Of a stretch of DNA of 64,000 nt, positions 1 to 64,000 are shown piece by piece. Source of the DNA: Styela clava (taxonomy: Eukaryota > Chordata > Ascidiacea > Stolidobranchia > Styelidae); NCBI RefSeq assembly GCF_964204865.1, contig NC_135254.1, positions 15,071,001-15,135,000 on the forward strand. Direction: 5' to 3'. The notes beneath the pieces are model-generated. The model was given only the letters and a program-made list of their open reading frames with translations, was not told the DNA's origin and did no database searches. The position numbers and the translations under genes are program-made. Numbering within the stretch: position 1 is the first letter of the stretch; each line of letters starts with the position of its first letter.

Positions 1-1213
1 AATTTTGGACACGCCCTGCACCACGCGTGATTGGAAGTTCCAACGTGTTGGTGCACAAGCTGGGAGACGGCGGCTACATATCTGGCGAAGGAGGTCAGAG
101 CGCTTCGGCGAAACGGAAAAAAATGAAGAAAACCCCGAAACATTTGCAAAAAATATACGGACGAGAGGGGTATCAAGACACATATTTTTAATAACGAGGT
201 TAAATTGGTGTGCATAACAATGTAAAAAATGCGCATGAGGAAAATCTTCTTTTATATAAACTTGAACACCATGTTTCGACCCACTCATGACTGCCGCGCC
301 GTCATAAGTTTGAGCTATCAATTTTGACTTCGCGTTGTAAGGCTGTAACACTTCTTTCAGTACAGCCGATATCCCGCAAGCCGTGCGATCAACGATTGGT
401 ACAAAGCTATGAAATCTCTCGGTAGGTTTACCATCTTTCACAAACCGAAAAATCACAGCCAGTTGGGAAACGCACGTGATGTCAGTTGTCTCGTCAGACT
501 GAATCGAAAGGAACTGGCAATTCTCAATTTCCAGAGCCAAATGTTGTAAATAAATTTTATACATTGAGTCGAGCAAATCATTTTGGATATCCTTAGATGT
601 CCCTTTCGAAACAGTTGCGGCATCAAGATGTTCTCTCAATACTGTATCTAGGGATGCGGTGTATTCCACCATATCCAAAAATACCCCTCTATTAAAAGAG
701 CCAGCCCGTTCATCGTGCCCACGGAGGGACAGCTCGTGACAACAAATGAACTTCAAAACATCTATCAATCGACCGAGAACATGGCGGTTTTTCTCGACGT
801 TTTGGTTGTGCCGTCGAATAGAAACCGCGCGTCCTTCATCCAACTGTGCTGCAATATTAACATTTCCGAATGTTCGGTATTTTACTGCATTGTCCAGATG
901 CTCCATTGAAGATTGATGATCCCTGGCACGCTCGGAAAGATGTTTAAGATCTCTAAAACCAAATTTACACCAACGTGGCAATAAGTAGGCAATAAAAACA
1001 AAAAAGTGCATTTTTGTCCTCGCTGTAACACAACCATTCGTGTTTTTTATACCAAGTTTCTGCGCAGAATGTACGCCGACGCTTTCCTCCGTCATGGGAT
1101 TGTTCCAGTGAACAATTTTTTGGTTGATAAGGCCCAAGACGTTGTACCTCTAATTTTTGTTCCAGCGGCAGCTGTGAAAACGGAGTGCGAAGTAGTGCAT
1201 CAACCTTATTCAT
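1..1213 (-). pseudogene. hAT transposase, frameshifted and partial
   Basis: Translation from 1213 starts MNKVDALL and runs through a zinc-finger stretch (TWYKKHEWLCYSEDKNALFC), then stops at 965. The homologous protein continues in another minus-strand frame from about 978: RDLKHLSERARDHQSSMEH, then QFLSIQSDETTDITCVSQLA, then LIAQTYDGAAVMSG and HFLHCYAHQFNLVIKN, and stays open to base 1. These blocks are the typical order of the TTF zinc finger and DUF4371/hAT catalytic region of ZMYM1-like transposases, including the SDETTD and YDGAAVMSG motifs. One frameshift at about 965-980 breaks the gene, so this copy is probably inactive unless the shift is a sequencing error or a spliced junction. The C-terminal part is outside the window. 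Confidence 0.8.
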
Positions 1214-1741
1214 TATGAGGTCTAAGGCTAAGAAATGCGAAGCCGGAAAGAAGTGAGGAGCTCAAAAGGAATGTGGAAAATCGAAAGCAAATGGACTAAA
1301 GGTCTCTAACTGATTCAAATAGCGAAACAAGCGACAAAAACGAAGGCGAGGAAACTATCAACTCTTCAAGGAACCAACGAACGAGAAGGAATGCGAGAAT
1401 ATGTCAACACGTTGTTGTAAGAAACGTCGGCATTGTGTCGTCATAATTTCGGGGCTAGCCCCGATGATTTAGTAAAAGAAACAGAAAACAAACGAGACAA
1501 ACGCGGCGAGTGGAAGATAAAAGAGAGAATACGATATACAATGAGCAACCGGGGCAAAATCGGCGTCGCCCCGTCGACGTTCGGCGAAGGCTTTGCGAGC
1601 GAAAAATGAACCATGTCTGGAGAATATGGCTAGTGTAGACAGTCTGTGCAACCGATATTGAGGTATTTTTCGAATATTTTTTATTATACCGAAAAACAAC
1701 CGGGGCATTGCCCCGTTGGCCCTATTGACGCGCCGCCACTG
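1..1741 (-). mobile_element. hAT-type DNA transposon (ZMYM1/DUF4371-like), left end outside window
   Basis: The minus strand encodes an N-terminal TTF-type zinc finger followed by a DUF4371-like hAT transposase core. The terminal inverted repeat on the right reads CAGTGGCGGCG on the minus strand and ends at 1741, immediately beside reverse-transcriptase coding sequence, so this element inserted into the retroelement at 1742-2764. The leader between 1214 and 1741 contains several CGGGGC...GCCCCG hairpins. The opposite end, including any C-terminal dimerisation domain, lies outside the window, so the target duplication cannot be checked here. Confidence 0.8.
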
Positions 1742-2764
1742 AGTCATAGAGGTATTGAAAAATCTACATAAAATTGGACTAACAATAGTTTTTAACATTT
1801 TGAGTAAGTATATGGAGATATGGTCATGTTCCTCAGCTTTTCCAGTTTGAAGAGAATTAATAACAGCTTCAATCTCAGAAGGGGTGGTGTCCTCCAAGAA
1901 CATAGATGATCTATTAGGGGGATTCAAATACTTAAAAAACTCATGTTTGTTATTATTGGAGAATAAGGAGGCAAGAGAAGGACCAATTTGAGAAAAATAT
2001 CTATTAAAAAGGTTACACATGTCATTTGGATCTTGAATGGATTTATTTCGATTCACATCATATAACGAGTTAGGATGGGATTTATTACTTTTTTGATTGA
2101 TAATAGAGTTTATGGTATTCCAGGTCATTTTAGAGTCATTCTTATGTTTGTCAAAACATTTAGCATAATAATTATCTTTGGCTCTATTTTCAATATGAGA
2201 CAGGGTATTGGAGTATTTTTTATACTGTCGCTTTTCAACATCAGTGCCATTTATGAATAAAGATTTGTGCATTTTGACTCGAATTTTAGCAGATCGTAAA
2301 ATCCCAGGAGTGATCCACGGTTTTTGCATCAAGCGCCGTTTTTTTCGACTTAATTTTTTTAATGGGGTATGTTTGTCAATTAAATATACGAGTTTGTTGA
2401 TGAATTCATCAAATAATGTGTTAAAATTATCAGCTCCAATTGGTGGGGAAGAGATTTCATTATCAAGTACGGTTTGAGCTTCGTTCACAAAATTTTCAGG
2501 ATTGAACTGTTTCATATCTCGCCTACTCTCTTGGACCCGCTTGGAAGGTATATGTTCTACTTCAGTGTGGCAGAATATGGGATAGTGATCAGTTAAATTA
2601 TCAACTAACACAATTGGCTTCATAGTCTTATCATATATATTAGTGTATATATGATCGAGTAAGGTTGCAGAACTGCTAGTAACTCTGGTTGGGTGTGTGA
2701 TTAATGGAATTGTGGCATGGGACCGAAGATTCAGGGATTTAAACTCGGCAGCTCTGTATGTCAT
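1742..2764 (-). pseudogene. non-LTR retrotransposon fragment: endonuclease C-terminus and start of reverse transcriptase
   Basis: The minus-strand frame begins inside the last part of an apurinic-type endonuclease (LLDHIYTN, then DNLTDHYPIFCHTE, the usual SDH-like end block). It continues through the linker (KPWITPGILRSAKIR, then MTWNTINSIINQKS) and enters the reverse transcriptase at DTTPSEIEAVINSLQTGKA. This order is characteristic of Jockey/CR1/L2-like LINEs. The 5' end is truncated near 2765-2790 because no upstream endonuclease is found. The 3' side is interrupted at 1741 by the hAT element. The open frame continues by chance across the junction to 1469, so its last ~90 residues are transposon leader, not retroelement protein. 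There is no sign of an intact element. Confidence 0.8.
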
Positions 2765-3144
2765 ATATTAGCACATGGTGACTCCCTGAATAGTCACCCG
2801 CTAAGGGAAACACACTAATAGTATATATCTAACGTATAGAAATGGTAGACTTACCTTTATTAGCCATAATAGCCACTTATTATATAATAACTCCAGCTCG
2901 TGAGTCCGATGCGACCAACAGATATGGTGAAACTGCAGCAAAAAGCTGGGAACTCGAGTGGGCGTTAACGAATCCAGGGGAGGTCGCTTCGCTACCCGCG
3001 AGGGGAAATGTAAAAAAAGGATTTCAGTAGTAAAAAAGTGGATGTTTGATTATGAGTTTGATGGTTGCACAAGGCTCGTTGCGCCGGACGAATGGCATAC
3101 ATAACACGTCAAAAACTGATCTTTTCTGATGGAAGTCGATTTCT
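2765..3144. other. intergenic, no recognisable gene
   Basis: AT-rich sequence between the truncated LINE and the tandem repeats. Only a short plus-strand ORF without recognisable similarity is present at 2842-3030. It may be the remains of the site into which the retroelement inserted. Confidence 0.4.
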
Positions 3145-3590
3145 ATCAATTTTAGGGTCCGTGTCCACTCAACCGTGACGAATTTTTTTCTTCATGAACT
3201 TCACTTTAATTACCTTGTATAGCCCAAATATAACATCTCTATCTATTACCATTCTCGACATATGACCTAAAATCACTGGAGCGTGACTGAGATGTGAGAG
3301 AAAAAAATTCCACCTGAAACTGATTCAAATAATTTTTCTAGTCACGCCTCTGCCTTCAGATTATTCACAAGACCTTTCAGAGGCCTGCAATAGGCCGAAA
3401 TCACTGTAGCGTGACTTGGGGGGGGGGTAGAAAAAAAATTCCATCCAAAACGTATTCAAATAATTTTTCGATTTATGCCCATGTCTTAAGATTCTTTATA
3501 AGACCTTTCATATTGACGCAATAGGCCAAAATCCCTGTAGCGTGACTGGGGGGTGGGTGAAAACTGGGTGGGGTGTAGAACCTAAGTGGG
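3145..3590. repeat. degenerate tandem repeat, period about 130 bp, three units
   Basis: The motif AATCACTGTAGCGTGACT recurs with small changes at 3271, 3399 and 3530 (spacing 128 and 131). It is followed each time by a G-rich stretch and AAAAAAATTCCA, and preceded by AGACCTTTCA...AATAGGCC in the last two units. The units are diverged, so this is an old local duplication or part of a transposon end. No coding potential is seen. Confidence 0.7.
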
Positions 3591-4430
3591 CGTGGCTTTT
3601 CACGAGTTTTCTCACCACAGAGGGCGCCAAAAGTACTTGAAAAAATTCCCAATACTCGGGCAAACGCTTTCTGGCCCCGGAAACAAAGGTAAACGGCCTC
3701 CAAACCGCAATGGAGCGTATCGCGTCAGACACTCCTCATTGGCTAAGGCTTTAGTTGCGCATCGTGGTATGTTAGTCGTTGGTATGTACGCTTGATATAT
3801 ATTAGTTAATTATTCACTAAACGAATACTGTGTGGAAATATTGTTGTGTGGTTAGCTTTGTACCTAGCTGCGTTGGCGACGCCGGTTCCCGTGGTGTCGC
3901 AGGGTGTAAAAAATTAGTAAGTAATGAATGTGTCCGTGGTGTCAAGGGATGTAAAAAAATGGTTAGGTAATGCAAAACTAGGGAAATTTCAGGACCTTGC
4001 TTCTTGCGTATTTAGTGGCTGCAATTAATGACCCTCGTTAAAATGAGGATGTAAAAAACTCATAAAAATGTTCAACTGTCTCATAGGTCCGGAACAAAAC
4101 CACGTTCCAATTTTACGTAAAAAGTAATAACAATATGTAATGAAACTGTCTCGGACAATGCCGCCTATACTATTGTTCTGTATTGTAAACGATGAAAATG
4201 TTTATGCACCATTCGGCTTTGGTCGGTAACTGAATAAAGACAATATTATACGGTCAGGGAAACCAGTTGGAAAACTACCAAACAGGGGATAAACCATGTA
4301 AAAAACACCGCATGTAAATCTTGATATATATATATGATCATGAATATATATGACTGAGCATGAAACAGACTGCGGTAATTTAAATGAGTTATGCAAATCG
4401 CCTTATTGAAATAAAAAAATCTTTCTTCTT
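3591..4430. other. intergenic region upstream of the IL-17-like gene
   Basis: No recognisable gene. The short ORFs on both strands at 3473-3795 show no family signature. AT-rich stretches such as TTGATATATATATATG near 4320 could serve as core promoter elements for the gene starting at 4439, but this is only positional inference. Confidence 0.35.
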
Positions 4431-4432
4431 AG
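4431..4432 (+). promoter_or_regulatory. possible 3' splice or trans-splice acceptor just upstream of the IL-17-like start
   Basis: AAAAATCTTTCTTCTTAG ends at 4432, six bases before the ATG at 4439. The pyrimidine tract plus AG looks like a genuine acceptor. It could end a 5' UTR intron or accept a spliced leader, as occurs in tunicates and several other phyla. No donor was assigned. Confidence 0.4.
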
Positions 4433-4438
4433 AACAAC

Positions 4439-5262
4439 ATGAATTTGGTGACAAGATTTCTATACTTAATAATAGTTTTGAAATATTGTACTTGCTCGCC
4501 TGTAAAAGATCATGTTGGTGAAAATCGCTTTTCAAACAAAATGAATTTGAATTATCCTCTACGTGTAAAGAAAGTCATTCCGAGCAACAGAAAGTACAAA
4601 TGTCCTTCGCCTGGCAATGGATATAAATTTAATATGAAAAGTACATCTCCGTGGGTGATCGAAAAAAACATCGATCCAAACAGGTATTTCCTACTTCTTA
4701 TTCAACTGATGTTATTTTTTGCGATCACGAACTTTATCAAAGCACTTGGCATATATATCAAACGTGTTTGTGTAATAAAAAAGCATTTAGTGATATATAT
4801 ATATTTGATTATCGAGGTTCCGTTTTTAGATGCCGTGGGCAATACACGCTGTTCATATTGTCTTGTTAGAGGTTTTTTGTTTAGTGGAACAATTCAAGTG
4901 TTTTACTTGTTACCCCTAAACTAAAGTCCCCGTGGTTCACGTAATATTTATTATTGGGTCATTTTTAATCAAATACAGGTATTTTATTAAATTAGTGAAA
5001 CATCACCGATAGCAAATACAGGAGTCACAATCAAATGTTATTTTATTTAAAACAAATTACATTTTACAGACGCCCGAGGGTAATTTTAAGCGCAAAATGT
5101 CTCTGCAAGGGATGCATAGATCCGGCAACTCGCCAAGAAAATTTAAGTCTAGCAAGTGTCCAAGTTAAGGCCCCGGTTCAAGTATATTTTCGGAAAAAGA
5201 GACGCTGGATTAGAGAGACGGTGATGAATTCTACAGGATGCACTTGTGTTATGCCCAAGTAA
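4439..5262 (+). CDS. IL-17 family cytokine, two exons (4439-4683, 5070-5262)
   Basis: A secreted cytokine of the interleukin-17 family, which in animals signals through IL-17 receptors in barrier and innate immunity. Exon 1 (245 nt) encodes a hydrophobic signal peptide (MNLVTRFLYLIIVLKYCTC) and the block KSTSPWVIEKNIDPN. It ends CCAAACAG/gt. The 386-nt intron ends TTTTACAG, and exon 2 begins with the base that completes an arginine codon (phase 2). The joined protein is 145 aa. After the junction comes RRPRVILSAKCLCKGC, then a basic stretch, and the C-terminal GCTCVMPK. The STSPW...DPxRxP motif, the CxxxxC-type pair in KCLCKGC and the terminal GCTC are family hallmarks. The usual tyrosine of DP-RYP is arginine here. 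Reading through the intron gives a misleading 161-aa ORF. The subfamily cannot be assigned by eye. TAA is at 5260-5262. Confidence 0.9.
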
Positions 5263-5600
5263 AACAATTGAATGATGTAAGATGTTTTATTGTGATGTTG
5301 TGGAACGTTTTGCAATGACGAAGTAATCCAATCCAATTCTTGCTGTTTGCTTGATGTTTCCTACGTAGAAATAAAGCTCTTCAAATTCTCCCTGCGATTC
5401 AATTGCAAAATTATGGTGAAAAGAATTTCTAGATGCAACAGCAATGATGCATCACTGAGAGGAAATCATCCCAAGATCTATAAAGATGACGCCCTGCGCG
5501 AAGTTTGCCGCCGCGAAAGATGGGGCAATGGCAGCCTATGCGAGTTTAATCTACATTAGTGTTTACAAATAAACATGGGTAGAAAAGTTAGCAGCATGAG
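5263..5600 (+). other. probable 3' UTR of the IL-17-like gene
   Basis: AATAAA-type signals occur at about 5370 (GAAATAAAGC) and 5570 (CAAATAAACA), either of which could end the transcript. A 70-aa ORF at 5347-5559 overlaps this stretch, but it shows no recognisable domain and is probably fortuitous. Confidence 0.45.
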
Positions 5601-7816
5601 GTATATTGTGTTCAAAAACACAAGCCGTTTTCTAGCAATGGGTATGCGGGAGTCGTAACATATTACCGTGCATTCATTTTATATTCAATTACATGTTCGT
5701 GATTACATGAGGTTCGTCAAGGCTCAAGAAAATTCCATATGATTACAAGATTATTAGGGTCGGGTATTTCTGTACCTACATGATAAAGGCCACATTTCAG
5801 CATTTTCAGTTAAATCATGAAATATGTCAAATTGAATAGAGCAAATTATGGCCTACATCTGTCTGTTTGTACATTCTGACATTGTGGATTTGCTGTTGAT
5901 TGATCAATTTGGAATATCCCAAATGAACTGTAGTCAGGTACGGTACCGTAGTGCATAGTCAGATAGGGGACAATTCCACACTACCAAGTCAAATTAGTCA
6001 TGGCATTTAATACTCACCACCCTGCTGCCCCAACACAATTCCAAAATGACTACCGGTACCCACTTACAAAAACCACTTACAGACTTCTAACTCTGTAACT
6101 ACAAGTCCAGCAAGTGCAAAAACTGGAAGTCAGAAAGGGCTGAATTCAAAAAGGATTCTCAAAACAATCATTCAATTAATACTCACATATTTGAATTCCA
6201 AAATGAATTTAAAAGTGGTAAATTCCTAACTCAACGGACTTTTTAATTGTTCATGATAATAAAATCCTTCACAAATTATACCAAAACACAAGAATGAAGC
6301 TTGTTCCCTTGCTTCAATAGCAAAACCATGACGAATCCTTCGGCGCTCAAGCGTAGCAAAGCCTTCCTGAAATGTTCGAAATAAAAAACGTGTGCCGCTA
6401 TTTTTCTTGTGATCACCAATTCGCACGAGCCGCGAGGTCCGGTGTCCAAGCATAGATCGCTGTGAAACTAGGCAGATCTGGTTGTGACATGTAGACGAAG
6501 TAGGATCTTCCTTCACTCCCGCCGATGCTCAGCGCTCGGACGAAGCCTCCACTTCACCTCCTCCAAGATTCTTCCAGTGAAGTTAGTTATTGTTATAAAT
6601 CTAACCTTCCAGTCGTTGTTGTCTTGTCCGTTATCAGATTCAGAATTCGGATGAAGTGTAGAAGCCCAAAGACGAAGATCCACCTCGCTGGCGCATCCAT
6701 GTATCGGCACTGCAAGGGGCAGTATGCCATTACTTAAAAAAAACGAATCTCTTGAAGTCCACAGAAAATTTTGAAATGAATAAAAATAATAGCCTTCTGG
6801 AGAAAAATTCTATCTTTAACCACTGAAAATTGGCAACCGAAGCAATTGATCCAGTAATCAAAAAGAAAAGCGATTTCTTCAAAACGTGTCAAAGAACAAC
6901 AAAACGATTGTTATGTCCACTACGTGTCCAATAACGCCAAAACCATCGCTTTGTCCACTCCGTGTTCAACAAAATAATATTGAAATGATCGTTATGTCCA
7001 TTACCGTGTCCCATAAGGCTTGGGTCCCTTGGGCTCCTGCCTATCTTGCCGAATGAGAATTTCTCTATGGACCTTTCCCCGCCTTTAACCCCCAGAAAAT
7101 TCTTCCTATACTTTACCATTACAAAATTTTCGGGGCTATTTTAAGAGTGCTTTTGCATGTTGGCGTCTGTAAAATAGGGTATATGTTTCAAACCATCATT
7201 GTGATTTATTGCATACAACAATCTGTTTTTTAAAGGTACCGGTAAAGAATTTCACAGCTATTTCTACACTAATTTTTCTTACTGCAATTAAATTAAAACT
7301 CCTAGGAAGACAGAGTGATCATTGAATTATCTGATTTATATATAAGTTTCCAAAACACAACTGAAAACTAACGAATAGAGTTCAAAAACGCGGAAACGAA
7401 GTAATGTTTACAACCACGATTGAAAATCTGTCTGAGTGAAAAAAGTGTCTGAGCAGATGCGAAAGGGGGGCATTGTTACGTCACTTTTTGCATTTTGCTG
7501 ATTGGCCTATGTCACGAAGTAAACAAGAAAGTCTATGCTCGGGGAAAGGTCCATTGCCCTGCCTAATGGTAAATCTGGTCCCTGATGTACGGGTTTTTCA
7601 CCTTCGTGTTCAGAAATTTGAGCGTTTTTTATTTTATATATAAATATATTATATATATATTTACATAACTTGTGCCATCCAATTTGACAAATCAAGTCCA
7701 CTGTTCTCTTCCGGTGCCTGGACGGCGCTTTTTAAAACGGCCGTCGCAGTTGCTATGGTGATCGGTTGTTGTCATTCCAGGCTGGCAATCTGTGATTTTA
7801 TGCTAGCTTCACGGAG
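5601..7816. other. intergenic region with two unassigned minus-strand ORFs
   Basis: Two minus-strand ORFs lie end to end at 6513-6710 (65 aa) and 6226-6516 (96 aa, starting MKEDPTSSTC). I recognise neither, and no convincing splice signals join them, so they may be chance. The remainder is low-complexity AT-rich DNA, including a TA-rich run near 7635-7665. Nothing else is supportable. Confidence 0.3.
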
Positions 7817-7825
7817 GTCTGGAGG

Positions 7826-8520
7826 GACCCTACTAAAAAGGTAGGTATCATAGGTATCACTCCATAAAAAGATAGGTATCAGTAGTAAATGACTAAAAAG
7901 GTAGGTATCAGTAGTGGATGACTAAAAAGGTAGGTATCAGTAGTAAATAACTAAAAAGGTAGGTATCAGTAGTAAATGACTAAAAAGGTACCGTAGGTAT
8001 CAGTAGTAAATAACTAAAAAGGTACCGTAGGTATCAGTAGTAAATGACTAAAAAGGTAGGTATCAGTAGTAGATGACTAAAAAGGTAGGTATCAGTAGTA
8101 AATGACTAAAAAGGTAGGTATCAGTAGTAAATGACTAAAAAGGTAGGTATCAGTAGTAAATAACTAAAAAGATAGGTATCAGTAGTAAATGACTAAAAAG
8201 ATAGGTATCATCAGTGAATGACTAAAAAGGTAGGTATCAGTAGTAAATGACCAAAAAGGTAGGTATCAGTAGTAAATGACTAAAAAGGTAGGTATCAGTA
8301 GTAAATGACTAAAAAGGTAGGTATCAGTAGTAAATGACTAAAAAGATAGGTATCAGTAGTAAATGACTAAAAAGGTAGGTATCAGTAGTAAATGACTAAA
8401 AAGGTAGGTATCAGTAGTAAATAACTAAAAAGGTAGGTATCAGTAGTAAATGACTAAAAAGGTAGGTATCAGTAGTAGATGACTAAAAAGGTAGGTATCA
8501 GTAGTAAATAACTAAAAAGG
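7826..8520. repeat. 29-bp minisatellite array, main block
   Basis: About two dozen tandem copies of GACTAAAAAGGTAGGTATCA + GTAGTAAAT. Variants include GATAGG for GGTAGG, AGATG or AATAA for AAATG, and a 5-bp longer form containing GGTACCGTAGG. The repeat is derived from the subterminal sequence of the transposon that contains it, so it probably grew from the inverted-repeat end. Confidence 0.95.
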
Positions 8521-8780
8521 GAGGCGCAGTTCTTACCACTTCATGGCAGCTCCTGCCACGAACGTACCACGCCGTCTCCTGCCATGGTTTTATGGCGCTA
8601 TTACCGGTATATTTACAAATTTATGTACCATATTTTAGTTTATCATGCGAAATTATATCTACTCAAACTCTAACCCTAACCCCAAATCCATCCAAACTGT
8701 ATCCATAAGAAAAACATTCCAACTCACCAAATATTTATCACCATCAGCATATTAGGGGCAGCCCTGCTATTACAGCCGAC

Positions 8781-8839
8781 CTGCCGTGGTTACGGCAGTA
8801 AAATTGGTGGTATTCGATTTGCTGCCGTAACCACGGCAG
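8781..8839. repeat. hairpin-forming inverted repeat
   Basis: CTGCCGTGGTTACGGCAG at 8781-8798 is the exact reverse complement of CTGCCGTAACCACGGCAG at 8822-8839, with a 23-bp spacer. Each arm is itself nearly palindromic. Further CCGTGG/GGCAGC motifs around 8540-8590 and 8870-8935 suggest this is the remnant of another inserted repeat. Confidence 0.8.
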
Positions 8840-8969
8840 CTCGCTATTGGTTTGTGGCAGCTAAAAAGTCAGTCGCCGTGGGTTTGGTCTTAGTGGCCGT
8901 GGTTTGGAAATCCCGCCATGGTTTTGCGGCAGCTGTAGACGCCACAAAATACTTGAAACTGCACTTGTA

Positions 8970-9090
8970 AAAAGGTAGGTATCAGTAGTAAATGACTAAA
9001 AAGGTAGGTATCAGTAGTAGATGACTAAAAAGGTAGGTATCAGTAGTAAATAACTAAAAAGGTAGGTATCAGTAGTAGATGACTAAAAAG
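8970..9090. repeat. 29-bp minisatellite, second block
   Basis: Four more copies of the same 29-bp unit, separated from the main block by about 450 bp of unrelated sequence that includes the hairpin. An inverted partial copy (ACTACTGATACCTACC) follows near 9241, leading into the right inverted repeat. Confidence 0.9.
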
Positions 9091-9235
9091 GGGGCTCCCG
9101 AAGTATGCGAACCAAGATGGCGGACATCGGAATGTAATATGTGTACTAGGTTAGGGTTAGGCCATAATTTTAGGTATAAATACTACGGGAGGCTCTTGGC
9201 TAGTCTTCGAACTGATAATAGGACTAAAATAAGGA
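9089..9235. mobile_element. short insertion, possibly a MITE, inside the minisatellite transposon
   Basis: Sequence beginning GGGGGCTCCCGAAGTATGCG and containing ACCAAGATGGCGG and GGTTAGGGTTAGG separates two minisatellite blocks. GGGGGCTCCCG near the start and CGGGAGGCTC near 9187 are roughly reverse-complementary, which suggests a small foldback insertion. The exact borders are uncertain. Confidence 0.4.
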
Positions 9236-9351
9236 AAATTGACTACTGATACCTACCGTACCTTTTTAGTGAGTGATACCTGTGATACCTATGATACCTA
9301 CCTTTTTAGTAGGGCCCGTCTGGAGGTGTGGTGAGACGTTGTGCTAGTTAT

Positions 9352-9703
9352 AAGTACCGGTATAGGATAGGATTTACATATTTATCCCGGGGGAGAGGAA
9401 AGCCGATAAGACGGCTTATCCATATGGCGAACCACGGCCTCTCGTCCGGTTACCATTTCAAGTCGGGTATGGGATTAGTTTTACTGTATTGTTTGTTTTC
9501 GAAAGCATGGACTTGGTGGTGGAGGAAGCCGTAACCGACCAGCGGTTAACGTGAACCACCCAGCGACGGCGAGGAGTCCAGCAATCCTCTCGCACATAAC
9601 CATCCCTGCATGGGATTCGAACCTGCGAACCCACGCAGAGTAGTTAGAGGTGCGGTGGCGAGCGTATTCCTAACGCTTAGCCCGTTGAGCCACACCGCCG
9701 CGC
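9352..9703 (-). mobile_element. tRNA-derived SINE, minus orientation
   Basis: Read on the minus strand, the head carries an A-box-like TGGCTCAACGGG (9681-9692) and a perfect B box GGTTCGAATCC (9613-9623), spaced as in a tRNA promoter. A body follows and ends GGATAAATATGTAAATCCTA-like, with a short TCCTATCC run. It does not fold as a real tRNA. A related copy lies on the opposite strand about 70 bp away. Confidence 0.75.
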
Positions 9704-9772
9704 CATAAGTTTATTTCAACTTATATATAATTGATAAAAACAAAACCCTAAGTAAGGTTTAAAACGAACAGC

Positions 9773-9975
9773 TGGCTCGGCGGTGTGGCGCATCGTGCTA
9801 AGCGTTGGGAATACGCTCGCCACCGCATCTCTGATTACCGGTACCCTTCGCGACCTAGACTGGTACCGGTAGCGTACCGTAACCGGACGAGAGGCCGTGA
9901 TTCGCCATATGATTAAGCCGTCTTATCGAATTTCGACTCCCCCGGGATAAATATGTAAATCCTATCCTATCCTAG
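9773..9975 (+). mobile_element. tRNA-derived SINE, plus orientation, internally deleted
   Basis: It begins GGCTCGGCGGTGTGGCGCAT and shares AAGCGTTGGGAATACGCTCGCC with the neighbouring minus-strand SINE. It lacks the B-box segment and resumes at GACGAGAGGCCGTGATTCGCC, ending in GATAAATATGTAAATCCTAT and TCCTATCC. Together the two copies form an imperfect inverted pair. Confidence 0.75.
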
Positions 9976-12100
9976 ATTTTAGATTGAAAGGTGTTGTCAA
10001 AAGAAGTGGTACGGTACCGGTATCAAACCGGGGTCTCGTGTAGTTTCGTACCTAACGTACTTCTAGTGGGCGTAGCAGGACAACTTTTCGATGTCAATCC
10101 TAACCCCTATCTGACTAAGTCATCCAAAAATTACCGCACAAAACTCTGACATAATATTTGTATAACCGCATGAATAGAAATTGTACAAATGGAAAGATCA
10201 AATGAATATCAAATAAAAATTACGAATGGTATGTTTGTGTACTTTTATTTAATTTACCATTGTCATAATCAAATGAGTGACGCGATCCCCAAATTTCCAT
10301 CCGCCAATGATGGAGAAATATTGTAAAACATGTTTTATTTTTCGAGTAAATATTTCATGACGATATTGTCTTCAACGATGCCGGGATAACGATAGAATTC
10401 GCAACTGATACTAAATAATATTAAAAAGGTTCATTATTATGCTCTAAATTGTAACAACTGAAAAAATTACTCCTGTTATGTTAAGTCCTGTAAGTCACTA
10501 TCGAAATTGAGAATGGAAACAATTAATAACAACACAATTTGCTTTTAGTTTTATTGCCGATGCGGCGCAAACTATCTCGACTAAATTGAAATATACGATA
10601 ATAAGTGTAAAATATTTTCGATCAAAATCATCCTCAACGTGAACTTCAAGGCGGCGCTAATTGAAACCCTTTCATGTCGACTATAATTTATCACTGTAGT
10701 GAACAACTCTGCGTTTGATTGCGACAAAAAGTAGAACGAGAATATCGGTTGAAAACCGAAGACTTATCGATAGTTAGGGGATCCCCCAAAACAGAAACTG
10801 CAGTTTCGATTCATCCGCTCTTGTAACTTGCGCACTGCGCATCGCACACACACACTCGGCGGGTTTCAAAATTCTCTCGCTTTACAAAAATCTAGATCAC
10901 TATATCAATAATTGATTGATAACTCGCTAATTAATCAATAGGGATCTGGTCCGAGATAAGATGAATGCACATGCAAAATCTGGAGCAGATTTAATCTCGC
11001 TTTCGTGAGATATCGCGTGCATCTAATAGACACACACACAGACACACAGACAGACATACATACAGACAAATACCTATCAATATACTTACCGATCTTAAGA
11101 TCGATAAGTAATAATTGTAAAATGTTTCAAATTAAAACGTGGATGGCGGCGCTAGAACTTGTGCGCTATATTCGGTATTGTTATAAAAACGAAAAACGAT
11201 ATACGATAGTCGCGAAATTCGAATTGGACATCCCCGCTTCAATCACTCTATTAAATTGACCTGAAAAGAACAAATATCACTACACCCGTTTTTTATTTTT
11301 GGTTTTCGGTCTTTCGTATGTAGAAAATCTTACGTTAGTCGAAGCAATATGTTCACCTAAAGAATTTTCGCAAGTTGGATTTTTTGTATCCAGAGCCCTT
11401 CGTAGGTAGAGTTTCCACTGTATTCTCATTTGTCGCATCTATTTTTCATAAAAGTTGTTTGTTCATTAATTAAAGAGTACCGGTATTAAAATGAATTGGG
11501 TAAGTAAACTTATGCCTGTATGTGATGGATCACATGCTCAGAGCAAAGAATATACAAAAATTTCCGGTCTATGTGAGTAAACGGCATAAGCTAACTGCTC
11601 CAAACAAAAATGTGATGTGAAAATACAGCCCAAGTTTTTTAAATAAAAGTGTGTCTTGCGCTGAACGCTATCCCCTTTTAGCCATGAGGCATGTCTGCTT
11701 AGTTGAAAATTGAGTAAGTTTGATTTAAACTATACGCGTCTGTCAAAAAAATTTTATTCCGCATCAAACTTTTTCTTTTAAAAACATAAAATTTCCACAT
11801 AAAATTTGGTAGAATAGAAATCAAAATACTGTGTGGTGACTGAACACGTTGAATATTTGCGTAAAATAATGTAGTTGTTTGAGATGACTGGCTCTAAGTT
11901 TGAATTTGGGTTAATTTCAGAATTGTGAGATTCTATTGAAGGCTTCAAATGAAACGAGTAATATTTCTTTTGATCTATGTGCTAGCCTAGAATGCACCTG
12001 GGCATTATTGTTATTATTCATTACTAAGGGTGTGTATTATGCAAGAGAAACACTGTAGTAGGCTATATTAGGTAGTTTTGGCTATCACTGCATACTGGAC
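9976..12100. other. intergenic region upstream of the dynein gene
   Basis: AT-rich sequence without a recognisable coding region. A CA/GA-type microsatellite (ACACACACAGACACACAGAC and on) lies at about 11028-11070. The short ORF at 11005-11259 spans this simple repeat and is not credible. Confidence 0.4.
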
Positions 12101-12106
12101 CTTCAC

Positions 12107-12154
12107 TGGCAACCAGACGAGGGGATGTGGGTTGCCAATGCCGGCATATAAAAA
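12107..12154 (+). promoter_or_regulatory. candidate ciliary-gene promoter: paired RFX-like half sites and TATA-like box
   Basis: TGGCAACC (12107-12114) and GGTTGCCA (12130-12137) are exact inverted half sites 15 bp apart. They match the GTTGCC/GGCAAC halves of the X-box bound by RFX factors, which control many intraflagellar-transport genes. TATAAAAA follows at 12147-12154, about 290 bp upstream of the DYNC2H1 start. The half-site spacing is wider than a classical X-box (1-3 bp), so binding is inference. Confidence 0.35.
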
Positions 12155-12393
12155 GCTAAAACTGAATGTATATTTTATACACTGTATGCATAATGCAGGG
12201 GGCGGTCGATAAATATGATCACTGCCAGATTTTGTCTTTCTCTTTCAACCATTTTTATATATTGAAATATGTTGAACTGACTAGCTATTGTTTTAAGCCA
12301 TCTTGTCAGGTTTGTTCTAGCAGGTATTACTATGGTTCCTATTTTATTGAAAGGTCTGTTTGAAATTACATTTCTTCATTTTCTGTATTTTTT

Positions 12394-12395
12394 AG
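12394..12395 (+). promoter_or_regulatory. possible 3' splice or trans-splice acceptor upstream of DYNC2H1
   Basis: TTCATTTTCTGTATTTTTTAG ends at 12395, 51 bp before the ATG. It could end a 5' UTR intron or accept a spliced leader. If used, the TATA-like box at 12147 would not be the direct start of the mature 5' end. Confidence 0.35.
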
Positions 12396-12415
12396 TTTAT
12401 TAAATACTTAATAAA

Positions 12416-12457
12416 ATGAGTGTATATCTGAGCCATAAAAACAGACATGTCGCGTGA
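12416..12457 (+). other. 13-codon uORF overlapping the DYNC2H1 start codon
   Basis: An ATG at 12416 opens a frame of 13 codons that ends in TGA at 12455-12457, eight bases past the main ATG at 12447 and in a different frame. The context AAAATGA is favourable. Such an overlap could reduce translation of the main frame if the transcript includes it. Confidence 0.5.
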
Positions 12458-15400
12458 CGTGAGAAAGAATTATATATTCAATTTGATTGAAAATCACTTT
12501 GGTGATGTTTCTGATACAGCAAAACAGTTTGGGAATGTTGCGGAATTGAATTCATTTTTGGATGATGGGAATACTACCGTCCTTACCGTTATACAAAATG
12601 CACCAAAAAGTATTGTCTTTACAAACAATCTCAATGGAGATTCCAAACAGCAAAATTTACTTGTGTTTTACAAGTCACGACCAGAGCCAATCACAGATGA
12701 TAATATTCGCACAAATATTATGATGTCTACTATGTCTGATCCAGTGAATGGATTCTATCAAAGTTTACAGAGGGTGTTTGGTCCTGTTTTGCTTCAAAAT
12801 ACAAGAAACCTAGACCCAAAATTGCAGCAATTACTAGAAGATTTGGAACGTGGATTAGGAAATCATATCAGGAAAGGTGATGCTTCCAGTAACTCAAAAT
12901 CTGCCAGAGACTCTGATATATCGGATATTCTCGTCCCGATGGACGAAGTTAAATATTGGGAAGATCTGGCTATGACTGGATTACGTTTAGAGATTAAAGA
13001 GCGTGCACAAAGTTTTGTTGAGATTTTGCAACCTCTAGCAAAGTTATACTCAAATATTGACAGTCATAGTCTGAACGATGGGCCAGAGTTAATTGCGCAG
13101 ACGCAAGATGCACTGGATGAAATATGGAAACAGACCGATGTTAATGCTTATCCTGAGCCTAGAATGGTTCACTTTTTGGAAATAATTGGTAGTGAGTTGT
13201 GTCGCTTCATACAAAGACGCTTGGCTACTTTGTTTAAATCAGTTTGGTCAGATTCATACCCAAATGTGAAAGATGCTTTACGACAATCAATAACAATGGG
13301 CGAACGTTGGTGCTCAACAGTTGATATCCTCACTGACCACATGTGGAAACAATATCCACCTCACCCTTGGCAGTCGGGGAAATTAAGACTTCCATATGTT
13401 GAAAATGTCGTTGCAAGACTCATTTCCATCAGTGAGATAAGAACTGTCAATGAGCAGTTGATGCAGCTTTTGTCTCCGATGGAAAGAGAGCGACTTTCGG
13501 TTTCTGACCAGTTAGAGGATTCTTTTAAAGATGTTTCTTCTTTGTATTACAATGCTTATACAGAGCCTGCTTACAAAGCTGCTATTGCAAATTATCATCG
13601 TGATATGCGGCCTGCAGAAGACGCTGTAGCAAATAAGTTACGTCTTCGGTTAAAAAACACAACAGGACAAGTTCATCAATTGCTGCGAGAGTTCCAACAA
13701 TTCAGAGAATTGATAAAACGACCAAATATAAGTCAAGCACTTACTGCTGAACGAGAAACTCTCCTTGGACAATTGATGGACTATATCAAAACTTTGAAAA
13801 GTGATTTTAAATCGAAATCTAAAAATTCAAGTGATCTTCCGAAAGGTAAAAACCTTCCTGAAGTTGTCAACAGTATAGTTTGGATTCAGCAGCAAGAATC
13901 AAAAGTTAAGGAATTGATGAAGGCATCTTCAGAACTTCTTGGATCATTACCAGGATTTGAAAAACTAAAACAAGCTTGTGAAAAGCTTCAAGAGGACATG
14001 GACGCTTACAAACAAGACCGATATCAAGGCTGGTGTGAAGAAATGTTGTTTTCACTCAATGATCCAAACGACCCAGTAAGCATAAGAAGTTCAAGTCGCG
14101 TAATGGAATTGGATCACAGGGATGGAAAACTGCATGTTCATTACAGTGAACGACTCGTTGGATTGCTTCGTGAGGTTCGGCAATTAGCGGCGTTCGGTTT
14201 TCGTGTACCAGGAAAGATACAGACTGCTGTATCATATGCACAACGATTTTACAAGCACGCTGTTATTCTCAAACAAGTTGCACATTTTTACAATACAATT
14301 GACCAACAAATGATTCCAAGTCAGCGACCCATGATGCTCGATTCTGCTCTCAATTTTGAGAGAATTATTAAGAAACCGAAGGCTGCTAGTAAGACAACAC
14401 AGGAAGGAAAATTGCATATTACATGGGATAAACCAGAAGAATTGGAAGAATATATCAAAAAACTGCAATCTGCAGCACAGAAATTGACAATGGAAAACCG
14501 ACAATATCGTAGACAACACAGCATAATATGTGACAAAGTTGTAGCTTTGATGACAATCGATTTATTGCAAAACCAACCGAAATGGAAAGAATCATTATCT
14601 GAAATGCGGCGGTCAATCGGCGATATTCAACAAAAAAACAATATCAATCCTTCAAGTATGAAGCCCTGGAAAGCACACTGGAATCGGCAACTATACAAAG
14701 CTTTGGAACATCAATATCAAATGGGTTTAGAAGCATTAAATCAGAATTTACCAGAGTTCAAGGTAGATCTGGTTTTCAGACAAGAAATGTTGCAATTTAA
14801 GCCTCCATTTGAGGAGATCCGATCACGATTTTATAAAGAAATGAAAAAGTTCATCAACATTCCGAACATTTTTCGTGGAATGACAGAAACTGGTGAAGAT
14901 CCTGTAACAACTGGCCAAGCCGTATTTCCATTAATGATAGATCGAAACGCTGAAGGTTTTTCTACTATATATTCAAAAGCAGAAGATTTGTTCAAGCGCC
15001 TCATCAAAGTCAAAGAACAGTTTACAGATTTGGTTATTATCGGACAAGTTCGGGTTGAGGAACTCGTAAAAAAACATTGCAACACATATGAAGAATACGA
15101 AAAAAATTTCAGGATGGTTAAACTGAAAGGAAAGGAGGTTGAAAAATTGCCCACTTCGTTCAAAGTGGATTGTATATCGGTTTCTGCAACACCAGTCAAA
15201 ACATCTATTGATGACCAACTTCAACGTTTGTTCGACGCACTGCTTGATGGATTGAGAGAAACTGTGACATTGACTGTAAAAGAAATTGAAGCATTTGTAA
15301 ATGATGCGTCGGAATCATTAAATAAAATGCCTCAGACAGTTGAGGAAATTGGAGAAGCAAACGAAAAGCATACAAAATTGAGAAACGACCTTCCAACAAT

Positions 15401-18400
15401 GCAAGCTAAATATGAAAAAGCAGAAAAATTCAACACTCTTTTGCGTAAAATGTGTGGTGAAGGAGTAGGACAAGCATTGGCATCTTTGAGATCAAAATGG
15501 GATACCTTGGACGTGATGATGGAGTCACACCACGAAGTTATCCAGGGTCAAATTGCCGTAATGAAAGCTGGAATTGAGACCAAAGTCCAAGTATATTGTA
15601 CAGATCTAGAAAAGTTTTCTCAACGTTGGAAACAACTCAAACCAGGTGATGATATTATCGAATCTGGAGATAGATCAAAGTTCACCGCTGCAATTGATGA
15701 TATAAAAAGTCGAAAGGAAGAATTCACCGATTTACAGAATCGAAAAGAGAAATTGATTCAAGAGTGTCAACATTTTGACATTTCGCCACCAGATTTATCT
15801 GAAGTCGATGAACTTCGTGTTGACATAGAAGGGTGTGAGGCCATTTGGTTATTATATGAAGATTTTAGTAACGGACTTGAAGAAATGTCGAAACAGGACT
15901 GGATCTCATTCAGAAGTAAATCTCACATGCTTGATGATTTTTTGACCAGTTGGGATGATAGACTACGTCAAGATCCGTCAACAATGACTATTAAAATACA
16001 AGAGGAAGTTGCTACGTACAAAGAATTGGTGCCTGCCTTAAAATATGTTCGTGGCGAACATTTATCACAAGACCATTGGATTGATTTATTTCAAATTATT
16101 GGTTTACCCCGAGGAACTACATTAGAAAAATTACTTTTCAAGAATATTTTATCTGTAGCAAAAAATATCATTTCGAAAGTATCTGAATTGAAAGAGTTGA
16201 ACAGCAGAGCACAGGGAGAGGTTTCAATTCGAGAAGCTCTGAGAGATCTTGATAAATGGGGTGCGTCTGCTGTTTTCACTCTCACTGATTACCAAGATTG
16301 TGAAGGTAAAAGTTTACGAATTATTAAAGATTGGAAGGAAATTGTAAACGAGGTCGGAGATAACCAATGCTTATTGCAATCGCTGAAAGATTCACCTTAT
16401 TTTAAAGGCTTTGAAGATCGTGCCACTAGCTGGGAAACTAAGCTCGCACAATTAGATGAGTTTTTGCATAAACTAAACTCAATACAACGCAAGTGGGTTT
16501 ATCTGGAACCGATTTTTGGGCATGGTGCTCTACCACAAGAGCAGAGCAGATTTGGACGAGTAGATCAAGAGTTTCGTGCTATTATGTCTGATATATCTCG
16601 AGACAATCGTGTTGTATCTCTAGTTGGGCGTTCGGGAATGCAATCTCAATTGACAACAATGTTAGATCAGTTGCAAAGATGCCAAAGGTCATTAAACGAA
16701 TACCTTGAGGAGAAAAGAGATTCATTCCCTAGATTCTATTTCATTGGTGATGATGATTTGTTGGAAATACTTGGTCAGTCAACAAAACCAACTGTGATAC
16801 AATCCCATCTCAAAAAACTTTTTGCTGGTATCCATCGTGTTGTGTTTGACGATAATCAGCAAAACATAAAATCAATGTGCAGTCTTGATGGTGAAATTGT
16901 CGACATGAAATCAGCAATAAGACTCACTACTAACGTTGAAGAATGGTTGGAAGATCTATCAAAAGGAATGAAAGACACTTTACATGATTTGCTGTACAAG
17001 TGTATTGGAATTTTACTTGGCAATAAAGGAAATTTAGATCCATCACAATTTCCGTCACAAGTGTTATGCATTGCCGAACAAGTGCGCTTTACGGAACGCT
17101 GTGAGTCAGCTCTGAGTAATCGTGAACTACCAAATTTCAAAAATGAACTTAACAAGCAATTGCAATCCTACACATCTGTATTTGTAAGCTCACAAGACCA
17201 AGATGACGATTCCCAAGTATTAAAATTGAAGCTCAAAGCTTTAATTCTTGATATTATTCATTGCATAGATGTTGTTTCACAGCTAATAGAAGGGAACATC
17301 AGCTCAACATCTGAATGGATGTGGCAAAAGCAACTTCGCTATTACATAAAATCAAAAGCTGGTATTATGCGAATGGTCGATGCCGAATTCGCATACACAT
17401 ATGAATACCAAGGTAACGCACCTAAATTGGTCCATACCCCATTGACTGATAAATGCTATTTGACTTTAACACAAGGAATGCGACTGGGCCTTGGTGGAAA
17501 CCCATATGGCCCTGCTGGAACTGGAAAAACTGAATCGGTGAAAGCTCTTGGTGGACTGTTTGGACGACAAGTTCTTGTATTCAATTGTGATGAAGGTATT
17601 GATGTGAAATCTATGGGTAGAATTTTTGTCGGACTGGTAAAATGTGGAGCTTGGGGATGTTTTGATGAATTTAACCGATTAGAAGAAGCTGTACTTTCAG
17701 CTGTTTCTATGGACATTCAAGTTATACAAGCTGCATTGAAAAAAAAAGCACAGGTTGTGGAACTACTTGGCAGAAAGGTTGATATCGACCCAAATTCTGG
17801 TATTTTCATCACTATGAACCCGGCTGGTAAAGGATATGGAGGACGTCAAAAACTTCCTGACAATTTAAAGCAACTATTTCGTCCTGTAGCAATGTCTAGG
17901 CCAGATAATGAGCTAATCGCAGAAGTCATTCTATTCTCTGAAGGATTTCAGGAGGCAAAAGCATTAGGAAGGAAACTTGTAGCGGTTTTCAATCTCTCAC
18001 GTGAACTTTTGACCTCACAACAGCACTATGATTGGGGTCTCCGAGCTTTGAAAACTGTACTCAGAGGAAGTGGACAAATGTTGCAAACATTGAGAACTGA
18101 AAACGGTCAAGGCGAGGGTGGAGCATTGGATATAGAAAAAGAAAGCCTAGCTGTCGTACAAGCACTGCGTTTAAATACTATTTCAAAACTGACGTTTTCA
18201 GACAGTGAGCGCTTTGATGCGTTGGTAAAAGATGTTTTTAAGGGTGTGCCTTTTGTGGGCGTGTCTCAAGAACAACTCAAGGATGCAATTAAGCTCACTT
18301 GTGAAGAAATGAAATTATCATTACAAGAACGACAAGTTAAGAAAACGTTGGAACTTTATGAGCAATTGAAACAGAGAATGGGAGTAGTTGTTGTCGGTCC

Positions 18401-21400
18401 GAGTGGCTCCGGAAAATCAACTTTGTGGCAAATATTGCAAGGCGCCTCAGCAAAACTGGGACAAGTCATCAAACTTCACACTGTCAATCCTAAAGCAATG
18501 CCACGTACACAATTACTTGGACAAATCGATATTGATACCAGAGAATGGTCAGACGGTGTTTTGACCAACAGTGCAAGAGAAGTGATTCGTGAAGATAGTG
18601 ATGTGCATTCATGGATCATCTGTGATGGTGATATTGACCCTGAGTGGATCGAGTCTCTGAATTCTGTTTTAGATGACAATAGGTTATTGACTATGCCATC
18701 GGGAGAGAGGATCCAATTTGGACCGAACATAAATTTTTTATTTGAAACTCATGACTTGAGCAGTGCATCGCCAGCTACAATTTCTCGAATGGGAATGATC
18801 TTTTTAAGTGATGAAGACGCAGATGTCAAAGCACTTGTTCATACTTGGATGCAAAAACAACCAGAACATCTTCATATCAAACTTGAATCGTGGTTTGAAG
18901 ATTTCTTTTATCGAGCTCTTGACTGGGTTCGAAGGTCAAATGATATGGTTGTTGAATCTAGTTTAGTTGGTAGCGTCCTAAATGGTCTTTCCCATTTGCA
19001 TGGTGTAAAAACTAAAACTGGATTTTTGGTTGCATTATTGAAAGGACTAGGTGGAAATTTAAGCACATCTGCCAGGGAAGATTTTGCGAAGGAAATATTT
19101 CAATGGGGTCATGAGAATTTACCAGATCAAAGACACCCACTGAATGCCTACTATAATGAAGATCTTGATACTTTGGATTGCTTTAAAGTTGATTTATCTC
19201 AGGCTGAATCTTTTGCCAGTGACATTCAAAACATGGAGGAATTGCCTGTTGTGAAAACTGTCGAAATGCAAAGAAATATTGACTATGTTCTTCCATGGTT
19301 ACAAAGCGGAAATCGACAACCTTTTATGGTCGTCGGACCTGATGGATGTGGCAAGTCTATGCTTTTGAAGGAATGTTTTTCACGAATTCGGTCAACTCAA
19401 GTTGCCATGATTCACTGTAATGCACAAACATCTCCTGTTCATTTAGTTCAAAAACTGCAACAAGCTTGTATGACTATAAGTGGCGGAGCTTCTGGAGGTC
19501 GTACTTTGCGTCCCAGGGACTGTGAAAACCTAGTACTCTATTTAAAAGATATCAATCTACCGAAACCTGACAAGTGGGGCACAAGCCAACTTATTGCATT
19601 TCTGCAACAGATTTTAACATATCATGGATTTTACGATGAGACGAATGAGTGGGTCGGTCTGGATGGAATACAAATCGTTGCATCTATGAATGCTGCAAGT
19701 ACCTTAGGTAGGCATAAGCTTACCTCACGTTTCACATCTCGTGTGAGAATCATTAGTGTTGACTATCCGGGGAGTGATGAATTGTCACTAATTTATGGTG
19801 CCTATTTAGGACCGATCTTACATCATGATGCAGTGTTGAGGCAGCATCCTGTTTGGGGATCAAGAGCAAAAATCCAACAACTTGCATCGTCTATGATTCG
19901 AATTTATGAAGAAGTGAGATCAAATTTTTTGGCAGATGATCATGGTCATTATGTTTTTACTCCGAGAGATCTATCTCAGTGGTGTACATCTTTGCTGCGT
20001 TATGATGATAACAGCGTGAGTGGTTCGGATAGCAGAAGCGCCGATGCTCTACTTAGAGTTTGGGCATATGAGGGCGCTAGACTTTTCCGTGATCGAATTG
20101 TAGACACAAGAGGACGTCATCGTTTTGATTCTATAATTTCTGGGATATTAATGAACGATTGGTCTTCGAATGTTTATGAAAACATGAATAAGAGTTACTA
20201 TGTGACTTGGGGTGCCAGACAAGAATCACACAGTGATAAATTTCTTCCCAAACATGGAAAACAACTTGGAAACCTCGCAGTGTCTGATTTGAAAGACATA
20301 ATATCTAAAGGCATTGCTACATACAAGCGAGATGTACGAGAAATTGATATTCTGGTTTTTGAAGAGGTTTTGGAGTACATGGCACGAGTTGATCGTATTT
20401 TGACTCGCCCTGGAGGCAGTTTTCTTCTAGCTGGTAGAACAGGCGTCGGTCGTCGAACTGCTATCTCTGTTGTCGCCAACATGCACCAAATGACTGTCTT
20501 TACTCCTAAAGTGACCCGGATATATGGCATGAAGCAATTTAAAGCTGATATTAAAAGTCTAATGCAACTTGCAGCCATTGAGGGAGAGCAAGTCGTTCTT
20601 ATACTAGAAGATTTTCAACTGGTTGATCCTGCTTTTCTAGAACTTATCAACAGCTTGCTATCGGCAGGTGAGGTCCCTGGTTTGTATGCCTCTGAGGAGT
20701 TGGACCCGCTTCTTTCCCCATTACGAGATGAAGCATCACAAGATGGACATCGTGGACCAATGTATAACTATTTTGCAAAACGTGTGATGAGTAACCTTCA
20801 TATTGCTTTAATAATGGATGTTGATTGTGAAAGTTTTGCGATCAATTGTGAAAGCAATCCTGCGTTGTATAAGAAGTGTACTGTGCAGTGGATGGAAGGA
20901 TGGGGAAAAACAAGTATGGAACAGTTACCAGAAATGTTACTCAGCCATGAACTACCAGCAGATTCGAAACTGAACAAAAGTTTGGTTCAAAATTTTGTGA
21001 AAATTCATAACTCGACCAAGCGCCAAAATCAATATTCGACTCCTCGAAGGTACATGACATTCTTACGTACTTACCAAAGTGTGTATTTAGAGAAGAAACG
21101 TTCACTCCAGAAAAAGCAATCCCATCTTCAAGCTGGTTTGTCCAAATTGAACGAAGCAGCATCTCATGTGGATAGCTTGAAGCAGAAGGCCGCAGATCAA
21201 AGTCGTCTTCTTGCAGAGAAACAAAATGAAGCAGATACTGCACTTAGAGACATCACAGTGAAAATGGATAACGCTAGCGGACAAAAAAGTGAAATGGAAG
21301 TTTTAAAACAAAAAGCAGCAGAGGAGAGAATGAATATTGACAAGAGGAAAAAGGCGATTGATATTGAATTACGTGAAGTGCAACCACTTATCGAATCTGC

Positions 21401-24400
21401 TAAAAAAGCTGTTGGCAATATTAATCCCACCACTCTTGCAGAAATCCGAGCTCTGAGAATGCCACCTGATACCATCAGAGATATTTTAGAGGGAGTTTTA
21501 CGTCTCATGGGTATTTTTGATACTTCTTGGGTTAGTATGAAGAGTTTTCTTGCAAAACGTGGAGTGAAAGAAGATATCATGTCTTTTGATGCTCGCAGAA
21601 TAACTCCTGAAATTCGTGAATCAGTTGATGAGTTACTGGATCGAAATAAAGCAAGCTTTGAGACAAAAAATGCAAAGCGTGCATCTACTGCTGCTTTACC
21701 ACTCGCTGAATGGGTCAAGGCAAATATAAAATTCTCAAAAGTACTTGAAAGAATTGAACCACTTGAAAAAGAGCAAGAAAAGCTGCAGAAAAGTCTGGAA
21801 AAAGCAGAGTCGCGCACAAGAAAATTGGCAGAAAAACTAAAAGTTGTGAACCAGGAAGTGCAGGAATTGAAAGATCGTTTCGAACGTGGAACTATGGAAG
21901 CTGCTAAACTAAAAGTGGATCTGGATGAAGCAAACAAAACTATTACAGCTGCAGAAACACTCGTAAGTAAATTATCTGGCGAAAGAGATCGTTGGAACAT
22001 ACAAGTTAAAGCTCTTTCATTTGAGCTTGAAACTTTGCCTGCACGGGTACAACTTGCTGCTGCATTTATCAACTATTTGGCAGCTGCACCAGAAGATGTT
22101 CGTAGAGAACGGCTGGCTGATTGGCAAGAAATTACTGGTATGCAAGGGTTTGATGTTCGACGATTTATGAGCACTGAAAGCCAGCAGTTGGAATGGAAAT
22201 CTGAAGGTTTGCCATCAGATAACCTATCACTCGAGAATGCTCTTGTTATATTACATGGAAAACTCCAACCGTTTTTGATTGACCCTTCATCCAGAGCAAC
22301 CGAATGGTTGAAAATTCACCTTAAAGATACAAGACTTGAAGTTATCAATCAGCAAGATGCAAATTTTGCTAATGCTTTGGAATTGGCTGTTAGATTTGGC
22401 AAGACACTCATTATTCAGGAAATGGATCAAGTAGAACCTATTTTGTATCCGTTGTTGAGGAAAGATTTAGTCAGTATGGGACCACGATATGTTGTCCAGT
22501 TGGGAGAAAAAACTGTTGATTATAATGAAGATTTCAGGCTTTTCATGACAACAAGAAATCCTCTTCCTGATATTGCTCCTGATGCTGCAAGCATCATCTC
22601 AGCGATCAATTTTACGACTACAAGAGCAGGATTGACGAGCCAACTTTTAACGCTAACACTTCAACATGAAAAACCTGAGTTAGAGCATAAGAAAACAAAA
22701 CTTTTGGCAAATGAAGAAAGACTGAAAATTGAACTTTCAAAGTTGGAGGAAAGCCTATTGGAACAACTTGCTGAAGCACAGGGAAATATTCTTGAAAATA
22801 AAACACTACTTGATAGTTTGAATCAGACGAAAAGCAGTAGCAACACGATCACAGAGTCTCTTAAAGATTCACAGGAAATGGAAGTATCTTTAGACCAAGA
22901 AAGAAATGCATTTTTGCCTGTCGCTGAAGCAGGAAGCAAAATGTTTTTTGTTATCATCGATTTATCAAAAATTAATAACATGTATCGTTTTAGTCTGTCT
23001 TCATTTTTACGACTCTTTGAGAAAACTCTCGAGTTGAAATCTGACTTTGAAAATACTGAAGCAAGGATTAAATCACTCAGCAATCGTTTGCAATCTTTGG
23101 TTTATGAAAGTATATCCCAGTCACTTTTTAAAGCTGACAGATTGATGTTTGCATTGCATTTAGTTCGAGGAACAAAACCAGGACTTTTCAAAGACAAGGA
23201 ATGGGAACATTTCCTAGGGCTGCTTGTTTCTGGTAGGGAAATGAATGGAGAAAACAAGAAGAAGGTGCAGGGTGAAATACCTATATGGATTGACCAGGAG
23301 AGGCATCGTGCAGTTTCTCAACTGAAAGCAAATTTTCCTTCCCTCTATCAAACTATGAATTTGCAAGACAGTGGATTGTGGATGACATTTTCTCGTAGTT
23401 CAAAATGTGAGCAAGAGATACCGACAAGTGTTGCGACCAAGACATCAAATTTTCAACATTTGTTGATGGTGCAAGCATTGCGTTCTGATAGACTGCAAAG
23501 TGCTATGTCACTTTTTGCATCTCAAGCCCTTGGTGTTCGTGAGCTTTCATCACCAGGCGGTAGTCTTAAACAGATATATGATGATACATTACCAACTGAA
23601 CCAGTTTTAATTGTGATATCTCCAGGAGCAGATCCTTCTCAAGAACTACAAGAATTAGCTGCTGCCACTATAGGTGCAGAAAATTATTTCCAGGTCGCCA
23701 TGGGCCAGGGACAAGCTGACATAGCCAAACAACTCCTCAAAGAAGCAGCGAGAAGTGGTCACTGGTTATGCCTGAAGAATTTACATTTAGTAACATCTTG
23801 GCTGCCTTTGCTTGAAAAGGAGTTGAATTCCTTAAAACCTCATGATAATTTCAGATTATGGCTCACTTCAGAAGTTCATCCTAAATTTCCAACAATTTTA
23901 CTTCAATCCAGTTTCAAAGTTACATATGAGTCGCCTCCTGGAATCAAAAAGAATTTGTTGAGGACGTATGATAGCTGGAGCTCTGATTTTGTTAACGGAA
24001 CATCAGGAAAATCATCAATAGTTCGATCACAAGCATTATTTGCTCTTGCTTGGCTTCATGCAGTCGTTCAAGAGCGTAGAAATTTCATTCCACAAGGCTG
24101 GACCAAATTTTATGAGTTTTCTCTTGGTGATTTGCGGGTAGCTGCGGATGCTGTCGACAGGCTTTGCAGTGGACAGAAAGTGCATTGGGATTTCATGCAC
24201 GGGTTGATGGAAAATGCAATCTATGGTGGACGTGTGGATAATAATTTTGACATGCGTGTGCTCTCTTCTTACTTGCGTAAGTACTTTGATTCTGGATTGC
24301 TTTCTGGCGGACAGAGCAGGCGGAAATTGGTAGGAAATGTATCACTACCTTCATCCACAAATATCCGAGACTATATTGAAACTATAGAATCATTGCCTGA

Positions 24401-25367
24401 TGATGACCAACCCAATAATTTTGGTCTTCCTGCAAATATTGAAAGATCAGCGCAAACGGTTGTCTCACAGCGAGTTATCTCGCAACTAAAAATTATGATG
24501 CGATCTGTTGAAGTTGGTGGAAAATTTGATCGTGAGGCATGGAGCAATGAATTGAGTCCTGTTTTAGGTATGTGGAAAAAGCTTAACCAGGGAACTTCAC
24601 CAAATTTAGTTCATCAAAAAGTAGAAGCACCGTCCGGTGCCAAAAATGATTCTCCTGTGTTGGCCTTCATATTACTTGAACGTTACAATGCCATTCAGCT
24701 TGTTCAAACAGTTCATCAATCCTTATCTGCCTTAAGCAAGGTAATAAGAGGAAGTCAATTGTTGTCAACAGATGTGCAAAAAATGGCTAATTCTCTATTA
24801 TTGCAAGAAACACCTTTGAAATGGCAAGCTGGGTGGGAAGGCCCAGATGACCCTATGCAGTACATGCATACGATTATTGCAAAGGCTATGGCTATTCAAG
24901 GATGGGTATCTAAGGCTGAACGTGGTACTATTTTAAAAGAAGACCTAGACCTCGCAGATTTGTTTCATCCGAACACATTTTTGAATGCTTTGAGGCAACA
25001 AGCAGCTCGTGATTCTAAAACATCAATGGATGAACTAAAGTTTGTGTGTTCATGGAAAGGCAGCCTTACAGGAGCAAAAAATCCAGTACGTATTGGGGGA
25101 CTTCAGCTAGAAGGTTGTACTTTCGATGGAAATCGTTTATCAGAAAATCAACGTGATTCACCGACTGTTTCATCAATTCCACCATGTCATGTGGCATGGA
25201 TTCCAAAGCAGTCTCCTGCACCATACCCCGAATCGGATGTAATTTCCTTACCCGTATACACATCTTCTACCCGTGAAAGTATTGTAACTTGTCTTGATGT
25301 CCCTTGTGGAGGCAACACAACTACTTGGGTTCAGTCTGGTGCAGCATTGTTTTTAAAACAGCGCTAG
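12447..25367 (+). CDS. DYNC2H1: cytoplasmic dynein-2 heavy chain 1, intronless
   Basis: The motor subunit of the retrograde intraflagellar-transport dynein of cilia, 4306 aa, which matches the usual length of DYNC2H1 (about 4300) rather than DYNC1H1. The N-terminus (DVRKNYIF...NSFLDDGN) and C-terminus (CGGNTTTWVQSGAALFLKQR) are typical. Rough layout: tail 1-1050, linker 1080-1500, six-AAA ring from about 1650, stalk coiled coils 2870-3010 and 3095-3200 around the microtubule-binding domain near 3020-3090, AAA5, AAA6 and C-terminal domain to the end. P-loops: AAA1 GPAGTGKT 1688-1695, AAA2 GPSGSGKS 1984-1991, AAA3 GPDGCGKS 2297-2304. AAA4 has GRTGVGRR 2663-2670 with arginine for the lysine, as I recall for this family. 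Walker B FDEFNR is at 1739. No frameshift, stop or intron is seen in 12.9 kb. The start is chosen from N-terminal similarity. TAG is at the end. Confidence 0.97.
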   Translation: MSRDVRKNYIFNLIENHFGDVSDTAKQFGNVAELNSFLDDGNTTVLTVIQNAPKSIVFTNNLNGDSKQQNLLVFYKSRPEPITDDNIRTNIMMSTMSDPVNGFYQSLQRVFGPVLLQNTRNLDPKLQQLLEDLERGLGNHIRKGDASSNSKSARDSDISDILVPMDEVKYWEDLAMTGLRLEIKERAQSFVEILQPLAKLYSNIDSHSLNDGPELIAQTQDALDEIWKQTDVNAYPEPRMVHFLEIIGSELCRFIQRRLATLFKSVWSDSYPNVKDALRQSITMGERWCSTVDILTDHMWKQYPPHPWQSGKLRLPYVENVVARLISISEIRTVNEQLMQLLSPMERERLSVSDQLEDSFKDVSSLYYNAYTEPAYKAAIANYHRDMRPAEDAVANKLRLRLKNTTGQVHQLLREFQQFRELIKRPNISQALTAERETLLGQLMDYIKTLKSDFKSKSKNSSDLPKGKNLPEVVNSIVWIQQQESKVKELMKASSELLGSLPGFEKLKQACEKLQEDMDAYKQDRYQGWCEEMLFSLNDPNDPVSIRSSSRVMELDHRDGKLHVHYSERLVGLLREVRQLAAFGFRVPGKIQTAVSYAQRFYKHAVILKQVAHFYNTIDQQMIPSQRPMMLDSALNFERIIKKPKAASKTTQEGKLHITWDKPEELEEYIKKLQSAAQKLTMENRQYRRQHSIICDKVVALMTIDLLQNQPKWKESLSEMRRSIGDIQQKNNINPSSMKPWKAHWNRQLYKALEHQYQMGLEALNQNLPEFKVDLVFRQEMLQFKPPFEEIRSRFYKEMKKFINIPNIFRGMTETGEDPVTTGQAVFPLMIDRNAEGFSTIYSKAEDLFKRLIKVKEQFTDLVIIGQVRVEELVKKHCNTYEEYEKNFRMVKLKGKEVEKLPTSFKVDCISVSATPVKTSIDDQLQRLFDALLDGLRETVTLTVKEIEAFVNDASESLNKMPQTVEEIGEANEKHTKLRNDLPTMQAKYEKAEKFNTLLRKMCGEGVGQALASLRSKWDTLDVMMESHHEVIQGQIAVMKAGIETKVQVYCTDLEKFSQRWKQLKPGDDIIESGDRSKFTAAIDDIKSRKEEFTDLQNRKEKLIQECQHFDISPPDLSEVDELRVDIEGCEAIWLLYEDFSNGLEEMSKQDWISFRSKSHMLDDFLTSWDDRLRQDPSTMTIKIQEEVATYKELVPALKYVRGEHLSQDHWIDLFQIIGLPRGTTLEKLLFKNILSVAKNIISKVSELKELNSRAQGEVSIREALRDLDKWGASAVFTLTDYQDCEGKSLRIIKDWKEIVNEVGDNQCLLQSLKDSPYFKGFEDRATSWETKLAQLDEFLHKLNSIQRKWVYLEPIFGHGALPQEQSRFGRVDQEFRAIMSDISRDNRVVSLVGRSGMQSQLTTMLDQLQRCQRSLNEYLEEKRDSFPRFYFIGDDDLLEILGQSTKPTVIQSHLKKLFAGIHRVVFDDNQQNIKSMCSLDGEIVDMKSAIRLTTNVEEWLEDLSKGMKDTLHDLLYKCIGILLGNKGNLDPSQFPSQVLCIAEQVRFTERCESALSNRELPNFKNELNKQLQSYTSVFVSSQDQDDDSQVLKLKLKALILDIIHCIDVVSQLIEGNISSTSEWMWQKQLRYYIKSKAGIMRMVDAEFAYTYEYQGNAPKLVHTPLTDKCYLTLTQGMRLGLGGNPYGPAGTGKTESVKALGGLFGRQVLVFNCDEGIDVKSMGRIFVGLVKCGAWGCFDEFNRLEEAVLSAVSMDIQVIQAALKKKAQVVELLGRKVDIDPNSGIFITMNPAGKGYGGRQKLPDNLKQLFRPVAMSRPDNELIAEVILFSEGFQEAKALGRKLVAVFNLSRELLTSQQHYDWGLRALKTVLRGSGQMLQTLRTENGQGEGGALDIEKESLAVVQALRLNTISKLTFSDSERFDALVKDVFKGVPFVGVSQEQLKDAIKLTCEEMKLSLQERQVKKTLELYEQLKQRMGVVVVGPSGSGKSTLWQILQGASAKLGQVIKLHTVNPKAMPRTQLLGQIDIDTREWSDGVLTNSAREVIREDSDVHSWIICDGDIDPEWIESLNSVLDDNRLLTMPSGERIQFGPNINFLFETHDLSSASPATISRMGMIFLSDEDADVKALVHTWMQKQPEHLHIKLESWFEDFFYRALDWVRRSNDMVVESSLVGSVLNGLSHLHGVKTKTGFLVALLKGLGGNLSTSAREDFAKEIFQWGHENLPDQRHPLNAYYNEDLDTLDCFKVDLSQAESFASDIQNMEELPVVKTVEMQRNIDYVLPWLQSGNRQPFMVVGPDGCGKSMLLKECFSRIRSTQVAMIHCNAQTSPVHLVQKLQQACMTISGGASGGRTLRPRDCENLVLYLKDINLPKPDKWGTSQLIAFLQQILTYHGFYDETNEWVGLDGIQIVASMNAASTLGRHKLTSRFTSRVRIISVDYPGSDELSLIYGAYLGPILHHDAVLRQHPVWGSRAKIQQLASSMIRIYEEVRSNFLADDHGHYVFTPRDLSQWCTSLLRYDDNSVSGSDSRSADALLRVWAYEGARLFRDRIVDTRGRHRFDSIISGILMNDWSSNVYENMNKSYYVTWGARQESHSDKFLPKHGKQLGNLAVSDLKDIISKGIATYKRDVREIDILVFEEVLEYMARVDRILTRPGGSFLLAGRTGVGRRTAISVVANMHQMTVFTPKVTRIYGMKQFKADIKSLMQLAAIEGEQVVLILEDFQLVDPAFLELINSLLSAGEVPGLYASEELDPLLSPLRDEASQDGHRGPMYNYFAKRVMSNLHIALIMDVDCESFAINCESNPALYKKCTVQWMEGWGKTSMEQLPEMLLSHELPADSKLNKSLVQNFVKIHNSTKRQNQYSTPRRYMTFLRTYQSVYLEKKRSLQKKQSHLQAGLSKLNEAASHVDSLKQKAADQSRLLAEKQNEADTALRDITVKMDNASGQKSEMEVLKQKAAEERMNIDKRKKAIDIELREVQPLIESAKKAVGNINPTTLAEIRALRMPPDTIRDILEGVLRLMGIFDTSWVSMKSFLAKRGVKEDIMSFDARRITPEIRESVDELLDRNKASFETKNAKRASTAALPLAEWVKANIKFSKVLERIEPLEKEQEKLQKSLEKAESRTRKLAEKLKVVNQEVQELKDRFERGTMEAAKLKVDLDEANKTITAAETLVSKLSGERDRWNIQVKALSFELETLPARVQLAAAFINYLAAAPEDVRRERLADWQEITGMQGFDVRRFMSTESQQLEWKSEGLPSDNLSLENALVILHGKLQPFLIDPSSRATEWLKIHLKDTRLEVINQQDANFANALELAVRFGKTLIIQEMDQVEPILYPLLRKDLVSMGPRYVVQLGEKTVDYNEDFRLFMTTRNPLPDIAPDAASIISAINFTTTRAGLTSQLLTLTLQHEKPELEHKKTKLLANEERLKIELSKLEESLLEQLAEAQGNILENKTLLDSLNQTKSSSNTITESLKDSQEMEVSLDQERNAFLPVAEAGSKMFFVIIDLSKINNMYRFSLSSFLRLFEKTLELKSDFENTEARIKSLSNRLQSLVYESISQSLFKADRLMFALHLVRGTKPGLFKDKEWEHFLGLLVSGREMNGENKKKVQGEIPIWIDQERHRAVSQLKANFPSLYQTMNLQDSGLWMTFSRSSKCEQEIPTSVATKTSNFQHLLMVQALRSDRLQSAMSLFASQALGVRELSSPGGSLKQIYDDTLPTEPVLIVISPGADPSQELQELAAATIGAENYFQVAMGQGQADIAKQLLKEAARSGHWLCLKNLHLVTSWLPLLEKELNSLKPHDNFRLWLTSEVHPKFPTILLQSSFKVTYESPPGIKKNLLRTYDSWSSDFVNGTSGKSSIVRSQALFALAWLHAVVQERRNFIPQGWTKFYEFSLGDLRVAADAVDRLCSGQKVHWDFMHGLMENAIYGGRVDNNFDMRVLSSYLRKYFDSGLLSGGQSRRKLVGNVSLPSSTNIRDYIETIESLPDDDQPNNFGLPANIERSAQTVVSQRVISQLKIMMRSVEVGGKFDREAWSNELSPVLGMWKKLNQGTSPNLVHQKVEAPSGAKNDSPVLAFILLERYNAIQLVQTVHQSLSALSKVIRGSQLLSTDVQKMANSLLLQETPLKWQAGWEGPDDPMQYMHTIIAKAMAIQGWVSKAERGTILKEDLDLADLFHPNTFLNALRQQAARDSKTSMDELKFVCSWKGSLTGAKNPVRIGGLQLEGCTFDGNRLSENQRDSPTVSSIPPCHVAWIPKQSPAPYPESDVISLPVYTSSTRESIVTCLDVPCGGNTTTWVQSGAALFLKQR

Positions 25368-26400
25368 CAATATCATAAGAAACTCCTATTTATATTTAAG
25401 TTTGGCCTGCTTGGAAAAATTTATCGCAAGTTTATTTGTTTCACAACTACATACAGATGTTATAAAAATAACAATACCCTATTATTCACAAAATGTTCTG
25501 ATAGAAGGTTCCTTAGAATTTATTGTTAAATCATAAAACATTTTTGCTATAAAAAGTATGTTTAAATAGTATTGTTTTGTACAATACATTTTGTTTGATT
25601 GTGCATCGTCAAGAAATGATTATGTTGTCTGCTGTTATCTGTTTGTATAATTTCCAGTGTGTCCGTTCTAAAACACATTCGTCACAAGCATGATCAATAT
25701 TTATATTAGCTTCAGTGTTTCAAATGTGTTGTATTATGTAGAATTTTTGTATATTTTGTTCACCTTGCTACCATTTAAATGCTGTAATTTCAATTTGTGA
25801 AGTAGGAAATTCTAACTTGTTTTTTGGTAGGCATGAAATAGCATAGATCGTCATGTCCTTTGTCCCAAACTCGTTAAATAAGGCAGTTGTGTGGTTGAAA
25901 AATGAAAGATATGATAAATGTTTAGGCTAATAACCAAGCTATACTGTATTGTATGCTATATATCTAACAATTGTATACTCATTGAATGTGTCACTGACTT
26001 TTCAAAATAAATTCTAATTAAATTTTTGCACTTTTCTAGTTAACATTTAGTTGATATGTCAAGTCCATGCATCCAAAACAAATAACTGGCTGATTAATCC
26101 TGTCCCCAACATAGACTGATAACTTTGGGATAAATATGTAAATCCCATCCTTTTTTGTAACATATATTTTTTCTCATATGTAATCTTTTCAAAAGTACAT
26201 AATAGTCATATATGGTAATACTTAAATATATATAAATACATGTGAAATATATTTTCATATTCTATATTTTTGGAAAAACCCAATTTTTTTTATGTATGCG
26301 TGCATTTATATGCTGTTGATCAACAATACCAGTTTCCAATCAATTGTTACTGAATAGTTCAGAAATAAAGGAATTTAAAGATGTGTATTTTGGGAACCAT
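25368..26400 (+). terminator. DYNC2H1 3' UTR with poly(A) signals
   Basis: AT-rich non-coding sequence. AATAAA occurs at 26006-26011 and again at 26364-26369; the first gives a 3' UTR of about 650 bp. No poly(A) tract or target duplication marks a retrocopy end. Confidence 0.55.
26127..26150 (+). repeat. SINE tail fragment
   Basis: GGGATAAATATGTAAATCCC followed by ATCC matches the 3' end of the two SINEs at 9352-9975. Only the tail remains. Confidence 0.5.
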
Positions 26401-27095
26401 CATACAAGCAAGTTTTAGGATGATTGTTTAGATTTGTATCTGATATTGTTGATTACATATCATATACTATAGAATTGTTCTGCTCTCTTCAATTTCGATT
26501 CAAATTTATTAGTATTCATTAATTCATATGGATTGAAACTTATATCATATTTCTCTTATTTGAATCAGTTATAATTTTGTTATACTTATCTACAATTAAA
26601 GTCAAATATTTTAAAGGGATTTTGTTTGGTGAAAACATACTCATGAATTATAATAATTTTATTTAAATTTCGGAATTTACAAAAATAAACAATTTCAATT
26701 ATGTGAATTTCCAAAATGGTGAATTTCCCAATATTAATATTTTTAAATTTAGCTTAAATGGAATTTTTAATGAACACTATTGTCGGCAACTGCTGGTGAA
26801 TATACTGCATTTCTTGCATACATGCGCAAGTAAATCTAACGCTCAATTTTAAATGGTACCATACATTCACGAAGTTCACTCAAACTTTTTTTTATAGATT
26901 AGTTGTACTTCGTTTAAAATACTATTCTGTAATATAGTGTGAAATAGTATAGTCGTGCTGGTGTAATAAAATTAGCCTTTCATCATGTTGTATATTATTG
27001 CGGAGATTAACATTGTTAAGGTGATGTGGAAACATGGCACCGAAACCGCGATGCAGTTATTGGGTATGACATACGAGGGGATATCACGGCCCATG
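26401..27095. other. single-copy spacer before the tandem array
   Basis: AT-rich, no recognisable gene. Similarity to the later units begins only at 27096 (CAATGGTGCGGGCAG), so this stretch is the flank of the array. Confidence 0.5.
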
Positions 27096-27163
27096 CAATG
27101 GTGCGGGCAGTCCACAAGAAGCTTGTGCATACATACGTTATATCGGTATTATAGTGTACCAGA

Positions 27164-29205
27164 TGGAGATGTATATATCTATACAGATCCGATACCAAAA
27201 AACTCCGATATTTTGGAAATCCGATATTCCGATACTATGTAATTATTACTTTGGGTGTGCAGGGTTGACGGATTAAAACAATAGTCTGGGAGTGTTATTC
27301 ACGGTGCACATTATTTCGGCTTAAAAAAAAATTTCAGAACGTAAACTAGGTGTTCAGTTAGAAAACTCATAAAGATAGATGGTAAAGTTAATAAATGTTT
27401 ACTTATCCTATCAAACTGTTTAATTGAGTTGCCTATGCGGGATTTTGTGCTAATGATCCGTCGTATTTTACAAATTAAAAATTATTCGATTTATGTTTCT
27501 TCATAATTACCATGTCATATTAAAATGTCAATATAATATTAATATAATAAAATTTGGAAGCGAAAATGCCAAATTAGTTGAGCTAGGTTGACTGAATAAT
27601 AGCTAAATCCGAATCCTGTTCCCTTTTCTACTCGCGGGGATTAGAGTTAACGAGGCAAATACCGCGAACATGATCCCTCTACAGCAGGCCTGGGCAAGTT
27701 GCGGCCCGCGGGCCACATCCGGCCCGCGGCAACGTTTCATCCGGCCCGCGAGCAGGTTTCTAGATGTGGACACTTTCTTTTTAATTTCATATAAAGTATA
27801 CTTTAACTGTGAACAAAATTTTGTTTAGGAAAATGAAAAAGTCGGCAATACCATTCGACTAATTTTTTTTTAAATGACCGATTGTTTTCGTCAGCTCGAG
27901 ATGTTATTTAGACAGTAAACACCTTTACGTCGGTGATTATAATCACAAATTTCCTTCAACCTCCATATATATATATATATATATGTCTTGCATACGGAAC
28001 TGTGAAACCATTGAGAGAAAAGAGTCATTATATAATAATGCTAAAGATAAAAGAGTGCATCTGCAAGCAACCTAAATCGAGATTTCAGAGCGGCAATATA
28101 AAATACTAAAAACTGGACACATACAAGATTGATGTAGAAGGCTTGCGACAGATTAAAAACGCTGTTGTAGAAATTGGAAACTGAAAAATTTCTGGTGCCC
28201 ATGGCACAAAGTAAAGTAAATTCAACCGATTTTCATGGTACTAAATTGAATTTAACTCGGTGTGGTTTTATTGCAGACGTAGGGATTTTTCTATTGGTGA
28301 AATCTGTAAAATAGAGACAAGTCATTGTTGCAAGAACAAATCACATTTGTTGATTTCACGAAATCGCAAAACACGAATAAAAGTAATCTGGCACTTTATT
28401 TCACATTTTTAGATCCGCGGCATGGGGTGGTATTTAAGAGTACTAATGATTATATTTTGCCAAAGCAATCGCGGGTTAAGTTTAAAACAACAAAGCAAGA
28501 CATTTAAATGTGCCCATACCAATGCATTTCAAATATACCCGTATCGCAAAAATAGGTATCAAAATTAAGTATATTCCGGCACTTTATTTAACATTTTTAT
28601 ATACGCAGACGTTGTATTTTAGAGCAGTGCATTCCATACTTTTAAACTCGCAACGCCTCTCAATGCGTTACAATTTTCCACGACCCCTGTTTACGTTAAA
28701 AATGCTATGGTGACAACAAAGTTATATGAATCACGAATGTTTGGCCATCGAAGGCATGGTCTTAATTCCGCATAGTTACTCACTCTTTAGCATTAATGAT
28801 AAAATTCAGCATTGTTTTGCAAGCGTGACGTTTCTCTGATCATATGTATTGTCTCGAAATCGCGATATTTATGTTTTAAACTAGTTTTAATAACTGTGTT
28901 TTAAATAAAAATAAGGGAGTACAATAGTACTTTGTTTTATTTAAATGTGTACTGAAATGCGTTAAAAACGCACAATTGGCTTTACTTAATCCGGCCCGCC
29001 ACTGCATTTGGAATATTCAATGTGGCCCGATAGCAAAAATAATTGCCCAGCCCTGCTCTACGGTCTACACAAAAACAAATTTAGCATCTGTATTCTAATT
29101 TAATTTTTAAAACATGCTGGATCAGATTAAAAAGCTAAATATATCGCAAATATCGGTCTACATTTGGGCGATACCGAAAAAATGACCGATATCGATACAT
29201 TTCTA
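27164..29205. mobile_element. TIR transposon E1, copy in unit 1, interrupted by a hAT element
   Basis: The right end read inward gives TAGAAATGTATCGATATCGG. The left end is degraded (TGGAGATGTATATATC) and flanked by GTACCAGA, against GTACCAGT on the right. Cleaner copies in units 2 and 3 define the element. No transposase is visible. Confidence 0.6.
27685..29055. mobile_element. hAT element H1, 1371 bp, nested in E1 of unit 1
   Basis: The left terminus is CAGGCCTGGGCAAGTT; the right terminus read inward is CAGGGCTGGGCAATTA. The target duplication is CTCTACAG (27677-27684) and CTCTACGG (29056-29063), with one mismatch. Subterminal GGCCCGCGGGCC-type motifs are clustered at the left end. The interior has no long ORF, so it is non-autonomous. 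Confidence 0.85.
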
Positions 29206-30111
29206 GTACCAGTACGACGAGAATTTGGCTGGGCAGTTCGGATTTCTTTCTCTATGGTGTAATATTCAGCAATAGAGCAAGACTAAATAGAGTTTGTCTC
29301 GGTTTGTAGCCCAAACTAATACCTTCAGTGAAATCGAACATTAACAGTATCGAAGTTACGATGAAATGCTATTTAAACGTTGAACGACTGGCGCTTTGTA
29401 ACAGTATTGAAGTTACGGTAAAATGCTATTTGAACCTCAAGTAACTGACGACAGTATTTCAGACTTTCGATTGTTATGATCGACGTAAAGACTTTTTCCA
29501 ATAATTCAAAACAAAAATAAGTTGATGAAACGCATCTAACGGTTAATCAAAAATTCTTGCATGCGCCTCAGTTTTTACACCAAAACTTGTTTTTCTGGGG
29601 AGTTCGAAGCTCGAGTCAAAGTGCAAGTTTTTATATTAATATTACATATGATTAAACAGGACATGCCTTCGATCTAGTCCAACGCAAATTACTGGCGGAA
29701 TCAATTTTTCTCATTCTAATTTCAGATTCTGAATGAAACTTCGTAGTCTAAATTTGAGTAATTACATCATGAATGAAATATTGTTAACTAACTTATTTAG
29801 TAGTTAGCACGTGCTTCACTACCTGTTAACCATATGCGTGTATTGCTTATTAAGCTGTAAAACTTACCAAGCTCTGAGAGCACATGTAGTGTTAAAGCCC
29901 TAATCAGTCACAAAAACACACTTTTTAAAATGATTGTTTTATTTGTCTTTGCATCTTTTTAAATTCTTCGTCACCAATCCAAAGTCAAAAGTTAATATTT
30001 GTCAAGTGTGGATCACAGATATAATAAACTTGTTGAATTTTATCTAATGTTCGAACTTGATTGAAATAATTAACTCTTGACTGGGTGACCAATCACGTGA
30101 TCAAGTTCTGT

Positions 30112-30963
30112 TTACCAATCCAACTGGTTGCACAACCTTAGGTTCCTGTACCTCATTCCTGGCCGCACCTTTTCGATCCAATCCTGGAAAACATCACAGG
30201 TTCTCAATACTTCATTATGGTGGTATTTCAAATGTTAATAAGTGCGACATAGATTGCAAAATATGAAAAAACGCGTAAAATGATATATATATAATATTGT
30301 GAAAAGGGGGAAGAAATACCACTGTCACAAAAACGCCTGACATAATTATATATATAAATAACGCAATGTAACAACGTGTGAGGAGAATATTCTATAGTCG
30401 AAGTAACTTCTCATAATTTGTGGATCACTTAAAAAACATTTAACAAATTCTCGCGATAGAATAGAATAAACCATTGCTTCCAAAATATTTTTCATTAGTA
30501 ATATCGAAACCTGAAACATTGTTCTAAATATTGACACTTAATAAATATTACGTCATGATAATTCATTATATCATAGTTTATACTAACGGTGCTTAATCCC
30601 GATGAACAGTAAAATCCTGTTACACCATAGTATTTTCTTGATGTGTCCACGGAGACGGTTTGGCAACATACATCGAACTGAGGACCGCAGAAATCTGCAC
30701 CGCACGCTTTTCCACGTATACTACAAATAGAGCAGAAAGAAATTTTTTGTTAATAATTGGAATTTCTCAAAAATTCGTAAAACCCCCACAGAAATATTAC
30801 TTTGGCCCGAACATTCATTGTATAAGCAATACCAAAGGGCCATCGGAGGTTTCCACATTAAAATCAATACTGAAAGGGAAAAATCGAGTTGGATTTTAAA
30901 AAAATTTACTTACGCCGCATACGATGCACAGACGCATAAAAGTAATAGAAAGAAGATCTTCAT
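30112..30963 (-). CDS. gene A1: small secreted six-cysteine peptide, three exons (30914-30963, 30588-30720, 30112-30183)
   Basis: 84 aa, reconstructed from splice sites. Exon 1 (50 nt) encodes the signal peptide MKIFFLLLLCVCASYA and ends at a perfect GTAAGT donor. Exon 2 (133 nt) follows CTCTATTTGTAG and carries GKACGADFCGPQFDVCCQ and a later YC; it ends at GTTAGT. Exon 3 (72 nt) follows TGATGTTTTCCAG and ends RYRNLRLCNQLDW then TAA. The frame is consistent (phase 2, then 0). The mature cysteine pattern is C-x4-C-x6-CC-x18-C-x23-C. Upstream on the minus strand is a TATATAAG-type box near 31104-31112; a TTTATT (AATAAA on the minus strand) lies near 29937. I recognise no family. Six cysteines with a central CC recall knottin-like arrangements, but the last loops are too long for a standard cystine knot. 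Defence, signalling or matrix roles are all open. Confidence 0.75.
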
Positions 30964-31009
30964 TTTTCTTTTGTTGATTTTAAAGTTAAGACTCGGCTTA
31001 CTAATCTGA

Positions 31010-32683
31010 ACTGATAATAAGGAAAACAAGGATTTGTGGAATTTAATTTTTCTCTCCCTCTCATTATTAGATGCACAATTTTACTGATCTGATTATCCAC
31101 ATTCTTATATATATATATATTTGTGCAGTGCGGGTATCATGCAATATACAATGTTGTCAAGTGATAATTAACTTGGTTTTCAAAAATAGTAAAATGATTG
31201 AGCATGTTATTTGAAGTTTGCGCAAACTCGAATAAAGACGATGTTTTCGGTCGTTGAGTTTTCGCAGTTGCTTTTAAAAGAACTATCCTTGTGAATGATG
31301 AGCAAAGCAATGAATGAATGTCTTTTTATGGGCTTTCATAATAGGTTTAGCTCCTTTTTTCTCAAATTATTGCGCTGCGAAAAAAAAACTATACACACCA
31401 GCCAAACATGATTCGTTTTCAAGTGTGATTTGGTTTTGATTTTCTAGTCTTTTTACGTTTTGCAACTTTTTTTTTCTAGGATTAGAATGGTTTTATCCGC
31501 TTTTGCTAAAAACAGTTACTTTTTGAGTATTCTACGCCTACTGAACAAGTTGAAATTCATAGGAAACATAACCTGGCTGAAACCAAACAACGGTTGCGAA
31601 AAATCTTAAACAATACCTAGAAATATGACGCGTGAAGCCCAAAATTTTGCTCAAATCAAAGTTGTAATCGCTTAATTAACCTAAAGCGAAAGCGTACTTT
31701 GTATAACTGTTTTATATCGACAGCTAATACTTGTTCAGCACACTATGCAGTTGGATATCCTAAATCTAGTGTCCACGATAATTTTTTTAAGAATTTACAA
31801 CATCATTGTAGCTTTTCACTAATGCACGATTCCTGGATATCCAACCTCATCTTTCGCATACGAAATCAAACTTTAAACACTTGGTCTCAAGCGTGAAAAT
31901 ACTGCACTAATATACTAGTTATTTTTTGTATTCCGTTTCATTAGAAAATCAATATTATGCATGGCCTCGTATGTCTCCCTTATCAGCAGGGATGGTTGAC
32001 TATAAAGGTAGCTAGCCAACTTGAATTTATGAGATGAAAGCCTATTATTCCCAGTGTGAACGTAGCACTTTGTCGTGTTTGTGTTTGTCATTCGGGGTTA
32101 TTCTGTGATTTCTAATGTCATGTACTTCACTGGAATTTCTCTGTACTTCGAATTGCTATATTGCGTGACTGCTTTCTTGATTTTCAAGGAAGACGATGGG
32201 AAGAATAAGTATAGACTTTCGTTAATTGAATTTGTTTTCTTTTTACTTCGAATAATTCCCCACTCGCATTAAATATGTTCAAAAACAAAATGAATGTCAA
32301 CGGGTGCCCTATGAATGCTTTAGTCAGGACCAATTACAAGAATACTAAGATCCATATCACATATTTACCCATGTGTAAAACGTTGTTATTGGGGTGTGGC
32401 AATATAATTACATAATATACCTTCAAGCGGGATGATTTGTACATTTTAACAACGTCCATCTCTTCTTGTATAATTCACTTATTATAAATGGATATGACTA
32501 TTATTTCTGCCTTAAAAATATTTTTATTGTATATATATAATATTGTATTTGGTGAGTAATTTCTTGCTTTGATTGCGTCTTCGCTCACAAAAAACGATCC
32601 CCATAGACCCCACAGAAATTTTCAAAATAATCAAAAATGTAAATAGCCTGCTATATCGAAAAATGCAAACTGTAACCACTGAC
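31010..32683. other. unit 1 spacer upstream of gene A1
   Basis: Promoter side of A1 plus non-coding AT-rich sequence conserved in the other units. Short ORFs here (for example 31699-31896) are intact in units 1 and 3 but broken in unit 2, and show no domain. Confidence 0.4.
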
Positions 32684-33162
32684 TAGGGCGACCCTATTTC
32701 CAAACCCTAAAAAGAGGACACATCGTTTGGTAGAACCATATTTCACCTGTGCCTGATATATACATTATATATCTACTAGATTCTTTAGGGTGAAATATAG
32801 AAGTGACAATAGGCGAAGTGTGCTGCACGACTTAAATTATTCTGTTCATCTTTCATGTGCTAGCATGAGTTTACAGTAGGGAACTGAATTGGATTAAACT
32901 TGCTTACAAACATAAGTTCTAGAAGTAGTCGAACAACTTGGCTTCAATGCATTGCTTGTATTATGTATAATGATAATTACAATTACTTATCTACTTACCT
33001 CAAATTTTCTTAACGCTTCAAAAACTGTTGATTTCTATTTTAAAGATTCAATCCCGTGAAAAGGAGGACATTTTTGCATTTTAGAGCGTTCTCGGAGGAC
33101 GTAAGATTTTTAACGAAAGAAAGAGGACAAATCCTCCAAAAGGAGGTTGTATGGTCACTCTA
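32684..33162. mobile_element. short hAT-like element (TAGGGYGACC ends), unit 1 copy
   Basis: The left end is TAGGGCGACCCTAT; the right end read inward is TAGAGTGACCATAC. A perfect 8-bp duplication CCACTGAC flanks it (32676-32683 and 33163-33170). Both ends contain AGGAGGAC-type motifs. Copies sit at the same place in units 2 and 3, so the insertion predates the duplication. Confidence 0.75.
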
Positions 33163-33639
33163 CCACTGACGATATAGTTAATGAAAAAAGCGATTTTTTT
33201 CACAAGATAAGAAAAGGAATACAATATTCAAAAACTGATCAAGTAACAACATATTAACAAAATGATTCATATATATGTACAATTCGTGTCCAGGAACAAA
33301 CTCAGTAAAAATAACATCAAAGTTTAGATACCATTGTGAGGTAACAAGCAGATAAGGTAACAGGCGAGGTGGGTAACAACATTTTCGATGCCACGGGCTC
33401 TCGTTTTTACCTTCTTGTACAAGGGGTACAATATTTAACCACAGTACGTATGCGACTCACACAAAAAATGTGGCTGAGCAGCAAGTTACAAAAATTGAAA
33501 CAATTTGATATAAAACAGCTCATTTTCAGGTGAAATATGGGATCTCGAACGAAACAGTAGGAATTTGAAAATGGTCTCGATTAGCGATGTAACACGTGTT
33601 CACCAAAGCTAGTGTTTCCGAGACTAATATAGAGGAAAT

Positions 33640-34690
33640 GGTAATTTGGAATACACCCCTTCTTTAATTAAAATTGTAATATTGCGTGACTTCTTTTGAC
33701 GTTCGCAGAAGTCGGAAGGAGTATTATAAATTCAGACATTTGTCAAAGGTTAAACCCGTTTTCTTCAAATAATTCCCACACCCATTCGTGTCAAAACCTA
33801 GAAATAGCAAATTAATAACGTTTGCAATAACTGTTAATTTAAAAATAATCCCAAGAAAATCCGAAATTTTTGAAGAATTTTTTGTAGAAGTTTTATGCAA
33901 TGAGATTGTTATTTTCTTGTTACTCACACATATCGTCAGCCCACGCCGAATAATACATATTCAAAACAAGCCTGGCCATGTGGTGAATATGACCTCTAGA
34001 TAGCAATTACAAAACGAATTTCGAAGAACGAAAAGGGGCGCAACGGCGCTAGTCACGTGCCCTTAATTCTATAATCTTGGTGTCACAATTTATCGATTTC
34101 AATAATCCTAATTTGATTACTCTTATATAATTCATGCAAACGATCTGCCAATGAAAAGTTGGTCGGAGAATGAGCAAACAGACTCAATTCCGGAGTAAAC
34201 TAAGAGTTGAATTAAAAACCATGCTGTTCTCGATATAATACGTTTATACGTAATAATATAAAAATATTCTGTATGGTTTCACCGTGATCTTTTTATTTTA
34301 GCATGTCATTTCTATTTTAGTATGCCAGTGTAGTTTAGTATACACTCGTGGTCTATGAGCGGACCAAGGTATGCCCGCAACCCATATGGCGATCGGACTT
34401 CATACAAGATCATTTTCAATTTATTAGGTCTCTGCCTCATATTATGTCCATCATAAGATTGTTGCATTGGGTTATAACCAGTGATGAGCTGGAAAAATCG
34501 TAAGAACCGAAACGCAGCTCATTCTTGAAAATGTACATTGCGACCGTGGATGCTCACAAATATTTTTGTCTTCCTAAGATAGAGCCAAGCTGGTGACACC
34601 TTATCAATATTTAAAATAAGCATAAAAAATAATATAATGGTATGGTATAAGACGAAATATTTTGGGGTCAAAGGTCAGACAAACATCCAA
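33640..34690. repeat. internal duplication of the unit, left half
   Basis: This stretch is a diverged copy of 36130-37340: both start near TGGAATACACCC, share TTCGCAGAAGTCGGAAGG, CCGTGATC/CCATGATC TTTTTATTTTAGCATGTC, and GCCCGCAACCCATATGGCGA. The two halves are separated by the hAT-like element at 34703-36054. Confidence 0.7.
33724..33979 (-). other. possible two-exon small peptide (33928-33979, 33724-33797)
   Basis: On the minus strand MARLVLNMYYSAWADDM leads to a GTGAGT donor (phase 1). An acceptor TTTGCTATTTCTAG leads in matching phase to a segment with GCGNYLKKTGLTFDKC and a stop, giving 41 aa. The second exon is intact in all three units, but the donor is weaker in unit 2 and the intron is partly deleted in unit 3. 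No family is recognised; this could be chance. Confidence 0.2.
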
Positions 34691-34702
34691 TACCCTATAT
34701 AC

Positions 34703-36054
34703 CAGACCTGCCCAACCTTTTTCCTCTCTCGGGCCGCTTTCACATGACGAAATTCGTTGCGGGCCGCAAATGCTTGTACCAAACTTCAATACCAGCTAAT
34801 TCCCGATTCCGGTATAATTTACATGATACGTAAAATGCAAGTTTATTAACAAAAAATCAATCAGGTCAATAATTATTTACTGGTTACTGATTAGGAATGG
34901 CGAAATATTCAAATATCAAGTCGAATATTAGAATAGCAGTTTACTATTCGATATCTGGTAGCATGGGGTGTGGGCATGACACTCGCGGGTCGCCGAATTA
35001 AAGAATCAATCATTACACAACACACTTGCGGATTTCTGACGACCACACAAGAATCCACACACAGTTTTCACTAACAAACATAGACGTCAGAATTGAATGT
35101 TATATTTTTGGTCTTATAGTGTTTTTATTCATTCATTTTCAGTGGCTATGATACTGTCTCAATGTTTAAATAAAGCATAATGTGCGCCCATGTCGCCGGA
35201 ATATCAAGTTTTGGTGGAGAACCGTTTTGTAAAATTCGAAGCATCAATACAAGTATTTATTGAAGTAACATTAAAAAGATTTCTGGACGAGTATATATTT
35301 ATATTTACTAATTTGAATATGTAGCAATGCCATTAAGTCAATTTTATCAGAATTATTGAGGGAAACACAGGCTTGTCGAAGGGAGTGGCATTCCCATGGG
35401 ATGGGACAGCACACATTTGTATTTCCCATGGGTCACGTGGGACGCGAAAACCGTATGATTTTCGATGGAAATGATGGTAAAACATTTCGTTATAGACTTC
35501 GTGTCCATATATTTGAGCATAGCTCTCTTGTTAGTTATAAAGAGCAAAATATATTCAACATTAACAGTATACTTCGTGATGGGGCTGATGGACACATGCA
35601 TAATAGTTATGGATATAAAGTTAACGAAGTCCGTAGATTTTGTTGTTTTGCATGTCTATTCGTAAATGTAGTCCTACTTAGTGGACGTTAAACCTAATTT
35701 TAACAATTTTTATTGAATTTTATTCCAATGGGAATCCCAGGCATAATTGCTATCGGATGGTAATGGGGCAGAAAAATATGTCCAATGGACAGTACCACGG
35801 AAATTGTTGACATTTTATTTTGCGTTGGCGATAAAGACGATCAAAGCCGACACGAAAGAAAGCAATCAGAATGAAATTAATTTGCAAATTTCGGCTTCAA
35901 AGTCATTCTTATGTTTGCGCTCAGCGTCACACCAAAATAACGAAACATACTTAAACCTATATATAACATAGTAAAAATTTAAAAAGTCTCCTTACAAACT
36001 TTAAAGGTCAGGTCGCAAAATACAGTCTAGCGGGCCGCGGGTTGGGCAGCCTTG
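34703..36054. mobile_element. hAT-like element H2, unit 1 copy
   Basis: The left end is CAGACCTGCCCAACC; the right end read inward is CAAGGCTGCCCAACC. The duplication is worn here (CTATATAC against CGTTATAT) but clearer in unit 2. GCGGCCCGC motifs lie inside the right end. The interior holds clusters of CCCATGGGATGGGA-like palindromic motifs near 35385-35430 and 35725-35775, probably another nested repeat. No transposase is seen. Confidence 0.7.
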
Positions 36055-36129
36055 CGTTATATTGAAAAGAGTAAATTAAAATGAAACAGCTACATTTTAG
36101 GTTTTTGTAGTTGAACAAATCTGAACTCA

Positions 36130-37340
36130 TTAAGCAGATGGGGCTTTGGAATACACCCGTTATTTAATAAAAATTGTAAAATTGCGTGACTTCTTTCAAC
36201 GTTCGCAGAAGTCGGAAGGTATATTGAAAATTGCGCCATTTGTCGAAGGTTAAACCCGTTTTATTCAAGTAATTTCCACAGCATTTCGTGTCAAAACGTA
36301 AAATGGCAAATTAGTAACGTTTGCAATGACTGTTCATTCAAAAACAGTTTCAAAGAAAATCGTGGAATAGCGAAATTTTCGAAGATTTTTTTCGTAGAAG
36401 TTTCGTGCATCGAGACTGCTCATTTCCCTTGTTAATTGCACATACCGTCAGCCTACGGTGAATAATACATATTCAAAACAAGCAATTACAAAACGCACCT
36501 CGAAGAAAGAATAGGGACGCAACGGCTCTTATTCACGTGACCTATAATCTTGGTGTCACAATTCATCGTTTTCAATAATCTTAATTTGGTTACTCCAATA
36601 TAAATCATGCGAACAATCTGCAAATGAAAAGGTAATGAGATAATAAGCATAACATACTAAATTCTGGAGTAAAATAAGAATTTAAATTATGCTGTTCTCG
36701 ATATAATACATTTATACGTAATAATATAACATATTCTTTATGGTTTTACCATGATCTTTTTATTTTAGCATGTCTATTCATTTCAGTGCAGTTTCGAACG
36801 CAGTGTATAGTATTTTTATCGAAAACAACTACACAGTCTTTTCGAAATCGTGGGCGCCGTTCAAATAAGAAAGTGGATGATAGCAGTCGATGCCCGCAAC
36901 CCATATGGCGATTAGCCTTCATATAAGATAATTTTCTATTTATTACGTCTATGCTTTAATATCTTTCAGTATTAAATTTTAGCAATGTATTTCGCTGTTG
37001 TGCCTCATATCAAGTTCAACATTAGCCTGATATCAGTCTTTGGGTCTTACCCAGTGATGAGCTGGAAAATGTGTTATGCCCGGGGCGGCACCTCATTCGC
37101 GGAAATGTATTATATTTACAACACGTCCGCGAACACTAACAGAAATTTTTGACTTTTAGATCCGATGAAATATATATATCTGTGTAAAATGACAAGTATA
37201 TTTATAGCAATTAAATATAATATTAGTTCAAAAATACTTGCGATTATTTTATTAAAATTTAAAATAAGCTTGAGAAATATTCTAATAGTAAGGTATAAAA
37301 TGAAATTTTCTGGGTCAAAAGGTCGGGCAAACATCAATTT
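36130..37340. repeat. internal duplication of the unit, right half
   Basis: Diverged partner of 33640-34690. It includes the exon-like stretch after TTTTTATTTTAG near 36768 whose reading frame is shifted here but open in unit 2. Confidence 0.7.
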
Positions 37341-37341
37341 C

Positions 37342-37528
37342 TAGGGCTGGGAATTTCAGGGAAAACACTTCAATCATTAACCGGGTCAAAGTAACCGGTT
37401 AACCGCAGCGTGACGTTTGACATAATAATTTGTTGGTGGTTTTATCCTGGTATCGCTCAAAATTATTCACGAATGGAGACAGTTAGTGATATATAAAACG
37501 GGTAACCGATTAACCATTCCCAGCCCTA
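37342..37528. mobile_element. short inverted-repeat element (TAGGGCTGGGAAT ends), unit 1 copy
   Basis: TAGGGCTGGGAAT at 37342 is matched by ATTCCCAGCCCTA ending at 37528. The interior contains ACCGGTTAACCG. Target duplication was not resolved. The unit 3 copy is 63068-63254; the unit 2 copy is rearranged and has lost its right end. Confidence 0.65.
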
Positions 37529-37737
37529 TCCATTTCACGTTACGCATGTGCTAATTATTTGTTTGCTGAGATGTAGAATCAATTTATGAAGTAACAAAAC
37601 GTAAATTATTAAGTGAACAGGAGAAACTTAACTTTCTATGGCATACTTTTATTTCAACAACAGGAACGTAAATGCAATATAATAGTTAACAACCGGAACG
37701 GCGTTAAATGAAAAAGCTACTATGAAAAACATCGGTG

Positions 37738-37971
37738 CTATTTTTTAACCAGAGATATCCTTGGACGCCATAATTTAACATTTTGTCTTAATTTGACCTC
37801 GTGGTAACGACAAAATATTATTATTATGATTGTTGCTGTTTGTAATTGATCACAAACATAACTGTGTCTGTTCTTATTACTAACTCCCACCCCCGATAGA
37901 GCACCATCACCAAATGTCCTCATATTGCATTTTTTGTTAAAGAAATGAAATTTATCATCACTTTCAATCAT
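37738..37971 (-). other. ORF conserved in all three units, function unknown
   Basis: A 77-codon minus-strand frame (starting MIESDDKFHFF) is preserved in unit 3 (63464-63697) and nearly so in unit 2 (49936-50187, 83 codons). It follows gene B downstream. There is no signal peptide or recognisable motif, and the units are so similar overall that conservation alone does not show coding. Confidence 0.2.
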
Positions 37972-38353
37972 AATAGTCGACTGTTTACAAGTTGATTAAT
38001 TAAAAATAAACAACAAATTCTGGTTATAATTCTTGTATTTCATTGGAATCAACAGTATGCACCCAAAGTCAAAATACGATATAATTATTGAAACACATAA
38101 TACACTTTTAAATGTTCTAGTCAATCTTTAATAGCTGTTCGTTCTTTAGATTTCTTTATTTCTTCGTCTTAACGTCGACATTTCCAAACATAGAATAATA
38201 ACAATAACTGGTGGAGAACAGAAACTTACTTATTATATGCAACATTGTATTTTGAGACAATAAAAAATAATTTTCCTTGGCAATTAGTTTATTACTGATG
38301 AGTGGTATCAAATTAAGACTCTGATTGCAATGATAATGTTGATCACTATTGAA

Positions 38354-39147
38354 TTACGAAGTAAAACGAATGTTGCAGAGCCTCAAGTAGTGCTTGTTTG
38401 TTCTGTAGCCCTGTAAAAAAGAATTATAGTCAGAATACAAAACAGGTATTTTTACAAAATATAGTTTAAGGGGAAAATTGTAATATCTTGTCAGAAGCTT
38501 ACAAAATTTCAATAACACGATTTTCATTGAAAACTTTTGCTCACTAATTGGCTGTTAAAGGTAGTGAATATTTGGTATAGCGGTCACATCTCAATTTCTG
38601 GTAACCAAGTGGTGCTGGTAAAGAACTAATGGAAGATTATTTTACTTTGGCGGAATGTAAAGCAAAATGTGCTTATAATATATATATATATATACGCTGC
38701 CATAACATGAAACGTATATTTTAAGATCAATATACTAACATTATCGTTTCTGTATCCACAGAACGGGGGGTCGGTTTGTCCAGGATCGTCAAGATATATA
38801 TCTTGACAGCAAGCATCGTGCGCAGAGTCACATAGTTTATTTCCACAGAATCTACCTCCGATTTGCCTAAAAAATTTCGAATTTAAACTGATCAATCATA
38901 CTTTGAAAACATTGTATGTAACCAATGCAATTATTTGTAATTCAAAAATAAGTACGTATCTCTATTATTTATACGGTCAATAATAATATCGAATATTCGT
39001 CTTGTCTAAAATATTTTTCATATTGTATCCATTTATATATTTGTTCAGTGTTATTATGTTAAATCCTCTTATAATAAACAATTGACATTAATATACTTAC
39101 GCTGCCGCAAGGCTTATGCAAAGAAGAGAGATGAGTAGAATCTTCAT
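38354..39147 (-). CDS. gene B1: small secreted six-cysteine peptide, three exons (39101-39147, 38740-38866, 38354-38410)
   Basis: 76 aa, reconstructed from splice sites and paralogous to gene A. Exon 1 (47 nt) encodes the signal peptide MKILLISLLCISLAA and ends at GTAAGT. Exon 2 (127 nt) follows AATTTTTTAG and carries GGRFCGNKLCDSAHDACCQD and PPFCGY; it ends at GTTAGT. Exon 3 (57 nt) follows TTCTTTTTTACAG and ends NKHYLRLCNIRFTS then TAA. Intron phases (2, 0) are the same as in gene A. The cysteine pattern is C-x4-C-x6-CC-x15-C-x17-C. TATAAAAA on the minus strand lies about 115 bp upstream (near 39261-39268), and a minus-strand AATAAA lies near 38287. The family is unrecognised; secretion is well supported, function is not. 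Confidence 0.75.
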
Positions 39148-39812
39148 TTTGATGAATTTCTGATTTGATTTCAACTTTATTATGTGTTAACGACTGTAAA
39201 AACAACGCTTGTAATTGAATGTTTGTTTGCAAATTATCATTCACCAAATCGTTATGAAGTTTTTATAGTTAGTTATATGCTTTTCTTAGGTTTCACTAGG
39301 TTTGTGATCGCTGCAAATTATTTTAATATACACGTCTTTCTGATATGTCTGCGTACTAATAATGTGAGCAAGAATTCCTAAACTCTGCCTTTTTATTGAA
39401 AAGTATGCATGATATGAATTTTGACTGCGTTTTTCTTTCCATTTTTTTTGTACATATTAATGTTACAGTGCTATTTGTGGGCTATGCCTGGTAACATGGT
39501 ATATATACATAACATGGTTGAGGCAGTGATTCCGTTTGAATGCTTTTTTTACAAAATGCGTAATAGAAGTTCGTCTTTTTTTTCTGTTTGAAGTTTTCTC
39601 GAAATTTTCACCATCGTTGATAATAACGCTATTTCATCGTTTGTATGCATTGACAGTGCTTGAAAATTGTTAGCGGTTATGTTAAAAACAGAAAATTTGA
39701 AAAATTAACATTTTAAATTATATAATCAAAATTCACTCAATATTGGATGAGTTTTCATGTCACGGAGCTTATCTTACACAACTCCACCAACGATATACAG
39801 CACAGTATATTT

Positions 39813-40408
39813 ATAGGCTTATCATACGTCCCGCTTTAGGCGAGACAGTCCCGCCTTTTAGCGTTTTGTCCCGCCGTCCCGACAAGTCAGCCAAAAGTCC
39901 CGCTTTTGCGTTCAGCCATTCAGCATATTACAAATTCACATGTTATTGTTGTCGCTGTGTAGCGCAGGCTAGCCTATTTACTTTATTTTGTTTGTTTCGT
40001 TGTTTCCCGCTAGCATTGTTAGCCAACGTATAACATGTAAAATCAATACTAATTGGTCCTGTTCTGAGGTTTACGTGAATGTGACATTGAACAACGTTTT
40101 TTTTTAAAAAGGTGTTATCTACAGAAAAGCATGCTTGGGCGTAGAGGAAAATCCCAATGCTTAGAAACGACAGGCTATTTCATTATTCTTTATTCCTTTT
40201 GCTGTACATAAAAAATCTGAATTAGGAATATTAGTATCGTTAACGGCAAGTCTTTTCTATTTTTCGAACTGAACCTGATATTTGGACAGAGAATATGCGC
40301 ATGAACTCTCGATGACACTACTATGATCAACGAAGACAGTCGGGATGGCTTTAAATGTAGGCCCATGTAGTAAAATCGGAAAGTCACAAAAATATGGTAA
40401 CCCTATGT
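39813..40408. mobile_element. TIR element with ATAGG(G/C)TTA ends, unit 1 copy
   Basis: The left end is ATAGGCTTATCATACGTCCC; the right end read inward is ACATAGGGTTACCATA. In unit 2 the flanks are GTATATAT on both sides, an 8-bp duplication. GTCCCGCC-type motifs are repeated near the left end. The plus-strand ORF 39743-40033 crosses its border, so it is not a gene. Confidence 0.6.
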
Positions 40409-40538
40409 GTATATATATATTTATATATTGGTATTTGATCCGTGAATAGTAAACCGCTGAATATTTATATATCAGACATTCGCAATACTTGTTTGCCGCT
40501 TGGTCATTATCGATATACCGGTACGTCTAGGCGGCCTG

Positions 40539-40587
40539 GATGCTACCCGCCAATGGTGCGCCAATGATGCTACCCGCCAATGGTGCG
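40539..40587. repeat. 22-bp direct repeat at the unit 1/unit 2 junction
   Basis: GATGCTACCCGCCAATGGTGCG occurs at 40539-40560 and 40566-40587. The same arrangement is at the unit 2/unit 3 junction (52776-52824). It is absent at the start of unit 1, where only the final CAATGGTGCGGGCAG is shared. Confidence 0.85.
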
Positions 40588-40649
40588 GGCAGTCCGCAAG
40601 AAGCTTGTGCATACATACATACGTTATATCGGTATTTTAGTTTACCAGT

Positions 40650-41360
40650 TAGAAATGTATATATCGATGCAGATCCGATACCAAAAAAAAATCCGATATT
40701 TTGAAAATCCGATATTCTGATAATATATAATTATTACTCTAGGTGTGCAGGGTTGACGGATTAAAACAATAGTCTGGGAGTATTTATTATTCACGTTGTA
40801 CATTATTTCGGCTTGGAAAAAATATTCCAAAACGTAAACTAGGTGTTCAGTTAGAAAACTCATAAAGCCCGCAATAGAGGGTAAGGTAAATGTATGTTCA
40901 CTTATCCTATCAAACTGATACATTGAGTTGCCTATGCCGGATTTTGTGCTGATATATATATATATATATATATATATACCGTCGTATTTTACACATTAAA
41001 TTTTATTTGATTTATATGTTTCTTTATAACAACCATGTTATATTAAAATGTCAATATAAAATACAATAATAATATAATAAAATTTGGCAACGAAAATGCC
41101 AAATTGGTTGAGCTAGGTGGACTGATAAATAGCTAAATCCGAATCCTCTTCCCTTTTCTACTCGCGGGGCTTAGAGTTAACGAGGCAAATACCGCGAACA
41201 TGATCCCTCTACGTCTACAGTCTATACAAAAAAAATTTAGCATCTGTATTTTAACTTAATTTTTAAAACATGCTGGATCAGATCAAAAAGCGGAATATAT
41301 CGCAAATATCGGTCTACATTTGGGCAATACCGAAAAATGACCGATATCGATACATTTCTA
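40650..41360. mobile_element. TIR transposon E1, unit 2 copy
   Basis: 711 bp with ends TAGAAATGTATATATCGATG (left) and TAGAAATGTATCGATATCGG (right, read inward). The flanks are TTACCAGT and CTACCAGT, a 7-of-8 target duplication. This copy has no inserted hAT element. Confidence 0.75.
41203..41220. other. putative hAT excision footprint in unit 2
   Basis: The site reads CTCTACGTCTACAG. A precise double target duplication would read CTCTACAGCTCTACAG, and an empty site would read CTCTACAG once. The observed form is two partial copies joined with a changed centre, as hAT excision commonly leaves. Confidence 0.65.
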
Positions 41361-42278
41361 CTACCAGTACGACGAGAATTTGGCTGGGCAGTTCGTATTT
41401 CTTTTTCTATGGTACTCAGTAATATTCAGCAATAGAGCAAGACTAAATAGAGTTTGTCTCGGTTTGTAGCCCTAACTAATACCTTCAGTGAACTCTAATA
41501 TTAACAGTATTGAAGTTACGATGAAATGCTATTTAAACGTTGAACGACTGGCGCTTTGTAACAGTATTGAAGTTACGGTTAAAGGCTATTTGAACCTCAA
41601 ATAACTGACGCTTTTCGACAGTATTTCAGACTTTCGATTGTTATGATCGACGTAAAGACTTTTTCCAATAATTCAAAACAAAAATAAGTTGATGAAACGC
41701 ATCTAACGGTTAATCAAAAATTCTTGCATGCGCCTCAGTTTTTACACCAAAACTTGTTTTTCTGGGGAGTTCGAAGCTCGAGTCAAAGTGCAAATTTTTA
41801 TATTAATATTACATATGATTAAACAGGACATGCCTTCGATCTAGTCTAACGCAAATTACTGGCGGAATCAATTTTTCTCATTCTAATTTCAGATTCTGAA
41901 TGAAACTTCGTAGTCTAAATTTGAGTAATTACATCATGAATGAAATATTGTTAACTAACTTATTTAGTAGTTAGCACGTGCTTCACTACCTGTTAACCAT
42001 ATGTTTGTATTGCTTATTAAGCTGTAAAACTTATCAAGCTCTGAGAGTACATGTAGTGTTAAAGCCCTAATCAGTCACAAAAACACACTTTTTAAAATGA
42101 TTGTTTTATTTGTCTTTGCATCTTTTTAAATTCTTCATCACCAATCCAAAGTCAAAAGTTAATATTTGTCAAGTGTGGATCACAGATATAATAAACTTGT
42201 TAAATTTTATCTAATGTTCGAACTTGATTGAAATAATTAACTCTTGACTGGGTGACCAATCACGTGATCAAGTTCTGT

Positions 42279-43126
42279 TTACCAATCCAACTGGTTGCAC
42301 AACCTTAGGTTCCTGTACCTCATTCCTGGCCGCACCTTTTCGGTCCAATCCTGGAAAACATCACAGGTTCTCAATACTTCATTATGGTGGTATTTCAAAT
42401 GTTAATAAGTGCGACATAGATTGCAAAATATGAAAAAACGCGTAAAATGATATATATATAATATTGTGAAAAGGAGGAAGAAATACCACTGTCACAAAAA
42501 CGCCTGACATAATTATATAAATAACGCAATGTAACAACGTGTGAGAAGAATATTCTATAGTCGAAGTAACTTCTCATAATTTGTGGCTCACTTAAAAAAC
42601 ATTTAACAAATTCTCGCGATAGAATAGAATAATCCATTGCTTCCAAAACATTTTTCATTAGTAATATCGAAACCTGAAACATTCTTCTAAATATTTACAC
42701 TGATAAAATATTACGTCATGATAATTTATTATATCATAGTTTATACTAACGGTTCTTAATCCCGATGAACAGTAAAATCCTGTTAAACCATAATATTTTC
42801 TTGATGTGTCCACGGAGACGGTTTGGCAACATACATCGAACTGAGGACCGCAGAAATCTGCACCGCACGCTTTTCCACGTATACTACAAATAGAGCAGGA
42901 AGGAATTTTTTGTTAATAATTGGAATTTCTCAAAAATTCGTAAAACCCCCACAGAAATATTACTTTGGCCCGAACATTCATTGTATAAGCAATACCAAAG
43001 GGCCATCGGAGGTTTCCACATTAAAATCAATACTGAAAGGGGAAAATCGAGTTGGATTTAAAAAAAATTTACTTACGCCGCATACGATGCACAGACGCAT
43101 AAAAGTAATAGAAAGAAGATCTTCAT
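42279..43126 (-). CDS. gene A2: small secreted six-cysteine peptide (43077-43126, 42751-42883, 42279-42350)
   Basis: 84-aa copy of gene A1 with the same three exons, identical splice signals and identical signal peptide. Differences from A1 in the coding exons: exon 2 Val to Leu and Ser to Arg replacements and one silent TAC/TAT change; exon 3 Ile to Thr. All six cysteines are kept, and the start and stop are intact. A TATATAAATA-type box lies upstream near 43270. Nothing suggests a pseudogene. Confidence 0.75.
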
Positions 43127-44867
43127 TTTTCTTTTGCTGATTTTAAAGTTAAGACTCGGCTTACTAATCTGAACTGATAATAAGGAAAACAAGGATTTGT
43201 GGAATTACATTTTTCTCTCCCTCTCATTATTAGATGCACAATTTTACTGATCTGATTATCCACATTCTTATATAAATATATATATTTGTGCAGTACGTGT
43301 ATCATGCAATATACAATGTTGTCAAGTGATAATTAACTTGGTTTTCAAAAATGGTAAAATGATTGAGTATGTTATTTGAAATTTGTGCAAACTCGAATAA
43401 AAACTTGATGTTTTCGATCGTTGAGTTTTCGCAGTTCCTTTTAAAAGAACTATCCTTGTGAATGATGAGCAAGGCAATGAATGAATGTCTTTTTATGGGT
43501 TTCCATGAAAGGTTTAGCTCCCTTTTTTCTCAAAACATTGCGATGCGAAAAAAAAACTCTACACACCAGCCAGACATGATTCGTCGTCATTTCATATTTC
43601 ATCATTTTCAAGCGTGATTTAATTTTGATTTTCCAGTCTCTCTTCGTTTTGCATTTTTTATTCTTGGATTGGAATGGTTTTATCCGCTTTTGCAAATAAC
43701 GGTTACTTTTTGAGTATTCTCCGCCTACTGAACAAGTTAAAAATCATACGCAGCATAAGCTCACTGAAACCAAACAACGGTTGCGAAAAATCTTAAACAA
43801 TACCTAGAAATATGATGCGCGAAGCACAAAAATTTGCTCAAATCAAGGTTGTAATCGCTTAATTAACCTAAAGCGAAAACGTACTTTGTATAACTGTTTT
43901 ATATCGACAGCTAATACTTTTTCAGCACACTATTCAGTCGGATATCTTAAATCTAGTGTTCACGATAATTGTTTTAAGAATTTACAACATCATTGTAGCT
44001 TATAAAATGCACGGTTTCTGGATATCCAACCTCATCTTTCGCATACGAAATCAAACTTTAAACACTTGGTCTCAAGCGTGAAAATACTGCACTAATATCC
44101 TAGTTAATTTTTGTATTCCGTTTCATTAGAAAATCAATATTATGCATGGCCTCGTATGTCTCCCTTATCAGCAGGGATGGTTGACTATGAAGGTAGCTAG
44201 CCTACTTGAATTTATGAGATGAAAGCCTATTATTCCCAGTGTGAACGTAGCGCTTTGTCGTATTTGTGTTTGTCATTAGGGGTTATTCTGTGACTTCTAA
44301 TGTCATGTACTTCACTGGAATTTCTCTGTACTTCGAAATGCTATATTGCGTGTGTGCTTTACTTGATTTTCAAGGAAGTCGATGGGAAGAAGAGGTATAG
44401 ACTTTCGTTAATTGAATTTGTTTTCTTTTTACTTCGAATAATTCCCCACTCGCATTAAATATGTTCGAAAACAAAATGAATGTCAACGGGTGCACTATGA
44501 ATGCTTTAGTCAGGACCAATTACAAGAATACTAAGATTCATATCACATATTACCCATGTGTAAAACGTTGTTATTAGGGTGTGGCAATATAATTACATAA
44601 TATACCTTCTAGCGGGGTGATTTGTACCTTTTAACAATGTCCATCTCTTCTTGTATAATTCACTTCGAATTATAAATGGATATGACTATTATTTCTGCCT
44701 TAAAAATATTTTTAATATATATATTATTATATTTGGTGCGCAATTTTCAGCCTTGATGGCGTCTTCGCTCCCAAAAAACGATCCCCATAGACCCCACAGC
44801 AATTTTCAAAATAATCGAAAATGTAAATAGCCTGCTATATCGAAAAATACAAACTGTAACCACTGGC

Positions 44868-45351
44868 TAGGGTGACCCTATTCCCAAACCCTAAAAGGAG
44901 GACACATCGTTTGGTAGCACCATATTTCACATGTGCCTGATTTATACATTATATATCTACTATATTCTTTAGGGTGAAATATAGAAGTGACAATAGGCGA
45001 AGTGTGCTGCAGGACTTAAATTATTCTGTTCATCTTTCATGTGCCATGAGTTTACAGTAGGGAACTAAATTGGATTAAACTTGCTTACAAACATAAGTTC
45101 TAGAAGTAGTCGAACAACTTGGCTTCAATGCATTGCTTGTATTATGTATAATGATAATTACAATTATCTACTTACCCACAAATTTTCTTAACGCTTCAAA
45201 AACTGTTGATTATATCATACAAAAATTTTAAAGATTCAACCCCGTGAAAAGGAGGACATTTTTGCATTTTAGAGCGTTCTCGGAGGACGTAAGATTTTTA
45301 ACGAAAAAAAAGAGGACAAATCCTCCAAAATCAGGACGTATGGTCACTCTA
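44868..45351. mobile_element. short hAT-like element (TAGGGTGACC ends), unit 2 copy
   Basis: Same element and position as 32684-33162. The right flank has lost about 20 bp next to the target duplication, so only the left CACTGGC remnant remains. Confidence 0.7.
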
Positions 45352-46868
45352 CCAAAGCGATTTTTTTTACAAGATAAGAAAAGAAATACAATTTTCGAAA
45401 ACTGATCAAGTAACAACATATTAACAAAATGATTCAAGTATATGTACAATTCGTGTCCAGGAACAAACTCAGTAAAAATAACATCAAAGTTTAGATACCA
45501 TTGTGAGGTAACAAGCAGGTAAGGTAACAGGCAAGGTGGGTAACAACATTTTCGATGCCACGGGCTCTCGTTTTTACCTTCTTGTACAAGGGGTACAATA
45601 TTTAACCACAGTACGTATGCGACTCACACAAAAAATGTGGCTGAGCAGCAAGTTACAAAAATTGAAACAATGGTCATCGACGACGCATAAAAAGAGTAAA
45701 TTAATATAAAACAGCCAATTTTTAGGTGAAATATGGGATCTCATACAAAACAGAAGGAATTTTAAAATGGCCTCGATTAGCGATGTAACACGTGTTCACC
45801 AAAGCTAGTGTTTCCGAGACTAATATAGAGGAAATGGTAATTTGGAATACACCCCTTCTTTAATTAAAATTGTAATATTGCGTTGTAATATTATAAATTC
45901 AGACATTTGTCAAAGGTTGAACCCGTTTTCTTCAAATAATTTCCACACCCATTCGTGTCAAAACCTAGAAATAGCAAATTAATAACATTTGCAATATCTG
46001 GTAATTCAAAAACAATCCCAAGAAAATCCGAAATTTGTGAAGAATTTTTTGTAGAAGTTTTATGCAATGAGATTGTTATTTTCCAGTTATTCACACATAT
46101 CGTCAGCCCACGCCGAATAATACATATTCAAAACAAGCCTGGCCATGTGGTAAATATGACCTCTTGATAGCAATTACAAAACGAATTTCGAAGAACGAAT
46201 AGGGGCGCAACGGCGCTAGTCACGTGCCCTTAATTCTATAATCTTGGTGTCACAATTTATCGATTTCAATAATCCTAATTTGGTTACTCTTATATAATTC
46301 ATGCAAACGATCTGCCAATGAAAAGTTAGTCGGAGAATGAGCAAACAGACTCAATTCCGGAGTAAAATAAGAGTTGAATTAAAAACCATAATGTTCTCGA
46401 TATAATACGTTTATACGTAATAATATAAAAATATTCTGTATGGTTTCACCGTGATCTTTTTATTTTAGCATGTCATTTCTATTTTAGTATGCTAGTGTAG
46501 TTTAGTATACACTCGTGGTCTATGAGCGGACCAAGGTATGCCCGCAACCCATATGGCGATCGGCCTTCATACAAGATCATTTTCAATTTATTAGGGTCTG
46601 CCTCGTATTATGTTCAACATAAGATTGTTGCATTGGGTTATAACCAGTGATGAGCTGGAAAAATCGTAAGAACCGAAACGCAGCTCATTCTTGAAAATGT
46701 ACATTGCGACCGTGGATGCTCACAAATATTTTTGTCTTCCTAAGATAGAGCCAAGCTGGTGACACCTTATCAATATTTAAAATAAGCATAAAAAATAATA
46801 TAATGGTATGGTATAGGACGAAATATTTTGGGGTCAAAGGTCAGACAAACATCCAATACCCTATATAC

Positions 46869-48245
46869 CAGACCTGCCCAACCTTTTTCCTCTCTCGGGC
46901 CGCTTTCACATGACGAAATTCGTTGCGGGCCTCAAATGCTTGTACCAAACTTCAATACCAGCTAATTCCCGATTCCGGTATAATTTACATGATACGTAAA
47001 ATGCAAGTTTATTAACAAAAAATCAATCAGGTCAATAATTATTTACTGGTTACTGATTAGGAATGGCGAAATATTCAAATATCAAGTCGAATATTAGAAT
47101 AGCAGTTTACTATTCGAAATCTGGTAGCATGGGGTGTGGACATGACACTCGCGGGTCGCCGAATTAAAGAATCAATCATTACACAACACACTTGCGGATT
47201 TCTGACGACCACACAAGAATCCACACACAGTTTTCACTAACAAACATAGACGTCAGAATTGAATGTTATATTTGGGTTATAGTGTTTTTATTCATTCATT
47301 TTCAGTGGCTATGATACTGTCTCAATGTTTAAATAAAGCATAATGTGCGCCCATGTCGCCGGAATATCAAGTTTTGGTGGAGAACCGTTTTGTAAAATTC
47401 GAAGCATCAATACAAGTATTTATTGAAGTAACATTAAAAAGATTTCTGGACGAGTATATATATATATATTTATATTTACTAATTTGAATATGTAGCAATG
47501 CCATTAAGTCAATTTTGTCAGAATTATTGAGGGAAACACAGGCATGTCGAAGGGAATGGCATTGCCATGGGATGGGACAGCACACATTTGTATTTCCCAT
47601 GGGTCACGTGGGACGCAAAAACCGTATGATTTTCGATGGAAATGATGGTAAACATTTCGTTATAGACTTCGTGTCCATATATTTGAGCATAGCTCTCATG
47701 TTAGTTATGAAGAGCAAAATATATTCAGCATTGAAAATATACTTCGTGATGGAGCTGATGGACACATGTATAATAGTTATGGATATAAAGTTACCGAAGT
47801 CCGTATATTTTGTTGTTTTGCATGTCTATTCGTACATGTAGTCCTATTTAGTAGACGCTAAACCTAATTTTAACAATTTTTATTGAATTTTATTCCAATG
47901 GGAATCCCATGGAATGGGATGGGACATGCATAATTGCTATAGGATGGGAATGGGGCAGAAAAACATGTCCCGTGGACAAGCCCGCGGATAAGCAGTGACA
48001 ACATTTTCGAAATCGTATATAACGCAAAAATAACATAAACAAAAATACAAAATAAAAGAACACGGAGTCACATTTCAATTTAAGCTTTAAAGACAATCTT
48101 ATAATTGCGCTCAGCGTCACACCCAAATAATGAAACATACTCAAATCTCTATATAACATAGTAAAAATTTTAAAAAGTCTGCTTACAAACTTTATAGGGC
48201 AGGTCGCAAAATACAGTCCAGCGGGCCGCGGGTTGGGCAGCCTTG
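46869..48245. mobile_element. hAT-like element H2, unit 2 copy
   Basis: Ends as in unit 1. The flanks CTATATAC (46861-46868) and CTTTATAC (48246-48253) match at 7 of 8 bases, supporting an 8-bp target duplication. Confidence 0.75.
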
Positions 48246-49007
48246 CTTTATACTAAAAAGAGTAAATTTAAATGAAACGGCTACATTTTAGGTTTTCGTA
48301 GGTGAACAAATCTGAACTCATTAAGCAGATGGTGCTTTGGAATACACCCGCTATTTAATTAAAATTGTAATATTGCGTGACTTCTCTCAACGTTCGCAGA
48401 AGTCGGAAGGAATATTAAAAATTGCGCCATTTGTCGAAGGTTAAACCCGTTTTATTCAAGTAATTTCCACAGCATTTCGTGTCAAAACGTAAATTGGCAA
48501 ATTAGTAACGTTTGCAATGACTGTTCATTCAAAAACAGTTTTCAAGAAAATTCTGGAATACCGAAATTTTCGACGAAAAATTTCGTAAAAATTTTGTGCA
48601 TTGAGACTGCTCATTTCCCTCGTTATTCGCACATATCGTCAGCCCACAGTAAAGAATACATATTCAAAACATGCCTGATCATATAGTAAATATGACCTCT
48701 TCTACATTTAGTGATGGTTGCAATTAGAAAACTCATCTTGAGGAAAGAATAGGGACGCAACGGCTCTTATTCACGTGACCTATAATCTTGGTGTCACAAT
48801 TCATCGTTTTCAATAATCTTAATTTGGTTACTCCAATATAAATCATGCGAACAATCTGCAAATGAAAAGGTAATGGGATAATAAGCATAACATACTAAAT
48901 TCTGGAGTAAAATAAGAATTGAAATTATGCTGTTCTCGATATAATACATTTATACGTAATAATATAACATATTCTTTATGGTTTTACCGTGATCTTTTTA
49001 TTTTAGC

Positions 49008-49190
49008 ATGTCTATTCATTTCAGTGCAGTTTCGAACGCAGTGTATAGTATTTTTATCGAAAACAACTACACAGCCTTTTTCGAAAACGAGGGCTCAGTT
49101 CAAATAAGAAAGTGGATGATAGCAGTCGATGCCCGCAACCCATATGGCGATCAGCCTTCATATAAGATAATTTTCAATTTATTACGTCTA
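49008..49190 (+). pseudogene. exon-like open frame, open in unit 2 but frameshifted in units 1 and 3
   Basis: After a strong acceptor-like TTTTTATTTTAG the plus strand reads MSIHFSAVSNAVYSIF and later VQIRKWMIAVDARNPYGDQP. Units 1 (36776-36930) and 3 (62504-62670) lack one T in the TTTTTCG run, which moves the frame to an early TAA. The composition looks protein-like, but I recognise no family and find no partner exons. It could be the relic of a captured exon. Confidence 0.25.
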
Positions 49191-49515
49191 TGCCTCAATA
49201 TCTTTTAGTATTAAATTTTGGCAATGTATTTCGCTGTTGTGCCTCATATCAAGTTCAACATTAGCCTGATATCATTCTTTGGGTTTTACCCAGTGATGAG
49301 CTGAAAAATTTGTTATGCCCAGGGCGGCACCTCATTCGCGGAAATATATCTGTGTAAAATAACAAGTATATTTATAGCAATTAAATATATTATTAGTTTA
49401 AAAATACTTGCGATTATCTTATTATATATAATTTAAAATAAGCTTGAGAAATATTCCAATAGTAAGGTATAAAAGAAATTTCCTGGGGTCAAAAAGTTGG
49501 GCAAACATCCATTTC

Positions 49516-49765
49516 TAGGGCTGGGAATTTCCGGGACAACCCTTTAACCGATAACCGGGTAAAAGTAACCGGTTAACCGCAGCGTGACGTTTGACATAAT
49601 AATTTGTTACGTCACAATGGTTACAAAGCAATTTCTGGTTATTTTATCCTGATATATTTTTTGCATCATTCATTATTTTACTGGTTGGAAAAAATAAAAT
49701 TGACTATGACTATGACTATCGCTCAATTCTTCACGAATAGAGACAGTTTCATGATCACTATCCAT
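49516..49765. mobile_element. short inverted-repeat element, unit 2 copy, right end lost
   Basis: The left end TAGGGCTGGGAAT and ACCGGTTAACCG are kept. The interior is longer than in units 1 and 3, and the ATTCCCAGCCCTA end is missing, so this unit retains or gained sequence absent from the others. Confidence 0.5.
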
Positions 49766-50569
49766 TACACGTGACGCATGTGCTAATCATTTGTTTGCTG
49801 AGATGTAAAATCAATTTATGAAGTAACAAAACGTAAATTATTAAGTGTACAGGAGAAACTTAACTTTCTATGGCATACTTTTATTTCAACAACAGGAACG
49901 TAAATCAACCGGAACGGCGTTAAATGAAAAAGCTACTATGAAAAACATCGGTGCTCTTTTTTAACCAGAGATATCCTTGGACGCCATAATTTAACATTTT
50001 GTCTTAATTTGACCTCGTGGTAACGACAAAATATTATTATTATGATTGTTGCTGTTTGTAATTGATCACAAACATAACTGTGTCTGTTCTTATTACTAAC
50101 TCCCACCCCCGATAGAGCACCATCACCAAATGTCCTCAGATGGCATTTTTTGTTAAAGAAATGAAATTTATCATCACTTTCAATCATTATAGTCGACTGT
50201 TTACAAGTTGATTAATTAAAAATAAACAACAAATTCTGGTTATAATTCTTGTATTTCATTGGAATCAACAGTATGCACCCAAAGTCAAAATACGATATAA
50301 TTATTGAAACACATAATACACTTTTAAATGTTCTAGTCAATCTTTAATAGCTGTTCGTTCTTTAGGTTTCTTTATTTCTTCGTCTTAACGTCGACATTTC
50401 CAAACATAGAATAATAACAATAACTGGTGGAGAACAGAAACTTACTTATTATATGCAACATTGTATTTTGAGACAATAAAAAATAATTTTTCTTGGCAAT
50501 TAGTTTATTACTGATGAGTGGTATCAAATTAAGACTCTGATTGCAATGATAATGTTGATCACTATTGAA

Positions 50570-51381
50570 TTACGAAGTAAAACGGATGTTGCAGAGCCTC
50601 AAGTAGTGCTTGTTTGTTCTGAAGCCCTGTAAAAAGAATTATAGTCAGAATACAAAACAGGTATTTTTACAAAATATAGTTTAAGGGGAAAATTGTAATA
50701 TCTTGTCAGAAGCTTACAAAATTTCAATAACACGATTTTCATTGAAAACTTTTGCTCACTAATTGGCTGTTAAAGGTAGTGAATATTTGGTATAGCGGTC
50801 ACATCTCAATTTCTGGTAACCAAGTGGTGCTGGTAAAGAACTAATGGAAGATTATTTTACTTTGGCGGAATGTAAAGCAAAATGTGCTTATAATATATAT
50901 ATATACGCTGCCATAACATGAAACGTATATTTTAAGATCAATATACTAACATTATCGTTTCTGTATCCACAGAACGGGGGGTCGGTTTGTCCAGGATCGT
51001 CAAGATATATATCTTGACAGCAAGCATCGTGCGCAGAGTCACATAGTTTATTTCCACAGAATCTACCTCCGATTTGCCTAAAAAATTTCGAATTTAAACT
51101 GATCAATCTTACTTTGAAAACATTGTATGTAACCAATGCAATTATTTGTAATTCAAAAATAAGTACGTATCTCTATTATTTATACGGTCAATAATAATAT
51201 CGAATATTCGTCTTGTCTAAAATATTAAATCGAATTATTCTGATTTTTTTTTCATATTGTCTCCATTTATATATTTGTTCAGTGTTATTATGTTAAATCC
51301 TTTTATAATAAACAATTGACATTAATATACTTACGCTGCCGCAAGGCTTATGCAAAGAAGAGAGATGAGTAGAATCTTCAT
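50570..51381 (-). CDS. gene B2: small secreted six-cysteine peptide (51335-51381, 50951-51077, 50570-50626)
   Basis: 76-aa copy of gene B1. Exons 1 and 2 are identical to B1. Exon 3 has Tyr to Phe at its second codon and one silent ATT/ATC change. Donors GTAAGT and GTTAGT and both acceptors are kept. A minus-strand CTATAAAATT box lies upstream near 51492. Six cysteines and the LRLCN tail are intact. Confidence 0.75.
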
Positions 51382-52049
51382 TTTGATGAATTTCTGATTT
51401 GATTTCAACTTTATTATGTGTTAACGACTGAAAAAACAACGCTTGTAATTGAATGTTTGTTTGCAAATTATCATTCACCAAATCGTTGGGAAATTTTATA
51501 GTTAGTTATATGTTTTTCTTAGGTTTCACTATTTATTTGTGATTGCTGCAAATTATTTTAATATACACGTCTTTCTGATATGTCTGCGTACTAATAATGT
51601 GAGCAAGAATTCCTAAACTCTGCCTTTTTATTGAAAAGTATGCATGGTATGAATTTTGACTGCGTTTTTCTTTCTATTTTTTTGAACATATTAATGTTAC
51701 AGTGCTATTTGTGGGCTATGCCTGGTAACATTGTATATATACATAACATGGTTGAGGCAGTGATTCCGTTTGAATGCTTTTTTTTTTACAAATTGCGTAA
51801 TAGAATGTTCGTCTCTTTTTCTGTTTGAAGTTTTCTCGAAATTTTCACCATCGTTGATAATAACGCTATTTCATCGTTTGTATGCATTGACAGTGCTTGT
51901 AAATTGTTAGCGGGTATGTTACAAACAAAAAATTTGGAAAATTAACATTTTAAATTATATAATCAAAATTCACTCAATATTGGATGAGTTTTCATGTCAC
52001 GAAGCTTATCTTACACAACTCCACCAACGATATACAGCACAGTATATAT

Positions 52050-52645
52050 ATAGGCTTATCATACGTCCCGCTTTAGGCGAGACAGTCCCGCCTTTTAGCG
52101 TTTTGTCCCGCCGTCCCGACAAGTCAGCCAAAAGTCCCGCTTTTGCGTTCAGCCATTCAGCATATTACAAATTAACATGTTATTGTTGTCGCTGTGTAGC
52201 GCAGGCTAGCCTATTTACTTTATTTTGTTTGTTTCGTTGTTTCCCGCTAGCATTGTTAGCCAACGTATAACATGTAAAATCAATACTAATTGGTCCTGTT
52301 CTGAGGTTTACGTGAATGTGACATTGAACAACGTTTTTTTTTAAAAAGGTGTTATCTACAGAAAAGCATGCTTGGGCGTAGAGGAAAATCCCAATGCTTA
52401 GAAACGACAGGCTATTTCATTATTCTTTATTCCTTTTGCTGTACATAAAAAATCTGAATTAGGAATATTAGTATCGTTAACGGCAAGTCTTTTCTATTTT
52501 TCGAACTGAACCTGATATTTGGACAGAGAATATGCGCATGAACTCTCGATGACACTACTATGATCAACGAAGACAGTCGGGATGGCTTTAAATGTAGGCC
52601 CATGTAGTAAAATCGGAAAGTCACAAAAATATGGTAACCCTATGT
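52050..52645. mobile_element. TIR element with ATAGG(G/C)TTA ends, unit 2 copy
   Basis: Same element as 39813-40408, here with an 8-bp GTATATAT on both sides. The flank is low-complexity TA-rich DNA, so the duplication is suggestive rather than decisive. Confidence 0.6.
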
Positions 52646-53420
52646 GTATATATATATTTATATATTGGTATTTGATCCGTGAATAGTAAACCGCTGAATA
52701 TTTATATATCAGACATTCGCAATACTTGTTTGCCGCTTGGTCATTATCGATATACCGGTACGTCTAGGCGGCCTGGATGCTACCCGCCAATGGTGCGCCA
52801 ATGATGCTACCCGCCAATGGTGCGGGCAGTCCGCAAGAAGCTTGTGCATACATACATACGTTATATCGGTATTGTAGTTTACCAGTTAGAAATGTATATA
52901 TCGATGCAGATCCGATACCAAAAAAAAAAATCCGATATTTTGAAAATCCGATATTCTGATAATATATAATTATTACTCTAGGTGTGCAGGGTTGACGGAT
53001 TAAAACAATAGTCTGGGAGTATTTATTATTCACGTTGTACATTATTTCGGCTTGGAAAAAATATTCCAAAACGTCCGCAATAGAGGGTAAGGTAAATGTA
53101 TGTTCACTTATCCTATCAAACTCATACATTGAGTTGCCTATGCCGGATTTTGTGCTGATATATATATATATATATATATATATACCGTCGTATTTTACAC
53201 ATTAAATTTTATTTGATTTATATGTTTCTTTATAACAACCATGTTATGTTAAAATGTCAATATAAAATACAATAATAATATAATAAAATTTGGCAACGAA
53301 AATGCCAAATTGGTTGAGCTAGGTGGACTGATAAATAGCTAAATCCGAATCCTCTTCCCTTTTCTACTCGCGGGGCTTAGAGTTAACGAGGCAAATACCG
53401 TGAACATGATCCCTCTACAG

Positions 53421-54656
53421 CAGGGGTGGGCAACTTCTCTATTCGGCGGGCCAGATGTAGGAAAATGAAGTCCTCGGCGGGCCGGATTATTACAAAAATA
53501 CTTCGGTATCCAATCTTTGTTAAATGCTCGACACTCTCTTTCTGTCAACTTTACGTTTCTTGGGATATTCCATAGTTAATAAAACTTTATATAAAATCCA
53601 ATTTCTAAAATCTATTTATATTTAGAATATAAATATAACTGATACCAGTAGTGGGGTATGTTCACAACGTTCCTGCTTTGACCTTATATTATTTGTTTGA
53701 CAAGTGTGCTAACGCAATTGTTTGTTCACTAAGACAATGTTTCCCAAACTGTGTTCCGTCTCCGAAGTGTTCCGTGGAAAAGAAATCGAAAATACGTCCA
53801 AAATGATCGTCATAGCGATCTATGGAACGTGAAGTACCGGTAGTCGCCCAACTGACCGTTCGATATCGCGTCACCGTCGGCCTAAAGCGGACTAGCTATA
53901 GGGTAGGGTAGTGGCATTTTCGTTAACCGTCGGCCTAGCTATTTGACTGTTTAAGTTCGTTATCAAGTTTACAATAATCTTTTAGATTGTCATAGCCAAA
54001 TGAGTAGGTCTAAAGAATGAAGGCAAAAGGTCAAATTTTCTTCCTTCATCTCTGCCTGGTTTTACTTTGAAATGCTGAAAAAATTACAAAGCTGCAGGTC
54101 TGCAGCTCATGAAATTGCGACAAGTACTTCTATCTCCATTAGACGCAAACTGAGAGGCAAACACTAAGTAATGGAAAGTAAACGACATATAATTGTAAAA
54201 TGGATGAATTGATTAATATACACAGCATTTAAATTATGAAACAATAAAAAATTTGGTATATATAATAAATGCAATATGTAGAATATTCAATCATATTTTA
54301 GGTATATTTAACATAATTCTGTTAGTTTTCGCAGCGCATTTGGCAACTCGTCACGACAAACCCATTAGGAACCGCTACATTACACAATTTTTCTTTTTCA
54401 ATTTTACCCTTACATTTTTTGGTGTTCCACGAGGCGAGATAAAAGTGTAAGTGTTCCGTTTGGGAAACGCTGCCCTAAGACAATTGGTTATTTCCCCAGG
54501 TTGCACTGACAGTGCGGTGAGAGTATAGCAATCGGCAACTTTCAGGAATGATGCGTCGGACCACATTACAGAGTGTGGTTGGATACAGTCAGCGGGCCGG
54601 TCAAAATCTCGTCGCGGGCCGGAACCGGCCCGCGGGCCGTATGTTGCCCACCCCTG
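53421..54656. mobile_element. hAT element H3, 1236 bp, in unit 3
   Basis: The termini are CAGGGGTGGGCAAC (left) and the same sequence read from the right end. There is a perfect target duplication CTCTACAG (53413-53420 and 54657-54664). GGCCCGCGGGCC motifs cluster at the right end, the reverse of H1 in unit 1. About 490 bp remain when the nested element is removed. No transposase is seen. Confidence 0.9.
53735..54472. mobile_element. hAT-like element nested within H3, 738 bp
   Basis: The left end is CAATGTTTCCCAAAC; the right end read inward is CAGCGTTTCCCAAAC. The flanks CACTAAGA (53727-53734) and CCCTAAGA (54473-54480) match at 7 of 8 bases. Non-autonomous. Confidence 0.8.
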
Positions 54657-55778
54657 CTCTACAGTCTATACAAAAAATAATTCAGCATCTGTATTTTAAC
54701 TTAATTTTTAAAACATGCTGGATCAGATTAAAAAGCGGAATATATCGCAAATATCGGTCTACATTTGGGCAATACCGAAAAATGACCGATATCGATACAT
54801 TTCTACTACCAGTACGACGAGAATTTGACTGGGCAGTTCGTATTTCTTTCTCTATGGTACTCAGTAATATTCAGCAATAGAGCAAGACTAAATAGAGTCT
54901 GTCTCGGTTTGTAGCCCTAACTAATACCTTTAGTGAAATCGAACATTAACAGTATTGAAGTTACGATGAAATGCTATTTAAACGTTGAACGACTGGCGCT
55001 TTGTAACAGTATTGAAGTTACGGTAAAAGGCTATTTGAACCTCAAATAACTGACACTTTTTGACAGTATTTCAGACTTTCGATTGTTATGATCGACGTAA
55101 AGACTTTTTCCAGTAATTCAAAACAACATTAAGTTGATGAAACGCATCTAATGGTTTATCAAAAATTCTTGCATGCTCCTCAGTTTTTACACCAAAACTT
55201 GTTTTTCTGGGGAGTTCGATGCTCGAGTCAAAGTGCAAATTTTATCTGGAATTTCGTCGACTCATTTTACTAACTGTCGCGAAGTTTTTATTATATATAT
55301 TAATATTACATACGATTAAACAGGACATGCCTTCGATCTAGTCTAACGCAAATTACTGGCGGAATCAATTTTTCTCATTCTAATTTCAGATTCTGAATGA
55401 AACTTCGTAGTCTGAATTTGAGTAATTACATCATGAATGAAATATTGTTAACTAACTTATTTAGTAGTTAGCACGTGCTTCACTACCTGTCAACCATATG
55501 TGTGTATTGCTTATTGAGCTGTAAAACTTACCATGCTCTGAGAGTACATGTAGTGTTAAAGCCCTAATCAGTCACAAAAACACACTTTTTAAAATTATTG
55601 TTTTATTTGTCTTTGCATCTTTTTAAATTCTTCGTCACCAATCCAAAGTCAAAAGTTAATATTTGTCAAGTGTGGATCACAGATATAATAAACTTGTTAA
55701 ATTTTATCTAATGTTCGAACTTGATTGAAATAATAATTAACTCTTGACTGGGTGACCAATCACGTGAACAAGTTCTGT

Positions 55779-56618
55779 TTACCAATCCAACTGGTTGCAC
55801 AACCTTAGGTTCCTGTACCTCATTCCTGGCCGCACCTTTTCGAGCCATTCCTGGAAAACATCACAGGTTCTCAATACTTCATTATGGTGGTATTCCAAAT
55901 GTTAATAAGTGCGACATAGATTGCAAAATATGAAAAAACGCGTAAAATGATATATATATAATATTGTGAAAAGGAGGAAGAAATACCACTGTCACAAAAA
56001 CGCCTGACATAATTATATAAATAACGCAATGTAACAACGTGTGAGGAGAATATTCTATAGTCGAAGTAACTTTTCATAATTTGTGGCTCACTTAAAAAAC
56101 ATTTAACAAATTCTCGCGATAGAATAGAATAATCCATTGCTTCCAAAACATTTTTCATTAGTAATATCGAAACCTGAAACATTCTTCTAAATATTGACAC
56201 TGATAAAATATTACGCCATGATAATTTATTATATCATAGTTTATACTAACGGTGCTTAATCCCGATGAACAGTAAAATCCTGTTACACCATAATATTTTC
56301 TTGATGTGTCCACGGAGACGGTTTGGCAACATACATCAAACTGAGGACCGCAGAAATCTTCACCGCACGCTTTTCCACGTATACTACAAATAGAGCAGGA
56401 AGGAATTTTTTGTTAATAATTGGAATTTTTCAAAAGTTCGTAAAACCCCCACAAATTGGCCCGAACATTCATTGTATAAGCAATACCAAAGGGCCATCGG
56501 AGGTTTCCACATTAAATTCAATACTGAACGGGAAAAATCGAGTTGGATTTAAAATAAAATTTACTTACGCCGCATACGATGCACAGACGCATAAAAGTAA
56601 TAGAAAGAAGATCTTCAT
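55779..56618 (-). CDS. gene A3: small secreted six-cysteine peptide (56569-56618, 56251-56383, 55779-55850)
   Basis: 84-aa third copy of gene A. The signal peptide exon is identical to A1. Differences from A1: Ala to Glu in the first cysteine loop, two silent changes in exon 2, and Asp to Glu plus Ile to Leu at the start of exon 3. All splice sites, the six cysteines and the TAA are intact. A TATATATAAG-like box lies upstream near 56757. Confidence 0.75.
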
Positions 56619-58357
56619 TTTTCTTTTGTTGATTTTAAAGTTAAGACTCGGCTTACTAATCTGAACTGATAATAAGGAAAACAAGGATTTGTAGAATTTA
56701 ATTTTTCTCTCCCTCTCATTATTAGATGCACAATTTTACTGATCTGATTATCCACATTCTTATATATATATATATATTTGTGCAGTGCGGGTATCATGCA
56801 ATATACAATGTTGTCAAGTGATAATTAACTTGGTTTTCAAAAATGATAACATGATTGAGTATGTTATTTGAAATTTGCGCAAACTCGAATAAAGACTTGA
56901 TGTTTTCGATCGTTGAGTTTTCGCAGTTCCTTTTAAAAGAACTATCCTGTGAATGATGAGCAAGGCAATGAATGAATGTCTTTTTATGGGCTTCCATGAC
57001 AGGTTTAGCTCCCCTTTTTTCTCAAAAATTGCGCTGCGAAAAAAAGACTCTACACACCAGCCAAACATGATTCGTCGTCATTTTATCATTTTCAAGCGTG
57101 ATTTAGTTTTGATTTTCCAGTCTCTCTACGTTTTGCATTTTTTTTCTTGGATTGGAATGGTTTTATCCGCTTTTGCAAAAAACGTTTTGAGTATTCTCCG
57201 CCTACTGAACGAGTTGAAAATCATACGAAGCATAAGCTCACTGAAACCAAACAACGGTTGCGAAAAATCTTAAACAATACCTAGAAATATGATGCGTGAA
57301 GCTTAAAATTTTGCTCAAATCAAAGTTGTAATCGCTTACTTAACCTAAAGCGAAAGCGTACTTTGTATAACTGTTTTATATCGACAGCTAATACTTGTTC
57401 AGCACACTATGCAGTTGGATATCCTAAATCTAGTGTCCACGATAATTGTTTTAAGAATTTACAACATCATTGTAGCTTTTCACTAATGCACGATTTCTGG
57501 ATATCCAACCTCATCTTTCGCACACGAAATCAAACTTTAAACACTTGGTCTCAAGCGTGAAAATACTGCACTAATATCCTAGTTAATTTTTGTATTCCGT
57601 TTCATTAGAAAATCAATATTATGCATGGCCTCGTATGTCTCCCTTATCAGCAGGGATGGTTGACTATGAAGGTAGCTAGCCTACTTGAATTTATGAGATG
57701 AAAGCCTATTATTCCCAGTGTGAACGTAGCACTTTGTCGTTTTTGTGTTTGTCATTCGGGGTTATTCTGTGATTTCTAATGTCATGTACTTCACTGAAAT
57801 TTCTCTGTACTTCGAATTGCTATATTGCGTGTGTGCTTTACTTGATTTTCAAGGAAGTCGATGGGAAGAATAAGTATAGACTTTCGTTAATTGAATTTGT
57901 TTTCTTTTTACTTCGAATAATTCCCCACTCGCATTAAATATGTTCGAAAACAAAATGAATGTCAACGGGTGCACTATGAATGCTTTAGTCAGGACCAATT
58001 ACAAGAATACTAAGATCCATATCACATATTTACTCATGTGTGAAACGTTGTTATTAGGGTGTGGTAATATAATTATATAATATACCTTCAAGCGGGATGA
58101 TTTGTACATTTTAACAATGTCCATCTCTTCTTGTATAATTCACTTCGAATTATAAATGGATATGACTATTATTTCTGCCTTAAAAATATTTTTATTGTAT
58201 ATATATATATATATTATTATATTTGGTGCGCAATTTCCAGCTTTGATGGCGTCTTCGCTCACAAAAAACGATCCCCATAGACCCCACAGCAATTTTCAAA
58301 ATTATCGAAAATGTAAATAGCCTGCTATATCGAAAAATACGAACTGTAAGCACTGAC

Positions 58358-58839
58358 TAGGGTGACCCTATTCCCAAACCCTAAAAGGAGGACACATCGT
58401 TTGGTAGCACCATATTTCACCTGTGCCTGATTTATACATTATATATCTACTATATTTTTTAAGGTGAAATATAGAAGTAACAATAGGCGAAGTGTGCTGC
58501 AGGACTTAAATTATTCTGTTCATCTTTCATGTGCCATGAATTTACAGTAGGAAACTGAATTGGATTAAACTTGCTTACAAACATAGGTTCTAGAAGTAGT
58601 CGAACAACTTGGCTTCAATGCATTGCTTGTATTATGTATAATGATAATTACAGTTATCTACTTACCTCAAATTTTCTTAACGCTTCAAAAACTGTTGATT
58701 ATATCATACAAAAATTTTAAAGATTCAACCCCGTGAAAAAGAGGACATTTTTGCATTTTAGAGCGTTCTCGGAGGACGTAAGATTTTTAACGAAAAAAAG
58801 AGGACAAATCCTCCAAAATCAGGACGTATGGTCACTCTA
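58358..58839. mobile_element. short hAT-like element (TAGGGTGACC ends), unit 3 copy
   Basis: Same insertion as in units 1 and 2. The right flank carries a small tandem expansion of CTACCACT. Confidence 0.7.
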
Positions 58840-60372
58840 CCACTCTACCACTCTACCAAAGCGATTTTTTTCACAAGATTAGAAAAGGAATACAATATTC
58901 AAAAACTGATCAAGTAACAACATATTAACAAAATGATTCATATATATGTACAATTCGTGTCCAGGAACAAACTCAGTAAAAATAACATCAAAGTTTAGAT
59001 ACCATTGTGAGGTAACAAGCAGGTAAGGTAACAGGCAAGGTGGGTGACAACATTTTCGATGCCACGGGCTCTCGTTTTTACCTTCTTGTACAAGGGGTAC
59101 AATATTTAACCACAGTACGTATGCGACTCACACAAAAGATGTGGCTGAGCAGCAAGTTACAAAAATTGAAACAATGGTCATCGACGACGCATAAAAAGAG
59201 TAAATTAATATAAAACAGCTAATTTTTAGGTGAAATATGGGATCTCATACGAAACAGAAGGAATTTTAAAATGGCCTCGATTAGCGATGTAACACGTGTT
59301 CACCAAAGCTAGTGTTTCCGAGACTAATATAGAGGAAATGGTAATTTGGAATACACCCCTTCTTTAATTAAAATTGTAATATTGCGTGACTTCTTTTGAC
59401 GTTCGCAGAAGTCGGAAGGAGTATTATAAATTCAGACATTTGTCAAAGGTTGAACCCGTTCTCTTCAAATAATTCCCACACCCATTCGTGTCAAAACCTA
59501 GAAATAGCAAATTAATAACGTTTGCAATAACTGTTAATTTAAAAATAATCCCAAGAAAATCCGAAATTTTTGAAGAAGTTATTTTCTTGTTACTCACACA
59601 TATCGTCAGCCCACGCCGAATAATACATATTCAAAACAAGCCTGGCCATGTGGTGAATATGACCTCTTGATAGCAATTACAAAACGAATTTCGAAGAACG
59701 AAAAGGGGCGCAACGGCGCTAGTCACGTGCCCTTAATTCTATAATCTTGGTGTCACAATTTATCGATTTCAATAATCCTAATTTGGTTACTCTTATATAA
59801 TTCATGCAAACGATCTGCCAATGAAAAGTTGGTCGGAGAATGAGCAAACAGACTCAATTCCGGAGTAAAATAAGAGTTGAATTAAAAACCATGCTGTTCT
59901 CGATATAATACGTTTATACGTAATAATATAAAAATATTCTGTATGGTTTCACCGTGATCTTTTTATTTTAGCATGTCATTTTTATTTTAGTATGCTAGTG
60001 TAGTTTAGTATACACTCGTGGTCTATGAGCGGACCAAGGTATGCCCGCAACCCATATAGCGATCGGCCTTCATACAAGATCATTTTCAATTTATTAGGTC
60101 TCTGCCTAATATTATGTTCAACATAAGATTGTTGCATTGGGTTATAACCAGTGATGAGCTGGAAAAATCTTAAGAACCGAAACGCACCTCATTCTTGAAA
60201 ATGTACATTGCGACCGTGGATGCTCACAAATATTTTTGTCTTCCTAAGATAGAGCCAAGCTGGTGACACCTTATCAATATTTAAAATAAGCATAAAAAAT
60301 AATATAATGGTATGGTATAAGACGAAATATTTTGGGGTCAAAGGTCAGACAAACATCCAATACCCTATATAC

Positions 60373-61736
60373 CAGACCTGCCCAACCTTTTTCCTCTCTC
60401 GGGCCGCTTTCACATGACGAAATTCGTTGCGGGCCTCAAATGCTTGTACCAAACTTCAATACCAGCTAATTACCGATTCCGGTATAATTTACATGATACG
60501 TAAAATGCAAGTTTATTAACAAAAAATCAATCAGGTCAATAATTATTTACTGGTTACTGATTAGGAATGGCGAAATATTCAAATATCAAGTCGAATATTA
60601 GAATAGCAGTTTACTATTCGATATCTGGTAGCATGGGGTGTGGACATGACACTCGCGGGTCGCCGAATTAAAGAATCAATCATTACACAACACACTTGCG
60701 GATTTCTGACGACCACACAAGAATCCACACACAGTTTTCACTAACAAACATAGACGTCAGAATTGAATGTTATATTTGGGTTATAGTGTTTTTATTCATT
60801 CATTTTCAGTGGCTATGATACTGTCTCAATGTTTAAATAAAGCATAATGTGCGCCCATGTCGCCGGAATATCAAGTTTTGGTGGAGAACAGTTTTGTAAA
60901 ATTCGAAGCATCAATACAAGTATTTATTGAAGTAACATTAAAAAGATTTCTGGACGAGTATATATATATATATTTATATTTACTAATTTGAATATGTAGC
61001 AATGCCATTAAGTCAATTTTATCAGAATTATTGAGGGAAACACAGGCTTGTCGAAGGGAGTGGCATTCCCATGGGATTGGACAGCACACATTTGTATTTC
61101 CCATGGGTCACGTGGGACGCGAAAACCGTATGATTTTCGATGGAAATGATAACATTTCGTTATAGACTTCGTGTCCATATATTTGAGCATAGCTCTCTTG
61201 TTAGCTATAAAGAGCAAAATATATTCAACATTAACAGTATACTTCGTGATGGGGCTGATAGACACATGTATAATAGTTATGAATATAAAGTTAACGAAGT
61301 CCGTAGATTTTGTTGTTTTGCATGTCTATTCGTACATGTAGTCCTACTTAGTGGACGTTGAACCTAATTTTAACAATTTTTATTGAATTTTATTCCAATG
61401 GGAATCCCATGGGATGGGACAGGCATAATTGCTATGGGATGGGAATGGGGCAGAAAAATATGTCCAATGGACAGTACCACGGAAATTGTTGACTTTTTAT
61501 TTCACGTTGGCGATAAAGACGATCAAAGCCGACACGAAAGAAAGCAATCAGAATGAAATTAATTTGCAAATTTAGGCTTTAAAGTCATTCTAATAATTGC
61601 GCTCAGCGTCACACCCAAATAACAAAATATACTTAAACCTATATATAACATAGTAAAAATTTAAAAAGTCTCCTTACAAACTTTAAAGGACAGGTCGCCA
61701 AATACAGTCTAGCGGGACGCGGGTTGGGCAGCCTTG
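60373..61736. mobile_element. hAT-like element H2, unit 3 copy
   Basis: Same insertion as 34703-36054 and 46869-48245, with CTATATAC on the left and CGTTATAC on the right. Confidence 0.7.
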
Positions 61737-63067
61737 CGTTATACTCAAAAGAGTAAATTAAAATGAAACAGCTACATTTTAGGTTTTTGTAGTTGAACAA
61801 ATCTGAACTCATTAAGCAGATGGGGCTTTGGAATACACCCGTTATTTAATTGAAATTGTGATATTGCGTGACTTCTTTCAACGTTCGCAGAAGTCGGAAG
61901 GAATATTAAAAATTGCGCCATTTGTCGAAGGTTAAACCCGTTTTATTCAAGTAATTTCCACAGCATTTCGTGTCAAAACGTAAAATGGCAAATTAGTAAC
62001 GTTTGCAATGACTGTTCATTCAAAAACAGTTTTCAAGAAAATCCTGGAATAGCGAAATTTTCGACGAATAATTTCGTAAAAATTTTGTGCATTGAGACTG
62101 CTCATTTCCCTTGTTATTCGCACATATCGTCAGCCTACGGTAAAGAATACATATTCAAAACATGCCTGATCATATAGTAAATATGACCTCTTCTACATTT
62201 AGTGATGGTTGCAATTAGAAAACTCATCTCGAGGAAAGAATAGGGACGCAACGGTTCTTATTCACGTGACCTATAATCTTGGTGTCACAATTTTATCGTT
62301 TTCAATAATCTTACTTCGGTTACTCCAATATAAATCATGAAAACAATCTGCAAATGAAAAGGTAATGGGATAATAGGCATAACATACTAAATTCCGGAGT
62401 AAAATAAGAATTGAAATTATGTTGCTCTCGATAAACGACATTTATACGTAATAATATAACATATTCTTTATGGTTTTACCATGATCTTTTTATTTTAGCA
62501 TGTCTATTCATTTCAGTGCAGTTTTGAACGCAGCGTATAGTATTTTTATCGAAAACAACTACACAGCCTTTTCGAAAACGTGGGCGCCGTTCAAATAAGA
62601 AAGTGGATGATAGCAGTCGATGCCCGCAACCCATATGGCGATCAGCCTTCATATAAGATAATTTTCTATTTATTACGTCTATGCCTCAATATCTTTTAGT
62701 ATTAAATTTTGGCAATGTATTTCGCTGTTGTGCCTCATATCAAGTTCAACATTAGCCTGATATCAGTCTTTGGGTCTTACCCAGTGATGAGCTGGAAAAT
62801 GTGTTATGCCCGGGGCGGCACCTCATTCGCGGAAATGTATTATATTTACAACACGTCCGCGAACACTAACAGAAATTTTTGACTTTTAGATCCGAAGAAA
62901 TATATCTGTGTAAAATGACAAGTATATTCATAGCAATTAAATATAATATTAGTTCAAAAATACTTGCGATTATTTTATTAAAATATAAAATAAGCTTGAG
63001 AAATATTCTAATAGTAAGGTATAAAATGAAATTTTCTGGGTCAAAAGGTCGGGCAAACATCAATTTC

Positions 63068-63254
63068 TAGGGCTGGGAATTTCAGGGAAAACACTTCAAT
63101 CATTAACCGGGTCAAAGTAACCGGTTAACCGCAGCGTGACGTTTGACATAATAATTTGTTGGTGGTTTTATCCTTGTATCGCTCAAAATTATTCACGAAT
63201 GGAGACAGTTAGTGGTATATAAAAAGGGTAACCGATTAACCATTCCCAGCCCTA
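63068..63254. mobile_element. short inverted-repeat element (TAGGGCTGGGAAT ends), unit 3 copy
   Basis: Both ends are present and the interior is nearly the same as the unit 1 copy. Unit 2 differs, so units 1 and 3 are more alike here. Confidence 0.65.
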
Positions 63255-64000
63255 TCCATTACACGTTACGCATGTGCTAATTATTTGTTTGCTGAGATGT
63301 AGAATCAATTTATGAAGTAACAAAACGTAAATTATTAAGTGTACAGGAGAAACTTAACTTTCTATGGCATACTTTTATTTCAACAACAGGAACGTAAATG
63401 CAATAAAATAGTTAACAACCGGAACGGCGTTAAATGAAAAAGCTACTATGAAAAACATCGGTGCTATTTTTTAACCAGAGATATCCTTGGACGCCATAAT
63501 TTAACATTTTGTCTTAATTTGACCTCGTGGTAACGACAAAATATTATTATTATGATTGTTGCTGTTTGTAATTGATCACAAACATAACTGTGTCTGTTCT
63601 TATTACTAACTCCCACCCCCGATAGAGCACCATCACCAAATGTCCTCATATTGCATTTTTTGTTAAAGAAATGAAATTTATCATCACTTTCAATCATAAT
63701 AGTCGACTGTTTACAAGTTGATTAATTAAAAATAAACAACAAATTCTGGTTATAATTCTTGTATTTCATTGGAATCAACAGTATGCACCCAAAGTCAAAA
63801 TACGATATAATTATTGAAACACATAATACACTTTTAAATGTTCTAGTCAATCTTTAATAGCTGTTCGTTCTTTAGATTTCTTTATTTCTTCGTCTTAACG
63901 TCGACATTTCCAAACATAGAATAATAACAATAACTGGTGGAGAACAGAAACTTACTTATTATATGCAACATTGTATTTTGAGACAATAAAAAATGATTTT

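Follow-up and report, generated by a model that had tools for sequence, protein, structure and literature searches.

The Styela clava sequence analysed here (the window, 64,000 nucleotides) contains most of a small tandem array of genes for secreted-looking peptides with six cysteines. The best explanation, to which we give a probability of roughly one in three, is that an old duplication separated two genes, A and B, that the A+B segment was later duplicated in tandem, and that this six-gene ascidian array would supply secreted, disulphide-stabilised defence effectors.

Self-BLAST of the window confirmed that three direct repeats, as the sequence-only reading had claimed, lie in tandem across 27096-64000, in units of 12-13.5 kb that start at 27096, 40578 and 52815. 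Segment 29043-38274 pairs with 54644-64000 (94.0%), 29057-37434 with 41214-49608 (91.8%) and 37526-41212 with 49758-53418 (96.5%). Of these units, listed without strand, unit 1 (27096..40577; 13,482 bases) carries A1, B1 and a 1.37-kb inserted element, and unit 2 (40578..52814; 12,237 bases) carries A2 and B2. Unit 3 (52815..64000) is cut by the window edge and runs on to at least C5:15136563, with A3 inside the window and B3 outside. The proposed two genes per repeat are therefore found within the window for units 1 and 2, and for unit 3 only with the DNA past the edge. The gene order is A1 B1 A2 B2 A3 B3, and no further copy was detected in the 377-Mb assembly or in 200 kb of flank, so that the assembly count stands at three units and six genes, a small and finite array.

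The units differ by about 3-8% and by inserted elements, as haplotypes might, and ascidians can be very heterozygous. It is nevertheless highly improbable that two haplotypes laid end to end by the assembly mimic the array: the first 800 residues of the dynein-2 heavy chain gene that adjoins it match one place only, and a diploid with a single unit could contribute two versions of it but not three, which requires at least one real duplication. The same dynein identifies the host as an ascidian, where the sequence-only reading had gone no further than a metazoan. Among 82 of the 83 ORFs of 2768-12431, the Pfam search returned an IL17 match and two weak families, and this IL-17 gene lies some 25 kb from the array. 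Six Pfam families returned for 84 ORFs of unit 2 and 25368-27095 were taken as chance (best E 0.0083).

The minus-strand, three-exon structure proposed for both genes was recovered, with the same exons, in all five window copies. A1 (30112..30963; exons 30963-30914, 30720-30588 and 30183-30112), A2 (42279..43126; exons 43126-43077, 42883-42751 and 42350-42279) and A3 (55779..56618; exons 56618-56569, 56383-56251 and 55850-55779) each encode 84 aa, and B1 (38354..39147; exons 39147-39101, 38866-38740 and 38410-38354) and B2 (50570..51381; exons 51381-51335, 51077-50951 and 50626-50570) each encode 76 aa. As previously described, each of the five has GTAAGT as the first donor and GTTAGT as the second, intron phases 2 and 0 and an intact stop, and all acceptors end in AG. 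B3 (C5:15135080-15135892) lies immediately beyond the window edge and is likewise intact: its donors are the same, its acceptors end in AG and it has a stop. The donor strings common to A and B are GTAAGTA and GTTAGTATA. In A1, exon 1 contains the predicted signal peptide, exon 2 five of the six mature cysteines, and exon 3 the sixth cysteine and the stop. The A and B genes look real.

Promoter-like and polyadenylation-like signals, all of them consensus matches only, were found around the genes. The TATA-like box of A1 (31104..31111, minus strand) is TATATAAG at -148 from the ATG, as in A2, and that of A3 is TATATATA at -150; the box of B1 (39260..39267, minus strand) is TATAAAAA at -120 and is the same in B3, while in B2 one base is gone and the sequence departs from the consensus. 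An AATAAA lies 169 bases past the stop in A1 (29938..29943, minus strand) and A2 and 172 bases past it in A3. In B1, one AATAAA lies 61 bases past the stop (38288..38293, minus strand) and a further one 194 bases past it, as in B2 and B3. No NF-kB-like site was present in the 1 kb upstream of the six copies, which says little, since the 64 kb contain 8 such sites and fewer than one would be expected upstream.

The six cysteines claimed for each peptide are present in the mature part, and a further two (A) or one (B) lie in the predicted signal peptide. The mature pattern is C-x4-C-x6-CC-x15/18-C-x17/23-C, with loops of 4, 6, 0, 18 and 23 residues in A (a span of 57) and 4, 6, 0, 15 and 17 in B (a span of 48). 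The exact motif C-x4-C-x6-CC occurs five times in the six-frame translation of the window, which amounts to two independent occurrences because the copies of one gene are alike; in 40 first-order random sequences of 64 kb it occurs 0.075 times on average and never more than once. The N-terminal stretch is hydrophobic (mean Kyte-Doolittle 2.93-2.96), and small residues, judged by eye, stand at the likely cleavage site. Exon 1 would encode a signal peptide whose removal, close to the exon 1/2 junction, would leave peptides of 60-68 residues that probably carry three disulphides. The mature A peptides have a positive charge (+1.7 to +3.7); B is uncharged (-0.1) and in this differs from most antimicrobial peptides. 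Exon 2 alone, with five of the six cysteines, was predicted to form four strands, with pLDDT 75 and pTM 0.38 (five models, 39-75).

The full-length A and B proteins align with a local score of 95, reached by 0 of 5000 shuffles (shuffle maximum 52). The score of the mature part was reached by 12 of 5000 shuffles with the cysteines fixed in place, and that of exon 3 alone, a weak match, by 59 of 5000. In a hand-set register, 21 of 40 residue pairs are identical, and different codons are used at 11 of the 20 identical pairs with codon choice. The DNA of A and B aligns clearly in neither exons nor introns, and the exons do no better than the introns: exon scores were reached by 38, 34 and 22 of 200 random sequences, and intron scores by 173 and 7. 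From this protein-level resemblance we conclude that A and B are old paralogs, and because they share pattern, phases and donors despite poorly aligning DNA, both lineages were kept coding before the recent duplications.

Among the copies, coding sequences differ by about 1-3%, no less than introns, and exon conservation is not clearly above that of introns. The 11 nonsynonymous and 3 synonymous changes equal the neutral expectation (P(X>=11)=0.65); they speak against a ratio of 0.2 (P 0.0065), though not against 0.5 (P 0.21). As these counts fit neutrality, they demonstrate no coding constraint inside the array. Both observations would suit unexpressed or decaying copies whose exons are still open only because duplication was recent, an unlikely reading given that all six copies are intact, every splice site included, and that A and B share their pattern, phases and donor strings although their DNA aligns poorly.

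Ten of the 11 nonsynonymous changes lie C-terminal of the CC pair (binomial P 0.014, in a test chosen post hoc), and none falls in the predicted signal peptide (P 0.08). The preferred explanation would have a fixed N-terminal scaffold and fast-changing C-terminal loops, with copy number setting dose and variety. The same concentration of change in C-terminal loops might also reflect fertilisation-driven divergence of gamete or seminal peptides from gonad or follicle cells, since small amplified secreted cysteine-rich families with labile loops suit reproduction too. This origin is rather doubtful; an ascidian fertilisation review, in its available part, names CiUrabin (a CRISP) and VC57, and nothing that resembles the array peptides (PMC8849226).

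That the peptides belong to no recognised family was upheld by searches of Pfam, NCBIfam, PDB and 5.8 billion proteins. The best row against PDB sequences had E 0.29, the two alignment searches of the 5.8-billion protein set left 9 and 2 candidates, all with E above 10, and none of 54 pattern stretches in viral contigs or 119 in prokaryote genomes was confirmed. The protein-set, viral and prokaryote searches depend on identical 5-residue words or on closely matching DNA patterns, and exon-split genes are expected to be under-predicted, so the lack of an outside relative is weak evidence. Within the assembly, exon 2 of B found the three array copies and C2:15507135-15507200 (E 1.7; 22 residues, open), which retains C-x4-C-x6-C and part of the motif; as it has T for the fourth cysteine, lacks a fifth before its stop and shows nothing resembling exon 1 or exon 3 nearby, it was taken as chance, though this is unproved. 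Exon 2 of A found its three copies and C8:5218590-5218688 (E 0.05), rejected because it has two stops and is a copy of a repeat found in all three units (near 36000, 48200 and 61700; DNA 79-92% identical). Since the A query missed B and the B query missed A, these genome-wide searches would overlook any relative separated as widely as the two paralogs are. A relaxed cysteine pattern gave eight matches in the window and 100 kb on each side: six are the array genes, and the others, C5:15150985 and C5:15136815, just right of the array, showed no visible counterpart of exon 1 or exon 3.

On cysteine spacing, the insulin, CC chemokine, granulin, defensin, ShK, EGF and Kunitz families were considered and dropped. 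The inhibitor cystine knot (knottin) has the order C-C-CC-C-C with loops of 3-7, 3-8, 0-7, 1-4 and 4-13, and its disulphides 1-4, 2-5 and 3-6 form the knot. This order is present in six of six array copies, and loops 1-3 (4, 6, 0) fall within the usual ranges, but loops 4 and 5 (15-18 and 17-23) are longer than in classical knottins, and no sequence match turned up in Pfam or PDB. Another ascidian, Synoicum turgens, yields six-cysteine antibacterial peptides, the turgencins and St-CRPs, according to the available part of their description (PMC13208793). Turgencins A and B have three disulphides, as we infer here for the array peptides; as described, they are 35-36 residues long, amidated at the C-terminus and without adjacent cysteines (PMC13208793), whereas the array peptides have 60-68 residues, a CC pair and no C-terminal Gly, which sets them apart. 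St-CRP-1 and -2 are neutral, as B is, but are described as C-terminally amidated peptides of 18-19 residues with the order CC-C-C-CC (PMC13208793), in contrast to C-C-CC-C-C over 57 (A) or 48 (B) residues.

The claim of an amplified, two-paralog family of small secreted-looking six-cysteine peptides is supported. For the defence explanation speak the intact models in five of five window copies and B3, the A/B protein paralogy, the hydrophobic stretch, the changes clustered past CC, the cationic A and the Synoicum turgens peptides; against it stand the neutral counts, the weak A/B exon 3 match, A/B DNA exons no better than introns and the uncharged B. No sequence feature points to immunity over reproduction or signalling, and the analyses do not separate the immune, venom-like and gamete roles offered by the sequence-only reading. 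Neutral-like change and an uncharged B require no arms race, and would also fit secreted peptides that serve in signalling (hormone-like), in structure (a tunic or mucus component) or as protease inhibitors, duplicated for dose only. The Hydra taxon-restricted small secreted proteins, which by description are small, as the array peptides are, and secreted and taxonomically restricted, as is predicted for the array, can have developmental roles, as the available part of their account states (PMC2586386). A signalling, structural or inhibitor role has a modest chance: there is no C-terminal Gly for amidation, inspection by eye showed a single dibasic pair, RK in an inter-cysteine loop of A, and no inhibitor family matched in Pfam.

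On the best reading, the array would encode a family of secreted peptides that is restricted to its lineage and stabilised by disulphides, perhaps host-defence effectors, which would act extracellularly, at epithelia or in blood cells; this last step is the least certain. A more specific version, in which a tunicate-restricted family with its own disulphide fold combines the C-x4-C-x6-CC scaffold with C-terminal loops under diversifying selection, as a copy-number-variable defence set about 25 kb from IL-17, is improbable. Lineage-restricted tandem families of secreted cysteine-rich peptides are common in animals, which makes the array only moderately surprising. Small intron-split secreted peptides evade ORF-based gene finding, and this locus is a clean case from an animal closely related to vertebrates, in which an old pair of paralogs is repeated in tandem with exact junctions. 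Should the peptides turn out to be antimicrobial, they would add a new ascidian scaffold beside the disulphide-rich antibacterial peptides already described (PMC13208793).

A self-comparison showed that a direct tandem array fills the right part of the window, with identities of 94.0% between 29043-38274 and 54644-64000, 91.8% between 29057-37434 and 41214-49608 and 96.5% between 37526-41212 and 49758-53418. The repeat units start at 27096, 40578 and 52815, and in a three-way alignment their divergence in 500-base stretches lay between 0.2% and 13.5%, one stretch that spans two different insertions being omitted. Divergence was comparatively low in the gene-bearing stretches (1.0-1.8% at 42078-42577 and 0.4-1.6% at 50078-51077); since it was also low in gene-free sequence at 46578-47577 (1.0-1.6%), the low values at the genes are no clear sign of constraint.

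Unit 3 is cut by the window edge before its B gene. Within the next 30 kb of the same contig (C5), the missing copy, B3, was found at C5:15135080-15135892. It has all three exons and an intact stop; its donors match those of the other copies and its acceptors end in AG. The likeness of unit 3 to the repeat unit extends in one block to C5:15136563, and a short further stretch resembling the unit end was seen beyond it in the printed sequence. As B3 is intact and the likeness runs through C5:15136563, the array counted in the assembly consists of three units and six genes, and the three direct repeats of two genes each described by the sequence-only reading hold once B3, outside the window, is included. 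An assembly that joins haplotypes one after the other could give the look of two units; however, three distinct units require at least one real duplication, and residues 1-800 of the dynein next to the array matched one place only (one match from five candidates).

Inside the unit, about 690 aligned bases (33645-34321 and 36145-36787) are 78% alike, and this internal repeat predates the array because it is also present in units 2 and 3. Units 1 (27685-29055) and 3 (53421-54656) carry two mostly different elements at one spot, with limits counted by eye, inverted ends of the CAGG..TGGGCAA type and flanking copies of CTCTAC(A/G)G, which may be hAT elements. At that spot in unit 2 (about 41212) lies a short doubled remnant, CTCTACGTCTACAG, resembling an excision footprint.

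Both genes lie on the minus strand. The exons of gene A, 50, 133 and 72 bases long and separated by introns of 185-193 and 400-404 bases, code for 84 residues; those of gene B are 47, 127 and 57 bases long and code for 76, and its introns measure 234-257 and 324-329 bases in the window copies. All five window copies have GTAAGT as the first donor, GTTAGT as the second, intron phases 2 and 0 and an intact stop, as had been claimed from the sequence alone. As consensus matches only, AATAAA lies 169-172 bases 3' of the stop in A and 61 bases in B, and a TATA-like box at about -148 in A and about -120 in B1 and B3; B2 is short of one base at this position.

Aligned locally as proteins, A1 and B1 scored 95; the best of 5000 shuffles scored 52. 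The score of the mature parts was reached by 12 of 5000 shuffles with the Cys positions held, and exon 3 alone gave a weak match (59 of 5000). Common to A and B are C-x4-C-x6-CC, LRLCN in exon 3, a fifth Cys six residues ahead of the phase-0 intron and the donor strings GTAAGTA and GTTAGTATA. In the window the exact C-x4-C-x6-CC spacing was found five times, with two independent occurrences, against a random mean of 0.075 (n = 40 sequences). Alignment of A and B as DNA, each part compared with 200 random sequences, gave no clear match in introns, flanks or exons: the scores were reached by 173 (intron 1) and 7 (intron 2), by 26 (5' flank) and 86 (3' flank), and by 38, 34 and 22 (exons 1-3) of the 200. 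Judged from these comparisons, the signal of kinship sits in the protein, the exons being unremarkable as DNA. In a register set by hand, 21 of 40 residue pairs were identical, and differing codons were used at 11 of the 20 having codon choice. Retention of coding function across the long A/B divergence is the simplest account.

Substitutions among the copies, counted by hand under parsimony, comprised six nonsynonymous and two synonymous changes in A, and five and one in B. Set against some 377 nonsynonymous and 103 synonymous sites, these counts agree with the neutral expectation (P(X>=11 of 14) = 0.65); the fit is poor for a ratio of 0.2 (P 0.0065) but not for one of 0.5 (P 0.21). CDS divergence among copies (0.9-2.75%) was no lower than that of introns (0.5-3.4%). 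In tests chosen post hoc, 10 of the 11 nonsynonymous changes lay 3' of the CC pair, where 55% of codons are (P 0.014), and the signal peptide had none (P 0.08). The pattern, on small numbers, would suit C-terminal loops that change in a relaxed or diversifying way. In exon 2 of B3 (495-512 of locus L004), four changes fall in codons 42-47, all nonsynonymous, which selection, a mutation of several bases or gene conversion by a paralog not seen here may explain.

The assembly searched totals 376,610,584 bases (379 contigs), and the window occupies C5:15071001-15135000 in it. With a 401-base piece of A1 as query, three matches came up in the assembly, all inside the window, and no further copy was found when the window was scanned together with its two 100-kb flanks. 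The exon 2 query of A retrieved its three copies and one match on contig C8 (E 0.05), which was rejected as a relative because it belongs to a repeat found in every unit. This repeat, near 36000, 48200 and 61700, recurs on C8 (locus L014) as 79-92% identical DNA and, judged by eye, is transposon-like. The exon 2 query of B retrieved its three copies and 22 residues on another contig (C2:15507135-15507200, locus L010; E 1.7), where C-x4-C-x6-C is kept but two Cys are missing; this resemblance most likely reflects chance, a decayed relative being the less likely reading. In the assembly search, exon 2 of A never retrieved B, nor that of B gene A, so distant relatives elsewhere in the genome could go undetected.

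To the left of the array, 12432-25367 (+) encodes a cytoplasmic dynein-2 heavy chain. Its reading frame of 4311 codons has no interruption, matches the Pfam DYNC2H1 AAA domain (E 2e-38) and aligns over residues 7-4310 to the solved DYNC2H1 chain 6rla. Among the 120 matches listed for residues 1-1200, the best named were Clavelina lepadiformis (57%) and Ciona savignyi (57-58%), and the remaining named ones, from hemichordates and corals to vertebrates, did not exceed 48%. These matches make the host an ascidian. Two relatives with 67-71% identity have proteins of the same length, encoded on contigs of 14.5 and 18.6 kb that could be transcripts. As the frame is uninterrupted and the first 800 residues have no second place in the assembly at E<=1e-5, the sole copy seems to be intronless, as if a retrocopy had replaced its parent; nothing on an intronless dynein-2 heavy chain was found among the literature matches listed. 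An Interleukin-17 gene lies at 4433-5259 (+), its frame 4999-5259 matching Pfam IL17 (E 1.3e-14); the frame from 4433 has, by eye, a signal-like stretch and is possibly its exon 1. The DUF4371 frame at 4-1149 (-) (E 6.3e-18) is presumably transposase-like, and DNA 4-1696 is repeated inverted, at 95%, at 7562-9242 of locus L006. A 29-base minisatellite occupies 7832-8524 (23.5 copies), with 4.3 more copies some 440 bases onward (8968-9091).

The predicted signal peptide corresponds almost exactly to exon 1. With the cleavage site placed by eye, mature A has 68 residues, a pI of 8.3-8.9 and a net charge of +1.7 to +3.7, and mature B has 60 residues, a pI of 6.9 and no charge. AlphaFold on exon 2 alone (five rows) gave four strands with a mean pLDDT of 75 and a pTM of 0.38; as the five models ranged from 39 to 75, this prediction carries little information.

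As in the sequence-only reading, no family was recognised: no relatives of A and B were found in Pfam, NCBIfam, PDB sequences (where an acetyltransferase came closest, at E 0.29), the protein set, viral contigs or prokaryote genomes, and no title among the literature matches listed concerned such a tunicate array. According to PMC13208793, six-Cys peptides of similar kind from the ascidian Synoicum turgens are antibacterial. Unlike A and B, the St-CRPs described there have the pattern CC-C-C-CC in 18-19 residues, and the turgencins have 35-36 residues without adjacent Cys. These antibacterial peptides, the cationic mature A and the change focused on the C-terminal loops favour host defence outside the cell over any other single role, with a probability of about one in three; the uncharged B speaks mildly against it. 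No NF-kB-like motif was found upstream of the six copies, which carries little weight with fewer than one expected. A reproductive role is nearly as likely as host defence, and so is a signalling, structural or inhibitor role. The array is real, its genes probably represent a new orphan family, and as an array it belongs to a common kind.
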